Positions 1 to 64,000 of a DNA stretch of 64,000 bases are shown here, piece by piece. Both the position numbers and the translations under genes were made by a program. This DNA is from Oegoconia quadripuncta. Taxonomy: Eukaryota > Arthropoda > Insecta > Lepidoptera > Autostichidae. Every line of letters begins with the position of its first letter. Positions within the stretch are counted from its first letter, which is position 1. Under the pieces are notes generated by a model that worked only from the letters and a program-made list of their open reading frames with translations, was not told where the DNA came from and made no database searches. The stretch covers positions 5,813,501 through 5,877,500 of the forward strand of contig OX438754.1 in assembly GCA_949316235.1 (NCBI GenBank). The letters run 5' to 3'.

Positions 1-271
1 ATACTTTGGACCTACCCAATCACGTATTCAATGAATCGAGACTAATAAATGAGAACTTAATATAACTATAGCTTCCATTCTTTTCACAATTTGTGATAAA
101 AACTCTTGAAAAAATGTTTAAGAAAAATTAGGTATTCCATTGTAAAATTTTCTTTAATTCACTAAATATATTAATTTACTTTAAAACAATGTTCCACGGA
201 CCAACCATAGATAAAATCTGTCAAATTGTATATCTAATAATCAACATTAATACAATTGGTATAGTTCCAAA

Positions 272-403
272 CATGAGTACATAAATTCTTTGTATCATTA
301 TTCATTACCAGCACTACAATGTGCAAACAGACGTGCTATATTCATGTAGCTTTGGCATCCCTACCACCATTGTTCTTATGCTTACTAACCAACGACATTA
401 CAC
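272..403 (-). pseudogene. Decayed FLYWCH exon relic
   Basis: The minus strand keeps the middle and end of a FLYWCH exon closely related to the intact exon at 1.3 kb. Recognisable pieces are HKNNGGRDAKAT, which matches HRNNRSRGAKST of that neighbour, and TKN followed by a degraded His end. The codon for the conserved Trp has become a stop, further stops and small indels follow, and roughly 40 bp are missing from the front. A possible old acceptor AG lies at 405-404. The resemblance was judged by eye and only to one neighbour, so the call is moderate. Confidence 0.5.
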
Positions 404-792
404 CTAAATGAGATAGATATGTTACCAACGCGCTCGAAATGAACGCGCGAAAGTGCTCCAATTGTAACATCTGGACACTATTCGACAAATCTTAATCATG
501 TGTCTCGGGACGATACATTCGGAGCGCAACGGTTTTCAGATAGCTATATCTTTTTTACTCCCGCACTTTGTTCTTACTCATTTGTACCTTGTGTACAAGA
601 TTTACATTCATATACAGCGCGTATATATTACAAACGCCATTTTCTACTAAAAAAGTAACATATCTATACCTTATAATATCATTGATACCTACTAATATTT
701 AAAATGTAGCATTTACCTTCTTTTCCTTTTTTAACCGATTTCAAAAGAGGACAAGGGCGGAGGTTCTCAATTCGACTGTATTTTTTATATAC

Positions 793-1139
793 CGGATGAG
801 ATTTTTTACCGTAAGGAAAAAAATAGGGCATATTAGGTTAGTGAAATAAAAGTTATTGGCACAGGTAGTTTTTTTTTTTCCAAAAATATCATCGAATAAA
901 GAGGTAATTGTGTCATTTAACGGTCGCGTTTGTGGTCTATTCCACATAATTAAATTAAATAAATAAAGAAAACCTGGAGAAAATGTGAGTTCCAAATAAA
1001 TTTCGCATCATATGAACCCCACGAATCCAGCCAGTCGCATTTTTGAAAAAAAAAAAAATACCTATGCCGATAACATCTATTTGACTTACCTAATATGCCC
1101 CATTTTTTCCCTTACGGTAAAAAAAGTCATCCGGTATGT
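793..1139. mobile_element. Foldback MITE-like element
   Basis: Two arms of about 50 bp at roughly 796-845 and 1086-1137 are inverted copies of each other (CCGGATGA..TTTTTTACCGTAAGG..GGGCATATTAGGT in both directions). The inside has no convincing coding capacity. The neighbouring stretch at 726-778 (aaccgatttcaaaagagg..ggaggttctcaattcgactg) resembles another at 3948-3990 and is a dispersed repeat. Transposase family and target duplication were not resolved. Confidence 0.6.
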
Positions 1140-1295
1140 TTGTTAGACGATTCCTTCGTCAATTGTTCACTGATTTTGACGGTTATTTTTTGCCAAGCAC
1201 TCCGAAGACAGAGTCAGTTGTATTGCCAATTTTGGTGCTACAATAATTCCACCTGCCTCGTCATTGATAATAATAACAAACTTCCAATTCGCTTT

Positions 1296-1489
1296 CTAAT
1301 CATGGGTGTGCTGATTCTTTGTATTTATGACCACACCGGCATACATACAGACTGACGCGCGACATCCGAACCTTCTCTGGCTACAGAACCATGTAGATTT
1401 GGCACCCCTACTACGATTGTTCCTATGATACCGGAACTGTCCAATATTAAGTACCGCTCGACCGCACCGAGACGTGGTAAAACTGGGAC
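1296..1489 (-). CDS. mod(mdg4): mod(mdg4)-type alternative last exon, FLYWCH finger (exon 1 of window)
   Basis: Encodes 63 residues after a split codon, from the acceptor tgttccgtAG. The FLYWCH finger reads IGQFRYHRN, then STWFC and GCRAS, then NQHTHD before TAG. Predicted zinc ligands are C35, C42, H60 and H62, with the core Trp at 33. This is the transcript-distal end of the array. It shares the NNRS-KG-K spacer with the exons at 5.9 and 10.2 kb, so these three form a subgroup. The FLYWCH fold binds DNA or protein partners; the specific target of this isoform is unknown. No start codon belongs here: it is usable only by splicing to an upstream common exon. Confidence 0.85.
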
Positions 1490-1579
1490 CTACGGAACAG
1501 ATAAAAATATAAAAAAATAGCGACACGATCTCTTTTCCAAATTCAAAATTTTGTTTGACAAGATAAGTCAAAAAATTAC

Positions 1580-1803
1580 GACCGATTGGTGTAGTGGATA
1601 GTGACCCTGTCAGCGAAACCAACGGTTGCGGGTTCGAATCCCGCGAGGGGTAAATGTTTGTATGATGAATATGAACACTTATTCCCGACTCATGGATGTT
1701 TTTATAAATATTTATGTATGTTTATCTGTTATCTAGCACAAGCTTTGCTTCGTTTGGGACTAGATAATTGGTGTAAGTGCCTCAAATATTTATTTATTTA
1801 AAA
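1580..1803 (+). repeat. tRNA-derived SINE, family A
   Basis: The head GACCGATTGGTGTAGTGG..GGTTCGAATCC carries tRNA-like A and B boxes. The body contains ATGTTTGT-TGATGAATATGAAC and GCTTTGCTTCGTTTGGGAC, and it ends in a TATTTATTTATTTAAA tail. It sits just transcript-upstream of the 1.3 kb exon, in the opposite orientation to the gene. Confidence 0.85.
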
Positions 1804-2222
1804 TAAAAAAAATTGTGTTAGAGAGTGACTTGCGTCGCTTCTGCTGCCTGACACTCATTAGGAAGCAATAAGTTACGCTTCTATTTCTGCCCCATGCAAT
1901 GCCCTAAGCTGAAGTTCGACCTTTAGGCGTCGGTAGAAAACTCTTTTACGTGCTATTGCCGACCATCAGAGTATGCGTCCGATCGCAAAGCTAAAAAAAG
2001 CGTCAGCCTTTCTGTTGATAGCTACTGTTGTACGTACCTTTCAAAAACTCACCAGCTGAATCAGTCTGATTAATCTGATGATTAATAATAATAATAAATC
2101 TTTATTGATTTAAATTAGCCTAGTTGGTGTAATTTAACCAATTTCCAATAGGCTGTCTTGGTTAGATTGAATACCCAGACTAGATTTTCCTGTGCTATGG
2201 GAGTCCACGCTCTTCCCAGTTT

Positions 2223-3329
2223 TTGGTACTAATAAGTAAGCAAATTATGTTACATTTAATAATGTATGCAAGCGACCCCATAGTAGTTACCGCCCGGTGC
2301 ACGAGGGTAGGGCTGGAGGACAAGATTCTCAGTATGGCCGATACCATATCGGGAGTTCGCGACGCCGAGAAAGCCTGGGAGGTACCACTTATTAAATGGG
2401 TCAACGGAGTTCCTGGGTGTGGAAAGACTACTTGGGTCGTAAACCACTTCAAAGTGGAGAAAGACATAGTAGTCACCACCACAACCGAAGCGGCTAAAGA
2501 TCTCAGGGAAAGACTGGCGAACCGGATGGGAGCAGACGCCAAAACCAAAGTGCGCACAATGGCCTCAGTCCTCGTAAATGGAATCAGAGACTCCGAGAAG
2601 AGGACAGACGGAAGGCTCATAGTCGACGAGGCCCTAATGAACCACTTTGGTGCCATAGTTATGGCCTCACGTCTGACCGACGCCAGGGAGATAATTCTCA
2701 TCGGCGACATCAACCAGCTGCCGTACATTGACAGGGAAAATTTATTTAAGATGCAGTACAGTCGGCCAAACCTGGTAGCAACCATCAGCCATGAGTTGCT
2801 ATGCACGCACAGGAATCCGCTGGATGTAGCATACGCCCTCAACGAAATCTATAGTGGCATATACTCTTCCAGTTCGCGGGTGCATTCCTTGAGGCTGGAA
2901 CGGTTTACGGGCGCAGAGATACCCACCACCGCCCCGAATACTCTCTTCCTGGTTTATACCCAGGCGGAAAAAGAGATCCTCATAAATCAAGGATACGGGA
3001 CGGGTATAGGGTCACGCGTTCTGACCATACACGAGGCTCAGGGACTGACATACGAGACGGTAAGGATCGTGCGTACCGCGACAGCCAGACTGCAGTTGCA
3101 CAATAGCGTACAGCATGCTGTCGTGGCAGTGTCGCGTCACTCTGTCAGCTGTGTTTACTACGCGGATGACAGGGATGATGCGATGGGCAGGTTTATGCAG
3201 CGGGCAACGGCTGCTTCGACGAAGAGCATTTTAGATTACAATCTGAAAATGGCAATACGCCATCGTGACACAGCGGTCGTGGAAAAGCTGAAAAGGTTTG
3301 GAGAGGGAGGAAGTCAGAACCTCCAATAA
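2223..3329 (+). CDS. Viral-type superfamily 1 RNA helicase, captured or endogenous copy
   Basis: An open frame of 368 codons with the main superfamily-1 helicase motifs of positive-strand RNA viruses in order. Walker A is GVPGCGKTT (62-70), Walker B is VDEA (134-137), motif III is GDINQLP (161-167), followed by THRNPLDVAYAL (195-206), HEAQG (270-274) and VAVSRH (301-306). This resembles the helicases of beny/virga-like viruses. Related helicase domains are known as endogenous copies and as parts of lepidopteran non-LTR retrotransposon proteins. No polymerase, methyltransferase or capsid sequence is visible beside it. Its base composition is clearly GC-richer than the flanks. The native start is unclear: recognisable helicase homology begins near residue 55, so it may be a 5'-truncated insertion. 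The absence of stops suggests a young insertion or selection. It points against the array's strand. Confidence 0.85.
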   Translation: MVLISKQIMLHLIMYASDPIVVTARCTRVGLEDKILSMADTISGVRDAEKAWEVPLIKWVNGVPGCGKTTWVVNHFKVEKDIVVTTTTEAAKDLRERLANRMGADAKTKVRTMASVLVNGIRDSEKRTDGRLIVDEALMNHFGAIVMASRLTDAREIILIGDINQLPYIDRENLFKMQYSRPNLVATISHELLCTHRNPLDVAYALNEIYSGIYSSSSRVHSLRLERFTGAEIPTTAPNTLFLVYTQAEKEILINQGYGTGIGSRVLTIHEAQGLTYETVRIVRTATARLQLHNSVQHAVVAVSRHSVSCVYYADDRDDAMGRFMQRATAASTKSILDYNLKMAIRHRDTAVVEKLKRFGEGGSQNLQ

Positions 3330-3944
3330 CGAGGCACAGTCCATGACAAGCATACAAGATTACACAAGATTATTCTATCACTGCCATTGTACTCACTCCC
3401 ATAGTTAAAAAACGCACCTCCCCTTGAATTGTAATCAGTTGTAATCATCGTGGAAATAAACAAATATTTAAAATTTTACATACCATAATTATATCGAGAA
3501 TAGGAATAAGTAAAAATAATAATAATAAGAATATGACAAAGGGAAGATATGTGTGTATATGTATGTTTATTTATTTTTATTTTATTTGTTTATTTCCAAA
3601 CTTACAACTATCTTTACAGGTTTACCCTAATGCGATAGTGCAGTGAAGACTACTTACAGTAGTTTATTTGTGTATATATGCATACATAAAGAACAAGAAC
3701 TCACTGTTTTAGATTTAAGCATAGTCGTAGTCTTTAGAGTATAAAATGTAAAAAGAGACAAGTTAATTTATAAATTATATTTTTGTAAACAAGAGCACGG
3801 ACCATGTGTCTGTGGAGATTTAAATTACTTAAAAAAAAAAAAAAAAAAAAATAATGTATGCAAAGACTCATTGGTAACCATTCGATGACTGCTAAATTGT
3901 AGAGCCTCGAACACCATCGATAGGCGCCTATCTCGCAGTCTTTT
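3330..3944. other. AT-rich flank of the helicase insertion
   Basis: About 150 bp after the helicase stop could be its 3' untranslated region, with AATAAAC near 3456. After that come AT-rich sequence and an A-run at 3832-3851. No gene was seen. Confidence 0.4.
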
Positions 3945-3947
3945 TAA

Positions 3948-4300
3948 ACGACTTCAAAAAAGGAGGAGGTTCTGTATTCGGGGCGTATTTTTTTATTTTT
4001 TTTACAGGATACACTTCGGTACACACACCTGAACACTCGTTCGGGGAGCAATTTCACCAGTATATAGTTAACATAATGAGCATTGACTAGACTCTTCATA
4101 ATGCGAAAAGCCAAGGGGGCGTCATTGTATCTTGAATCGTACAACCTTGGGATCTTCAAGAGGAGGGTGAATGGGCATGTACTGAGGTCGCGTGCTTCAT
4201 CTTCGACCACATGGTCAAACGCGTATTTAATCATAAAACAATGTAATGTGTGTGTTGGAGTGTGTATGTAGATGGTGTGTATGATATTAGTCGCCTTTTA
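3948..4300 (+). mobile_element. Dispersed repeat plus CR1-like LINE 3' end
   Basis: Starts with the repeat CGACTTCAAAAAAGGAGGAGG. From about 4085 it carries a LINE 3' coding remnant, readable as YNLGIFKRRVNGHVLRS on the plus strand. The same remnant recurs at 44.2 and 49.9 kb and in reverse near 34.5 kb. The fragment is 5'-truncated and has no intact reverse transcriptase. Confidence 0.6.
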
Positions 4301-4609
4301 CTTTAACAGCAGGGCGAGGTGAGGGCAATGTGAAATGAGTGTTAAACACAATACCCCCTCTTCAACTTCTTCTAAGGTAGGTATGTATTAAAAAAAAGAT
4401 TCAGAAATAAAAATAAAAATATTCACTAATATAATTCATTTAATCGTGCACAATGAAATATACAATTTCATATTAATGTAGGTACTCTAAGTTAAATTTC
4501 CGGTAATCACACACACAAATTGGACGTATTTATATTTGACAACCGAAAACCTGCAACACTGAAACCCTACAGCGCGTGGTAGTGAACGCCTACAAGTAGA
4601 AGATGAGTT

Positions 4610-5090
4610 CGAGACCTTTTGGACTCCAACTTGCGACACCGACAATTAGATGGCAAACACAATTGTGTGATGAATGCCAACATTTCCGAATCATGGATGT
4701 TTATATAAATATTTATGTACATAATATGTTTATCCGCTATCTAATATACATATATAGTACCAACTAATATACATATATTGACGACCGATTGGTGTAGTGG
4801 ATAGTGACCCTATCAGCGAAACCAATGGTTACGGGTTCGAATCCCGCGACGGGTAAATGTTTGTGTGATGAATATGAACATTTATTCCTGAGTCATGGAT
4901 GTTTATATAAATATTTATGTATGTTTATCCGTTATCTAGTATCCATAGTACAAGCTTTGCTTAGTTTGGGACTAGATGATTGGTGTAAGTGTCCGAAATA
5001 TTTATTTATTTATTTATTATTTATTTATTAGTATAGGTTTTGCCCAGTTTGGGACTATATAATTGGTGTAGGCGTCAGAAATATTCATTA
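4610..5090 (+). repeat. Family A SINEs, nested or tandem copies
   Basis: A full-length family A SINE runs from about 4783 to 5030, with the tRNA-like head and GGTTCGAATCC B box. A degraded copy lies just before it (4610-4780), and a tail fragment follows (5030-5090, TTGCCCAGTTTGGGACTA). Adjacent copies of one family suggest repeated insertion into SINE tails. Confidence 0.8.
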
Positions 5091-5640
5091 AATATATTAT
5101 TTTTATTATTATAATATAGAAACTATTGCCTGGTATATGTTCGACAGTTGATATTATTAAGGTCTCAGACAATAATTATGTGTCATTATAATGTAACATT
5201 TCCTTAGTCGATTAGGTACATGCTTGTGACATCATATTTAAAAAAAAATGTTATTTCTATTATTATTTACACATAGTACCTATTATTATCAGTTTGTGTG
5301 GTTAATTTAGTTTAATTTAAAGTATTGCATTCAATTAATGGGTTGCATAATTTATTTTAATGGAATTGCTGACATTGCAGAAAATGTGTTTAAATAAAAT
5401 ATAACAAATATTTAAAAATGTGTAATCTAAAACTGTGAGTTTAAAGCAATAAAGAATTGAATAATAAGCTGGCAGAAGATATCGACTTCTTTCTTACGAT
5501 AAGTTGTACCTTTGCTGGTGACTGTCTCATAAGAATAAGAATAAGGAAACTTTATTTGATCCATTTAGCGACACTTATAAAATACTAAAATACTTCGATG
5601 GATTTCCATGAAAACTCTATGTATTATCCGTATGTGCAAA
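5091..5640. other. AT-rich interval without a gene
   Basis: No open frame of note, no FLYWCH or psq signature on either strand and no recognisable transposon end. The interval is AT-rich spacer. Confidence 0.5.
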
Positions 5641-5654
5641 TACATACATACGAC

Positions 5655-5840
5655 GACCGATTGGTGTAGTGGATAGTGACCCTATAAGCGAAACCAGTAA
5701 ATGTTTGTGTGATGGATACGAACATTTATTCCCGAGTCTTGGATGTTTATATATTTATGTATGTTTATCCGTTATCTAGTACCCATAGCACAAGCTTTGC
5801 TTAGTTTGGGACTAGATGATTGGGGTATGTGTCCGAAATT
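5655..5840 (+). repeat. Family A SINE with deleted B box
   Basis: Head GACCGATTGGTGTAGTGGATAG followed directly by AAACCAGTAAATG. The B-box segment seen in other copies is missing, so this copy should not be transcribed by RNA polymerase III. It ends in an A-run at 5840-5857. Confidence 0.8.
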
Positions 5841-5901
5841 TAAAAAAAAAAAAAAAACAGAATCGCAATGACTTATAGGTACATATTTAACCATCGACCT
5901 T

Positions 5902-6104
5902 TCAGGGTAAATGAGAGTGAACATTTTTGAAAATGACGATTTTACCCTCAATAGTGGTTACGGAGGCGTGGCATAAGCCAATCTTTCCTTTAGCACAGAA
6001 CCAGACCACCTTCGATCCTTTACTCCTATTATTCTTGTAGTAACGGTACCCATTATAAATTAGGACGGGTTTGCCGCACCGTGACTTAGTTACGATGCAT
6101 GTAT
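5902..6104 (-). CDS. mod(mdg4): mod(mdg4)-type last exon, FLYWCH finger (exon 2)
   Basis: Acceptor cattatttttccAG, then 66 residues. The finger shows GKPVLIYNGYRYYKNN, VVWFC (W34, C36), LCHAS (C44) and VHSHLP, with ligand histidines 62 and 64 and two extra residues before TGA. The conserved Gly before the second Cys is replaced by Leu, and the usual Arg/Lys after it by His. Otherwise it is a close relative of the exons at 1.3 and 10.2 kb. It is well separated from neighbours: more than 4 kb to either side. Confidence 0.86.
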
Positions 6105-6296
6105 CTGGAAAAATAATGTTACTAATTTATATTGCATACAAGCGTCACACATAACTAAAACAACAACACGTTACAACTAAATATTACTTTAAAAATTCGA
6201 CTTTGTGAACTCGAAGCTTTCAAATCCTAAAACAAGATTATTTAGACAATCTCATCAATCAGGAAGTAAAAACCAGACCAACTTCCTTATTATAAA

Positions 6297-6566
6297 AATA
6301 AATAAATAAATAAAATATCGTTAGACGTACACACAGCGCCATCTAGTTCCACACTAAGCAACTATAGGCTTGTGTTGTGGATACCAGATGGTTGATATAC
6401 TACATAAATAATTTTTTTTTGTAAATAAATACTTATTATAAATGAAAACATCCATAACTCTGGTACACATATCCGTATTCATCACACAAACATATGCCCC
6501 CAGCGGGATTCGAACCCGCAACCTTTTGGTATAGTGGCCAGAGTTGCTAACCACTACACCAAATCA
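6297..6566 (-). repeat. tRNA-derived SINE, family B
   Basis: On the minus strand it starts with TTTGGTGTAGTGGTTAG, followed by GGTTGCGGGTTCGAATCCCG. The body is ATCTGGTATCCACAACACAAG and ATGGCGCTGTGTGT, with an AAATA-rich tail. It is distinct from family A but shares part of the body (TTTGTGTGATGAATACG). Confidence 0.85.
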
Positions 6567-7900
6567 TTATATTATATCGTATTATACCAATACTTCCATC
6601 ATCATCGGCTAATGCAACTAATACTATGAATTTCATATTCCACAAATAGTAAGGTTTCAACTATCAAATTCGACCAATAGCGAAAGAGATGGCAGTATCG
6701 TTCAATACCATTGAAGTTAGGCAATAAAGGGACAGGTTTGCTAACAGGTCGACTAGGTGGGTGCCATCCTCTTTCTACTGCTGACGCCGTATTCTTTGTG
6801 TGGTTCTGGTGTGAAAGATTAGGGAGCCAATGAATACTACCTGCTAATAAGCAAGGCCTTCAGCACTGTTCTCGAGCGGTTTGGTTGATTGTAAGGTATT
6901 TTTGTAAGTCTGCCGTTAAGCAGCAATGTATATCATTTTTGTGCTCGAGTTGTTCGAGTCAAAATAGCCAGTCCCCAGTTTCCATCATCGGCTTCATCGT
7001 CACTTAATATCGGTTGTAATTGAGGTCCAGCGCTAACCGTAGTGGATAAAAATGAGTTTAAGGCCTTCGAGATATATTTTACAGATGTAATTCAAGTTAG
7101 ATAGATACTTATACTTAATTCAGGTAGGTCAGAAGATAAGTGGTAAAAAATAAAAAGAAGTTTATTAACATTTCTTTATGAATTAAAATTGCATATGTCC
7201 TTTAACACCTTTAGGAAAGTTACTAGATTTATGTGATAACTGAGGAACTTAGCTATTGGTCTTATTTCAAATCTATAAACAAATTAATCTAATACTTATT
7301 ATAATAAAAGGTATGTACATATACAAACAGGTGAAATAGCATAAAACACGCTCTCAACTTTCTAAGACTGAAAGATAAAACATATTTGCGAAATCAGCAC
7401 TGCCCAAATTAATAGCAGCATTACCGCATATGATATACCAGTTAATCTTACTTTGTTGAAACGAAGGTACTTGGTCCTATCTCACATAAGATGTCACAAA
7501 AGAGTTTAATTGTAAGTACTTGTGCTTATTTCACCCACTATGCAGCAGTCAACCGATGCCCACACAATGTACAGTACAGGCAAAAAGTACGCCACCATAT
7601 ATAAACATATATAGGAGCAGATATACAACACCACCCAAGTCGCAAACGAAGCATCATCAGGGAACAAAATACTGTGTAGATGAATATTTGCATAGCTTGT
7701 GTGGAAAGGCAAGCAGGCGGTGTACGATTCCTTGTGCATTGTGAGGGCAGGGGCTGCGACATTGTGGCTGGAATAAGTATCGATACTTCTTCAATTTAAA
7801 ATCTATGCTCTTGCCGGTGGAGTAATGGCCACGCCTCTCTGTTTTTGCTTTAAATCGAGGGCGGAAAGTATTTATAATTATAACAACTTAGTTGAAGATT
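6567..7900. other. Interval without recognisable gene; SINE C fragment inside
   Basis: A family C SINE fragment lies at about 6955-7050 (TCACTTAATATCGGTTGTAATTG). The segment 7515-7765 holds overlapping short open frames on both strands with several Cys codons, but none has a recognisable domain. No FLYWCH or psq exon was found on either strand. Confidence 0.45.
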
Positions 7901-7904
7901 TTGA

Positions 7905-8330
7905 ATTATAGAGAGTAAATTCTGGGTATGACAGAAGAAGAATGAAAGTAGAATTAATGCTTGAAAAGCTGAATCAGGAATAGTATAATTAGGAAGTTAT
8001 GCATTGTGAAAGAAGGCGGAGTGACAAAGATTGAAAAAAGTATGTTGAGATAGTTTGGGTATGTGGAGAGGATGTATGAAAGAAGGCTATCGAAAGTGAT
8101 AATACGAAGCGAATGTAGATGGTAGTGTTGGTAAGGGAAGGCCACGGAAAACGTACCATGATCAAATAGGGGACACCTTAAAGAAAGATCAAGTCAAGAG
8201 TACCCTAAACCGAACAACATGTATGAACAACTTTATGAGAACGAATGAAGCAAACGAGGCGAGTCAGGATCGTAGAAAGTGGAAATCTGTGGTCTCTGGG
8301 TAGGCAGAGAACAGGTAAACAGGCATGATA
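7905..8330 (+). mobile_element. RTE/jockey-type LINE 3' remnant
   Basis: Read with corrections for indels, the plus strand shows the typical end of an insect LINE reverse-transcriptase ORF: FGHVERM-ERR, then [11 protein letters not shown], then ASQDRRKW before a stop. Frameshifts and stops make it non-functional. Confidence 0.65.
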
Positions 8331-8816
8331 TTATTTATGTATAGATTCACGGTATCGTCCTCTAGGATGTTTTCTAACGTTCATAGTTATGGAGAGTACA
8401 TCATATTCGGGTCTATCTTATTACTCTGTGTATTCATAAGGTCAGAGTTATAACTTGAATGGAAATTACGCAAATCCACAAAAAAAGTCCAATTAGATTC
8501 ACATTAACTATTAATAAAGCTATAATAACAATTACATTACTCAATCAAAACAATATACCAAATATACATAATATGACCCTTCATATGCATTACGAGTCCT
8601 ACATACATTATCTACTTAAATCGAAGACGAAATAACTACGCAACTGGTTTTGTTATAGAAAACTATAGCTCTAGTATCTCTGTTACTCACATCAGCATTA
8701 CAGTTAGATTTCGATAAAAGAACAGCACAGTGTTTTGTCAAAGCATACATCGATCGCAAAGAACATAGTAGTAGATAGAGCTAGTTGGTGAATGCAATGT
8801 AAATATTTAGTTACTA

Positions 8817-9238
8817 TTAGGTCCTTACCTATGAAATTGGCGTTTTGTATGAAGAATTTCATTAAGACTGTTTTCTACATACAAACATTTTTGATTTTTT
8901 TTTTGGGAACAGCAAACCTAATTTAGCTAAACTTTGTGTGTATTATCGGATAACATTAAGTTAAGTATAGGCAGCGTTAATTTTTGAAAGTAACTGCTTT
9001 ATAAAAGTTTCAGCGAATCTAAGAAATGATTATGGGAAGCACATGAAAAGAGCTCTGTTCAAATTTTTTTTATTATGTGATTTAGCCCAGAAATTAAAAA
9101 ATATTTCATGTGAAACCTTGAAATAATATTCCATTTTCCAAATAAAAAACAAATTTCGATATAGCTTTGAAAATCGCAGGAATTGGTACATATGATTAAT
9201 GAAGAAAAAAAACTCCAATTTCATAGGTAAAGACCCAA
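8817..9238. mobile_element. Mariner-like MITE, copy 1
   Basis: Terminal inverted repeats TTAGGTCCTTACCTATGAAA and TTGGGTCTTTACCTATGAAA are flanked by TA at 8815-8816 and 9239-9240, as expected for Tc1/mariner target duplications. It is about 422 bp. Four further copies are in this window at 14.3, 19.1, 27.4 and 52.5 kb. Confidence 0.85.
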
Positions 9239-9660
9239 TAAATTATACTTCCCCTAATTCATTAATATTCTTTAATTACCACACGAACATATGCTAGGAA
9301 CTTTTCGAATCGTGAGCAGAATCCTTGCGATAACAATTAGGAGTTTTAGTCCAACCCGGGCATTACATTCACCAGCTTCACAGACTTTGCACTTTAGGAG
9401 CCTCCAGCGCATTTTAAGAACGTTTTTTCATTGCAAAAGGTTCTTTTCAGTTGTTTGCCTCCTCGATAATCCTGTCCACATACTCTAATTACATCAATGA
9501 ATTTTTTATCATCTATTGGTTGAGGAATAATAATGGTATCGGCGGTTGTTCCTCATCATAAATTCTCTTAAAGGGCCTCTACCCATATAGGTCCACAGTA
9601 AACTAACTAACTAAGTATAAAGTACTGGGTCTAAGCCCGTGAATTTTTAGACAGAAACAA
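9239..9660. other. Interval without recognisable gene
   Basis: The minus strand of 9290-9540 reads for short stretches (CGQDYRGGKQLKRTFC) but is interrupted by stops. It might be an old coding relic; no family is recognised. Confidence 0.35.
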
Positions 9661-10195
9661 TAGTAATAAACAGTATTCATCCACCAGACCGTTCCGTAGT
9701 TCCGTAAACAAGGAACCCTTATAGTTCGCCATATCCGTTTGTCAGTCCGTGGCTTAGCTCAGAGGCTCTTAGTACTAGAAATATTCAAACCTTAAATTTT
9801 TTTAGATTACGTTAGCTCCTACACGTAAAGTGGGGATGTATTTATTTTTATTTTTGTACTCCATCGTGTGGGATGTCGTTGGATAGGTCGTTCAAAAATA
9901 TTAGAAGTTATACATACAACAGTTTTTTTGATTCAGGGATCCGTTTGCGAAATATTAGGCGTTAAAGTGTTAATTTTGTTAGAGTCCAGTGGCGTAGTTT
10001 GGATGACGTGAAAAAATTAACAGCAGTAATTTTTTCACGTTATCCAAACTGTTAATAACGTAGTTAAAAGGAAAACTATCAAGGATAAGTAGACTTTACA
10101 AGTTAAAAGCCCCCTTCTAAGTTTGCATATTGTGACGGACAACTACGGAACCCTACACTGCGCGTGGCCCGACTCGCACTTGACCGGTTTTTTTC
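9660..10195. repeat. Dispersed lepidopteran repeat with internal hairpin
   Basis: The right end ACTACGGAACCCTACACTGC..GACTCGCACTTGACCGGTTT is a motif I associate with widespread lepidopteran repeats. Inside it, about 9994-10048 forms a near-perfect hairpin with arms of about 24 bp (AGTTTGGATGACGTGAAAAA and its reverse complement). Confidence 0.5.
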
Positions 10196-10235
10196 TTATA
10201 AACTAATTACCAGACTATGACCATGATAATACCAT

Positions 10236-10429
10236 TCAGTGGTTATGATTGGGATTAATAGAGACAATAACATTGTTAATTGTTTTGACTGTAGCTTTAC
10301 AGCCTCTACTGGCTGACCGCGAGCACATCCAGAAACCTTTTGCTCCTTTGCTACGATTGTTCTTATTGAATCGGTATGTTCCTACCAGCAGTACCGGTTT
10401 CCCAAACCTGGATATTGTGAATATGGGAC
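10236..10429 (-). CDS. mod(mdg4): mod(mdg4)-type last exon, FLYWCH finger (exon 3)
   Basis: Acceptor gttattttcatttcAG, then 63 residues. Key residues are GKPVLLVGTYRFNKNN, GFWMC (W33, C35), RGCKA (C43) and NPNHNH (H61, H63) followed by TGA. It has one more residue between the two Cys than exon 1. It belongs to the NNRSKGAK subgroup with exons 1 and 2. The stop codon directly follows the last His, as in most exons of the array. Confidence 0.87.
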
Positions 10430-10506
10430 CTGAAATGAAAATAACATATTTAAAAAGTAAACTGAAGTTAGGCTGCGAAAATATTATGTACATGTATTTT
10501 TTTATT

Positions 10507-10730
10507 AATAGCCTCTAATAGTCCACTGGGCATAAGCCTCTCCAATAGAGCGATTTCCATAGATTTTCATGAGATGAGTTGCTCTAATCGCCACGCAAGC
10601 GGTTGGCAATCGCAGTTTTCATTGCTCTCGCATAACATGATCCCTCTGTGGCTTTTATGACACCCACGGGAATTGGTCCTATTATACCCTGATGGGAACT
10701 GCACAGGCAATGTAGGTTAACAAGGAATAA
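10507..10730. repeat. Dispersed repeat fragment
   Basis: Contains AGTCCACTGGGCATAAGCCT and GACACCCACGGGAATTGGTC, motifs I associate with lepidopteran retroelement 3' regions. No open frame remains. Confidence 0.4.
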
Positions 10731-10734
10731 AGTA

Positions 10735-10935
10735 TTACACCCAAGGACCATCTTGTATTTTTACGAATGCTTCATAGGGATCCATAATTCGATTTTCGTT
10801 AGTAATAATTTTGAAACCAAACTTTTCTTCTGGTGTTCCAGCTGTTGGTACCAGTTCTTTTATTACAGGACTACATAATACTAGTTTGAGGCCGGGTAAT
10901 TTAGAATTTTCTGTTGTTTGATGCCACGGTTTTTA
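10735..10935 (-). pseudogene. Unrecognised coding-like fragment
   Basis: About 65 sense codons are open on the minus strand, ending in TAA at 10735-10737 after DGPWV. The composition is protein-like (KELVPTAGTPEEKFGFK, DPYEAFVKIQ). It has no start codon, no FLYWCH or psq motif and no clear acceptor, and a TAA lies just upstream. It may be a retrocopy fragment, a retroelement piece or an unannotated exon; I do not recognise the family. Confidence 0.35.
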
Positions 10936-11261
10936 AGATGAGGCATCATGAAAGTAAGTACAAAAATTACAGGGTTGGCGACTTTAGGCTACCAGCTCAG
11001 TTGTCAATCAACTGGGCGAACGAGGCCGAGTATGCGTGATTTTTCGTAAAGTTGACATCATTGTTTAGGTACTTGTAATATTTTTTTATTGTTTTGAGAA
11101 CTAAGAGTAACTGTATACTCAAACTCAAATCAAACTATAACCAAACGCAGCTCTCTAAAATGATCCTGTTGTCTCTTGTATCATTTTAGACAACGCGATT
11201 GGTAAAGATTTTTGTAAATTTTTAAGAGACCACACATATTATTTAATGTATGTGTGTGGCT

Positions 11262-11279
11262 GGAGAAACAAATAAACGT

Positions 11280-11310
<31 letters not shown>

Positions 11311-11313
11311 CAT
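11262..11313. repeat. ATCT tetranucleotide microsatellite
   Basis: Perfect run of TATC repeats (about seven units) after AAATAAACGTT. Confidence 0.9.
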
Positions 11314-11555
11314 CATAAAAAGTAAGTATGAATGTCGGAACGCCGTAAAAGTGATATCGAATTTATAACAGCGAAATACAGCATTGTCATTACCATTAAC
11401 TCAATAGTGTTTAATGAATCACTCAAGAGTTCTCCATTCAACAATTTATTCATCGTAATCCTAATTACAAATCTTTATTTACAAATATTTCGCAAGATTG
11501 CAAAACAGCACATATTGCAAATTGTACTCATGACATTGATAAGACTTAAATAGAG

Positions 11556-11743
11556 GTAAATAATAAATAAATATTTCGGACACGTACACAACGCTATTTA
11601 GTCCCAAACTAGGCAAAGCCTGTACTATGTATGTACATGACTGTACTGTACATGACTCGTCACACAAACGTTTGCCCCTAGCGAGCTGTACTCGCAACCG
11701 TTGGTTTCGAAGGCAGGGTCACTACCCACTACACCAATCGGTC
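11556..11743 (-). repeat. Family A SINE
   Basis: Minus-strand copy with the head at 11743 (GACCGATTGGTGTAGTGGG) and the tail TTATTTATTA. The B box is damaged (GGTTGCGAGTACAGC). Confidence 0.75.
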
Positions 11744-12418
11744 GTTAATGACTAGGCTATTAATATTAATAACTTATTATAATTTAATATTAATTATGGT
11801 CGCAGGTAAAACTTCTGTCACATGCAGGTCATATTGCATTAAGCTATGAGTTAATCTTTGTCTACCTGTGTCTGTCTGTGTCTGTGGTCTGTGTGTGATC
11901 GTAGATCCAAAACGGCTGGACTGATCTAAAAGCGATTTTTTCTGTTCGAAAGCTAGTACCTTTTCTTTGTCTTGTCCTTGTCTTTATTTTTACCTTGTCT
12001 TTTAAGGGTTGAATCCATTAACGAAAACGTAGTAATACTTCCATTTACCCAGGCGGTAGAGATGAGAAAATCTTATCTTCATACCTTCTTTGTTTAATTT
12101 GGATGAGGATAGGGTCAGAAAAGCAAAAGAGTCAATCGTTCAGAATACTATAGAGCAGTGACGTTCAGAATACACTACTGGTGATCTACAATAAAAAATT
12201 GGATGAAATGTGATCGACTCGACAGGAAGACAATTTTTGTCTAATTGCATAATGTACAGTTCATAAGTTCGCGTTTCGTGTGCCAGAGGGACATAATCAT
12301 AATGTTCATGATAATGAAGTTATTTCGATCGACTGACAAAGCTCTATCCATCGACTAGTATAACGCGATCGATCGCTTGAGCTGTAGATATAACTCTATA
12401 CAAATTCACTCAAAAGCT
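11744..12418. other. Spacer without recognisable gene
   Basis: Low-complexity TCTGTGTCTGTCTGTG around 11865 and a GATCGTAGATCCAAAACGGC stretch suggest old retroelement UTR. No conserved exon. Confidence 0.4.
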
Positions 12419-12615
12419 TTAAGAATGAGTATGTGTATTGTTCACTTTGATTATAATATTGTCACACGTGTGGATGCTGGAGCGGCAGTTTCCGGTCGCC
12501 CATTTGACGCACCGCCATACACCCTTTGGCCCCTTGCTGCTACTGTGATATCTATTATATCGGTGCCGGCCCATCACTATCACTGGTTTACCGTATCTTG
12601 ACGTGCCAAAGACTG
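12419..12615 (-). CDS. mod(mdg4): mod(mdg4)-type last exon, FLYWCH finger (exon 4)
   Basis: Acceptor gttttaaattacAG, then 64 residues. The finger has GKPVIVMGRHRYNRYH, GVWRC (W33, C35), GNCRSS (C43) and NTHTHS (H61, H63), with one Ser after the last His and then TAA. VWRCVKW is shared with the exon at 42.5 kb, an unusually distant relative compared with the mostly local similarity in this array. Thr replaces Asn between the ligand histidines. Confidence 0.87.
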
Positions 12616-12956
12616 CTGTAATTTAAAACAGGTTAATCAATTCGTATATTATTATGAAAACAGTCATCAAGTGCTGCAGGAGAAACATGACATCTCCGAC
12701 ACTGTCAATAACGTCGAGAGTCGTGCTTAGCCCGCTGCACATCACATCGTTATCCTATGCTTTTTTCTGTAAAGAAATGCAATGCACCGGCTACGCAAAG
12801 CGACGTGCACTTTATGAATAGTATTTCAATATCAACCTTATTAGCTTTTGCTCAAACGTATTCCTGGTCTGTCCGGATACGTGGCGCTGCGTTACCGGCG
12901 ATATTTCCTATTACTAACGCATTTTCTTTCTCTCATCTGTGAACCAATTTCTTTGG

Positions 12957-12979
12957 GAGGGGGGGGGGGGGGGGGGGTG
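12957..12979. repeat. Poly-G run
   Basis: A run of about 22 G with one A interruption near its start. Runs like this are prone to length error in assembly and could fold as a G-quadruplex on the plus strand. Confidence 0.85.
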
Positions 12980-13095
12980 ATCTCTTAAAAATTTGTTGAA
13001 GATGATAGAAGAGAACGGATTCCTTATTGCAGACGATTGTCTTGTCACTTTTTTGGCGGTGTAATAATATATCTAAGTATACATACATAAATACC

Positions 13096-13390
13096 GTCTC
13101 CGTAGCTCGGCTCGGTAGGTAAACAACATAGGGTTTAAGAATACATATTTATTACTCGGTTTGTTGGAGGTAGGGCATTTTAAATGTCCACCTGGCTAGC
13201 TACCACCATCTTATCTAAGTCTGTCGCCAAAAGAGCAATGTTAATAGAATTGTTGTGTTCCGATTATCAAAGATGAGATAGCCAGTGCCCAACTGAGATG
13301 GGGTTTGAGTCAATACGCCTCCACCTTCGGTCTCATCTTCACTTAACAACAGGTGTGATTGAGGTCAAGTGCTAATCCGTTATGCATAAA
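13096..13390 (+). repeat. tRNA-like SINE, family C
   Basis: Head CCGTCTCCGTAGCTCGG, body AGGGCATTTTAAATGTCCACC, CTAGCTACCACCATCTTATC and TCATCTTCACTTAACA-CAGG, ending TGTGATTGAGGTCAAG. Better-preserved copies at 32.3, 38.1 and 56.8 kb still show the tRNA-like B box GGTTCGATCCCC. Confidence 0.75.
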
Positions 13391-13559
13391 AAAACCATAA
13401 TTATTTTCTTATCTTTTATTATTTCTTGTCCGGTTTAAGATCTCTTTTAGGGATAAGCTCGCCTTTTGCATATCTTATTTTGTAGATCGCTGTTATTGCT
13501 TTTTGTGTATGCAATAAAGGATTATAATAATAATATAATAATTATCCAAAATTGGTTGG

Positions 13560-13720
13560 ACCAGTTGGAAAGAGATATCCCAAAAATTAAAGGTTTAATG
13601 AGACAACATCCATATGGTTCACGATTCAAAATATATGGATATGCACACGTAACAGAGGGGTGAGTCCATCACCATTGAAGCTTGCAAATCTATAGATGAC
13701 ACTCACGGTAAGGGATGGGT
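13560..13720. repeat. Dispersed repeat related to the 17 kb satellite
   Basis: Segment with ATATGGATATGCACACGTAACAG and GTGAGTCCATCACCATTGAAG. Cognates lie at 15.8, 26.6 and 57.3 kb; in reverse complement it matches the unit of the 17 kb tandem array. Confidence 0.5.
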
Positions 13721-13949
13721 TGGCTTAATTCTTGCCGGAAACCATAGGGCACAAACAGTGAAATTTCTAAAATTATAATTTTTTTTAGAAAAATACATAC
13801 TGTTGAGATGTACCTACATAGGCTCGTGGTTTACATTTTTCTGGAAAAAAAATTAAGTGGTGAAAGGTTTGCGATCTTCTTTCTATCTATAAATTACGTT
13901 GGATTAATCTAGCTGACTAATTTAACTACTATTCTGTTTAATGGTTTTT

Positions 13950-14137
13950 CTAATGATTATGTACGTTACTTATTTTGATGACGCTTTCTCCAATGGTCAT
14001 GACCGACACCCGGCAATGTTTCATGAAATGATCGCAAATCCAATACACTTTGGGGCCAACGCACCGGCTGCGTCTATTGTAGCGGTAATCTCCAATTAGC
14101 AGGACTGGCCTGCCGCGCTGGGACTTCGCGAAGATAA
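13950..14137 (-). CDS. mod(mdg4): mod(mdg4)-type last exon, FLYWCH finger (exon 5)
   Basis: Acceptor ccgtttgtattttAG, then 61 residues, among the shortest of the array. The finger has RGRPVLLIGDYRYNRR, VYWIC (W32, C34), KHCRVS (C41) and NVHNH (H59, H61), then TAG. The Gly normally before the second Cys is His. An ATG lies upstream in the same frame, but that stretch is intronic if the acceptor is used. The first residue after splicing would be Val if the donor ends in G. Confidence 0.85.
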
Positions 14138-14280
14138 CTAAAATACAAACGGCCATCTCAAGTCACAATTTCAAGTAATCATTTGAGTTCTGAAGAACTT
14201 TATTTTCAAACAACTCAAAAAGAACCTCTGCGAATGTTCCAGACATTACAGAAACAACTTATGTTATGGAACAGAAAATG

Positions 14281-14701
14281 TTGGGTCTTTACCTATGAAA
14301 TTGGAGTTTTTTTCTTCGTTAATCATATGTACCAATTCCTGCGATTTTCAAAGCTATATCCAAATTTGTTTTTTATTTGGAAAATGGAATATTATTTCAA
14401 GGTTTCACATGAAATATTTTTTAATTTCTGGGCTAAATCTTATAATAAAAGAAATTTGAACAGAGCTCTTTTAATGTGCTTCCCATAATCATTTCTTAGA
14501 TACGCTGAAACTTTTATAAAGCGGTTACTTTTAAAAATTAACGCTGCTTATACTTAACTTAATGTTATCCGATAATACACACAAAGTGTAGCGAAATTTG
14601 GATTTGCCGTTCCCAAAAAAAAATCAAAAATATTTGTATGGAGAAAACAGTCGTAATGAAATTCTTCATACAAAACGCCAATTTCATAGGTAAGGACCTA
14701 A
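14281..14701. mobile_element. Mariner-like MITE, copy 2
   Basis: Inverted relative to copy 1, with ends TTGGGTCTTTACC and its partner GGTAAGGACCTAA. The flanking dinucleotides are TG and TT, so the TA duplication has been lost. The internal open frame of about 100 codons is a chance frame shared with the other copies. Confidence 0.85.
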
Positions 14702-14850
14702 TTTATACATGAATTTTATAAAGAAGCGCCTGATAGAAGTCAATATGGATGAGTAGTTATTTTGTTACATAGGTATTATACTAACACATATTCGGTATTT
14801 CGAAGATTCAATACATCAAACAAAAAAGACACGTTCTGCCAATTACTATA

Positions 14851-15076
14851 CAGGGTAAAATTTAATTCGTGTAATTCCTGTTTGCTGATGACTATACTCC
14901 TGAATTCAGCCGAATATTGTTGAACTTCCATACTAAACGTGGTTTCAGAATGGTTTACTTTGTATGGGTACTCGAAAAGTTTTTGATCAAATTCGACTAT
15001 GAACCATCAAGACAATAATCAAGAGTAACGTCACCAGTTAATGGGAATTACACGAATTCAAATAATTCACCCTGTA
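14851..15076. mobile_element. MITE with CAGGGTGAATTTG-type ends, copy 1
   Basis: Ends TATACAGGGTAAAATTTAATT and, inverted, TACAGGGTGAATTATTTGAA. The inside carries GTGGTTTCAGAATGGTTTAC and GTAACGTCACCAGTTAATGG. Related copies lie at 22.5 and 48.6 kb. Confidence 0.75.
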
Positions 15077-15107
15077 GGTACAGCGTGTCATTCGCAGATA
15101 ACGCTGT

Positions 15108-15242
15108 CGATTCGGATGTACACCAACTAAACTAAAACCAATTTTAAAGTAGTACTGTCTCTTTCTCCATGGAACAGTACGATGCGACGGCACCACTCTA
15201 AAACTGGTTTTAGTTTAGTTGAGTGTACATCCGAATCGACAC
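15108..15242. mobile_element. Foldback element next to exon 6
   Basis: Arms of about 45 bp, ATTCGGATGTACACCAACTAA..AACCAATTTTAAAGT and its inverted copy ending ACATCCGAATCGACA. The spacer is short. It ends about 10 bp beyond the stop codon of the 15.25 kb exon, where that exon's 3' untranslated region should be. Confidence 0.8.
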
Positions 15243-15252
15243 CATTGATTCT

Positions 15253-15443
15253 TTAATGGTTATGTTTATTCCTTGCGCTGATGATTTCATGATCAATAGT
15301 AAACAAGGAGGCCCTGCACCCTGATCTCCATTTCGTGCATGGCCACATCACCTTCGAACCCTTGTAGTACGAATGTTTGTTATACCGATAATCACCAATT
15401 TGTATCACTGGTTTACCAAACTTAGATGTTGTATATAAGGCAG
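15253..15443 (-). CDS. mod(mdg4): mod(mdg4)-type last exon, FLYWCH finger (exon 6)
   Basis: Acceptor ctttatttcAG, then 62 residues. Finger: GKPVIQIGDYRYNKHS, VMWPC (W33, C35), KWRSGCRAS (C42), NKHNH (H60, H62), then TAA. It is one of the consensus-like WPCTKW exons together with those at 16.2, 19.8 and 22.0 kb. All the family's conserved positions are present, so it should fold. The foldback element directly beyond its stop may supply or disturb its polyadenylation region. Confidence 0.9.
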
Positions 15444-15584
15444 CTGAAATAAAGAAAATGTCAAATCATTTTTAGTGTTCCATCACCGAAATTGGAAATA
15501 AATAGGGTCTCGTTCACCGGAACGGGCCTGCGAAATTTAAACTTTAGCACAGTTAAAACTGGTATCGTTTAGTCTATATTACAT

Positions 15585-15705
15585 ATCATCATCATCAGCC
15601 CGTAAACAAACCACTGCAGGGATATAGGTCTTCCCTCGTATAATGAGGGAGTATGGGTCATAGTCCACCACGTTGGCCCAATGTGGGTTGGGGACTATAT
15701 ATACA
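15585..15705 (-). repeat. SINE D tail fragment
   Basis: Minus-strand copy of the 3' part of the element at 24.4 kb (reverse of CGTTGGGCCAA, GAGGGAAGACCTATATCC and the TGATGATGATG tail). Confidence 0.65.
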
Positions 15706-15784
15706 TATATACTATTCCAAAGACAGTGTTTAGAGATAACCCAAACATTGCTTGACACAACATTCACCTTTGGAAATATACAAT

Positions 15785-16180
15785 GCACATATGACAGGGT
15801 TGAGCCGATCGCCGTTAAAAGGTTTCACCCCACACATACAAACTTTCAAGTCTAAATTTTCCGAAATGAATGAACCGATTCTAATGAAACTTCAGACGTA
15901 TAAGCAGGATATATAGATCTAAGAAGTTAGTAGTAAACATTTTCAAAATATCGAATTTAAAAGAATATATTGCATATTTTCTGTTACTACTGAAAACTTA
16001 AAATCGCTCTAATCTTTACTTAACATCAGGTGTGATTGAGATCTAGTGCTAACTCAAAAAACAGACACCGAGATGATTTAATAAATATCGGTTTTTTGGT
16101 AAGAAACACGATTAAAAAATTAAGTATGCAAAAATTCTTTATTCTAACAAAATAGGTACAGAATAAACAATTTAACTTAG
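15785..16180. other. Dispersed repeat pieces, no gene
   Basis: 15.79-15.86 kb carries the GTTGAGCCGATCGCCGTTAA repeat, and about 16.00-16.06 kb a family C SINE tail. No coding signal. Confidence 0.45.
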
Positions 16181-16374
16181 TCAAATATGTGTATGTTTAT
16201 TTCGAAAGAATATAATTTCGTTGTTAAGCGTGGTCACGGATGCTCTACAACCTCTTCGCCATTTGATACAGGGCCATAGGACCTTAGCCCCTTTATATCG
16301 GCTATGTTTGTAGTATCGGAAACCACCGACGTGCATCACAGGGTTATTGAGCCGTGACATTGCGCAGTAAGGGA
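16181..16374 (-). CDS. mod(mdg4): mod(mdg4)-type last exon, FLYWCH finger (exon 7)
   Basis: Acceptor taaatctctcttgcAG, then 63 residues. Finger: NPVMHVGGFRYYKHSRY, VLWPC (W33, C35), RRGCRAS (C42), NKHTHI (H60, H62), then TGA. The usual Gly-Lys before the first beta strand is Asn-Asn. It is closely related to exons 6, 8 and 9 through HSRYKGAKV-WPC-KW. An Ile follows the last His, as in exon 8. Confidence 0.88.
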
Positions 16375-16906
16375 CTGCAAGAGAGATTTATTTACAAAAA
16401 AATATGTACAGGATGGACATTTGCAACACCACTTGTGGATTGCGTCTTAAAAATTCAAAAATATGGTAAAATAAAATCATGCAATTTTTTCTTACAAACA
16501 TATTATAAATAGTGGCCTGAATAATTAAGTAATAGTAGTAGATACATGCAATAAAACATCTACGTACAGTATATCTTTATTATAGATTAGGTACCTTAAT
16601 AAATTACAATAAAGTTATCACAAGGATTCTATATACACACTATGTACACATGGTCAAAGGCGACTAAGGCACTACACACTAAAATAACTATTAAAGTATT
16701 TAGAAACCAAAAAATCGACAGTATAGTTTGTAATTTGCGGACGCGATGTTGGATTTTTTATCTTAAAAATTACAATGACACTCTAGGGATCAAGGCGAAT
16801 CGAACGACACCTTGCATTTCAAAATCCGTCGAACCCTTTTAGGCTACATGAGGTAACATAGAAATCTACATGCATAACACTCGAAAAACATATAAAAAAA
16901 AAAGAA

Positions 16907-18958
16907 AACCCTCCTTTTTGGGGCTGTTGGTTAAAAACATCTACACGTTTCAACGCCGATTGGACTGACGAATGCATTTCTGTATATTTCATTAAAAAAC
17001 AGCCCTCCTTTTTGGGGCTGTTGGTTAAAAACTTAAAAACATCTACACGTTTCAACGCCGATTGGACTGACGAATGTATTTCTGTATATTTCATTAAAAA
17101 AAAAGCCCTCTTTTTGGGGTTGTTGGTTAAAAACTTAAAAACATGTACACGTTTCCACGCCGATTGGACTGACGAATGCATTTCTGTATATTTCATTAAA
17201 AAAAAAAAGAAAACTCTCCTTTTTGGGGCTGTTGGTTAAAAACATCTACACGTTTCAACGCCGATTGGACTGACGAATGCATTTCTGTATATTTCATTAA
17301 AAAAAGCCCTCCTTTTTGGGGCTGTTGGTTAAAAACTTAAAAACATCTACACGTTTCAACGCCGATTGGACTGACGAATGTATTTCTGTAAATTTCATTA
17401 AAAAAAAAGCCCTCTTTTTGGGGTTGTTGGTTAAAAACTTAAAAACATGTACACGTTTCCACGCCGATTGGACTGACGAATGCATTTCTGTATATTACAT
17501 TAAAAAAAAGCCCTCCTTTTTGGGGCTGTTGGTTAAAAACTTAAAAACATGTACACGTTTCAACGCCGATTGGACTGACGAATGCATTTCTGTATATTTC
17601 ATTAAAAAAAAAAAAGAAAACCCTCCTTTTTGGGGCTGTTGGTTAAAAACATCTACACGTTTCAACGCCGATTGGACTGACGAATGCATTTCTGTATATT
17701 TCATTAAAAAAAAAAAAGAAAACCCTCCTTTTTGGGGCTGTTGGTTAAAAACTTAAAAACATATACACGTTTCAACGCCGATTGGACTGAAGAAGGCATT
17801 TCTGTATATTTCGTTAAATAAAAAATAAAAAAAAACCCTCCTTTTTGGGGCTGTTGGTTAAAAACATCTACACGTTTCAACGCCGATTGGACTGACGAAT
17901 GTATTTCTGTAAATTTCATTAAAAAAAAAGCCCTCTTTTTGGGGTTGTTGGTTAAAAACTTAAAAACATGTACACGTTTCCACGCCGATTGGACTGACGA
18001 ATGCATTTCTGTATATTACATTAAAAAAAAGCCCTCCTTTTTGGGGCTGTTGGTTAAAAACTTAAAAACATGTACACGTTTCAACGCCGATTGGACTGAC
18101 GAATGCATTTCTGTATATTTCATTAAAAAAAAAAAAGAAAACCCTCCTTTTTGGGGCTGTTGGTTAAAAACATCTACACGTTTCAACGCCGATTGGACTG
18201 ACGAATGCATTTCTGTATATTTCATTAAAAAAAAAAAAGAAAACCCTCCTTTTTGGGGCTGTTGGTTAAAAACTTAAAAACATATACACGTTTCAACGCC
18301 GATTGGACTGAAGAAGGCATTTCTGTATATTTCGTTAAATAAAAAATAAAAAAAAACCCTCCTTTTTGGGGCTGTTGGTTAAAAACATCTACACGTTTCA
18401 ACGCCGATTGGACTGACGAATGTATTTCTGTAAATTTCATTAAAAAAAAAGCCCTCTTTTTGGGGTTGTTGGTTAAAAACTTAAAAACATGTACACGTTT
18501 CCACGCCGATTGGACTGACGAATGCATTTCTGTATATTACATTAAAAAAAAGCCCTCCTTTTTGGGGCTGTTGGTTAAAAACTTAAAAACATGTACACGT
18601 TTCAACGCCGATTGGACTGACGAATGCATTTCTGTATATTTCATTAAAAAAAAAAAAGAAAACCCTCCTTTTTGGGGCTGTTGGTTAAAAACATCTACAC
18701 GTTTCAACGCCGATTGGACTGACGAATGCATTTCTGTATATTTCATTAAAAAAAAAAAAGAAAACCCTCCTTTTTGGGGCTGTTGGTTAAAAACTTAAAA
18801 ACATATACACGTTTCAACGCCGATTGGACTGAAGAAGGCATTTCTGTATATTTCGTTAAATAAAAAATAAAAAAAAACCCTCCTTTTTGGGGCTGTTGGT
18901 TAAAAACATCTACACGTTTCAACGGCGATGGGACTGACGTGTGCATTACTGTATATTT
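16907..18958. repeat. Minisatellite of ~100-bp units with 521-bp higher-order repeat
   Basis: About 20 units with the core CGTTTCAACGCCGATTGGAC, TGACGAATGCATTTCTGTAT and TTTTTGGGG-TGTTGGTTAAA, separated by A-runs. From about 17.4 kb a five-unit block repeats with a 521-bp period nearly without change (equivalent points at 17495, 18016 and 18537). The last unit is divergent (CAACGGCGATGGGACTGACG). Long open frames on both strands are by-products of the repeat. The core matches, in reverse complement, the dispersed repeat at 26.63-26.70 kb. Confidence 0.95.
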
Positions 18959-19065
18959 CGAAAGGTGAACTCATGTTACGCACAGCTTCTATTATTATTG
19001 AGAGACTGGGGCATGCTAGCCGTACTCGTTACATCACGATGGCCGTCATTTCCGATCTCGATATA

Positions 19066-19488
19066 TTAGGTCCTTACCTATGAAATTGGCGGTTTGTATG
19101 AAGAATTTCATTAAGACTGTTTTCTCCATACAAACATTTTTGATTTTTTTTTGGGAACGGCAAATCAAAATTTAGCTAAACTTTGTGTGTATTATCGGAT
19201 AACATTAAGTTAAGTATAGGCAGCGTTAATTTTTAAAAGTAACCGCTTTATTAAAGTTTCAGCGAATCTAAGAATTAATTATGGGAAGCACATGAAAAGA
19301 GCTCTGTTCAAATTTTTTTTATAATGTGATTTAGCTCAGAAATTAAAAAATATTTCATGTGGAACCTTGAAATAATATTCCATTTTCCAAAAAAAAACAA
19401 AAATGTATATAGCTTGAAAATCGCAAGAATTGGTACATATGATTAGATTAACGAAGAAAACACTCCAATTTCATAGGTAAAGACCCAA
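19066..19488. mobile_element. Mariner-like MITE, copy 3
   Basis: Same orientation as copy 1, with flanking TA at 19064-19065 and 19489-19490. It lies just beyond the minisatellite. Confidence 0.85.
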
Positions 19489-19829
19489 TAGTTAAAGAAA
19501 ACGGTGCCAGTTTTATCTACTCATTATTTAATTGTTGCTCTTTGTATTCGATAATTTCAGTATCTTTTTAAATGTGTGATTTTTAAGATTTATCATTAAC
19601 AGACTTACACCTCCACACTGTTGGGGCACATTCTCCTCTCCAGTAAAAACAATTAAAAATTAAGTACAATCTATTATGACTTCAGTTTCTTAGAGTAAAT
19701 TTTTAACATTCATGTAAAATTTTAGAAACAGGTGGATAAATTGCAAAGTTACCAACGTGTACGATAGATGCCGCTATTATCAGTAGATACCCTATAAGTC
19801 GGTATGAATATATCTTAATTTAAGACACT

Positions 19830-20026
19830 CTAAATGTGATTGTGTTCATTTCTGCACTGGACAATTTGACCATTATAAGTGGTAAGCGACGCTCTGCAGT
19901 TGGTCGTCTTCCATTTGGTGCATGGCCACAATACTTTCGCACCTTTATACTGAGTATGCTTATTGTACCGGAAAGGGCCCATCTGAATTAAAGGCTTCCC
20001 ACGACGAGACGTCGTGTATATGATGT
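19830..20026 (-). CDS. mod(mdg4): mod(mdg4)-type last exon, FLYWCH finger (exon 8)
   Basis: Acceptor atttatattcacAG, then 64 residues. Finger: TSRRGKPLIQMGPFRYNKH, VLWPC (W33, C35), TTNCRAS (C43), NEHNHI (H61, H63), then TAG. The start IIYTTSRRGKP is close to VYTTSQRGKP of the exon at 22.0 kb, its nearest relative here. It lies beside the minisatellite, which separates this pair from exons 6 and 7. Confidence 0.9.
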
Positions 20027-20569
20027 CTGTGAATATAAATATAACTAATACATAATGTATACAGAGTATATCAATTTCTATAGTCGCCTATTTTGGATGG
20101 AATATTTGAACGAACAGGGAAGATCTTCCACCCACCGGTCAAACAGTTGTTAGTGACCTCTTGCCTTGAGAAAATTTCGATAGCGCGATGTAGGATTCGT
20201 GCCCTTATTGGTCAGCTTATAAAACGCCTTCACAGGTAAATTAAAGATCACAGACCCACCGATTTTACGGGGCTACAGAGTAACAATAGCTTTAATATGG
20301 TATAAATAGTTAGAGCTACCTTTACTGACTTTTAAAGTGGAATAGTCGTCATATCTACTTCTACATTGATGAATTATATCTCAACTCGAATTTTTCTTTA
20401 ATCCGGAAGAGATGGCAATTCTGCCGCACTTTCGCACAACGATGCCCACGTTCTTTACGTTTTGGAGCATTGTATATTTCAGTTGAGTAACTCGAATACC
20501 TACCTTGAGTATGTCTTTTCTTTCGAGTGTTAAATAATGTATTTTTAAGCTGGCATTGGTATAGTATTG

Positions 20570-21335
20570 AAAGTACTAAACAAAATTAAGTGTAATTTAG
20601 GGTTATTTAAGTAAATAAAACAGTAGAGGAGTCCATATCTAACATTTAAATATAAAACAAAGAAATACGACCATATATTTGTCAGGAAGGCGGGCGTTGC
20701 TAGCAACCGGGCCGTCGCCACCCATCCGTGGTATAGGGTTGCTCGGGCAATTCCGTAGCTCCCATAAGTGGATATGATATGGGAATAACACTAGCGTTTA
20801 ACGAACTACTCCTGCATGCCCTCATGCCATCCAATTTGGCCCTCGCATGCAGTTTGTGGGATTCAACCGGTCTAGTTGTTCAAATCCCATAATCAGATTT
20901 TAACGACTCACCGAATCCTTTGACTCGACGTAGATAATAAGTAATCAAAGTCACCCACGCTCGTTAAAGTGCTAAGTGTAGGTCCATCTCCTTCGACGGC
21001 CAGTAGCATTATGAATGATCATTATTGATGTGCAGGCCTAACATTACTGTAAACGTCACTGCGCCGTTTCCGGCGATACCAGCGCCACCTCATTCACTTC
21101 CCGTAGCAAACCGCATACTATGATAGTCATGCTACGGTCCCTATTATAAATTCTGTCGCTAATCTATCGCTACCTCCGACACGTTTAATAATTCGCAGCT
21201 AGAACTAATAGGGTTACAAATTAAAATAATAATTCGGAGTAGTAAACAAAATTAAGTATAATTTAGGGTGATTTAAGTAAATAAAACAGTAGAGGAATAT
21301 AACAATAAAATTTAAATATAAAACATAAAGAAACA
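20570..21335. repeat. Pair of ~90-bp direct repeats enclosing 570 bp
   Basis: 20575-20665 and 21238-21330 share ACAAAATTAAGTGTAATTTA, AGTAAATAAAACAGTAGAGG and a shared TTTAAATATAAAACA stretch. The enclosed segment (GGCGGGCGTTGCTAGCAACC.. GGTCCATCTCCTTCGACGGC) is GC-richer and has no intact frame. It could be a small terminal-repeat element or two copies of one retroelement 3' end. Confidence 0.55.
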
Positions 21336-21973
21336 TACAAATGTGTTTAATAATTCGCAAATAATAAACCTTAACCTAACTTTAAAACATCTCTAATAAT
21401 TAATAAAACCGATCACTTTAAGTATTACCCTTACTTACATATTATTTATACTTACATATTACATATTACTTACATATTATAATAAAGGAAGAGGTTCTAT
21501 GTTCGTGTGCATGTATTTTATTTTCGAATTGTTTACCAATTTTGATGATTATTTTTTTGTTTAATGGGATTGATCGCCACAGCCATGTGGTCGCATATAA
21601 ATTTTAATTTCATATTGATTAAGATATGATGATATACTCCGCAGACAGAAAAAGGGACCTCACTGAAATCGGTTGGTTCGCCAATTTTTGGCAGTGATAT
21701 TTTTGTATATCCGCAAATGTCGTGTAGTCCAATACACGTCTCGACTCTGAGTACATTACAGCCAAGTAAAAATAAAAATAGGTTAATAATAATTTAATTT
21801 ATATGTTTATAGTACCCACAAATTTATTTAAAAGCGCCTACGAAAAAACATAATTATGTGTAATGATTATACTAATGCTTTACCAAATTTTACAATACGT
21901 ACCGCAATTTTCTTTTAACAACTTTTATAAGTTAGTCAATATTATGTGCTATTTTTACACTACAAAAATATGA

Positions 21974-22164
21974 TTAATGATTGTGTTGATTTCTACATCG
22001 CACTATTTCATCGTAGAATGTAAACACCGAAGCCCTACAGCCAGCCGACTGCCACTTGGTGCATGGCCACATTACTTTGGCGCCTGTATACCGGCTGTGT
22101 CGGCCGTATCTGTATTTACCAATCTGTATAAGGGGTTTGCCGCGCTGTGACGTCGTATACACAA
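21974..22164 (-). CDS. mod(mdg4): mod(mdg4)-type last exon, FLYWCH finger (exon 9)
   Basis: Acceptor atttaacttttcacAG, then 62 residues. Finger: QRGKPLIQIGKYRYGRHS, VMWPC (W32, C34), SAGCRAS (C42), NQHNH (H60, H62), then TAA. It is nearly consensus throughout. In transcript order it is the FLYWCH exon that immediately follows the three psq exons. Confidence 0.9.
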
Positions 22165-22504
22165 CTGTGAAAAGTTAAATTACCATCAATCACATAAGTG
22201 AATGAATACCTTTATTGTTCAAAACTTACAGAAGTGGATTACATGAAACTAATACATAATAAAAGGTTACAAAGGCTCCGAAATAAGAAAAAACACATTA
22301 CCTAAGATATAAAAGCTCATTTCATTTGTCCATTAAATTTAAAAAATAGACACGATATTATTTATTTATCGCTTTATTGTAGGTACAAAGAAAATATAAT
22401 AATTCAACAAGAAAATCTATTCCAGCTAAAGAAGAGTTATGCATAAACAAACAAATAGTATGAAACACTACGACAAATTTACTGATAAAGGCAAAGTAAT
22501 ACGT

Positions 22505-22918
22505 ATTTATATACAGGGTGAATTTGAATTCGTGTAATTCCCATTAACCAGTGACGCCACTCTTGATTTCAAATAACTTTCCCCAAAGAACCATAGTCAA
22601 ATTCGATCAAAAAATTTCCGATTACACATATACAAAGTAAACAATTCTGAAACCACCTTTAGTGTGGAAATCCAACAATTTTCGGCTGGTGACTCCACTC
22701 CTGATTACGAACAATTTTCATTCGAATTATTCGAGTATTCGGTCGAAAATTGTTGGACTTCCATACAAAAGGTGGTTTCAGAATGATTTACTTTGTATGG
22801 GTATTCAAAATTTTTTTGATCGAATTCTATTATGGTTCCTTGGAGAAAGTTGTTCGTAATCAGAAGTGAAGTCACCAGTAAACAGGAATTACACGAATTC
22901 AAATTCACTCTGTATAAT
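22505..22918. mobile_element. MITE with CAGGGTGAATTTG-type ends, copy 2
   Basis: Ends TATACAGGGTGAATTTGAAT and, inverted, TATACAGAGTGAATTTGAAT. Internal inverted segments repeat (CCAACAATTTTCG and CGAAAATTGTTGG), so the whole element can fold back. It ends 14 bp from the stop codon of the first psq exon. Confidence 0.8.
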
Positions 22919-22932
22919 GAACTACCAATATA

Positions 22933-23102
22933 TCACTTCCTATTCAGTCTCTTCCAAAGCGTCATCACGGGTAATTTGAACAATGTACTTGCTTCTTTAT
23001 AAGCCATGCCTTGATTAACGGCACTCACAGCGATACTCATGGTTGCTTCATCCCAAGCAACTGGTCCAGGTTTCCTGCCCCTCTTTTTAGGCCCAGGTAT
23101 TG
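22933..23102 (-). CDS. psq-type helix-turn-helix last exon (a)
   Basis: Acceptor cattttatttcAG and the same phase-1 start, then 55 residues and TGA. A basic leader PGPKKRGRKPGP (AT-hook-like GRKPGP) is followed by WDEATMSIAVSAV, GMAYKEAST, then FKLPVMTLWKRL: the pattern of a pipsqueak-family helix-turn-helix. In Drosophila, psq domains occur in BTB proteins, where they bind GAGA-like DNA. It lies in series with the FLYWCH exons, same strand and phase, so I infer it is an alternative last exon of the same gene. Confidence 0.82.
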
Positions 23103-23474
23103 CTGAAATAAAATGTTAAAATGCATATATAAACATTAAACCGCAATTGTAACTCATTTCGTAGAAATTTTTTGCTGGTAAATGTGGGAATTTGCTTTGA
23201 TGTTTTCTTGGTAATTTGAACCAAACACTTTCACTGCAAAGGAGTTCTTAGATTTCAGGATATGACACATGTAATTTCCTTAAAGTCTCATCCCGTCTAT
23301 AGGCGGACTTTCGTTACAAATGGATACCTGCGATATGACAGTCTGCTCACAGATAGCTTAGACGTTAAGACTAGGCGTCATCACTAGTGGGGATGAGGTA
23401 CTCCTCTTAAGATGTTACAGATGTGTTTGTGAGAGATATAATGTCATACGACACAGGATCACGAACACCTTCGG

Positions 23475-24195
23475 CCAATATGTCGGTTTTAATTGGCATA
23501 ATCTAATTGTCCTAATATAAATCCGCATAACAGACTTGGCATAACGCAAATGCGCATAATATTAAATCCGCCTAATAATAAAACAGCATAATATAAATGT
23601 GCATATCATTATCTAGTATAACTTTAATATTTATAAAATCAATTTACATAACATATTACCGAGTACCCATACATAGTTATTTAAGGCTGTATAAAACTTG
23701 CTCATCATATTGTGGCGAGCGAGCAAGATGGGTCGGAGCACCCCGACACTGTTGGTTAGGTTCAGAAGGTTAAGGCCTTAGCCTTCGATGTTAGGTTGAA
23801 CGTATAATATAAAAATAGAAGCTTTATTTTAAAACAAATGACTTACTAGATATAATGTACGTTTTATTTTTGGCAGGAACGTTTGCTGATAGTCGCGGGA
23901 CTTTTTCAGCTTCACCGGGCGGGTGGGCGAGCGCGGGAGCGTACGCACAATAATGTACGTTAGTCACTCTCACAATTTATTTCGAATTTTTCATGAGTAT
24001 GAAAACTAACATTATACTTATTAAATTTATGCTTTGTTATTGTTATGAATATTAATATTATGCACGTTAAGATTATGCGTTCGCATTTTATAGAAATTAA
24101 GATTATGCGGTTTTAAAATTATGCGGATTATGTTATGCGAGTTAAAAATAGGAGTATTTAATGTATGCGTTTTAATATAGACCCGTCGGTTTTAC
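23475..24195. mobile_element. Element with clustered GCATAAT motifs in opposed arms
   Basis: The left part (23.49-23.62 kb) repeats GCATAAT/GCATAAC several times. The right part (24.06-24.17 kb) repeats the reverse complement ATTATGCG. TCGGTTTTA occurs near both outer edges. The GC-rich middle contains GGGCGGGTGGGCGAGCGCGG. No coding frame is intact. It looks like a non-autonomous foldback-type transposon of unknown family. Confidence 0.45.
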
Positions 24196-24417
24196 CTTGC
24201 TAAAGTTCACAGCCTCGTCTTTGAACAGAACATTATGCAGAGTCACACTCCATTTTGCACGATGACACACAAAATGTTACCTGTTTTGATATGTATTGGA
24301 CTTTGTGCTTTTTTGTGTTGTAATGATAAAACTGCCCTTCGGTGACGTGTCAGTGAAAGCGTTAACTACGGAAGTTTTTTTAATAGTTTCTGTCTACATT
24401 ATCTATAGAGCGTAGAG

Positions 24418-24715
24418 CGTCGGTAGCTCAGCGGTTAAGACGCGGTCTCCCAATTCGGGAGGTCCGGATTCGATTCCTACTCAGGCCATGTACCAATGAG
24501 TTTTTAAATTTAATTACTTATGTGCATTTATCCGACTGCTCTTAAACGGTGAAGGAAAACATCGAGAGGAAACCTGCATGCCTGAGAAATAAAAATTCAA
24601 GGGCATGTGAAGTCCTCAACCCGCGTTGGGCCAACGTAGTGGATTATGGCCCATACTAACTCATTATACGAGAGAAGACCTATATCCGTGCAATGGGATG
24701 TTTACGGACTGATGA
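24418..24715 (+). repeat. tRNA-derived SINE, family D
   Basis: Head GTCGGTAGCTCAGCGGTTAA with B box GGATTCGATTCC. Body AACATCGAGAGGAAACCTGC and CGCGTTGGGCCAACGTAGTG, ending in TGATGATGA. It is not a free tRNA gene because the tRNA-like part continues into this body. It ends 10 bp from the stop of psq exon b. Confidence 0.8.
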
Positions 24716-24724
24716 TGACATTAT

Positions 24725-24966
24725 CTATAACGCCTTACCAGCATCATTTTTATCCGCTTCGATGACCTGGACATTTTGGGGCTCTAGATTATGTAGACCT
24801 AATTTCACTTTTCTCCATATATCTGTTTGGGGCACACCGAATACTCTACTAGCCATTGCGTATGTTGTGCCTCGCTTAACAGCTGTAAGAGCCATGTTCA
24901 TGGCTGTTTCTCCATCCCAGATTCGTGGTCTAGGTTGCCTGCCTTTCTTTTTCTGGACAAGACGTG
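24725..24966 (-). CDS. psq-type helix-turn-helix last exon (b)
   Basis: Acceptor tatttttattttAG, phase-1 start, then 79 residues and TAG. Basic leader RLVQKKKGRQPRPR, then WDGETAMNMALTAV, GTTYAMASRVFGVP and DIWRK complete the helix-turn-helix. A tail of about 28 residues (HNLEPQNVQVIEADKNDAGK) follows, longer than in exon a. The second helix AMASRVFGVP is nearly identical to that of psq exon c, so b and c are recent duplicates. A DNA-binding isoform is likely; attribution to the FLYWCH gene rests on position and phase. Confidence 0.82.
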
Positions 24967-25136
24967 CTAAAATAAAAATAAAAACTGTCAAGTATAAAAT
25001 CGTGATCTGAAGGCACTGTATCTCACATTTGAACTAACAAACACAAATATTTAGTTAAATATAATTTAAATGTATTAAAAGAAACCGTAAAATAAAGTCT
25101 GTAACAAAACAAAACAATGTATTTGTGTAGTGTATC

Positions 25137-25206
25137 AACTATCTGGTATCCACAACACTAGCCTAGTTGCTTAGTGTGGAACTAGATGGCGCTGTTTGTA
25201 TATGTC
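25137..25206 (+). repeat. Family B SINE fragment
   Basis: Only the 3' body is left (ATCTGGTATCCACAACACTA, ACTAGATGGCGCTG). Confidence 0.7.
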
Positions 25207-25539
25207 CAAGGATTCCATTTCGACACTTGGAAATTAATAATTTTCGGATTCTTTTGCTGTGGTGTGAAACTTTCCTTCATGCCTAATTTAAAGATTCTAG
25301 ATTAACGGAAAGTGTTTAAGTTTTTGATGACATACAATGCAACAATTAGTCGCATACTAAATACGTGTTGAAATGTTGAAAAGGCCTATCGCTTTGTCGC
25401 ATTCAGTTAGAAGCTTGAACCTTTTCAGGACATATATACGGCTGTAAACCTTAGTATGTAATACTAATTTCATGTTGATACAAAACAGAGGTCTTGTTCT
25501 TTGACAGTCATTTTAAACAACTTTGACAAGATTTGAATA

Positions 25540-26115
25540 TAATAGATAAATATTTAGGACACTTACATCAATCACCTAGTCCAAAACTAAGCAAAGCTAT
25601 AGAGATAAATTCGACCTTTGTACATTTGTATTTAATTCTTTTTAATGTGTAATTTGATCTGTGTGTACAATAAAGTGTTAATAATAAATAAAGTTTGTAC
25701 TATGGACACTAGAAAATAGATAAACCTACATAAATATTTATATAAATAAATAATAAATAAATATTTCGGACACTTACACCAATCATCTGGTCCCAAACTA
25801 AGCAAAGCTTGTACTATGGATACTAGATAACGGATAAACATACATAAATATTTATATAAACATCCATGACTCAGGAATAAATGTTCATATTCATCACACA
25901 AACATTTACCCGTCGCGGGATTCAAACCCGCAACCGTTGATTTCGCTGACAGGGTCACTATCCACTACACCAATCGGTCGTCAACATATAAACATGCATG
26001 ACTCGGGAATGTTCGTGTTGAACATGCAAACATTTATCCCTTGCGGGGTTCGAACCAGCCACCGTTAGTTTCGCAGACAGGGTCACTATCTACTCCACTA
26101 TATCTATAATAGGTC
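25540..26115 (-). repeat. Cluster of family A SINEs
   Basis: A tail fragment (25541-25600), a complete copy (about 25741-25979, B box intact) and a degraded copy (about 25984-26115) follow each other, all on the minus strand. The complete copy carries an open frame of about 100 codons that is only the SINE itself. Confidence 0.8.
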
Positions 26116-26165
26116 GTCACCATCTGTAATTACAGAGCTTTTTATATATCCAGTTGCTCTTAAGT

Positions 26166-26371
26166 CTATAATGTCATACCAGTCTTCCTATTCGCTTGAA
26201 TAGTCTGTAGAATACATGGATCTGAATTCGCTTTTCTCCATAGAGTCATCGGGGGCACCCCGAAAACTCTGCTAGCCATTCTGTACGGTATGCCTTCTTT
26301 TACAGCTGCAAGAGCTATTTCCATCGATTCTTCACTCCAACTATGTTCTCCACGTTTGTGGCGAGGTTTTT
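26166..26371 (-). CDS. psq-type helix-turn-helix last exon (c)
   Basis: Acceptor gtttttttattttAG, phase-1 start, then 67 residues and TAG. Leader KPRHKRGEHS, then WSEESMEIALAAV, GIPYRMASRVFGVP and MTLWRK form the helix-turn-helix. A tail of about 20 residues ends GMTL. The exon starts with AA after the acceptor, so a common donor ending in T would create a stop here: a small constraint on the shared upstream exon. It is the first psq exon in transcript order. Confidence 0.83.
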
Positions 26372-26599
26372 CTAAAATAAAAAAACATAGTCAAGTAGGA
26401 TTCGTACCTAACGTGTACACAGACAAACTTTTTGCACTGATATACTCAAAGTTGTATAGAGATCAAATGAAAGTAGTGTGTTGGAAGTTGGGGACAGGTA
26501 CCACTGTACATATAGATAACGTCACGACCTTTATCCCAAATGGGGTGGTCAGAAATATCCCAAACAATATTATTTGGGTTTGCCAAACATTAAAAGTTT

Positions 26600-26760
26600 A
26601 AAGATTGAAACAACATCCACGGTTCACTTTATGAAATATACAGAAATGCACACGTGACAGTGGGTGAGCCAATCGCCGATGAAACGTGCAAAACTATAGA
26701 TGTTTTTCGGTGTAAAGTCCCTTAGTCGCCTTAGAGACGGGTTGGTACTACTACACAGCA
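26600..26760. repeat. Dispersed repeat, source-like copy of the satellite core
   Basis: TATGAAATATACAGAAATGC, ACACGTGACAGTGGGTGAGC and CAATCGCCGATGAAACGTGC. Its reverse complement aligns with the unit of the 17 kb minisatellite over about 70 bp, apart from a small indel. Confidence 0.6.
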
Positions 26761-27390
26761 CAGGTACCACTGTCTTCATTCAATTTCTTATTCTACCACT
26801 GCAATTTATGCTGAGATGGCGACCAAGTGTGACGCCAATTAGCAAAAAATTGTAACTAAGTATTTATTTTTAGGCCGTTTGGATTTCTGTAAAGTAAGCA
26901 ATTGGTACTTATAATACTACTTACATCTACGTGTGTGTAAAGCTAGAAATATTATTCAAATGAAAAAGTACTTGCACAAGATCCACAGTTTAAATAAATT
27001 TATTTACTACCAATTTCGACTGCTAACTTTAACAAACAACGACATTTATAACTTATAACATTGTGGGCTATATAAACTGTCATCTTCCTTTTCTGTACAT
27101 AGTATAAAAAGTTATATACATTGAATACTACAAAGTTACCATTATCCTATAAAAATATGGTTACACGTCATAATGTTTATACATTTCCTTTAGACTTTAT
27201 ATTTTCAAATTACGTAACTAACAATGATATATTTTGATAAGTAAAGTAAATATTCAACATCAATTCATAATGGTATATAATAACTGAGCTAACTATGATA
27301 GACACATATAAATATTATATTGAGTAATATTGCACGGGCCTTGATTCCTCAACACATATAGGTTAGGTTGGTTGGGCTATCAAATTTAAT
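26761..27390. other. Interval without recognisable gene
   Basis: AT-rich spacer; no exon signature on either strand. Confidence 0.45.
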
Positions 27391-27391
27391 A

Positions 27392-27812
27392 TTGGGTCTT
27401 TACCTATGAAATTGAAGTTTTTTTTCTTCGTTAATCATATGTACCAATTCCTGCGACTTTCAAAGCTATATCCAAATTTGTTTTATATTTGGAAAATTGA
27501 ATATTATTTCAAGGTTACACATGAAATATTTTTTAATTTCTGGGCTAAATCGCATAATAAAAAAAAAATTGAACAGAGCTCTTTTCATGTGCTTCCCAAA
27601 TCATTTCTTAGATTCGATGAAACTTTTATAAAGCGGTTGCTTTTAAAAATTAACGCTGCCTATACTTAACTTAATGTTATTCGATAATACACACAAGTTT
27701 AGCTAAATTTGGATTTGCCGTTCCCAAAAAAAAATCAAAAACGTTTGTATGGAGAAAACAGCCTTAATGAAATTCTTCATACAAAACGCCAATCTCATAG
27801 GTAAGGAGCTAA
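27392..27812. mobile_element. Mariner-like MITE, copy 4
   Basis: Ends TTGGGTCTTTACC and GGTAAGGAGCTAA with TA on both sides (27390-27391, 27813-27814). Orientation as in copy 2. Confidence 0.85.
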
Positions 27813-28229
27813 TATTTTGTTCAGACTATAATAGGCAGTTATATCGTTAAATACAAAAGAAGTACCTAGTTAGGTGCAGTTTGTAACTTTACACCACGTG
27901 ACCTTGTTCGACTGTCATGCCATAAAAAATTGTTGGTTGCTAATGCTAACCCCAGAGATAGGATTGACGTATTGACCACTCCCCATGAGGTAACCCGCTA
28001 GTTCGTTTGTTTGTTATCTTTAAAAACGTAAATAACTATGGCATTACATCAAACATTTCAAGAATATTATATGTGTGGTGTGTGTGTGTGTGTGGTGTTG
28101 ACGGTACGGATTACATAATTTATAAATCGTAACGCTAGATATGAATCGTACCTAAATAAATTGTACATAGCACGCAAAAAATTTCAAAATTCTTATATAT
28201 TTCTTTAAAGTGTACATGATGAATATTTA

Positions 28230-28458
28230 AGAAGCACTCGTGGCGCAGTCGCGAAGTAAAGCAATGTCTGGTGCGGTCATCCTTGGATGGGTGACCACTA
28301 ATGGAATTTTAATACGAGTATTTCCGTGCTACGGTGGGCACGTTAAATTGTCGGTCCCAGTTGTTTTCAATTGAGGGTAAGGCAGTCGATAAGCTATGTC
28401 GGCACTGGGCCCGCATGGTGAGAGCTTCTCCCAGTGAGAGGAACAGGAAGGGATGATG
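28230..28458 (+). repeat. 5S rRNA-derived SINE
   Basis: After GAAGCACTCGTGGCGCAGTC the element reads AAGCAATGTCTGGTGCGGTC, then TCCTTGGATGGGTGACC. This follows the internal control region of 5S rRNA (AAGCAGCGTCGGGCGCGGTT, then ACTTGGATGGGGGACC). A unique body follows (GATAAGCTATGTCGGCACTG) and a GATGATGATGATGG tail. It is not a functional 5S gene: the 5' part is not 5S and the 3' part diverges. It ends 16 bp before the stop of the next exon on the other strand. Confidence 0.75.
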
Positions 28459-28473
28459 ATGATGGATATTTAT

Positions 28474-28664
28474 TCAGTGATTATGTTGATATCTGCTATC
28501 AACAATCATATCATCGACTGTAGTGACGGCAGCTTTACAATCGGTTGACCTCCTCTTGTTGCAGATCCAGTATCGTGTCCTGCCAGCGGCACGTGTGAAG
28601 TTGTACCGGTATTTGCCGTGGTCAATCACTGGCTTCCCACGTTTAGATACCCCGAAGCTGGGGC
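28474..28664 (-). CDS. mod(mdg4): mod(mdg4)-type last exon, FLYWCH finger (exon 10)
   Basis: Acceptor tttatttttcaaAG, then 62 residues. Finger: KRGKPVIDHGKYRYNFTR, RYWIC (W32, C34), TDCKAAVTTV (C42), YQHNH (H60, H62), then TGA. It belongs to a tight subgroup with the exons at 30.3 and 31.9 kb (KYRYNFTR, WxCNKR), which share even the acceptor context TTTTTCAAAG. The stop codon overlaps a polyadenylation hexamer (CACTGAATAAA), so the 3' untranslated region can be very short. A 5S-derived SINE begins right beyond. Confidence 0.9.
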
Positions 28665-29039
28665 CTTTGAAAAATAAATTGGTACAAATAAATTCACTGC
28701 TACATTGATGATGGTTCAGATAACACCTGTTGCTGTGATCTTTTTATACACGGGTTAGGAACTTCAATCACACCTGGATAGTACCGGGGTTATATTCGCA
28801 ACCCCCAACTTATTTGGGGCCAGACCCACTCTTTTCTCTCAAACTCCCCTTTAATCTTAAACAGCCTCATACGTCATAAAATTACTCTTATCGAAATTTC
28901 AATGTCGAATGTTACTATGTCTGTCACTTTCACACTTACAGGCGCGTGCAAAAGTGAGAAACGCATGTTTGCAATTTTTCTTAGCAAAATTACTGAAAAA
29001 TTACAATACAATATTCTTTATAGTATAATGGAATTTAGA

Positions 29040-29345
29040 ATAAATTTGTAGTAATACCAATCGAACGCTTGGGCAGCCTCATCACTAAAAGTGACCACCC
29101 CATTCAGACACATTATGGCTATGGGAAATTTGTCGATCGAAGAAGAGGTAGCGTGCACGATCCTATAATAAATTACGTTAAAGTCTTAAGTTATATGATT
29201 TATACCATTCGTACATACCAACCTTCAAGTACGACATTGGAACCTTCAAGAAACGGGCCTACACCTTCCTCAAAGGCCGGCAACGCATCTGTGACCCTTT
29301 TGGTGTTTCAGGTGACCCGCATGCTCATTTGCCTCAAAAATAAAA
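29040..29345 (+). mobile_element. LINE 3' remnant
   Basis: The plus strand shows YDIGTFKKRAYTFLKGRQR, then ICDPFGVSGDPHAHLPQK before a stop, the usual end of a lepidopteran LINE ORF. It is truncated at its 5' side. Confidence 0.6.
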
Positions 29346-30322
29346 TTAAAAAAAACCAACTATGTATGCACTTATTTTCATTAATGCTATAGTCACTATA
29401 TCTTGTTTTATAATATAAGCTACTTACTCGCCTATTGTTAAATATGTTACAAGGACCAAATGTTGTAATACAAAAAAAATCATTTTGTATTTGATATATT
29501 TGCATGAACATTTGTACCGTTAACCAAGATCGAAGCCGACAGTCTTCGACAAAAGACGGTTTACAATTCAGTAGATCAGACTGACACACGTCAGTGGTTC
29601 CAGTTTTAAAAAAATGTTTCAGTTAAAGGGAATGAGTTCATTATTTAATTTATTATAATAGCGACGACCAATCAATAGCCTAAGGTTAGGCTTGTGTTTG
29701 CCAACTGTACTTCCTCGACTTAGGGAGGCTCTACGGACAGAAACTCGCCCTCGCGAACTTCGCCTCAGCGACCCACTCGCCGTCCGTAGCATAATTCGTA
29801 ATAGAGGCCAAGTATACAACCAGTTGTTCATAAAAAAAAAAAAAACATACTTACAGTGGTAGGTGAGAACGTGCCACCACCGACACATACAACTTAATGT
29901 AACTAAGACATTAAAAGGAATCATCATAAACATTATTTGTTTGTATACATTTTATTGCACAACATAAAAAGAATAAAAATGCAATAATAGGAATGCACAA
30001 GGCGAATTTATCCATTTAGGGATCTCTTCCAATTAAATTAGTAGCCAAACTAGTATAAGTAAATGCAGAATAGGTATTCAACACAATAATATTATTAACT
30101 ATTTAATGTATACATGGGTACGACATAATATACCTAAACTTAAATATGTACTAAAAACTTACATATATAAATAAGTACTATAAAAGGTACTAAATACATA
30201 ATCATTCCTCAATTCGACTTTCGCAGTTGATTGCACTCTGTAAATTGTTTAATATAATGGAGTTTTATTGCAATGTCAAAATCAAATTTAATTGAATTAA
30301 TGTTTAAAATCTAGTATCGCAT
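29346..30322. other. Interval without recognisable gene
   Basis: Short open frames at 29308-29589 and 29619-29933 (minus) show no domain. An A-run lies at 29830-29843. No further array exon was found. Confidence 0.45.
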
Positions 30323-30510
30323 TCAGTGACTATGTCGGTTTTTCATATAAATAATCATGTTGTCCACTGTAGTAACGGAAGCTTTACAATTGGCCGATCT
30401 CCTTTTGTTGCAGAGCCAAAACCGTCTCTGTCCACAGATTCGAGTGAAATTGTATCTGTATTTGCCATACTCGACCACTGGATTTCCTCGGTTAGACACC
30501 CCGAATACCG
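30323..30510 (-). CDS. mod(mdg4): mod(mdg4)-type last exon, FLYWCH finger (exon 11)
   Basis: Acceptor gttttatttttcaaAG, then 61 residues. Finger: NRGNPVVEYGKYRYNFTR, FWLC (W31, C33), ANCKASVTTV (C41), NRHSH (H59, H61), then TGA. About 72% of positions match the exon at 31.9 kb when aligned by eye without gaps: a recent tandem duplicate. Ser replaces Asn between the His ligands in both. Confidence 0.9.
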
Positions 30511-30640
30511 CTTTGAAAAATAAAACAAATCAAATAAGTCCAATGTATAGGTACATGAAATTTGTTACGACCAAGGAGCATTTAGGTACATAGAGGCGAT
30601 GGTGTAATGCGTGATTTTAAAATGAAGCTCGGAAATATAC

Positions 30641-31130
30641 GGTCTAACAATATTAACCCGACAAACTTTGGCAATTGCACGTACATGACAATAAAATAAT
30701 ATATTCATTAAAAACACTAGCATTAAAATGTTTGTTTCCGCGTAAAAAAATAAATGTAAGTGCAAATGAAAATACAAATTAACAGACTTACTTCATTTCG
30801 ATTGTACTTTATTTTATCAATGAGCAAAAACAGGCAACGTTCATATGGAAGACGCCAAAGGGGGTGGCGGGGCGCAGGGCGAAACCAATCACAGTAAGTC
30901 GTGTGGTCACCTTTCGGCGTCTTCAAAGATACCGCGGCACGTGTTTGTGTGTTGTGGCAAAGTACTTAGAGCGCGCGGCCATTAAGGACCAACTCACAAA
31001 ATTGACATTTCTAAATTTTATTTTTTGAATAAAATCTGTTAACTTTAATGTTTAATTTTTTATTTTTTTCGTAATAGGTACATCCTATACATACACTCTG
31101 CAACGTTTGTCGGGTTAATTTTGTTAGACC
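30641..31130. mobile_element. MITE with GGTCTAACAAAAT ends, copy 1
   Basis: Left end GGTCTAACAATATTAACCCG; right end, inverted, GGTCTAACAAAATTAACCCG. It shares GATACCGCGGCACGTGTTTG with the copy at 33.7 kb and is about 145 bp longer. The right flank is TTATAA; the left flank does not match, so the target duplication is unresolved. Confidence 0.8.
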
Positions 31131-31918
31131 TTATAAGGGAAAGATGTAACTGAATTTCTTGTCGAGTTTCCTGGAAATATCTGCAAAAGGTTCAACTGAT
31201 GTAATTGATCCTGTAAAAGTATTACAGCAGACATTCAAATGCCACCAATAGAGTCATATTTCAAGTCCAAGTAATATTATTCAATGAAAACAACGAAAAT
31301 CAGGTTTCACAAAGACCTCTTACTATAATACAACAATAGATAGCAAGAGATAAAGCTAATAATAAATTATAATAAATAACATTTATACTTATTTATTTTA
31401 TAATTTATTATATTTATGTTTGTATCGTACTTAACTCTTGCTTGAAAATTTATATTTAGGAGACGAGAAAAGAATGACAATAACAAAGGTTTCCTCATTC
31501 GCAGAACCGTTTAAAAGCGCCTAGTAAATATAACAATTGCAACTACTGGTATGTCCTTACCAGACATCTATACATGTAACTTGTAATTTATCTAATGAAT
31601 GCATAAAGTCTCTTATCCAACAGATCTTGGTTGATTTTTTCCCTTAAAAATTACGTTTTAGCAAAGTACCACGACGCGGTCTCGGATGAACAAGTCAACC
31701 CTTAGTGGAACGACTGACTCATTCCTCAATTCGACTCTTCGCCCTATGACATGTGAATCGTACACAGTCAAAATTGTACAATTACCAATTAAATCCATTC
31801 ATGATTATTCAATTTGCTATAGCGACTGGCGATTGTTACTGAAAACACTCCAATTTCATGATTACATGGTTTTTAGGAACAACCGGCCATCGTAAATTTT
31901 CTATAGCTCGTTACGTAT
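31131..31918. other. Interval without recognisable gene
   Basis: AT-rich spacer. A short open frame at 31686-31895 (plus) has no recognisable feature. Confidence 0.45.
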
Positions 31919-32106
31919 TCAGTGACTATGAGGATTTTTCATCTTTAAAATCACGTTCTCCATTGTAGTAACAGAAGCCTTACAATTGGCCGATTTCCTT
32001 TTATTGCAATGCCAATACTTTCTCCGTCCACATATTCGAGTGAAGTTGTATCTGTATTTTCCACATTGGACTACTGGATTTCCTCGGCAAGACAACGGGA
32101 ATGTCA
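31919..32106 (-). CDS. mod(mdg4): mod(mdg4)-type last exon, FLYWCH finger (exon 12)
   Basis: Acceptor gtttatttttcaaAG, then 61 residues. Finger: CRGNPVVQCGKYRYNFTR, KYWHC (W31, C33), ANCKASVTTM (C41), NPHSH (H59, H61), then TGA. Sister of exon 11. It carries extra Cys at residues 6 and 14, which are not conserved ligand positions. In transcript order it is the first of the three-exon KYRYNFTR cluster. Confidence 0.9.
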
Positions 32107-32332
32107 CTTTGAAAAATAAACAATATAAATAAGTTCACTGTATTTTCTACCTGAAATTAGTTGTCACGAACATTATTATTATATTTATTAATGAATTGAA
32201 CTTACCATTGCTTTACCAAAACTTGACAAGTTCGACGCTATATTTATTTATTTAGTACCTATTGGAAACAGTACAAGCAAGAGCTTGTTGAAAATGTCAT
32301 GCTAGGATGCAAAATTATTTTTCATGTTTTTT

Positions 32333-32657
32333 TTTAGGCACAACGGATTGGTACTTTACCTCAATCACACCTGATGTTAAGTGAAGATGAGGTCGACGAA
32401 GGTGGAAGCGTACTGACCCGGAAACCCCAACACATTTGGGGGACTGGCTATCTTATCTCTGACAACCGGAACACAACAATACTATTAACATTGCTCCTTG
32501 GCGGCAGATTTAGAAGGTGGTAGCTAGCCAGGCGGACATTTAAAATGCCCTACCACCAACCAAACCGAGTACTTAAACATGTACCCCGCTGGGGATCGAA
32601 CCCGCGACATCCGAATCGTAAACCCAATGTTGTTTACATTGAGCTACGGAAGCGGTT
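32333..32657 (-). repeat. tRNA-like SINE, family C
   Basis: A well-preserved minus copy. The head CTTCCGTAGCTCAATGTAAA and B box CGGGTTCGATCCCCAGCGGG are intact. The body ends with CATCTTCACTTAACATCAGG and a GGTCAAG-like end near 32350. Confidence 0.85.
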
Positions 32658-33230
32658 AATATGATTTTTTGGATAATACAAAAAAAAATAAGATAAATTG
32701 TTTAATTATTTGAATCGCAAGCGCTGTGATACACAAAAAAACAACTTGTCTAGTAGTAGATTTCAAATAATTTTATTATTTACTCAAAAGTCCAAGAGAC
32801 ATGATCAACTTGGCTCATTTTCACACTTTTATATTTTGGTGGGATTACTGACTAGCACGGTTGTTTTTTTTTTATGCACGACATTTTCGTACTTGACCTC
32901 AATCACACCTGATTTTAAGTGAAGATGAGTAGTACAGTAGGTAAAGTAAGAGAAATAGATTTTTGTTCCGCACTAAACTCACTAAAGAAAGTAAAGTCAT
33001 GAATCCATTTGCCTCGACGACGTACACGACGTATAGATAAATAAATAGTAATCACTATTTTCAATAATGTTACACGATATGTAAATCATATCGTTCGATC
33101 GTAAATTAGCCATTTCATGAAATGTCCAGGCGAATATGAAATGTGTAACTAGATTTAGGTACATAATGTAATGGCAGACTATATAGTCATGGCTGACATC
33201 ATAATATGATGTGCTTGTAGAAATTCTATA

Positions 33231-33479
33231 TTAAATTTTAAATGTGAGATCCTCTGTATACATGTCCAATCTTAATGCACCACACTCATCACAAATAAAG
33301 GATATGATTTGATCGTAACGTAGAGCGGTAAGTAAATTCACTGATTCGTACCTTTCTAGAATCCTCATTAAATAGGCAACTTTTTGGAGTAGTTTGCCGA
33401 ACAAGTCCCATACATTTTTTTTATACCACAGCTGGTTGAAATTGCAAGAAAATTTTTTATTATTAAAAAAACAATTCAA
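33231..33479 (-). other. Unrecognised open frame
   Basis: An 82-codon open frame on the minus strand with protein-like composition (NVWDLFGKLLQKVAYLMRIL, SFICDECGALRLDMY). It contains a C-x2-C pair but no FLYWCH, psq or BTB motif. No phase-1 acceptor was identified. It could be a retroelement remnant or a chance frame. Confidence 0.25.
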
Positions 33480-33707
33480 TTAAGTGGCTTGTACTCCAAG
33501 TGTAGACATTATTTTTTGAAAAATGTTAACAATCACTCGAAGCAACCTCTAACAATTGGCAGGAAAAATGTACAAATAAACACAAAATGCAATAATTAGA
33601 GCTGTAAACTTAATAAAATTTGATTCCCGTTTTTCGGACATCCTTTTTTTTGATGGTCATGTGCGTTTTATTTTTTTTCATATTTTTATGTATAGGACAT
33701 TATATAA

Positions 33708-34051
33708 GGTCTAACAAAATGAACCCGACAAACTTTGGCAATTGCACGTACATGACAATAAAATAATATATTCATTAAAAAAACTAGCCTTAACAATTTT
33801 GTTTCCGAATAAAAAAAATAAATGGAAGGGCTCGTGGTCGCCTTTCGGTGTCTTCAAAGATACCGCGGCACGTGTTTGTGTGTTGTGCCAAAGTACTTCG
33901 AGCGCGGCCATTAAGGTCCAACTCACAAAATTTACATTTCTAAATTTTATTTTTTGATAAAATCTGTTAACTTTAATGTTCTATATTTTTCATAATAGGT
34001 ACATCCTATACATACACTTTGCAACGATTGTCGGGTTAATTTTGTTAGACC
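33708..34051. mobile_element. MITE with GGTCTAACAAAAT ends, copy 2
   Basis: Inverted ends GGTCTAACAAAATGAACCCG and GGTCTAACAAAATTAACCCG. It has the same interior as the copy at 30.6 kb. It ends 72 bp from the stop of the next exon. Confidence 0.85.
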
Positions 34052-34122
34052 TTATAAAAGTGCCAATAAGGTTTATGTTTCCACGCAGTGAAGTTAGTTA
34101 CACAAGTCACTATCAATCCATA

Positions 34123-34316
34123 CTAGTGATTATGACTATTCTTCGTACTAATTATACTATTATAGACGGTGGTGACGGACGCTGAACACCCTGTTGTCCT
34201 CCGTTTGTTACACAACCACTGCACTTTGAGTCCTCTGTAGCTGTTCTGATAATATCTATAATGTCCGTGCTGGATCACTGGTTTGCCTTTCCTTCTAGAT
34301 CTTGTAAATATTGGCA
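34123..34316 (-). CDS. mod(mdg4): mod(mdg4)-type last exon, FLYWCH finger (exon 13)
   Basis: Acceptor gcggttatttattctAG, then 63 residues. Finger: KGKPVIQHGHYRYYQNS, VQWLC (W33, C35), TTGCSAS (C43), NSHNH (H61, H63), then TAG. Ser replaces the usual Arg/Lys right after the second Cys. CNKRR after the first Cys links it to the 28.5-31.9 kb subgroup, but the N-terminal half is different. Confidence 0.88.
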
Positions 34317-34487
34317 CTAGAATAAATAACCGCTTATTAGGTGAAACCTCATCAGATTATTGACCTTTATTACTTGAAACAGTCGTAAGCAATGAAACCA
34401 CTTCTACTTGCTTGTCTAAACGTGAAAACATCAGCAAACAATGGTATATGGATATAGGGTGAGGTACTTACAGTAGACAATTTTATA

Positions 34488-34550
34488 AAGAAATGGATAC
34501 GCGTTTGACCACAATCTCACCTGAAGGAAAGTGTCGATGAAGCACGCTAT
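34488..34550 (-). mobile_element. CR1-like LINE 3' end fragment
   Basis: ACGCGTTTGACCACAATCTC and TGAAGGAAAGTGTCGATG are the reverse complement of the LINE end seen at 44.3 and 50.0 kb. Confidence 0.55.
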
Positions 34551-34887
34551 TCCAGTAAATACGGGGCTTACGGGGCTCTTCGTAACGTCATTGCATATAA
34601 GTTGTTTAAAGGCATTCTGAACTGGTGTAGATCTCTTTAAAAAGTAAAGCACACCCTCGGCATGTTTGGTTGGCTTGAGCGAATTAAGAATGATTTTTTT
34701 GTAATGAGTATCGGAAAAAGGTGTTTCCATTATATCAAACACATAACATGTCTGGTAATTAGGTACTTTATATGTATAGGTAAGTGACTTGTGATGGTGG
34801 CGTACTAAAGTGTTAATGTATGCATGACACGTACAATCTTAGTTCCTCTGTTTTTTCTATTCCGTGTGGTAGAATTTGTTAAGATGT

Positions 34888-35143
34888 ATAAATAAATATC
34901 CTTAAGACATACACACAGCGCCGTCTAGTTCCACAGTAAGCAACTATAGGCTTGTGTTGTGGATACCAGATGGTTGATATACTACATAAATACATTTTGT
35001 GTAAATAAATACTTATTATAAATGAAAACATCCATAACTCGGGTACACATGTCCGTATTCATCACACAAACGTATGCCCCTAGCGGGATTCGAACCCGCA
35101 ACCTTTTGGTATAGTGGTCAGAGTTGCTAACCACTACACCAAA
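34888..35143 (-). repeat. Family B SINE
   Basis: Complete minus copy with the tRNA-like head TTTGGTGTAGTGGTTAGC and B box GGGTTCGAATCCCGC. Confidence 0.85.
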
Positions 35144-36155
35144 CAGGTCGTCACTGTATGTACATGTATGTACTAGAGAATAGTAGTATTTTAAGTAAGC
35201 CGTATATTTTAATATTTGTACAGCCGCCGGCACGATGGCCGTAACACTACCAATCAGTATAAGCTGGCCGCGAAACCTTACCAGAAATATAAACGCGGCG
35301 AGACCTGCTTATACTGGAAGGTGCAGTAGCTAAGTACATAAATTACCATAGTGAGACGAGTGCATTTAACAATAACAACAAATAGCAATTCTTCAAGCAA
35401 ACTATATTTTAACTAAGTCCACCGCAATTCAGTTACAGAAATTAACTAACATCATCGTTAAACTATACAACTATAATGTAATACGCCCATCACATTCGAC
35501 ACAATGATAATGCACAGGTAAATAAAAAATATATAGGTAATTACAAGTGAATTCTTGCTGTCCTACCACAAAAAAGCTAAAGAAATAATTAATTAAACTG
35601 TCGAGAACAGATAACACCTCTCCCATTCTAATCCTTAAACAGAGATTAAAACGCATAAAACTTTTTGTTGCTTATAATGAAGACATTATAAGGCATGTTC
35701 ATAGAATGTTTAAGTTTTTTATGGTAAGACTATGAAATTTTCATCAGATTGGTTCTCACTAATAAGTGTTTAAACACGCTTTAATAAACAAATTGAAACA
35801 AATTCCAAAATGTACAGTTGGAGAAAATAATTGCTTAGCAACTTTAGGACAAATTATTTTGGGATGTAAAAATAGATAAGGCAGGACACAAGTCACACAT
35901 CATCATGCTCTCATGAATATATCAATATACCTATAGGTAAGTACTTAAAATTGTTAGGCATTATTTGTCCTACCCAACACTACACTATAGCATTTACGGT
36001 AGAAGTTTAATATCGCTTTCTGTATCTAAAAACTCTGTATTTAAAAACAAAAATCTTAATTTATCCAATGAGGGCGCACTGAACGTAACTCAACCTCTTA
36101 ATAAACATAGTGTGTGTTGGACTTTATACCTGTTTGACGATTTGCCGACACATCT
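35144..36155. other. Interval without recognisable gene
   Basis: A weak inverted repeat lies around 35247-35325 (CAGTATAAGCTGGCCGCG / CGGCGAGACCTGCTTATACT). The rest is AT-rich. Confidence 0.4.
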
Positions 36156-36361
36156 CTAATGATTGTGCTTGTTCTTAGCCCTTATAACCATTTCGTTGTA
36201 GGTCACGACAGAAGCCCTGCAGCCATTCTTGGTCCATTTCTCGCATAACCACTGCTCTTCATTTTTGTCGAACCGACTGAAGCGTTGTCGATGGTAACGG
36301 TACTGTCCCACATTTAGTACCGGCCTCCCGCGTATTGAAAGCGAATACCACGCTTTTTTTG
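36156..36361 (-). CDS. mod(mdg4): mod(mdg4)-type last exon, FLYWCH finger (exon 14)
   Basis: Acceptor ctttaatttcAG, then 67 residues. Finger: GRPVLNVGQYRYHRQR, EEQWLC (W37, C39), KNGCRAS (C47), NKHNH (H65, H67), then TAG. A loop of about four extra residues (FDKNEE) precedes the Trp compared with exons 6-9. The exon begins with a lysine-rich KKAW stretch. Otherwise it is complete. Confidence 0.89.
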
Positions 36362-36535
36362 CTGAAATTAAAGAACAGCGTTGTAGTAACCTATATTATT
36401 TAAATGCACGACCATAAATTGTGTGAGGAATAAACGAAAATAAATAGTCAATGATTGATCGTGAAATTAATTTTATCAGTAAGTGGTTATATCAATAGTA
36501 CTATATGGTAATACTATTTAGACTGCTTATCTACG

Positions 36536-37195
36536 GCCTCCTGATTCTCGCGCATTCAATATTTTAAAGGCGACATATCGATGTATATAAGTGTGAAAGG
36601 GTTAACAGTGAAATGTCAAGTGCGCGAAAATCGGGGACCAGGAGCCTGATTCTCGCGCAATCGTGATTTTAGTGTTGATAAACATCAATAAGTATGTCAC
36701 ATATCTATGGACAGCGAAATGTCGAGTGAGCGATAATAGTGGTTCAGGACCCCGATTCTCGTGCGTTCGAGATTTCACTGTCGATAGACATTGGTATAAC
36801 TATCTCTTTCGTACTAATAAGGGCGTGCAAAAGTGACAAACCTATGGATGTCTATCGACCGTAAATGTCGAACGCACGAGAATCGGGGTCCAGGGCCCCG
36901 ATTCTCGCGCGTTCGACATATCACTGCCGATAGACATTGGTATGTCTATCTCTTTCACACTTACAAGCATGTGCAAAAGCGACAGATCTATGGATGTCTA
37001 TCGACAGAGAAATGTCGAATGCGCGAGAATTGGGGTCCAGGAGCCTGATTCTCACGCATTCGACATTTGACTGTCGATGAACATCAATAGATCTGTCACT
37101 TTTGCAGTCTCATGTAAGTGTGAACGAGATAGACATGCCAATGTCTATCTACAGTGAAATGTCGAGTGCGCGAGAATCTGGGTCCTATAGATTTA
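36536..37195. repeat. Tandem array of palindromic units
   Basis: Five consecutive units of about 105-148 bp. Each begins with GATTCTCGCGCATTCGACAT and ends with its inverted copy ATGTCGAATGCGCGAGAAT, so every unit can form a hairpin. Inner arms also pair (GTCGATAGACAT / ATGTCTATCGAC). CpG content is far above the surroundings. The third and fourth units are best preserved. Confidence 0.85.
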
Positions 37196-38125
37196 CAGTA
37201 TGTGATATCGCAAATATTTAACCTCATCGCCACATCGAAAACGATAATAGCACCGTTACATTGAATATATTATGGCACAAGCCGCTTTCAGTGTGTAGTG
37301 AAATTATAACATAACATAAAAATTATAATAAATCGTCACCAAGTGCCAGAAAACTAGTTAGAAAGGTGCATACTAAACCATAAAAACTATATTTCATTTA
37401 TGCCGCCTGTCGCTTTCATAGTCAGAAACATCAAATAAAAACTATAATCAATCCTCACCAAATGCCGGAGACCTATTTTACAAACTTCTCTATAAATGAA
37501 CTTCGAGAAAACCAGTTTGAAAAGTGCATGGCTTCAAATTAAAATCTTCGCGCGCGCAGTACCGGATACGTGCATAAGAAATTTTTCGTTCGATCGAAAA
37601 TGAGTTTTAATAGTTATGTAGTAGAAATCAAGGCAAACTAACTTAATTTTATGATGTACATTTAACCGCTGACGTGGGGGTCTCACAGACCCACGCTGAC
37701 ATGTAGAATACTTGTTCACGCTATTTAGGTGTGCTTACGCTACCACCTAGGTACCTCTATCGTTGAAGGATTTGATCCAAATTGCGTCTGCGCGTGAGAA
37801 ATATCAATTTTAAATCATAACCGGTATTTTTATTTTTAAGTTATGTCGACCTCAATAATTTTAGGTTAATGCCTAGAATAAAACAAAAATACTACGTTAA
37901 TTTAATGGGATTGATTAATTTCAAATTAAATTTTATTGATCTTAGGAGTCCTAAATGTAAATATTGCGTATGTATGAAGCATTTCCTGAGAGTGGACGAT
38001 GCAAAAGTAGTACGTCGGTCGGGATCGTTCCAAGTGGAAATCTATAGTTTCTGCCTACCCCAACGGTATGTGTCTTTTATTTATTTCTTTTAACATATAA
38101 ATAAAATTTGTCCAACATAAAAAGA
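37196..38125. other. Interval without recognisable gene
   Basis: Imperfect local duplications (AAAACTA..TTTCAT.. TATGCCGC at 37.30-37.50 kb). A 74-codon open frame at 37869-38093 (plus) resembles the end of a LINE ORF in composition but is not recognised. Confidence 0.35.
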
Positions 38126-38132
38126 TTTTTTT

Positions 38133-38452
38133 TATATGCACAACAGGTTGGTACTTAATCTCAATCACACCTGATGTTGAGTGAAGATGAGATCGAAGGT
38201 GGAAGCGTACCGACCCGGAAATCCCAACACATTTGGAGGACTGGCTATCTGATCTCTGACAACCGGAACACAACAATGCTATTAACATTGCTGCTTGGCG
38301 GCAGATTTAGATAAGATGGTGGTAGCTAGCCAGGCGGACATTTAAAATGCCCTACCACCAACCAAACCCAGTACTTAAACATCCACCCCGCTGGGGATCC
38401 CAATCGTAAACCCAATGTTGTTCACATTGAGCCACGGAGGCAGTTAAACACG
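38133..38452 (-). repeat. tRNA-like SINE, family C
   Basis: Head at about 38452 (GCCTCCGTGGCTCAATGTGA). Part of the B box is lost. The body is nearly identical to the copy at 32.3 kb, so these two are young relative to the one at 13.1 kb. Confidence 0.8.
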
Positions 38453-38770
38453 GTTAAAAAAGATATCATTGATTAAACGACGTTTACACAAAATAAGCGA
38501 TTTATGAGTTTATGAGTTGCCAGCGAAATATGAGAGTGTATCTAATCTCAAAAATTTTACAAAGCCATTACGAATTTTCGTCCACTAATCGTGGTGACCG
38601 TGTCACATCTTTGCTATCACAAGGTTCCAGATATTGCCAGTCCAATTTGTATTGAAATAAATTAGGTCCTAATAAAAGAATAAAAAAGAAGTGTTCTGGA
38701 TTATGCAGAATTCTATGGAGCATAGTACCTATCTCGCAGTGGGTTAGTAGCACAATATGTACTTAGTTCA

Positions 38771-38973
38771 CTATGTATGGTTATGTACATTATTGATCTT
38801 GACAATATCATTTTGCACTGAGGTAATGGAACTTCTACAACCACTGCTCCATTTTCCGCAGACCCATAGGCATTTTGGGTGGTCTTTCTTATAGCTACTA
38901 TGGCGGTAGTATCGAAAATCTCCGATTTGAAGTATAGGTTTCCCTTTTCTAGACTGTAGTATAACTATTTGAT
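38771..38973 (-). CDS. mod(mdg4): mod(mdg4)-type last exon, FLYWCH finger (exon 15)
   Basis: Acceptor atttttaatttccacAG, then 66 residues. Finger: RKGKPILQIGDFRYYRHS, KCLWVC (W36, C38), SSGCRSS (C45), NVHNHT (H63, H65), then TAG. Three extra residues (DHP) sit before the Trp, with an additional Cys at 34. The N-terminal QIVILQS lacks the usual Thr-Ser pair. Confidence 0.88.
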
Positions 38974-38979
38974 CTGTGG

Positions 38980-39500
38980 AAATTAAAAATATGATTCAAT
39001 GACAAGTTAGTCAAAATAACTGTGATATTTCTCAAGGAGACTCGTCAAATTAACGTTCTTGACACTCCACAGACTTGGGCTGAACCTATATAATGGGTTA
39101 TTTTACAACATTAATATTATTTGTTAGTCACATTAGTGCATACAAATCATTATACAAAGTTGATATCTCAAAAATCCATAGCATGTAACCTGCCCATGTA
39201 TTGGTAGACTTGATTCCTGAGAGAAATCCATATCATACTAGCCCACCATCCCGTCTGCATAAATAAAAAAACTTGGATGTATGAGCTCCATTACCCTGTC
39301 CAAAAAAAAACCAAACAACAAAAAAATAATGATTCTTTACCAAGGTAGTTCACAGAGTATATTATGTTTGCAGTAAATTTTAAAGTCACCAATGTAATTT
39401 ATTATATTAGAATTATAAAAGAAACTAACCGAGTTAATGAAAATTTGATTATTTTTACATTTGACAGAATTTTCTGAGCGTATTGTTATACCTAATAGCA
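38980..39500. other. Interval without recognisable gene
   Basis: AT-rich spacer with an A-run near 39302. No exon signature. Confidence 0.4.
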
Positions 39501-39504
39501 GCAT

Positions 39505-39740
39505 GTAGATAGCAACTCTGTCAGCGAGATGGTTGCCGCCGGTTCGAATTCCGCGTGGGGAAAATGTTTGTGTGATGAATACGAACATTTACTCCCGAGT
39601 CATGGATGTATTTAAATTTTATTTAAATGAATAAATATTTAAATATGTTTATCCGTTCTCTATTATCTATACAAGCTTTGCTTAGTTTGGGACTAGATGA
39701 TTGGTGTAAGTGTCCGAAATATTCATTAATTAAATTATAT
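39505..39740 (+). repeat. Family A SINE
   Basis: The 5' edge is degraded, but GCCGGTTCGAATTCCGCG (B box), the TGTGTGATGAATACGAAC body and GCTTTGCTTAGTTTGGGACT are clear. Confidence 0.75.
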
Positions 39741-40640
39741 AATAATCGTATATTCAAATAAGCGTTTTTTCGAAAAAGTTGGCATACAAAAACTTTACAC
39801 CACCTTTAAGATAATATTTTTGAAATAGTAATTTATTAAGCTTTTATTTCACACCCCACACGATAGTCTTTAATTTTTTTTTAAATTTTTCTTTAGTAGA
39901 GCCAAAGAAAGAATCTCTAAAAAAATCTAGATTAGGTATGCTTCTATAATTTCACGACCGTATTTGAGCTACCATTCTTTACAATTATATTAGATTTAAA
40001 TTGTCTACTTCAAGTAGTTTCTGAATAAATGGCGGTGACAAACGGACAGACACTGAGGTTATTCCATAAGTGTTCGGATTTGCCAAATTTAGGTACTAAC
40101 CATTAATAAAACTCATTCATTCGTATTTCGCTGAGTTTTATTGAATTATTTTACACTTATTTATATAATTTGTAATATAATTATGACACAATAAACACTT
40201 ATCTGTGCACACCACAACTACATACAATTACTTAACATTACGTCACATTTACGTGACGGTTCGAAAGATCCATATATTTACCCGACTGCGCCAGTAAGGA
40301 GGGTAATTTTTTTTCGTGTTTACATACAATCTATTTAGATTCTGGTCTGGTCCGATTTTGAAGTACATGATGTCATTTTCCTTAATCCATATCCATGGTA
40401 CATATTATTATGTATGTAGTCATTGATCAAATACTATGTTGGCATAATCACATTCACCTTATTACTAGTATTTGGATCTCCAAGAAGAAGAAGTAACTGA
40501 ATGCGTATAATGTATCGACGTTATTATAACGTTTAAACAATAGACATAAAAAGGAAAAAAATAACGTAACTGAATCACTAATGAAAGTTTTATCATAACA
40601 TCAGAATAACTATTAAAATTAGGCGAGATCATTTTCATTA
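39741..40640. repeat. Old dispersed repeats
   Basis: 39.84-40.05 kb has features of the 9.7 kb repeat (CACACGATAGT, GGCGGTGACAAACGGACAGA). 40.26-40.34 kb has a GACTGCGCCAGTAAGGAGGG repeat. No exon. Confidence 0.4.
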
Positions 40641-40643
40641 AAC

Positions 40644-40645
<2 letters not shown>

Positions 40646-40740
<95 letters not shown>

Positions 40741-40751
40741 CCACGCAAGTA

Positions 40752-40839
<88 letters not shown>
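40646..40839. repeat. Symmetric CA / GCAC / CA alternating tract
   Basis: About 194 bp: (CA)n, then (CGCA)n, one 15-bp interruption (CACCACGCAAGTACG), (CGCA)n, then (CA)n. Except at the interruption it alternates purine and pyrimidine throughout, the base pattern that favours Z-DNA. Cys/Val/Arg-only open frames over it are artefacts. Confidence 0.95.
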
Positions 40840-40842
<3 letters not shown>

Positions 40843-41094
40843 GTGCCTATAGCACTACTTTCATTTAGTTTATTGTATGGTAGCCTATCTCTAACTCACC
40901 TATGCACGTATCCAGGAGGGAGTTATTTGAACTTTCACCAAATCTCGGTCGAAAACAATTCCACGTGCGAATTTGTTTGCTATTGGTTCCGTTTTTGCGC
41001 TTTTTAAACCATTGGAAAACTGTGTTGCCAATTTCATCAAAAAGTGAAATATAATTGCACGCAAAACATTTTGTACAACTATGTGTTACAGTTA

Positions 41095-41780
41095 GGTTAG
41101 CTTTAGCCCGCGGCTTAGCTTGAGTGGAATAACTTTATCGCGTTAATTTGTTTATCCCGCGGGAACTACTCACTTTATCAGGATAAAAAATATCCTATGT
41201 CTTAATCTACGGTACGTTCCACATATTGTGGTATGTGGCATGGAACTTTAGTTCTTCGATTGACGCCTGGTTACTGCTGCCGGCCGCGTTTTGGGCAATG
41301 ATGATGTCTTCTTTTGAATGTGATTTTCCCATATTTGAAGTCCAGCTTTACGTTTACATATTGTCCATAAAATATTATTGGAAAGACACTATTTATTTAT
41401 GGGATTTATTTTAATTAGCATAGGAACTACATGACTCACTCGCGACTTGGAGGCAGACCGCTAAAACTGGCATCGGTCGCCATATACGAAACGGAGATAT
41501 AAATCAAACGAGAGCTCATGTTGAACAACCCAATTTATTAAAATAATTATCAATATATTTTCACAGGATTAGGCTGGTTACATAGTTGCTTAATATTAGG
41601 GCGTCCACACACCACAATATATGTATACCAAATTTCATCCAAATCCGTTCATCCGTTTCGCCTGATTGAGCAAAAAACAAACACACAAATAAATAAACAA
41701 ACAAATAAACAATCAAATAAATAAACCAACAAAGAAATAAACAAATACACAAACAAACATACAAATGTTCGCATTTATAA
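41095..41780. repeat. Composite dispersed retroelement pieces
   Basis: 41.10-41.21 kb (TTTATCCCGCGGGAACTACT, AAAATATCCTATGTCTTAA) and 41.60-41.68 kb (CAAATTTCATCCAAATCCGT) are two blocks that I usually see together in lepidopteran repeats. A 420-bp segment carrying the short ORF described separately lies between them. The end is (AAATAAAC)-rich, a simple tail. Confidence 0.5.
41207..41332 (-). CDS. Short ORF with N-myristoylation-like start
   Basis: A 41-codon frame starting MGKSHSKEDIIIAQNAAG and ending MWNVP before TAG. Gly2 and Ser6 fit the N-myristoylation pattern, and the acidic amphipathic segment ASIEELKF follows. It lies inside a composite repeat and probably belongs to a transposable element as an accessory or structural protein start; the family is not recognised. 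It may be truncated at its end. Confidence 0.35.
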   Translation of the reverse strand: MGKSHSKEDIIIAQNAAGSSNQASIEELKFHATYHNMWNVP

Positions 41781-41799
41781 TATTAGTTAGATTAGTGGG

Positions 41800-42494
41800 G
41801 TAGATTCCATCCCACAATGAATTGTATCTATACCTTCTACTATTTTGTAAATAATTTTTGTATTTTATTTTGTGTGCAATAAAGGATTGAATCATAATAA
41901 AATTGCTTTAGTAAGATATCGATTAATGATTTCACTTCCATTCTATCTATTCCTGTGTAAATCACCGACATATTAAATTTATGACAACCATGATTGAAGA
42001 GATAAATTTACATTTAATTCACATTTATATCGCTATTTCACCGATATTTTTATATAATACGATACAATAAATTATTTTATACATTGGTAAATATCATCAA
42101 AATTCATAAACAGCCGTCTTTTATATGATCGTGACAATTTGTTTGCAGCTGTTGAACTAAAAAAAAAGTGTATCAAGTCTCTGATGCTGCGTCCCGCTGT
42201 GCGTTTACACCATGACTGACGTCACAAAGCGATCAATTTTAATGATAAAACAGAATGTACCTCCATGCGCTAACCAATGTCAGCGTTGGTAAACTTTGTT
42301 AGTATACTGGTTTGACAATTATTTGGACTCAAAAACGAATGGGTAGACCAACTAACTCGTAGGGAACGCGAGTGATGTGAATTTGAAAAGTGGACGACTC
42401 TACTGACAAAAAATTTCCATTCCCAATGGTTCCGAGCAGCTGCCGACCATTCTTCAGATCTTCTGTCCATCTATCATCCAAGGTAATAGAAGAA
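41800..42494. other. Interval without recognisable gene
   Basis: The minus frame of 42329-42511 reads DRWTEDLKNGRQLLG and resembles the RW-DDL segment of LINE ORF ends; it may be such a remnant. No array exon. Confidence 0.35.
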
Positions 42495-42682
42495 TTAGTG
42501 ATGATGTTCATCGAACACTTTCACCAGGCAACTGTTCTGGGTTTTCAGAGTGGCTCGGCAACCATCACTCCATTTGACACACCGCCATACAGCATTGGGA
42601 CCTCTCTCACTGTGTCGATTGTATCGACCCTCCCCTAACAAAATCACTGGTCGACCATACTTTGATGTCGTGTATACTGGAA
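42495..42682 (-). CDS. mod(mdg4): mod(mdg4)-type last exon, FLYWCH finger (exon 16)
   Basis: Acceptor agaaacctttcttttAG, then 61 residues. Finger: SKYGRPVILLGEGRYNRHS, VWRC (W32, C34), DGCRAT (C41), DEHHH (H59, H61 with an extra His between), then TAA. The aromatic residue normally before Arg-Tyr is Gly (GEGRY). The VWRCVKW block matches the exon at 12.4 kb. Confidence 0.88.
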
Positions 42683-42699
42683 CTAAAAGAAAGGTTTCT

Positions 42700-43955
42700 G
42701 AATAACTTAAAGGAGAATAGGTACTTCAAAACACATAAAACTAAATCAACAACAGCTAACTAATGTTAAAACTGGAAGTGGTTCCTTGATATTTTCACGG
42801 CAGGACAATAAATAATCATTAACAAACTTTATACATCGCCCTCATTAAAATATAAATTTTCTAAAATACATAACTGGACGAACGTTATTCCAGAGATAAC
42901 CCAAAAACCGTTTGGGTGTTTCAGACTTAAATATATCATATTTGCAGCAATTCCCAAGTTTCTCCTTTATCGATACCTATACAGAAATGCCAGGCTATTT
43001 CACAATTAATAATGAAATATAAAAACCTTTTTGTAATATAAAAACCTTTATGTAAAATCAAAGCCTGAATTTAAAAGAGCAACCCTTCGTGTTTCTTGCT
43101 TGTTCTTCTCAGGGGAAAATTGCATTTTGAACAAGCAGTAGCTTAAAAATGTAAAATTGACTATTTTAAGTGTACTCTGTGTACCTACAAACTAAAGCAT
43201 TTTTGACTTTGACTTTGAAATGCACACGTAATACAGAAAGTACTTTCACTATTTTGTGATCCAACCTGCAAGTCTATAATATAAGAATAACCAAAAAAAT
43301 TTTGAATTTAGTTTATTTATATGAGATCAATAATCTAAGATAGATAATATTTTGCTTAGGATGACATAAAATACTATACTGAAATATTAGCGGTTTTCGA
43401 TTCAAGCGAAATGTACATTATTTGTAAATGTAAATTTACATTATCAAATAACTAGACAATTTTACGGTTTTCCGTATTAAGACTTACTACTAAACATTGT
43501 GTCTGGACATCGAGGATTTGCCGGAACCGCAATTTGGCGATTGGGGATTTTTTTGGGAGCTATCATGCTCACGCTTAACCAATTACACTTATTACAAGCA
43601 TGTGGTACCTACCTATTTGTAATAAAACCCTATTCGTAAATCTATCACAGATTCAGGAAAAAAAATATTTAAAATACATTTAAGTACATGTACCGAAGAA
43701 TAACTACCAGTAGATTATTGCTCAATGAAAACAATATCACTTTTTTTTTTTATATATATATGAGAGGGCGGCAAACGAGCATGCGGGTCACTTATGATTT
43801 CCTACATAGCTCCATAAATATGTATTTATAAAATTTTGTAGAACGCTTTCCATTTGCTCATATATAGGTTCCGCAGACAATGAACATAAAGTTTTCAGCC
43901 TGTTCAGGGCCGAGAATTAAGTTCAGCAATTGTTGACAAAATCTTCCATTAGGTT
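42700..43955. other. Interval without recognisable gene
   Basis: AT-rich spacer. 43741-43800 has a T-run then ATATATATGAGAGGGCGGCA, a repeat also seen at 48.67-48.72 kb (ATATATATTAGAGAGCGGCT). Confidence 0.4.
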
Positions 43956-43959
43956 TTTG

Positions 43960-44153
43960 TTATGTGTGATTGTGTTCATTTCTGATTTTGACAATCTCGT
44001 TCAGATAAGTCTTTATCGATGCTCTGCAGCCCAACGGCCACTTGACACAGACGAACAAACCCTTATCACCTTTGCTGGTGCTATGCTGATTGAAACGACG
44101 GCCATGGAGGAGTATCACCGGTTTACCTTGACTTGAGAATGTGTATGTGGCGC
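43960..44153 (-). CDS. mod(mdg4): mod(mdg4)-type last exon, FLYWCH finger (exon 17)
   Basis: Acceptor gttattcgtattccAG, then 63 residues. Finger: SQGKPVILLHGRRFNQHS, GLFVC (C35), PLGCRAS (C42), NEHNHT (H60, H62), then TAA. The core Trp two residues before the first Cys is Phe33, the same change as in the exon at 47.9 kb. All zinc ligands are present, so the finger can still form. Val-Lys-Trp after the first Cys links it to exons 4 and 16. Confidence 0.87.
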
Positions 44154-44199
44154 CTGGAATACGAATAACATCCCATTATGAAACTATTAAAGTTAGTAC

Positions 44200-44345
44200 G
44201 TATAAATCCTACAACCTTGGGATCTTCAAGTGTAGGGTGAATAGGCATCTACTGAGATCGCATGCTTCATCTTCGGCTACATCGTCACTTTCCATCAGGT
44301 GAGATTGTGGTCAAACGCGTACTTAACTCGATGTTAATCATAAGA
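44200..44345 (+). mobile_element. CR1-like LINE 3' end
   Basis: TACAACCTTGGGATCTTCAA, then GTGAATAGGCATCTACTGAG and CATCAGGTGAGATTGTGGTC. Same family as at 4.1 and 49.9 kb. Confidence 0.6.
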
Positions 44346-44904
44346 AAAAAACGATAGGCTTAAATAAACAAAAGTGCGAGATTTAGCAAAAAATATATAA
44401 TATTTCAGTGCTCAGAGCAACAATTAATACGCTCTAAGTATACGAAACTTCGAAATCCTTTATCTAATATAATTTTTATTTTTATACTGCCTAAAACAAT
44501 ATAATGCTTTAGATATTTTGTACCATCCTCCGACTTATCGAATTACTCATAGTTAGAACTCACCTCCAAAAAATCACAGAAGTCCTTGCGTGGGGTTCGT
44601 TTGAATCCCAAACTCACTTTCCAGGCACATCGAAGCAATTGTGGGTCACACATGCAAGTTAATTATAAAGTAATGAGCGTTTTATGAACCTACTAGGCGC
44701 GTAGAGAAGAAATTTACAAAATTCGAGGAATGACACAACTGTGAATGTGCACTGGGGTTCAAATGAACCCCGCGCGAGTAATTTAGCGTTAATCCTTTCG
44801 GTCAAGTCTTCTACTATTTATACGTCTGTACAATAGGAAGGAAGGTGTAAACGAAGTTAGAACAGCTAGATTCCGATTTAGTGGATTGAATGGTCCCGAT
44901 CGCT

Positions 44905-45245
44905 ATTTCATCCTAAATACAGAGACTAATTCGGCATACAATGATGGGAGGCTTGGTTCTGTTAATTCAAATATCCTAGACTAATTCAGCATACATTGCT
45001 GGGAGGCTTGGTTCTGTTAATTCAGATATCCTAGACTAATTCGTCATACATTGCTGGGAGGCTTGGTTCTGTTAATTCAGATATCCTAGACTAATTCGTC
45101 ATACATTGCTGGGAGGCTTGGTTCTGTTAATTCAAATATCCTAGACTAATTCGGCATACATTGCTGGGAGGCTTGGTTCTGTTAATTCAAATATCCTTAC
45201 TTTAATCAGCAATGTATGCCGAATTAATCTCTGCATTTAGGATGG
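44905..45245. repeat. ~54-bp minisatellite inside inverted ends
   Basis: Five units of CTAATTCGGCATACATTGCT..GGAGGCTTGGTTCTGTTAAT (about 44.93-45.20 kb). The array is framed by inverted copies of CATCCTAAATACAGAGACTA..ATTCGGCATAC at 44909 and 45203-45243. The unit begins with the same ATTCGGCATAC that forms the end, so a MITE appears to have expanded internally. Confidence 0.8.
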
Positions 45246-45249
45246 TGTA

Positions 45250-46540
45250 ATAAGCGCTTCCTAACTTCCGATTTCCTAATTAGAGTGTTCCTAATTAATG
45301 ATATTGTAATAAGCGCTTTATGTATGGCCGACCGTCCTTTGCGGTCGACCATATATCGTGCTATCCACCACCAAAAATGTAGCTATCTCTTTGTGTTAGT
45401 ACGCTTTATTGTTGTAGTAGTCTTTGGTCAGAACCATTTAAAATGCACAATATTGCCTAATAGTTTTTTCCATACTATTTATACATAATAGATGATGATA
45501 AGTAAATAAGAATATAATAACGAAAAAGAAAAACAAAATATTTACAATGTTTGCAATGTATTACAAAATTATTATCGGTATGAAAGTACTTTATTTCTTA
45601 TTACACAACGTCAAAAAAATGCACAAGAAAGTAGGTACAACTTGGGCCACACAGAATAAGGGTGCGGCACCGTTGCGTGACCTATTATGCGTGATTGTAC
45701 TCAATGACGTGTTGTAACTTGATGTACATAGAGTCGTTGTGTGAGTGGCAAACAGACTTTTCGAAAAAATAAACATTAAGTGAATCAATTTTTGAATCTG
45801 AAGAACTATTTCTAGACTCTGCACAGATCGCTATTGTCAAGAAAATAAGAAGATGCGAGTGTCAGATCAGTTATGAGAAAGTGGCACGTGCTTTGCCACC
45901 ATATAGCTGCTCCACAGCCGCCAATCGCCGTTACAGTCAGTTGCTGTCCCTATATAGTTCTGTGTGGTCCATCCTTAAATCTAAGAACAAAAAATGGCAG
46001 AAAATCACGTTTGCGTAACAATATGACTTACTATGATTTCTAAACAAGTATTACAAAATATTGTTCTTCCAAGTAAATTAATTAACTCTCGACATAGAAT
46101 ACTGAAAAACTTGAAGGCTGTTGATCCTATTTAAAAACAAATCATTTATACTTACCTATAAGTACAAACAATATTATAAAGGCCCCGTTTCATTTCATAA
46201 AACTTGAATGAAAGTCCACTATAATGTAAATCACAAAAAAATATGGCTTTACAAAATAAACTGTACGTCGGAAAAAAATCTAAATTTTTTATTTTTGTGT
46301 GCAATAAAGAATTTAATAATAATAATAATAATAATGGGCTGATTCTTTGCCGAGAACCCTGCCTTGATTAATTTTACTTAAAATCTTAAATTTATGACGA
46401 CAAATCATAATTATAACACGACTCTTACGGCTCAGAATTGCGAGCGCAGGTTCCGGTGTGAGTTTGCGCTGTTAAAAAAAAATCGTATGTGGAATTCAGA
46501 AAATTTTAAACTATTCATAAAATATATCTCTAACATCATT
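45250..46540. other. Interval without recognisable gene
   Basis: Direct repeat TAATAAGCGCTT at 45.25 and 45.31 kb, and an (AAT)n microsatellite at about 46314-46334. No exon signature. Confidence 0.4.
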
Positions 46541-46785
46541 TGGGTGTAGCGGTTAGAAACTCTTACCACTACACCAAAAGGTCACGGGATCGAATCCCAC
46601 TAGGGGCATATGTTTGTGTGATGAATACGGACATGTGTACCCAAGTTATGGATGTTTTCATTTATAATAAGTATAAGTACTTATTTATCAATCAACCATC
46701 TGGTATCCACAACACAAGCATATAGTTGCTTAAAGTGGAACTAGATGGCATTATGTGCATGTCCAAAGATATTTATTTATTTATT
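46541..46785 (+). repeat. Family B SINE
   Basis: Head TGGGTGTAGCGGTTAG, B box GGGATCGAATCCCAC, body CATCTGGTATCCACAACACA, with a TATTTATTTATTTATTA tail. Confidence 0.85.
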
Positions 46786-47865
46786 ATTTATCTTAAATCA
46801 CAAAAACAATATTTAGGTGAAAGGTCAAACTGAAATACCATTCGATGTAGTAATATACTCAGGAAACCATTTTACTTTAGAGGTATGCTTGTAAACTGAA
46901 GAGAGAGCTATGGTACAGATAGGCATGCCCTTTAATAACACGCTACGTAGTATGCTTATGAGCATGCTCTTGAAATGATACATTTGCTAGCAATAAACAT
47001 ACTAGTTTTAAGCATACTCCTGTATGAGCATGCTTTTATGCAAACAATCCGTACACTTGCTATTTCGTACGCGAACAAACATGGAAGTGACGCGACTGAA
47101 CTGAATAAAATCATATTTTGCTTGCAATGCAATACATTCAAAAAGTTCTGTCATCAACGAAGAAAAAGAGAAGAAAAAATAAGAAATTTGGATCCGTGAT
47201 CGGATCACCACAGCGAGACATTTTTGGCGCGAAGACGTGCAAGCACGAACAAGTGATGACATTAGCATGCTCATAACCAAACCTGTTTAGGCATCCCTCC
47301 TCGACCGCCTCATAAATGGAACGTCGAACGATTTGTAAGCATGTTCATGTAAGCATGTGCGATACTAGCAATGGTTTCGACAGAAGCAATAGCAATTGCT
47401 CAATAATAGCATGCTTATGTTCTATCTTACTAGCATGTCTATTGGTACCTTTATGTTTTTCGGCGTATCTTATCTATGTATGTCCGATTCTTTATTTCCT
47501 CGTACCGAGTGGATTCGTCATAACAGTCCATATGATAAGGGATAAGTTACGTATAGTAAAAAAGTAAACCACAGCGGCAAGAATTCAAGTGTGTCAAAAC
47601 AAAAAAAAAAATTTTAGGACAACAATATTGGTAGGTATCATCGTATACATGTAAAACATACTAAGTAGCAGAGTTTGGAGACCTTCTAAATCACACAGGC
47701 GTACCCAACTTTTTAGTTGGCTCTTTACGCAGTCGGGGATTAAAAGTTTTAATTGAGTTTTAAGTATTTATCGCACCGAATAACTTAATTTATGTTTTGA
47801 GCATAATAACATTATAATCCTTAATACTTTTTCTCATACTGAAATCTGCGTCGTGTAATTCCGAG
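46786..47865. repeat. Region rich in AGCATGC / TAAGCATGT motifs
   Basis: Between 46.94 and 47.44 kb the motif AGCATGCT and relatives (AAGCATACT, AAGCATGTT) recur more than ten times in both directions. This fits a foldback-type repeat. Three overlapping short frames lie at 46956-47280, none with a domain. Confidence 0.4.
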
Positions 47866-47867
47866 CC

Positions 47868-48028
47868 TTAATGATTGTGTTCGTCGTTGCAGTTGATGAT
47901 GACGTCGTTGCGAGTAGTGATGCTAGCTCCGCAGCCAGAGGCCCTCATGCGGCAAACAAAACGCTTCTTCGATCCTTTGCTAGTGTCCAATAGAAACTGA
48001 TACTCGCCAATTTGGATCAATGGCTTAG
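47868..48028 (-). CDS. mod(mdg4): mod(mdg4)-type last exon, N-shortened FLYWCH finger (exon 18)
   Basis: Acceptor tattgattatttcttAG, phase-1 start, then only 52 residues. It opens directly at KPLIQIGEYQF, so the usual eight to ten residues before Lys-Pro (such as TTSRRG) are absent. Finger: KKRFVC (Phe23 instead of Trp, C25), SGCGAS (C32, Gly instead of Arg/Lys), DEHNH (H50, H52), then TAA. It is the shortest intact-looking exon. It may be a working variant or the first stage of decay; the frame and all four ligands are still intact. Confidence 0.78.
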
Positions 48029-48039
48029 CTAAGAAATAA

Positions 48040-48585
48040 TCAATAACATAAAGATTACACAGTTTTCTCTGAGATAGAATAAAAAAATATCTAACATAAG
48101 TTCTGATTCAACTTAACAAAAAAAAGAAAAAAATATTGTCATTTTTAATGACTGGTTCAATGGGGTATTAGGTAACTGAAGCAGAAGGTCGTAGTAACTT
48201 ACAATATAATGAAAATATCACATCCTGCAAAAAAGCCTTGTCTATAGTCTGCAAATATTTTGTTAAATGATTCGCCGGCGGCGCTCAAAGGCCTTAAAAC
48301 TTTCATTTACTTCCGCTTCACTTAACTAATAATAATATAACTTTCAATATTAAATAAGACATTTATTCACCACAAAGTCAATTTGACATCGAAAATGAGT
48401 GATACACCACGAAACGTGTAACGAATTTTGTAGCTTAACATAGAATGTAATGAAGATGTATTTTTAGTCTCCCAACGCAAATAAATTGCTACCACCAAAG
48501 AATGGCAAATTTTTCAAAAACCTTTTATTTTCTTAATTTATATATTACAATATTTGCACCCTACAGCAGGGTGTGCAGACGTAAG
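48040..48585. other. Interval without recognisable gene
   Basis: AT-rich spacer, no exon or transposon end identified. Confidence 0.4.
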
Positions 48586-48587
48586 AA

Positions 48588-49035
48588 TACACGGTGAATT
48601 TGAATTCGAATGACTCCCCTTAACTGGTGACGTCACTCTTGATTACTAACAACGTTCCCCAAGAAACCATCAGAACTGTTTTTTTTTTATATATATATTA
48701 GAGAGCGGCTAACGAGCATGTTAGAAGTAAAATCTCGACAATCTGATTTAAACGTCTTTATTGTACAAAATTAACTCGATACAATCTATCGCGGGGAAGT
48801 ACCGATCCAGACTACTCGACAAAGAGCCCGTGACAAGACGTGCGTGCATCTTCTATTTTCATTCATTTCATTCAATTATCTATATAAAGTAAATCACTCT
48901 GAAATCACCTTTAATATGGAAGTCCACCAATTTTTGGCTGATTTCGGCTATGGTTCCTAGTGAAGAGTTGTTCGTAATCAGTAATGGAGTCCTCAGAAAA
49001 CAGAAATTACGCTAATTAAATTTCACCATGTAGAA
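48588..49035. mobile_element. CAGGGTGAATTTG-type MITE with nested insertion, copy 3
   Basis: Outer ends ACACGGTGAATTTGAATTCG and, inverted, TACATGGTGAAATTTAATTA. Its body is interrupted at about 48670-48890 by a foreign segment that starts with T-run and ATATATATTAGAGAGCGG and contains CGACAATCTGATTTAAACG. It ends 30 bp from the stop of the next exon. Confidence 0.7.
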
Positions 49036-49064
49036 TCATTAAGTACAAAGCTGTGTCTACTTCA

Positions 49065-49267
49065 CTAATGATTATGTACTTCAGAACGAATTACTACATT
49101 ATCCTCAATTGTCGCCAAGTAGGCTTTACAACCCCATTTCATTCTGGTGCAAGGCCAACGTTTCTTTAATGATTCCTTCCGACCATTTCTTTTTTGACAA
49201 TAGTACATACGTTTACCAATCTTGATCATCAAATTACCAAATTTCGACATCACGAAAACAGGAACAT
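49065..49267 (-). CDS. mod(mdg4): mod(mdg4)-type last exon, FLYWCH finger (exon 19)
   Basis: Acceptor atatcttctgtttccAG, then 66 residues. Finger: SKFGNLMIKIGKRMYYCQ, KKRWPC (W37, C39), KWGCKAY (C46), EVHNH (H64, H66), then TAG. Asn-Leu replaces Lys-Pro, and the strand after the Gly reads KRMYY rather than YRY. It begins the KKRW-C subgroup, found only at the transcript-proximal end (49-59 kb). A longer basic loop (KRNGRKESLKKR) precedes the Trp. Confidence 0.87.
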
Positions 49268-49379
49268 CTGGAAACAGAAGATATAACTAATGAACAGAAA
49301 CAGGCTTCGTCTCACTGACGAAGGCGCGGGGCGGGATGCAGCGTGTGACGACGTTAAATCACGTCCATAGTTTAATGGA

Positions 49380-49620
49380 CGGCAGGACGACCGTAAAAAT
49401 ACCCTACTATCGAGTACAAGACATGTACGCCGCTGGGAATCGAACCCATGACCTTCGTGTTAACTTATGTTTACATTAAGCCACGAAGACGGTTATTACA
49501 CATCTACATGTGTTGTATTCATCAAACATAATTTCAGAATTGTCCGAAACGAGATTCAAACCCGGGACTTTGCGTAGCAGTGGATATTAAACAGGGCAAC
49601 CACGGAGATAAATAAAAACC
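49380..49620 (-). repeat. Two tRNA-like SINE heads
   Basis: 49.38-49.50 kb: minus copy related to family C (CTTCGTGGCTTAATGTAAAC, GGGTTCGATTCCCAGCGGCG). 49.54-49.61 kb: a second minus tRNA-like stretch (CTCCGTGGTTGCCCTG..CCCGGGTTTGAATCTCG). Neither fits a complete tRNA gene. Confidence 0.55.
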
Positions 49621-49899
49621 TGAAAATTGGAAATAGGTATAATAGGTATATAAAAAATCCTACCAGATACATGATTATTCACTACTTTAATGATTATGCG
49701 CACAACATTTAAAAACTGATCTAATGAGTATGTACGAGTAGTTACATATAATAATCTATTTGAATGTAATACGTAGGGTGATATCCTTTATCCATTAACT
49801 TTATTGTACACAAAGGAACATCAATAAATGGAGAGGCACTAAGCGCTTTCTTCATCATTTATAATGCGGACTGCTAAGGTATGGAACTCACTGCCCGCG

Positions 49900-50040
49900 T
49901 CGGTTTTTCCCGACACTTACAACCTTGGGATCTTCAAGTCTAGAGTGAATAGGCATTTACTGGGTGCGCGTGATACATCTTCGGCTACATCGTCACTTTC
50001 CATCAGGTGAGATTGTAGTCAAACGCGAAACCAGTTTTTA
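49900..50040 (+). mobile_element. CR1-like LINE 3' end
   Basis: ACAACCTTGGGATCTTCAAG through CATCAGGTGAGATTGTAGTC, then an A-rich end. The third plus-strand copy in the window. Confidence 0.6.
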
Positions 50041-50139
50041 ATAAATAAAAAAAAGGCAATTCACACAAGCTTAATTGAAGTTGTCAATAAGAATATTAGT
50101 AATTAGTGAAGATTTGTTATATCTTTAAAATTGTGTTGA

Positions 50140-50320
50140 TTATTTGTCATGGTTATGCTCATTGAACTGACGATGGTGTTGTCAACTATAATAGCAGAGG
50201 CTCTAAAGCCATTTGAAGACTTAATACAGCCCCATCCGTCTCTGCCCACAACGCCGTCTTCTAATTTCTTGGCTTTTTAAATCTTGTTGTCGTGCTTTGG
50301 TAGAGTAAAATGTGGTGTAT
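50140..50320 (-). pseudogene. mod(mdg4): Dead FLYWCH exon, tandem sister of the 51.3 kb exon
   Basis: It clearly aligns with the intact exon at 51.3 kb: TPHFTL, GCIKSSNGFRAS, and codons for the NEHNHD end. Four independent lesions are visible. The acceptor has changed from ctAG to ctGG (sister: gtctAG before ATACACCACA). A TAA stop follows within 14 codons (after KHDNKI). The second zinc Cys is Phe (GFRAS). A shift of frame separates the middle from the histidine end, and about 20 residues are shortened. It can no longer be spliced or fold as a finger. Confidence 0.88.
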
Positions 50321-50324
50321 CCAG

Positions 50325-51270
50325 ATAACAAAGATTACGTTTGATTAGCTTAACTCAAATAGGAAAATCTGATATTCAAACTGTCTTATTTATCACAAGT
50401 CTAGTACCGAAAACTGTCAGGAAATTTCCCTAAAAAGTAAAATATCTGCTTGACAGTTTTCAACCCCATTTAAACAGAACAGGGATTCAAAACGTCAAAG
50501 ATTTTTAATTTTGTCAGGGGTATTAAACTGCCAAACAGGTTTTGCAGACTTTCACGAGGAGACATTTCCTGGAAACTTTCTGAAAACCAGAATATTATAG
50601 GGATTAAATATGTTGTTAATTTGTTCGCAAAGACTTGATATTTACCAAGTTTCAGACAAATTTTCTATACTCCAGGAGTTTTTTTTGAATATTTCGACAG
50701 CTTTCAACAATACACAAGACTCAAGTAGCCGAAACATAATAATGCTATTATTACTGCTGCTTGTTTTATATTATGCGAAAATTGTGCATTTGTATTGATT
50801 TCTGAATTTGCAATTAATCAGCATCGCGTGGTGTTCTCCTTAGTGTTATCAGAGCCTCGTTTTATGAGAAATATTCCTAGAATTTTCCTGTGCTTAAAAC
50901 TAGAAAAATCTGTAGCCTCAACATTAGCATTAACCATTCAAATATTCAAAAATTCCAACATTACCGTTGTCCTAGAATGTTATTAATTTATGATTAATCC
51001 CCACTTTAACACTTGTGCTCATTCCGACATCTATTGACTGCTGAGTACCATTTGAATATAATCTGTAGAGTAATTCTATTTATCCATTTAGATGAAAAAG
51101 TAAAGAAAAAAAAAGAAAAATCCCTTTATTGCATTCAAAGAACATAAATATAAAGAGAGAGGCTTAGTCGAACTTGTCATAGGGATGTTACAAGAAGTTG
51201 ATTAGTGAAAATCTTTAAACATTAAAACAGTATCATTCTCTAGCAATATATTACTTATTTTGCTTAATCG
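50325..51270. other. Interval without recognisable gene
   Basis: 50.36-50.60 kb contains repeated TCAGGAAATTTCC / TTTCCTGGAAACTTTC-like pieces. Short plus frames at 50610-50986 have no domain. Confidence 0.4.
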
Positions 51271-51274
51271 CACG

Positions 51275-51489
51275 TCAGTGGTTATGCTCATTGAGACATC
51301 TGACCACGACGTCATTAATCGTAAGGACATGGGCTTTGCAGCCACCTGAAGACTTGATGCAGACCCATCTGTCTTTACGCACGATACCGTCACTTTTTTG
51401 GCCACCTCTTGGTTTTTGGAAACTGAATTTATTATTGCCAATTTTAATCATCCTGTTACCGAACCTTGATATGGTAAATTGTGGTGTAT
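51275..51489 (-). CDS. mod(mdg4): mod(mdg4)-type last exon, FLYWCH finger with long loop (exon 20)
   Basis: Acceptor gaatatttttgtctAG, then 70 residues, the longest FLYWCH exon in the window. Finger: SRFGNRMIKIGNNKFSFQ, DRWVC (W41, C43), SGGCKAH (C50), NEHNH (H68, H70), then TGA. The loop before the Trp is expanded by about eight residues (PRGGQKSDGIVRK). It is the living sister of the dead exon at 50.1 kb. Confidence 0.89.
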
Positions 51490-51494
51490 CTAGA

Positions 51495-52520
51495 CAAAAA
51501 TATTCCATGATTAGGTGGACACATCATGGAAATATGAACATCTGATAATCAACCTAGTTAATCACAAACAGAATATTAAGACATTAAGAAATTATAATTA
51601 AAAAAAACTGCCTGGAAACAGAGAGAAAGGATTGAAATAATCAAACATTTTTAATTTTGGTAAAGTAAAAAAATTAAGAACTGCACTCAGGAATATAATA
51701 ACAGAATCTTTACATCGTATATAATTAGGTACATGGACTATTTGTTGTGTATCAATTACCAATCTTCTTATCAATCAGAAACCTTGAATTGTGACTCACA
51801 ATATAAATATAAACCCAAAAGCCCGGCTTGCCATACTAAATACTGGATCTGGACTTACTATTTAAACGGAATAGGAAATATTTAATTGAAATATTCGCAC
51901 TTGTCAAACTGAACCGTCGCGTCGTCCGTGGTTACCCATCTAATTTCACTAGCTGTGTAAAAATGACAAAAACATTGTCGGTCTTGCCCTATTTTGAAAG
52001 CCTACGCACGCCCTGATTGTGAGCTCTTTAACTTTGGAAACACTGTCATTTGAGAAGTTTCAATTAGCAAGCAAAATACAACAGAATTCAAACAAATAAA
52101 AGATTTATCTATCTACTCATATTTGAAGTTTCCTGATTGGTAACGCCTAGTAGACATAAGAAATATGTATACTTATCATGGTAATTTCGGTGTTTCTTTT
52201 TGAGAAAAATCCGTGTCGCCAGGAAATTCCAGGACGCTCTTCTTCTTCTTAGCGAGTCGATGGCAAAAACATCAAATTCTTAAGGACCAGAATGTGGCCA
52301 CGCGTACAAATTGTTTGTGGCATAGTAGAGGTCTTGTAGGGCGCCCTTAAATCCGGACAAATGTCAATTCTACTCCGCGGCTATCCATCCAGCTTCTAAG
52401 TCCAAAGTGCAGATTGATAACGACCAAAAACAGTTACTGTGCTTTGAATCTCGTGAAAAAGAAAAAGAAATAAAGAAGCTATTGATAGATTTTTTTGAAA
52501 ATTGTTACAGGAGTTCTAAA
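51495..52520. other. Interval without recognisable gene
   Basis: No exon; AT-rich spacer with short retroelement-like stretches. Confidence 0.4.
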
Positions 52521-52526
52521 TATATA

Positions 52527-52954
52527 TTGGGACTTTACCTATGAAATTGGAGTTTTTTTTCTTCGTTAATCATATATACCAATTCCTGCGATTTTCAAAG
52601 CTATATTCAAATTTGTTTTTTATTTGGAAAATTGAATGTTATTACAAGGTTTTACATGAAATATTTTTTAATTTCTGGGCTAAATCACATAAAAAAAAAA
52701 AATTTAACAGAGTTAGTTAGATTTTCACGTGCTTCCCATAATCACTTCTTAGATTCGCTGAAACTTTTATAAAGCGGTTACTTTTAAAAAATAACGCTGC
52801 CTATACTTAACTTAATGTTATATAATAATACACACAAAGTTTAGCTAAATTTGGATTTGCCGTTCCCAAAAAAAAATCAAAAATGTTTGTATGGAGAAAA
52901 CAGTCTTAATGAAATTCTTCATACAAAACGCCAATTTCCTAGATAAGGACCTAA
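52527..52954. mobile_element. Mariner-like MITE, copy 5
   Basis: Ends TTGGGACTTTACC and GATAAGGACCTAA with TA on both sides (52525-52526, 52955-52956). The most diverged copy. Confidence 0.85.
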
Positions 52955-53054
52955 TATATATATTTGCTTGCATTGTCACATTCTGGTCCGAAAGAATTTG
53001 ATATTTTCGCTCTATACTCACTAAGAAGACGCTTATGACTGTCTAGGTCAGATA

Positions 53055-53260
53055 CTAATGATTGTGTACGTTGTAACATTTTACAAATTCATCTTCAAAC
53101 GTTATAATAAAGGCTCGACAGCCATTCCAGCAATGTGTGCACACCCATCTCTTTTTCAGGACAGGTTCCACTTGCCTTTTCCTTTTAAGGTAACTGAAGC
53201 GATAACGACCTACTTTAATCATCGGGTTCCCCTGAGAAGAAGACACGTATACCGGAACAT
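53055..53260 (-). CDS. mod(mdg4): mod(mdg4)-type last exon, FLYWCH finger (exon 21)
   Basis: Acceptor tttgttgcgcttttAG, then 67 residues. Finger: SQGNPMIKVGRYRFSYLK, LKKRWVC (W38, C40), WNGCRAF (C47), NVHNH (H65, H67), then TAG. It matches the exon at 53.7 kb at about 64% of positions over the whole length without gaps, including the VEP-LK loop, and lies only 420 bp from it. Clearly a tandem duplicate. Confidence 0.9.
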
Positions 53261-53678
53261 CTAAAAGCGCAACAAATAATTAAAAATACTTATTTTTAAA
53301 ATATTTTTTACTTTTAACTTTGTAGGCGTTATTAACATGTATCACCATGCGAAATTTCAGCCAGACAGACAGACCGACAGGTATAAATGGTGAAACCTAA
53401 GGGTTTAACTGGGGAAGCCTAAATAGTGGTTCTTTGTGTAAAATAAGGACGCACGTCGAAAATATTTCATTGTAGAAATAAGCAGAACCTGTTGTGTCGT
53501 CTCTATTATGTTGTATCTGTATGTCTTTTTTTCTTGTGTGCAATAAATGATAAATAAAATAAATAAATAAATAAATGAAAATATGTTTTTAAAGGAAGTA
53601 GTTAATAAATAAATTTTAAAAATAATAAAATAATAGCTTTATTTGACATATTTCGAAATAAGATTTTTCTGACCAATA

Positions 53679-53884
53679 TTAATGATTATGTACATTGTTA
53701 TATCTTATGAATTGGCCATTTAGTGTTGTAATAGACGCTCGACAGCCGTTCGAGCAGTATGTGCACACCCATCGCTGTTTCAGTGCAGGTTCCACTTGCC
53801 CTTTCCTTCTGTGGCAACTAAAACGATAGCTACCGATTTGAATCATCGGGTTACCCTGAGCAGAACACACGTATGCCGGAACAT
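53679..53884 (-). CDS. mod(mdg4): mod(mdg4)-type last exon, FLYWCH finger (exon 22)
   Basis: Acceptor acgtatttgttgtAG, then 67 residues. Finger: AQGNPMIQIGSYRFSCHR, LKQRWVC (W38, C40), SNGCRAS (C47), NVHNH (H65, H67), then TAA. Sister of exon 21, with a more basic HRRKG loop and two extra Cys (6 and 23). This is the most compact pair of exons in the array. Confidence 0.9.
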
Positions 53885-54006
53885 CTACAACAAATACGTC
53901 ATTATAAACATTACTCTCCTTTCTTGTTTTACTCTCGTTTTTTAATACTTTATTTTATAACTTTGTAGGCGTTATAAACATGTAATTCAGCTTTAAATTT
54001 CTAGTG

Positions 54007-54262
54007 TTTGGTGTAGTGGTTAGAAACTCTGCTGCTATACCAAAAGGTCGCGGGTCCGATTCCCGCTAGGGACATATGTTTGTATGATGAATACAGACAT
54101 GTGTTCCCGAGTTATGGATGTTTTTCATTTATTATATGTATTTATTTACAAAAAAAAATGTATTTGTGTATTTTATCAACCATCTGGTATCCATAATACA
54201 AGCCTAGTTGCTTCGTGTGGAACTAGATGGCGCTGTGTGTATGTGCAAAGATATTTATTATT
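54007..54262 (+). repeat. Family B SINE
   Basis: Head GGTGTAGTGGTTAGAAACTC, B box CGGGTCCGATTCCCGC, body CATCTGGTATCCATAATACA, with a TATTTATTATTATTT tail. Confidence 0.85.
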
Positions 54263-54269
54263 ATTTACC

Positions 54270-55205
54270 GATTAAAACAACTGTGACACAAATAGAGTGA
54301 CACACCGACACGGCGAAACTATAACGCTTCCTCGACGAAGCAATAGACAACACATCCAAAGAGTTCATTGGAATCACGATTTGTCGGTAGTTAAAGGAGA
54401 GTGTTACTAATATTTTACGTTCAAAAACAAAATTGCAAATCATTTTTACCACACTTCATATGAAGTTTTGCACTTCGTAATGTACCAAAAATATTATAAC
54501 ATTTATGTCGTCAAAACCTATGAATATTATAAGTGTAGGTATTAGTATTTCTCCGTTTCGTCTTGGTTAAAAAAAATTGTTTAAATGTATAAAAAGTTAA
54601 AATTTAATTGCGCTAATTGAATCGACTATTAAAATAACTTTGCGAGACGACATAACATAATTATAATAAAAGGCATTTTTTCACCACATAAGACATCAGA
54701 AATGCTAATTTTCAAATCCTTCCAAAAGAGTAGTTGCTGACACTAAAGAATAGGTAGCCAATAATAAAAATAAAAAGAAAGTTATATAAAGAGAGTGTGA
54801 AAGTAATTTGCAGACATAATGTTAACCAAACCAAATAATTCTTTTAGTCCAAATCGTGGTAAAACCGTTACTGAAGCGGTGAATACAAATTCCTTAAAAT
54901 GGCCACAACAAGGAGACACTAGGTAAGTCATTACCTTATAGTAATATTATAAAGTAAAACGTAGAGAATCGGGCTGTGTTTAGAAATACATTAGTCAAAT
55001 TCAAAATGATTTATTATCGGTAAAAGATCAGTTTTTTTACAAATGAGTAGTTGAGGTCTTCTAGTAAGTATAGCAATACCTGTGTCAGAAGATCTCACTC
55101 TTCCGTAGCTATGTTATTAATTTACCGGAAATTAAAATCATTTTAGTCGTAAACTTGGAAATAATAAAAGAGAATTCTTGTATGTTGACTGTTAAATTAG
55201 TTCGC
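54270..55205. other. Interval without recognisable gene
   Basis: AT-rich spacer. The stretch at 54820-54930 (ATGTTAACCAAACCAAATAA.. GACACTAGGTAAGT) reads open on plus for about 30 codons and ends at a donor-like GTAAGT, but nothing supports it as a gene. Confidence 0.35.
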
Positions 55206-55212
55206 TACAATA

Positions 55213-55409
55213 TTAATGACTATGTTCATGAGTATATTTAATGATAACGTCATCAATGGTTATGATGGTGGCTCTACAGCCCCGTGACCAACTGCTGCAA
55301 ACCCAGCGCTTCTTGCAAGCATTGCTGGTATGCGCGTGCAAACTGAAGTTGTATCGACCGCATTTTAACATCCTGTTCCCTCGGTGCGACGTTATAAAAT
55401 GAGCCTGAC
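55213..55409 (-). CDS. mod(mdg4): mod(mdg4)-type last exon, FLYWCH finger (exon 23)
   Basis: Acceptor ctttaattttatcAG, then 64 residues. Finger: HRGNRMLKCGRYNFSLH, KKRWVC (W35, C37), SRGCRAT (C44), HEHSH (H62, H64), then TAA. Asn-Arg replaces the Lys-Pro of other subgroups, and YNF replaces YRY/YRF. An extra Cys (31) precedes KKRW. Confidence 0.89.
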
Positions 55410-55917
55410 CTGATAAAATTAAAGTCGTTTATTCACGTCGTTTGTTAAAAAACTAAGATAAGTTAGTCTTACCCTTGATGTTTCGGGTGAAATTGTTATT
55501 GCTCGTACCTACCTACTTGTTTGTAAATTAAAAATGATTCATTCTACTTTATATAAGTGTACTGTGACAGCAGATAGGTATGCGATCACGTTCGTATTTC
55601 TGTAGACATTCTCAGTCACAAAGTCCAAATTCACTCTTTTAGGCAATCAATTAATATGAAAATCAAAACAAAAATATGACCACAGTCAAAAAAAAATAGT
55701 TTGCTGTTGCTTATCAAGAAATTGAGTGAATTTCAAATATCGAACGAGTAACTTGAAATCACAAAGTCCGCATATTCACTTGTTTCATGTAACCGTCTTC
55801 AGACGTAATACTGTGTTCAGTTAACTGAATTTCAAACTCCGACAGAAAACCGACTTCAAACTTTCACACTGTCCGCTCAAAATCGCAAAATTGGGACTTC
55901 AGCATGGATTGCATGAC

Positions 55918-56048
55918 CACAGGCGATATAGTTTATAATATGTTATACGAGTATCGCGCGCATCTGTCAAAATGCTGGTGTACGGCTGTTATGTCTCTCA
56001 TTTTGACAGATGGCCGCGATATAATTTGTGATTAACTATATCGCACGT
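55918..56048. mobile_element. Small foldback element
   Basis: Arms GCGATATAGTTTATAATATG..CATCTGTCAAAAT and its inverted partner (ATTTTGACAGATG..ACTATATCGC), with a spacer of about 30 bp. It lies 160 bp beyond the stop of exon 24. Confidence 0.7.
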
Positions 56049-56208
56049 TGTCAAGTTACCACTGCAGGAAAGCATAAAAATCAATCTGGAAATAAAATGT
56101 TTTATTGCTTAAACAAGGAATTCGTGTAAGTACATTATAGAATCTAAAAATAAGGCGGCATTATCGCTAATAATGACATTAGTTGTCAAAACAAGGATGT
56201 CATGCGAT

Positions 56209-56405
56209 TTAATGATTATGAACGTCCTTATGTTTAACAATTTCATCCCCTATGGTGACTATGTATGCTCGACAATTGCGACGCGACCAGCACCCGCATA
56301 ACCAACGTTTCTTCAAAGCGCCTGCGGCACTATTCAAACCAAAACGATACTTGCCAAGTTGAATGATCCGGTTGCCTTTGCTTGACCATATAAATGTAGG
56401 CAACT
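56209..56405 (-). CDS. mod(mdg4): mod(mdg4)-type last exon, FLYWCH finger (exon 24)
   Basis: Acceptor gttcttatttttttAG, then 64 residues. Finger: SKGNRIIQLGKYRFGLNS, LKKRWLC (W34, C36), RRNCRAY (C44), DVHNH (H62, H64), then TAA. It starts with AG after the acceptor, so a common donor ending in T would give a stop; a donor ending in G gives Glu. Consensus-like within the KKRW-C subgroup. Confidence 0.9.
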
Positions 56406-56409
56406 CTAA

Positions 56410-56845
56410 AAAAATAAGAACTTAGTTTTAATTTGTGTAGCTTTGTACGACCTTTTCTATTGGGCCTGTAGACACTTTAACTTCCTATAATTCTCAATAT
56501 TATATTTGTGTTATGTTTATTTTTGAGACAACATTTGTTTATGGAGGAGCGAGACTTCCTGATACAAGTATCTTAATACTTACTAGGAGGTCTCAACCCT
56601 CGATCGAGTTATAGTATTGTGCGAAACGAAATAAACATTTTTTTTTTTTTTATATAATCTTAAGGGCCGCGATTTTTTGTATGCAGTTAATCTACTAGTC
56701 TATGTTTTATTACTAAATATCTATATTATACCTAAAATAAACTACAGGATGGTTATATAACATTATTCTACTATTGGTGGTTGCCCTATCCTTCTACAAA
56801 AAATCAGAAACTTTAAGATAATAGGAAGTTACTGGATACCGTACC
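56410..56845. other. Interval without recognisable gene
   Basis: T-run at 56638-56650; AT-rich, no exon. Confidence 0.4.
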
Positions 56846-56849
56846 AACC

Positions 56850-57168
56850 ATATACGAGTTTGCACTTAACCTCGTCACACCTGATGTTAAGTGAAGATGA
56901 GGCCGAAAGTGGAAGCGAGCTCACCCGGAACCCCAATCTTGTTTTGGGGGACTGGCTATCTTATACAACCGGAACACAACAATGCTGTTAACATTGCTGT
57001 TTGATGGCAGACTCAGATAAGATGGCGATAACTAGCCAGGGCGACATTTAAAATGCCGTACCGCCAACCAAACCGAGTAAACATATACCCCGCTGGGAAA
57101 CGAACCCGCGACCTCCGATTATGGACACCTAAACACTATGTTGTTTACATTGAGCCACGGAGGCAGTA
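56850..57168 (-). repeat. tRNA-like SINE, family C
   Basis: Minus copy with head GCCTCCGTGGCTCAATGTAA and B box GCGGGTTCGTTTCCCAGCGG. Body as at 32.3 and 38.1 kb. Confidence 0.85.
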
Positions 57169-57189
57169 ATCGTATTGATAATCATTTGC

Positions 57190-57600
57190 TATCGGAGTGC
57201 TGTGTGGTTTCGGCACTCAAGTAGAATAGAACCAACCCGTCTCTTTCCGTGGGTGTCGTAAAAGGCGACTAAGGGACTTTCCACCAAAACCCATCTAAAG
57301 ATTTGCACGTTTCAACGGCGAGCGCGGGAGCGAACAAACTAGCCCTAATTCGTCTATCATGGAGTTCCAGTCCCGATATCCCGGCTCCATCATCAGATCA
57401 GCTCGATGGTACCATAATATTGCATTGTCACCGAACTTATGCCAAATTTGAGCTCAATCAGATACTGCTGAGCTGGAACCTATATCAGCTTCCATTATTA
57501 TGTTTTTGTATTATTATCTCAAAATTTTCATGTATAAACAGCAACATACTTAACTGCCCATTAAAGACGGAACTAAGAGGCAATATTACTGTTCGAAAGG
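57190..57600. repeat. Dispersed lepidopteran repeat
   Basis: GGGTGTCGTAAAAGGCGACTAAGGGACTTT, with ATTTGCACGTTTCAACGGCG (satellite-core relative), followed by CAGCTCGATGGTACCATAAT and TTGAGCTCAATCAGATACTG. An open frame of 100 codons at 57303-57605 has no domain. Confidence 0.5.
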
Positions 57601-57758
57601 GATAGATGTCTGTCAATTTCAATGTTGTCGCAAGTTATCCAAAGGAATGATTCGTAATTCGGTCGTATTGCAACTCTGTTTTATCGACACAATGTTGCAC
57701 ATAAAATAAAAATAATGTGAGTAAAATAATAATGATAAACGATTGCTTTTATTTAGAG

Positions 57759-57840
57759 TGTGTTGTTATGACAGTCGATTTTTATCGACTGTCATAACAA
57801 CACATATTACTCGGTACTGTTTTCAGTACCGAGTAATATG
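57759..57840. repeat. Two abutting perfect hairpins with TTTT loops
   Basis: The first stem is TGTGTTGTTATGACAGTCGAT, loop TTTT, then its exact inverse (57759-57804). The second stem is CATATTACTCGGTACTG, loop TTTT, then its exact inverse (57803-57840). The two share the CA at 57803-57804. Both stems are perfect, 21 and 17 bp. They stand 43 bp from the left end of the P-like element. Confidence 0.95.
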
Positions 57841-57883
57841 TCTGATTAATGTAAAACGAAAACAAACGGCTCTATGACCGAAG

Positions 57884-58762
57884 CATGGACTTATTATTTA
57901 AACAGGACTGATAACTATCAAAAGAATCATTTAGGAAAATGATCACTATGTCAACGCAATAAGGTATTAAATTGGATGCACCATACACAAAGGCAAATCC
58001 GAGCCGAGAGAGATAGAAATAACGGAGGCCGTGTGTCTCGTTCTTACATCTTGCCAGCAAAAAAAATGATTATGATCAACAGTTTTGGCTACTCAAAAAT
58101 TCCATTGAAACACTTATATTTTTGTGTTATTTTAACAATTATAAATAAACAAATAACATTCGCATTAATTTCTTTTCATATATTCTTAAATCAAACAGAA
58201 AACATACATTTTTATTTCGATTTTGTTATTTTTATGGTAACCCTGAAAAGCATGTCATGTCATGGCGGTTCGGTGTGATTTTGAATTTTCTTTGCATTAA
58301 AAGTTTTTTAAAGTATTTGTTATATTATAACAAGTAAAAGGAGTAAAATGGTGAAAAAGTGTTGCGTTTATACTTGCCCAAGTGAATCCTATGGTGGTTG
58401 CAACATATCTTTCCACAGGTAAGCTAAAAATAATATTTTTGTAAATCAAAGAAGTAGGATGCCCATGAATTCTTGAAATGAGTCGAAATATGTGAAATAT
58501 GTGTGATTGATTAGGGTCCTGACTGTTGTACTATTATTGCAGTTTCCCAAAAAATGAAGAAATGCGAAATAAATGGCTCACGCCAGCTAATGTCAAAACG
58601 CCAAAGTTTTTTGACAAATATTTTATTACAACATTTGTCCCAAGTAACAAATATATTGTGGTCACCCTGTTAGACAGAGACAAACGGCCTCTACGTTACA
58701 CATCCTGCTCGGCTCGTTTTTCAGCGGCGAGTACTCAGTCCTGTTTAAATAATAAGTCCATG
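57884..58762 (+). mobile_element. P-element-like transposon, internally deleted
   Basis: Perfect 28-bp inverted ends, CATGGACTTATTATTTAAAC-AGGACTGA, at both edges. They are flanked by GACCGAAG (57876-57883) and GACCCAAG (58763-58770), an 8-bp target duplication with one mismatch. Ends starting with CA, an 8-bp duplication and an internal THAP coding segment together fit the P superfamily. At 879 bp it is far shorter than a complete element and lacks the catalytic region. Confidence 0.82.
58348..58620 (+). pseudogene. THAP DNA-binding domain remnant of P-like transposase
   Basis: Exon 1 starts MVKKCCVYTCPSESYGG and ends at a donor GTAAGC (58419). Exon 2 follows the acceptor ATTATTGCAG at 58541-58542 and continues SFPKNEEMRNKWLTPANV. 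The C-x-x-x-C pair, the FH-FPK motif and the Trp are those of a THAP zinc finger; the phase across the intron is consistent. The closing Cys-x-x-His expected downstream is missing where the element is deleted. No transposase catalytic domain remains. Confidence 0.78.
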
Positions 58763-59057
58763 GACCCAAGTTACCCGATTTAATAACCCGACGAAATTAA
58801 GTGAAGTTGCTTAGCCACTAGCTAGGATTCATAACTGTCAACGTCAATTGCGAGTCTCTTTCCTGCAATGTGTCAGGAACAAAAATGTATAATTAAGTGT
58901 GTTGCTGTTTGTACATGCTCATTGTAAGCTGAATAAAATGTTTTCTTTCATTCTTTCTATACCAGCAAGTGGTTGAAAAATAGGTTACAAGAAATGCTGT
59001 CGGGTTTTTTTTGACTTTTAAACCTATATTGTTATAAATATTTAAATCCGTAATCCG

Positions 59058-59251
59058 TTAGTGATTATGCATATTGTTATATTTCACTATTTCATTATCG
59101 ACAGTCGTTAGGGATGCTCGACACCCTCGCACCCACACACTGCATAGCCAGCGCTGTTTGTTGCTCGTACTTCTCCCATTCGAGTGGTAACGGTATTGTC
59201 CAACCTTTATCATCCAGTTGCCTCTATTAGTTTTTATGAATTCCGGTTCAT
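59058..59251 (-). CDS. mod(mdg4): mod(mdg4)-type last exon, FLYWCH finger (exon 25, transcript-proximal)
   Basis: Acceptor tgctttttatttttAG, then 63 residues. Finger: NRGNWMIKVGQYRYHSNG, KQRWLC (W34, C36), VRGCRAS (C43), NNMHNH (H61, H63), then TAA. It is the first specific exon in transcript order inside the window. Upstream on its strand follow the DIRS-like element and the window edge, so the common BTB exons must be reached across at least 4.7 kb. Confidence 0.89.
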
Positions 59252-60055
59252 CTAAAAATAAAAAGCATCATATTATTACGAAAATTTCTGGGAGGGAAGT
59301 TTATGACCTCCGTTCGATTTTTGCCTGTGTAAATCACCGCGCTTTATGTTTGAGTATTTATGATAATAATGATTGAAGAGGTTAATTCATATTTAATTCA
59401 CATTTATTATACATTTTATTATACATTAATCACATAAATTATATTACGCAATGTCAGGTACATTTTTTTTAAATTCTAACACATTTTTAATACTGACAAC
59501 TAGAATTTTAATATAAATATTAAACTACTTGACCGTCACTGGAAGCTTTATTTATATTGAGAGAGCATATCCGTTTCCGTCGATTTTCTACCAGTTTTCG
59601 TACTTTCAATGCACCTTGTATCCGGTTCGGAGGCGACACCTGGCGGCCGCGCGCTCTTTTGTTTCATAAATTCGACTGCGCCATTTTTATTTCATTGGCG
59701 TTTCGTATTCCGTCGAAGCAACTTGTGCATATTCATTACGTAAGTGAGCATTTCGCTTAACGGTTTTTTATGTCAGAGTGCGTGATCACTAAATTTTGTT
59801 AACGGTATTTCAGTCCGGATCCCGTACGTGGAATTGAATTTGCCAGTTAAGTGTACCCACTTAACCTGTGATCATTGCTTTTTATTGAAAGATTTGAATT
59901 TGCCAGTTAGTACGTGATCATTATAACTTGTTTAACGGTATTTTCCGTTCGGATCTCGTACATAGATTTAAATTTAAGTTAGATTCGTACAGTTTTCGTG
60001 TGGTTACATTACAGGGTTTTGCTACAAGAGACCTAACATAAATTCTTTTGCAGTA

Positions 60056-61420
60056 ATGGATAGTACCGAGCACGTTTCGGCCACTGAGGCCGCCTCTGCT
60101 AATAAACTGCAGGCTGTAGCTGGTTCGAATAAGCGAGGCCGTAAGCGTAATAGTTCCAGCAGTAGCAGCTCGACAAGTAGCAGTTCGTCAAGCTCGTCCT
60201 CTTCGAGCAAAGCAAGAAAGCGGCGTCGCCTTCGCCGCGGTAAGAAAAAGAGCGCTCGACGTTCGGATCCCAGGATTGATAAACTTCTCAAGGATATGGG
60301 TGAGCTCCATAAAATTGTTATGAATAATGTTTCTACCAATCAGTCAGAAAATATTGATACAGCTGGCCATGATGAGGTGTCAGTTTGTTCTGGGATTAGT
60401 GGGGAGTTATATGAACACCATAACGTCACTGACGATCAATGTCTTGACAATCAATGTCAAAGTTCAAGTCCAAATTTCACCTTCAATATTGCAACGAAAC
60501 TAAAGGAACCAGCTGTCCCAAAAACCTCTGACAGGTTTTTAAAAATGCTAATTGATGTCCAACGCTTAGGTAGTAACTCCTGGTCAGAAGTAAGATACGC
60601 GGAGACTCAAAAAACCTACAATCATACTCCAGGTTTCATAGACTTAGAAACAAACGAGGAGGTAAAAATATATGACACCTTACGTCACCTGGCACACGCT
60701 GATAGATCATATGCAGCGATAACCTACTGCATACTAAAGCAAAAAGAAACATTGCAGGAAGGTATTTGCAATCTTCTTTCTTGGGCTAAGGATAGCGAAG
60801 TTAATTTCGATAATTTGAGCGAGAAAGTTGAAGAGTTATTTCAAAAAGGTGAATTACATAAGGTCTCCTCGGACCTTTTGCAGTTAGTTTGTGGCCACCG
60901 AGCCGAAAGTATAGAAATGCGTCGGGAGGCCATCACAAGCCAAGTTCGAGACCCTTTAGTAAAAGCGTCGCTAAATAGAATACCCCCGTCCTCTACTTAC
61001 ATATTCGAGTCTGAGCCCTTCACGGCAGCATTGGAAAAGGCAGGTGGGGTACGCAAAGCTTTTTGGCCTCCAAAAGCTGATGGATCTTCGCAAACGAAAT
61101 CCAATCAATCTAACAACCGCCCCTCGCGGGGGCAAGTCGCACGACGACCAGCGGTTCCATCGCGTGGAACTCAATATACTTTTCATGAACCAGTCGGACC
61201 CATGCACATGCATGTTTGTAACAACCCACCCTCGCGGGGTGGATATCACCAAGCCAACTACCCACACAGAGGTCAACCTTCAAACTTTCAATATGAACCG
61301 CACAATTACAACGGGAAAGGTTCATTTCACAACCGAGGGTCACGGCCCGACCGTGGAAATAACCGTGGCCGCTCAAATGCGCCGAGAGGTTTCAGGGGAA
61401 ACCAGAAAAAGTATAAATGA
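60056..61420 (+). CDS. DIRS-like element ORF1, gag-like protein
   Basis: 454 codons starting MDSTEHVSATEAAS. A serine tract at residues 33-51 is followed by a strongly basic stretch (KARKRRRLRRGKKKSARR, 52-69). A middle region (about 160-320) with helical character would be the capsid-like part. An arginine/glycine-rich tail (about 350-454, RGQ, NRGSRPDRGNNRG) may bind RNA. No CCHC knuckle is present, as is usual for DIRS gag. The ORF is uninterrupted. The last 377 bp overlap the RT frame. Confidence 0.75.
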   Translation: MDSTEHVSATEAASANKLQAVAGSNKRGRKRNSSSSSSSTSSSSSSSSSSSKARKRRRLRRGKKKSARRSDPRIDKLLKDMGELHKIVMNNVSTNQSENIDTAGHDEVSVCSGISGELYEHHNVTDDQCLDNQCQSSSPNFTFNIATKLKEPAVPKTSDRFLKMLIDVQRLGSNSWSEVRYAETQKTYNHTPGFIDLETNEEVKIYDTLRHLAHADRSYAAITYCILKQKETLQEGICNLLSWAKDSEVNFDNLSEKVEELFQKGELHKVSSDLLQLVCGHRAESIEMRREAITSQVRDPLVKASLNRIPPSSTYIFESEPFTAALEKAGGVRKAFWPPKADGSSQTKSNQSNNRPSRGQVARRPAVPSRGTQYTFHEPVGPMHMHVCNNPPSRGGYHQANYPHRGQPSNFQYEPHNYNGKGSFHNRGSRPDRGNNRGRSNAPRGFRGNQKKYK

Positions 61421-63296
61421 CTCAAAACGGTTTCACGCAGGTCAGTTAGCGCACTTCCACTCACAGTGGAAGAAGATGGGAGCGCCAGAAATTATCTTAA
61501 GACTAATTCAAGGATATCGCATACCATTTTTTCAAAAGCCTCCACTTGTTTACCCAAATCTAATCAGAGGTTCCCTTCACACTCCTGTCTCCGACGAAAT
61601 GTCAGAAATTGTACACAAGATGAAGATGCAGGGCATTATAAAAGTAGCACAACACGCGCCAAGCTTCATATCCCCTCTATTTCTGACGCCAAAAACCGAC
61701 GGATCAGCCCGTCCAATATTCAATCTCAAAGCGCTAAACGACTATGTGATTACCGAACCCTTTCACCTGATAAACATGTACCGCATTCCGGACTTTCTAC
61801 AACCACGGGACTGGCTATGCAAGGTCGATCTTTCCCAGGCTTATTTTCATTTAAAAATAGCCAAATCACACAGACGCTTCCTACGCCTTGTCTACAACCA
61901 AGAATTACTAGAGATGACTTGCCTCCCGTTCGGTCTGAGTACAGCCCCCAAAATTTTTTCCATACTTTCGAACTGGGTGGCTCAAATATTACGAGAAAAA
62001 TGGAATATAAGAATTATTGTGTACCTGGACGATTATCTAATAGTACACCAAGATATAAACATACTACGCGAGCATGTCCAACTGACTGTAAAAAATTTAC
62101 AGAACCTTGGGTGGCAAATAAATTTCGAAAAATCTGTTCTCATTCCGCAAAAAAGCATAATGTATTTAGGAGTACTGTGGAGACCGTGGGACAATCTAAA
62201 GACCTTGCCCAAAGAAAAGAAGAGTATAATAATCAAAAAAGTAAATCAAGTTCTCACACAAAGAAAAGCAACTCTAAAAGATTTACAGAGAATAATAGGT
62301 CTCCTGAACTTTGCCAGTTTTGTGGTTCCTCGAGGTCGGTTAAATCATCGGCAACTAATAATATTTATGAACTCACTACCAGACCTATCGTCGACAGCAT
62401 ATCTACTACCACGAAGTGTTCTCGAAGAACTGCATTGGTGGACTCTCAATTGTCAGTTGTCAACGCCGCTGCATTACCCTCCCCCAACGAATTTCCTGGC
62501 AACAGACGCATCAGACCAAGCCTGGGGAGCACAACTGAACAATCAGGCTCTCTCGGGCACTTGGTCACAGGAGGAGCAAGCACTACACTGCAATCAAAAA
62601 GAGATGCTGGCCATACTACACGCGCTTCAGAGTCAAGCCCATATACTGCATCACAGCTCGATCCTTATACAGTGCGACAACAGGACTGCAGTCGCACATC
62701 TACGAAAGGAAGGAGGTACGAAATCGTCACCCCTGATGGAAATAACTTATCGGATTTTGAATTTGCTGGATCAACATCAAATACACTTCAGCATACACTA
62801 TATCCCAGGCAAATACAACAATCATGCCGATCACTTGTCGCGTCACCGCCAACCTCCAGAATGGCACCTACTGCCTGCCTGTGTGGACATAGTGTTTGCA
62901 AAGTGGGGAACCCCAATGATAGATCTGTTTGCCTCAGAGACCGCGCATGTAGTTTACAATTATGTGTCCCGAGATTTGAGAGACCGTCAAGCTCTATTTC
63001 ACGACGCGTTCAGTCTTCCATGGAACTTCCCCCTCGCGTGGGTGTTTCCGCCACCATTCCTAGTTCCGAAGGTCCTGACTCACCTAAATCAGTCAACAGG
63101 GATATATTTAATAGTCGTGCCTCGGTGGGAAATGGTATTTTGGCGTGCCGATCTCAAAGCTCGAGCACTGGCGGCACCATTAACCCTGAGAAACCTGCAG
63201 AAACACCTAGTCGACACGTCGACAGGACTCCCACCTCCGAGAGTCGAGAACATCATTCTCGAAGTCTGGCGATGTGGGGGTGGTCTAAGGAGATAG
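61044..63296 (+). CDS. DIRS-like ORF: reverse transcriptase, RNase H and MT-like domain
   Basis: An open frame of 750 codons. The RT-specific part begins near residue 130 (HFHSQWKKMGAPEIILRL), so the true start is probably later than the first ATG. RT: PIFNLKALNDYV, KVDLSQAYFHLKI, LPFGLSTAPKIFS, and the catalytic IVYLDDYLI near residue 327. RNase H: FLATDASDQAWGA (about 484), NQKEMLAILHAL (about 518), IQCDNRTAVAHL (about 541) and NNHADHLSR (about 590) supply the acidic residues. A C-terminal WGTPMIDLFAS..WVFPPPF region (about 625-680) resembles the methyltransferase-like domain of DIRS elements, with FPPPF at the catalytic motif. No stop interrupts it. Confidence 0.88.
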   Translation: MGYAKLFGLQKLMDLRKRNPINLTTAPRGGKSHDDQRFHRVELNILFMNQSDPCTCMFVTTHPRGVDITKPTTHTEVNLQTFNMNRTITTGKVHFTTEGHGPTVEITVAAQMRREVSGETRKSINDSKRFHAGQLAHFHSQWKKMGAPEIILRLIQGYRIPFFQKPPLVYPNLIRGSLHTPVSDEMSEIVHKMKMQGIIKVAQHAPSFISPLFLTPKTDGSARPIFNLKALNDYVITEPFHLINMYRIPDFLQPRDWLCKVDLSQAYFHLKIAKSHRRFLRLVYNQELLEMTCLPFGLSTAPKIFSILSNWVAQILREKWNIRIIVYLDDYLIVHQDINILREHVQLTVKNLQNLGWQINFEKSVLIPQKSIMYLGVLWRPWDNLKTLPKEKKSIIIKKVNQVLTQRKATLKDLQRIIGLLNFASFVVPRGRLNHRQLIIFMNSLPDLSSTAYLLPRSVLEELHWWTLNCQLSTPLHYPPPTNFLATDASDQAWGAQLNNQALSGTWSQEEQALHCNQKEMLAILHALQSQAHILHHSSILIQCDNRTAVAHLRKEGGTKSSPLMEITYRILNLLDQHQIHFSIHYIPGKYNNHADHLSRHRQPPEWHLLPACVDIVFAKWGTPMIDLFASETAHVVYNYVSRDLRDRQALFHDAFSLPWNFPLAWVFPPPFLVPKVLTHLNQSTGIYLIVVPRWEMVFWRADLKARALAAPLTLRNLQKHLVDTSTGLPPPRVENIILEVWRCGGGLRR

Positions 63297-64000
63297 GAAC
63301 ATGGAATACTGAACAAATATCATTACTTAAAAATTCCTGGCGAAAGTCTACTCTTAAAACTTACGAAGTGGCTTGGAAACGTTGGACTTCTTGGTCTGAG
63401 CTTAAAAATGTTGACGCAAAAAATCCTACAGGCTCGCAATTAGCGCAATTTCTATCTGATTTATATTTAATTGATAACTTGTCATACAATACAATACTAT
63501 TGCACAAGTCTGTCGTTTCTACGTTATGTAACGCTGAAACATCTAGTCACTTAAGTTCCCACGTACTTGTGAAACATATTTTGAAGTCAATTGCACTAAG
63601 AAATCCAAAGAATTCTAAACCACCGGTTTGGGATGTTAGTAAATTTACTTTATTTTTAATGAACTATACAGTAGGTAGACGATAATAGTTTATTTCAAAT
63701 ATCACGTCATACTGCGATATTATTGTTGCTTTGCTCTGGTAGACGCATACATGATTTGACTTTACTCACAATAGATCCTGATCATTGTAATAGATCCCCG
63801 GATAGTATAATATTTTGGCCTCAATTCGGGTCAAAAACAGATAGCAGTAGTTATAGACAGTCCGGTTGGAAACTACTTTTAAATACCAAGCATCCTAACC
63901 TAAATCCTCTATTTTGGATAGAGAGAACTATAACCCTAATGAATGAAAGACGTAACACTGCTAAATCATTTAATCTGTTTATTACAGTTAGAGGTGTAGC
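63272..64000 (+). pseudogene. DIRS-like tyrosine recombinase, frameshifted and cut by window end
   Basis: Starts in frame with ORF1, possibly at ATG 63272, and overlaps the RT end by 25 bp. The N-terminal core-binding part is clear (WRKSTLKTYEVAWKRW, GSQLAQFLSDLY, VWDVSKF). At about 63675 the homologous reading moves to the next frame, where SLFQISRHTAI, then CSGRRIHDLTLL with the first catalytic Arg, and FWPQFGSKTDSS continue to the window end. The original frame stops at 63683 (TAA TAG). The His-x-x-Arg and Tyr of the active site lie beyond 64 kb. It is a single-base lesion or a sequencing error. Confidence 0.8.

Follow-up and report, generated by a model that had tools for sequence, protein, structure and literature searches.

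An array of putative alternative FLYWCH and psq last exons in Oegoconia quadripuncta, very probably the acceptor part of a mod(mdg4) locus of lepidopteran type

The closest described relatives of the locus considered here are the mod(mdg4) genes, in which a common BTB-containing part is combined with one of many alternative tails. As far as the sections of PMC4667647 drawn on here report, Drosophila mod(mdg4) has 31 isoforms built on a shared BTB part, 26 of them with a FLYWCH domain, and the number of acceptor combinations ranges from 9 to 41 across six species. FLYWCH domains are described, in the portion of PMC11426971 used, as domains that may bind DNA, RNA or proteins. Within the window (the whole 64-kb stretch of DNA that was analysed), we find a comparable arrangement of 28 exons on one strand, and the array very probably makes up the 3′ acceptors of a mod(mdg4) locus of the lepidopteran type. 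Measured against the same sections of PMC4667647, it is a fine example of an already published kind, not a novel kind. The large exon repertoire remarked upon in an earlier reading of these letters (hereafter the sequence-only reading) is thus correct as to size, but the published range deprives it of its unusualness.

The exons and their domains

On the minus strand, an HMM built from 23 of the 25 window frames recovered all 25 FLYWCH frames (E ≤ 2e-17 for every one), with C, C, H and H invariant in 25 of 25; its best match on the plus strand had an E of 0.36. The Pfam PF04500 cut-off was passed by all four of the FLYWCH exons that were run (4 of 25). A pattern search of the window gave no psq exons; the three were located with a consensus of the domain and then confirmed by Pfam, passing the PF05225 cut-off (20.4 bits) with 25.6, 23.3 and 21.4 bits. 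Profile and Pfam searches therefore bear out the count of 25 FLYWCH and three psq exons, all on the minus strand, with which the sequence-only reading began, and the FLYWCH domain occupies the majority of the variable tails (25/28). A Pfam scan of 65 other ORFs for further non-FLYWCH exons gave four single, weak matches (E 2.5e-4 at best) to domains other than FLYWCH and psq, and no BTB exon was found within the 64-kb window. A second weak FLYWCH-like match lies at 51015–51089 (E 0.018).

From the high-coordinate end, the minus-strand FLYWCH last exons begin with E1 (59058–59251, lead AT), E2 (56209–56405), E3 (55213–55409), the duplicate pair E4 (53679–53884) and E5 (53055–53260; dN 0.18, dS 0.57), and E6 (51275–51489). 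A decayed FLYWCH copy at 50130–50318, also on the minus strand, has an in-frame stop, a recognisable C-terminal half and E6 as its nearest relative; its absence from the earlier exon list means that the list was not complete. Next come E7 (49065–49267), the exon E8 (47868–48028), E9 (43960–44153, with F replacing W), E10 (42495–42682, where an acceptor at 42676 scores higher in the same phase), E11 (38771–38973), E12 (36156–36361), E13 (34123–34316) and a local family formed by E14 (31919–32106), E15 (30323–30510) and E16 (28474–28664). Beyond the psq exons lies a second local family, E20 (21974–22164), E21 (19830–20026), E22 (16181–16374) and E23 (15253–15443), and the array closes with E24 (13950–14137), E25 (12419–12615, with a second acceptor at 12612 in the same phase), E26 (10236–10429), E27 (5902–6104) and E28 (1296–1489). 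The predicted fold of E23 (pLDDT 92.7) had FLYWCH1 2rpr as its top PDB row (E 5e-3, TM 0.72), that is, a FLYWCH domain as best match and no PDB match at E ≤ 0.001.

The psq (HTH_psq) triplet, likewise on the minus strand, consists of E17 (26166–26371), E18 (24725–24966) and E19 (22933–23102). Both E18 and E19 carry a basic stretch ahead of the HTH, which in E19 may be AT-hook-like. The predicted fold of E17 (pLDDT 74.4) gave three PDB rows, headed by the LCoR HTH (E 1.1, TM 0.55), and no match at E ≤ 0.001, and a search for relatives of the psq exons found none at E ≤ 1. The triplet, which yielded no close relative, is the least familiar part of the array. It is an even wager that these exons form a second, transposase-free class of short DNA-binding last exons, taken into the mod(mdg4) array and duplicated there; BTB-psq and BTB-FLYWCH proteins would then come from the same locus. 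Should the psq exons be in use, a single locus can switch between two unrelated DNA-binding folds.

A common splice phase

When read from the tabulated AG acceptors, 28 of 28 exons are 3n+2 nucleotides long (161–242 nt) and open up to a single terminal stop, exactly as the sequence-only reading had it, and the window thus contains a long series of putative alternative 3′ terminal exons that each end in a stop. Scored without regard to phase, the highest-scoring open AG ahead of the domain leaves a two-base lead in 27 of the 28, E8 being the exception, whereas the leads among 116 other ORFs are even (0/1/2 = 35/38/37 in 110, six having no open AG). Extending the search into the conserved domain lowers the count to 24/28, with higher-scoring AGs inside the domain in E4, E5 and E24 and with E8 still out of phase. 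The claim of a single splice phase consequently holds by the phase-blind score against an even control, but E8 is ambiguous and the wider search is less clear-cut. The binomial probability of at least 27 of 28 at 1/3 is 2.5e-12, a figure that wrongly takes paralogues to be independent; because many of the exons are tandem duplicates with an inherited phase, the contention that such agreement is hard to reach by chance 28 times was overstated. The acceptor-to-anchor distance is 23, 26, 29 or 32 nt in 24 of 25 FLYWCH exons (39 in E8, measured from 48068), and these steps of three repeat the phase result without adding evidence of their own.

As for E8, its in-phase acceptor at 48028 scores 1.6 and a lead-0 acceptor at 48068, out of phase, scores 6.6; splicing in phase removes the first FLYWCH strand. 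We dropped the view that E8 is simply out of phase, since an in-phase acceptor exists. The weaker acceptor and the lost strand make its intactness doubtful, so that the claim of 28 intact exons stands for openness to the terminal stop but not securely for E8.

Internal donor-like GTs scoring above 3.5, which could chain exons together, occur in seven of 28 exons (E8 again measured from 48068), and three of the seven lie in phase 1: E18 (6.4, just 5′ of the stop), E28 (4.3) and E21 (3.9). The 300 nt downstream of the exons show no enrichment of poly(A) hexamers (17/28 against a random mean of 16.0).

Relatives, junction and competing explanations

The closest proteins found are lepidopteran. 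At E ≤ 1e-3, 25 of the 28 exons match the tails of lepidopteran BTB isoforms, the unmatched ones being the three psq exons (0/3), and identity to the best tail is only 37–63%, the upper value being that of E26 with a Pectinophora isoform tail. A tree places the 25 window domains in between 90 domains of relatives, with 12 changes, at least five of them forced by supported branches. Isoform numbers among the relatives reach X50. Their database names are "protein tramtrack, beta isoform", "modifier of mdg4" or uncharacterised, over one common N-terminal part, which suggests that mod(mdg4) is the probable identity of lepidopteran gene models that carry this N-terminal part under the name "tramtrack, beta isoform".

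In all 120 BTB isoforms among the matches listed, the shared part closes with GDAQ and the tail opens with G, V, D, A or E. The query region for the isoform search reached four residues past the junction into the tail of one isoform (GPTI), and isoforms with G may rank higher for that reason; in 76 of the 120 listed isoforms the tail starts with another residue. A donor ending in G would place D at eight junctions in the window, A at seven, V at six, G at five and E at two. The sequence-only reading had predicted that a G donor would allow only Gly, Asp, Ala, Val or Glu, and this came true in every listed isoform; its exclusion of a donor ending in T also holds, but on the basis of just two exons, E17 (lead AA) and E2 (lead AG). 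A rule deduced from the DNA alone thus held in relatives, and the swappable last-exon array of a BTB protein proves recognisable in the same way, through its common splice phase. The mod(mdg4) architecture that had been proposed is supported by the homology of the tails and the fit of the junction.

We infer a BTB donor in Oegoconia quadripuncta, its splicing to these exons, and target recognition by the tails. The shared 5′ exons, with the BTB domain and a phase-1 donor whose last base is G, would be expected past coordinate 64000 on the minus strand or at another place, and the donor would be joined, in cis or in trans, to any one of 27–28 mutually exclusive last exons, each bringing its own stop and a C-terminal domain of its own (FLYWCH for 25 of them, the psq HTH for three). 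That the tails act as a DNA-binding diversity cassette is plausible.

How the joining occurs is a separate matter. The array may be transcribed not as one long pre-mRNA but as several independent acceptor units, with trans-splicing linking each to the BTB transcript, a sub-case compatible with the mod(mdg4) reading and one that we consider somewhat better than an even bet: trans-splicing has been published for Drosophila, Bombyx, Danaus and Plutella, according to the text consulted of PMC4667647 and PMC12692577, but all 28 exons are co-oriented here, so the geometry does not demand it.

Neighbouring FLYWCH exons are on average 47% identical, compared with 38% across all pairs, and none of 20000 order shuffles reached as high a value; the array grew largely through tandem duplication. 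This bears on a very improbable alternative in which each exon closes a separate small gene that has its own promoter and upstream coding exons not shared with the others: the neighbours being tandem paralogues, their common phase could be inherited, and Drosophila mod(mdg4) acceptor exons do have their own promoters in the part of PMC12692577 drawn on. Relatives, however, join such tails to one BTB part at the same junction throughout the listed matches, the psq exons share the phase (3/3) despite being unrelated to the FLYWCH exons, and an in-frame ATG in the interval from the preceding stop to the acceptor is present in E6, E24 and E26 but lacking in the other 25 of 28 exons. An ATG inside the exon occurs in 22 of 28, so truncated stand-alone products might be made. 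The weakest alternative, a dead array of FLYWCH copies, could point to the decayed copy and the truncated E8, but it is hardly credible when all 28 exons are open and pN is below pS in 24 of 24 adjacent FLYWCH pairs, a pattern indicating that the exons are maintained by purifying selection.

Comparison with known systems

The array is most like lepidopteran mod(mdg4), with which it shares the common BTB part (inferred here) with alternative FLYWCH tails, the G/V/D/A/E junction and homologous exons, and its repertoire is of the same order as the 40 of Danaus and 41 of Plutella given in the sections used of PMC4667647. The Danaus locus described there has 24 acceptor genes on both strands over 550 kb, in contrast to 28 exons on one strand over 58 kb, and the short psq triplet sets the present array apart in having no close match found. 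Drosophila mod(mdg4) differs in that its acceptors lie on both strands and trans-splicing has been demonstrated, whereas here the orientation is uniform and trans-splicing is putative. Drosophila lola is similar in attaching many alternative last exons to a single BTB part, but 17 of its 20 isoforms end in C2H2 zinc fingers rather than FLYWCH domains, as stated in the portion used of PMC11426971. A lola-type array was rejected, all 28 tails being FLYWCH or psq. In the Pipsqueak group, the psq domain sits in its own BTB gene. Use of E17–E19 would produce the same succession of BTB and HTH_psq as in those proteins, but here psq would be a swappable last exon.

Exon inventory and splice phase

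The window's six frames were split at stops and scanned with an HMM made from 23 pattern-found FLYWCH frames, which returned 25 minus-strand frames at E <= 2e-17; next in rank came a fragment (50103-50276, E 2e-4), and nothing on the plus strand did better than E 0.36. Pfam agreed with the FLYWCH call in all four of the 25 exons that were run, the C, C, H and H of the domain are invariant in 25/25, and HTH_psq was found in three further minus-strand frames, all over the Pfam cut-off, so that the 25 FLYWCH and three psq exons counted in the earlier sequence-only reading were found again. The array, numbered E1 to E28 from high coordinates to low, extends from 1296 (the low end of E28) to 59251 (the acceptor of E1), and the psq exons (E17-E19; pairwise identity 41-47%) adjoin one another, flanked by a FLYWCH exon on either side. 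The fold predicted for the FLYWCH exon E23 from 25 rows has a pLDDT of 92.7 and finds the FLYWCH domain 2rpr as its best PDB match (E 5e-3, TM 0.72); that predicted for the psq exon E17 from three rows has a pLDDT of 74.4 and helices only, its first PDB match, the LCoR HTH, being non-significant (E 1.1).

Acceptors were ranked by a fixed, phase-blind score given to every AG between a point 150 nt upstream and the domain start. Taking the best AG in open frame, 27/28 exons have a two-base lead (the bases of a split codon before the first full codon), against 35, 38 and 37 with leads of 0, 1 and 2 among 116 other ORFs put through the same procedure, six of which had no open AG; when the search was extended into the conserved domain, the figure was 24/28. 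The real doubt on the common phase is E8: the acceptor that scores best there (48068, score 6.6) does not keep the phase, and the one that does (48028, score 1.6) yields a FLYWCH domain lacking the first strand. If 48028 is taken, all 28 exons have a length of 3n+2 and a single terminal stop, and to this extent the claim of 28 intact exons in one phase holds; at E8 it does not hold securely. That such agreement is hard to get by chance 28 times was too strong a statement, as the binomial figure of 2.5e-12, which treats paralogous exons as independent, overstates the surprise because the FLYWCH exons are paralogues with inherited phase. What counts as independent evidence is the agreement of the psq exons, which are unrelated, with the common phase, and its loss in no exon but E8.

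The junction in related proteins

A protein search with seven exons joined as the query returned eight proteins at E <= 1e-3, two of them with BTB plus FLYWCH, and all eight are named from species that we take to be Lepidoptera. A second search, with the BTB part (residues 1-285) of the related database protein P0006, gave 3117 proteins at E <= 1e-20, and the analysis uses the best 120, of which the 119 with names are presumably lepidopteran. In 120/120 of these best relatives the common part ends in GDAQ, followed by G in 44, V in 28, D in 20, and A and E in 14 each. A phase-1 donor whose last base is G dictates one of these five residues, as had been predicted from the window. The query ran four residues of P0006 past the junction and may favour tails starting with G, which is no explanation for the 76/120 tails with another residue. 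With a donor G the window exons would have D in 8, A in 7, V in 6, G in 5 and E in 2, and the exclusion of a donor ending in T is borne out by the stops that it would create in two exons.

Among the tails of the best 120 of 3117, 97 are matched by the window FLYWCH HMM at 1e-3; psq, homeobox, BED and pogo-type transposase tails occur among the remaining 23, these being database gene models, not proven transcripts. In five lepidopteran models (P0035, P0069, P0076, P0087 and P0106) the tail that follows the same BTB part after GDAQ is of the pogo-type transposase, homeobox or psq kind, and such models may represent either captured domains or gene-model errors. Against the same 120 tails, 25/28 window exons find a match at 1e-3 (best identities 37-63%) and the three psq exons do not; none of the 179 candidates in a search with the psq exons reached E <= 1, a weak negative in that a hit needs shared five-residue words and fitting length. 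When 25 domains from the window and 90 from relatives are placed in one tree (62 columns; 46/102 inner branches open), the window rows are interspersed among the others, with 12 changes, at least 5 of them forced by supported branches, and are more clustered than under shuffled labels (mean 21.9).

Duplication, decay and other elements

Adjacent FLYWCH exons have a mean identity of 47% versus 38% for all pairs, a level reached by 0/20000 shuffled orders. In all 24 adjacent FLYWCH pairs pN is below pS, with dN 0.18 and dS 0.57 for E4/E5 and dN 0.17 and dS 0.41 for E14/E15, and dS is saturated in several others. A dead FLYWCH copy lies at 50130-50318 (nearest E6, E 1.6e-7), and a weak FLYWCH-like match to E20 at 51015-51089 on the minus strand (E 0.018) is perhaps a second relic.

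Between E28 and E27 lies a plus-strand open frame of 381 codons (2184-3329) whose domain is a superfamily 1 RNA helicase of viral type (PF01443, E 9e-30). At E <= 0.01 the PDB gives it just two matches, both large subunits of viral replicases (E 1e-29), which we take to be from tobamovirus; the frame is probably an endogenized piece of a virga-like RNA virus. On the 5' side of the array and antisense to it, the overlapping long frames of a retroelement (59978-63685, plus strand) encode domains of reverse transcriptase and of RNase H. Tandem arrays occur at 16893-18959 (units of about 102 and 419 bp), 36704-37185 (146-bp units) and 44923-45197 (five 55-bp units, 96% matches), with a (CACG)n tract at 40647-40836.

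Proposed joining of the exons and known systems

According to the available parts of three papers, one of many last exons of mod(mdg4) is spliced onto a common BTB part, and in flies this joining occurs by trans-splicing (PMC4667647, PMC11426971, PMC12692577). Our analysis fits the window being the acceptor side of a mod(mdg4)-like locus. Only 3/28 exons have an in-frame ATG in the stretch that runs from the last stop before the exon to its acceptor, and 22/28 have one inside the exon, so that a coding exon upstream is needed nearly always for a full domain. A candidate phase-1 donor lies within three exons, the strongest in E18, and poly(A) hexamers are no commoner downstream of the exons than at random places. 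Splicing onto these exons may be in cis or in trans.

Psq tails of mod(mdg4) have no account that we found in the openly licensed literature, as far as its available parts go, and we make no claim of a first report because only that literature was covered and psq-bearing gene models (P0106, P0035) are present in relatives. BTB-FLYWCH genes on one chromosome of the silkworm are listed in PMC4033408, with mdg4 and psq unmentioned in the available part of that paper.

The array is a member of a kind already published: the available part of PMC4667647 gives 31, 9, 40, 41, 35 and 34 acceptor combinations for six Diptera and Lepidoptera, places FLYWCH in most tails of the five species for which a share is given, and attributes the acceptor repertoires to duplication within each order. 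The likeness to mod(mdg4) of Diptera and Lepidoptera as described there lies in the many acceptors and in tails that are mostly FLYWCH, here 28 exons of which 25 are FLYWCH.
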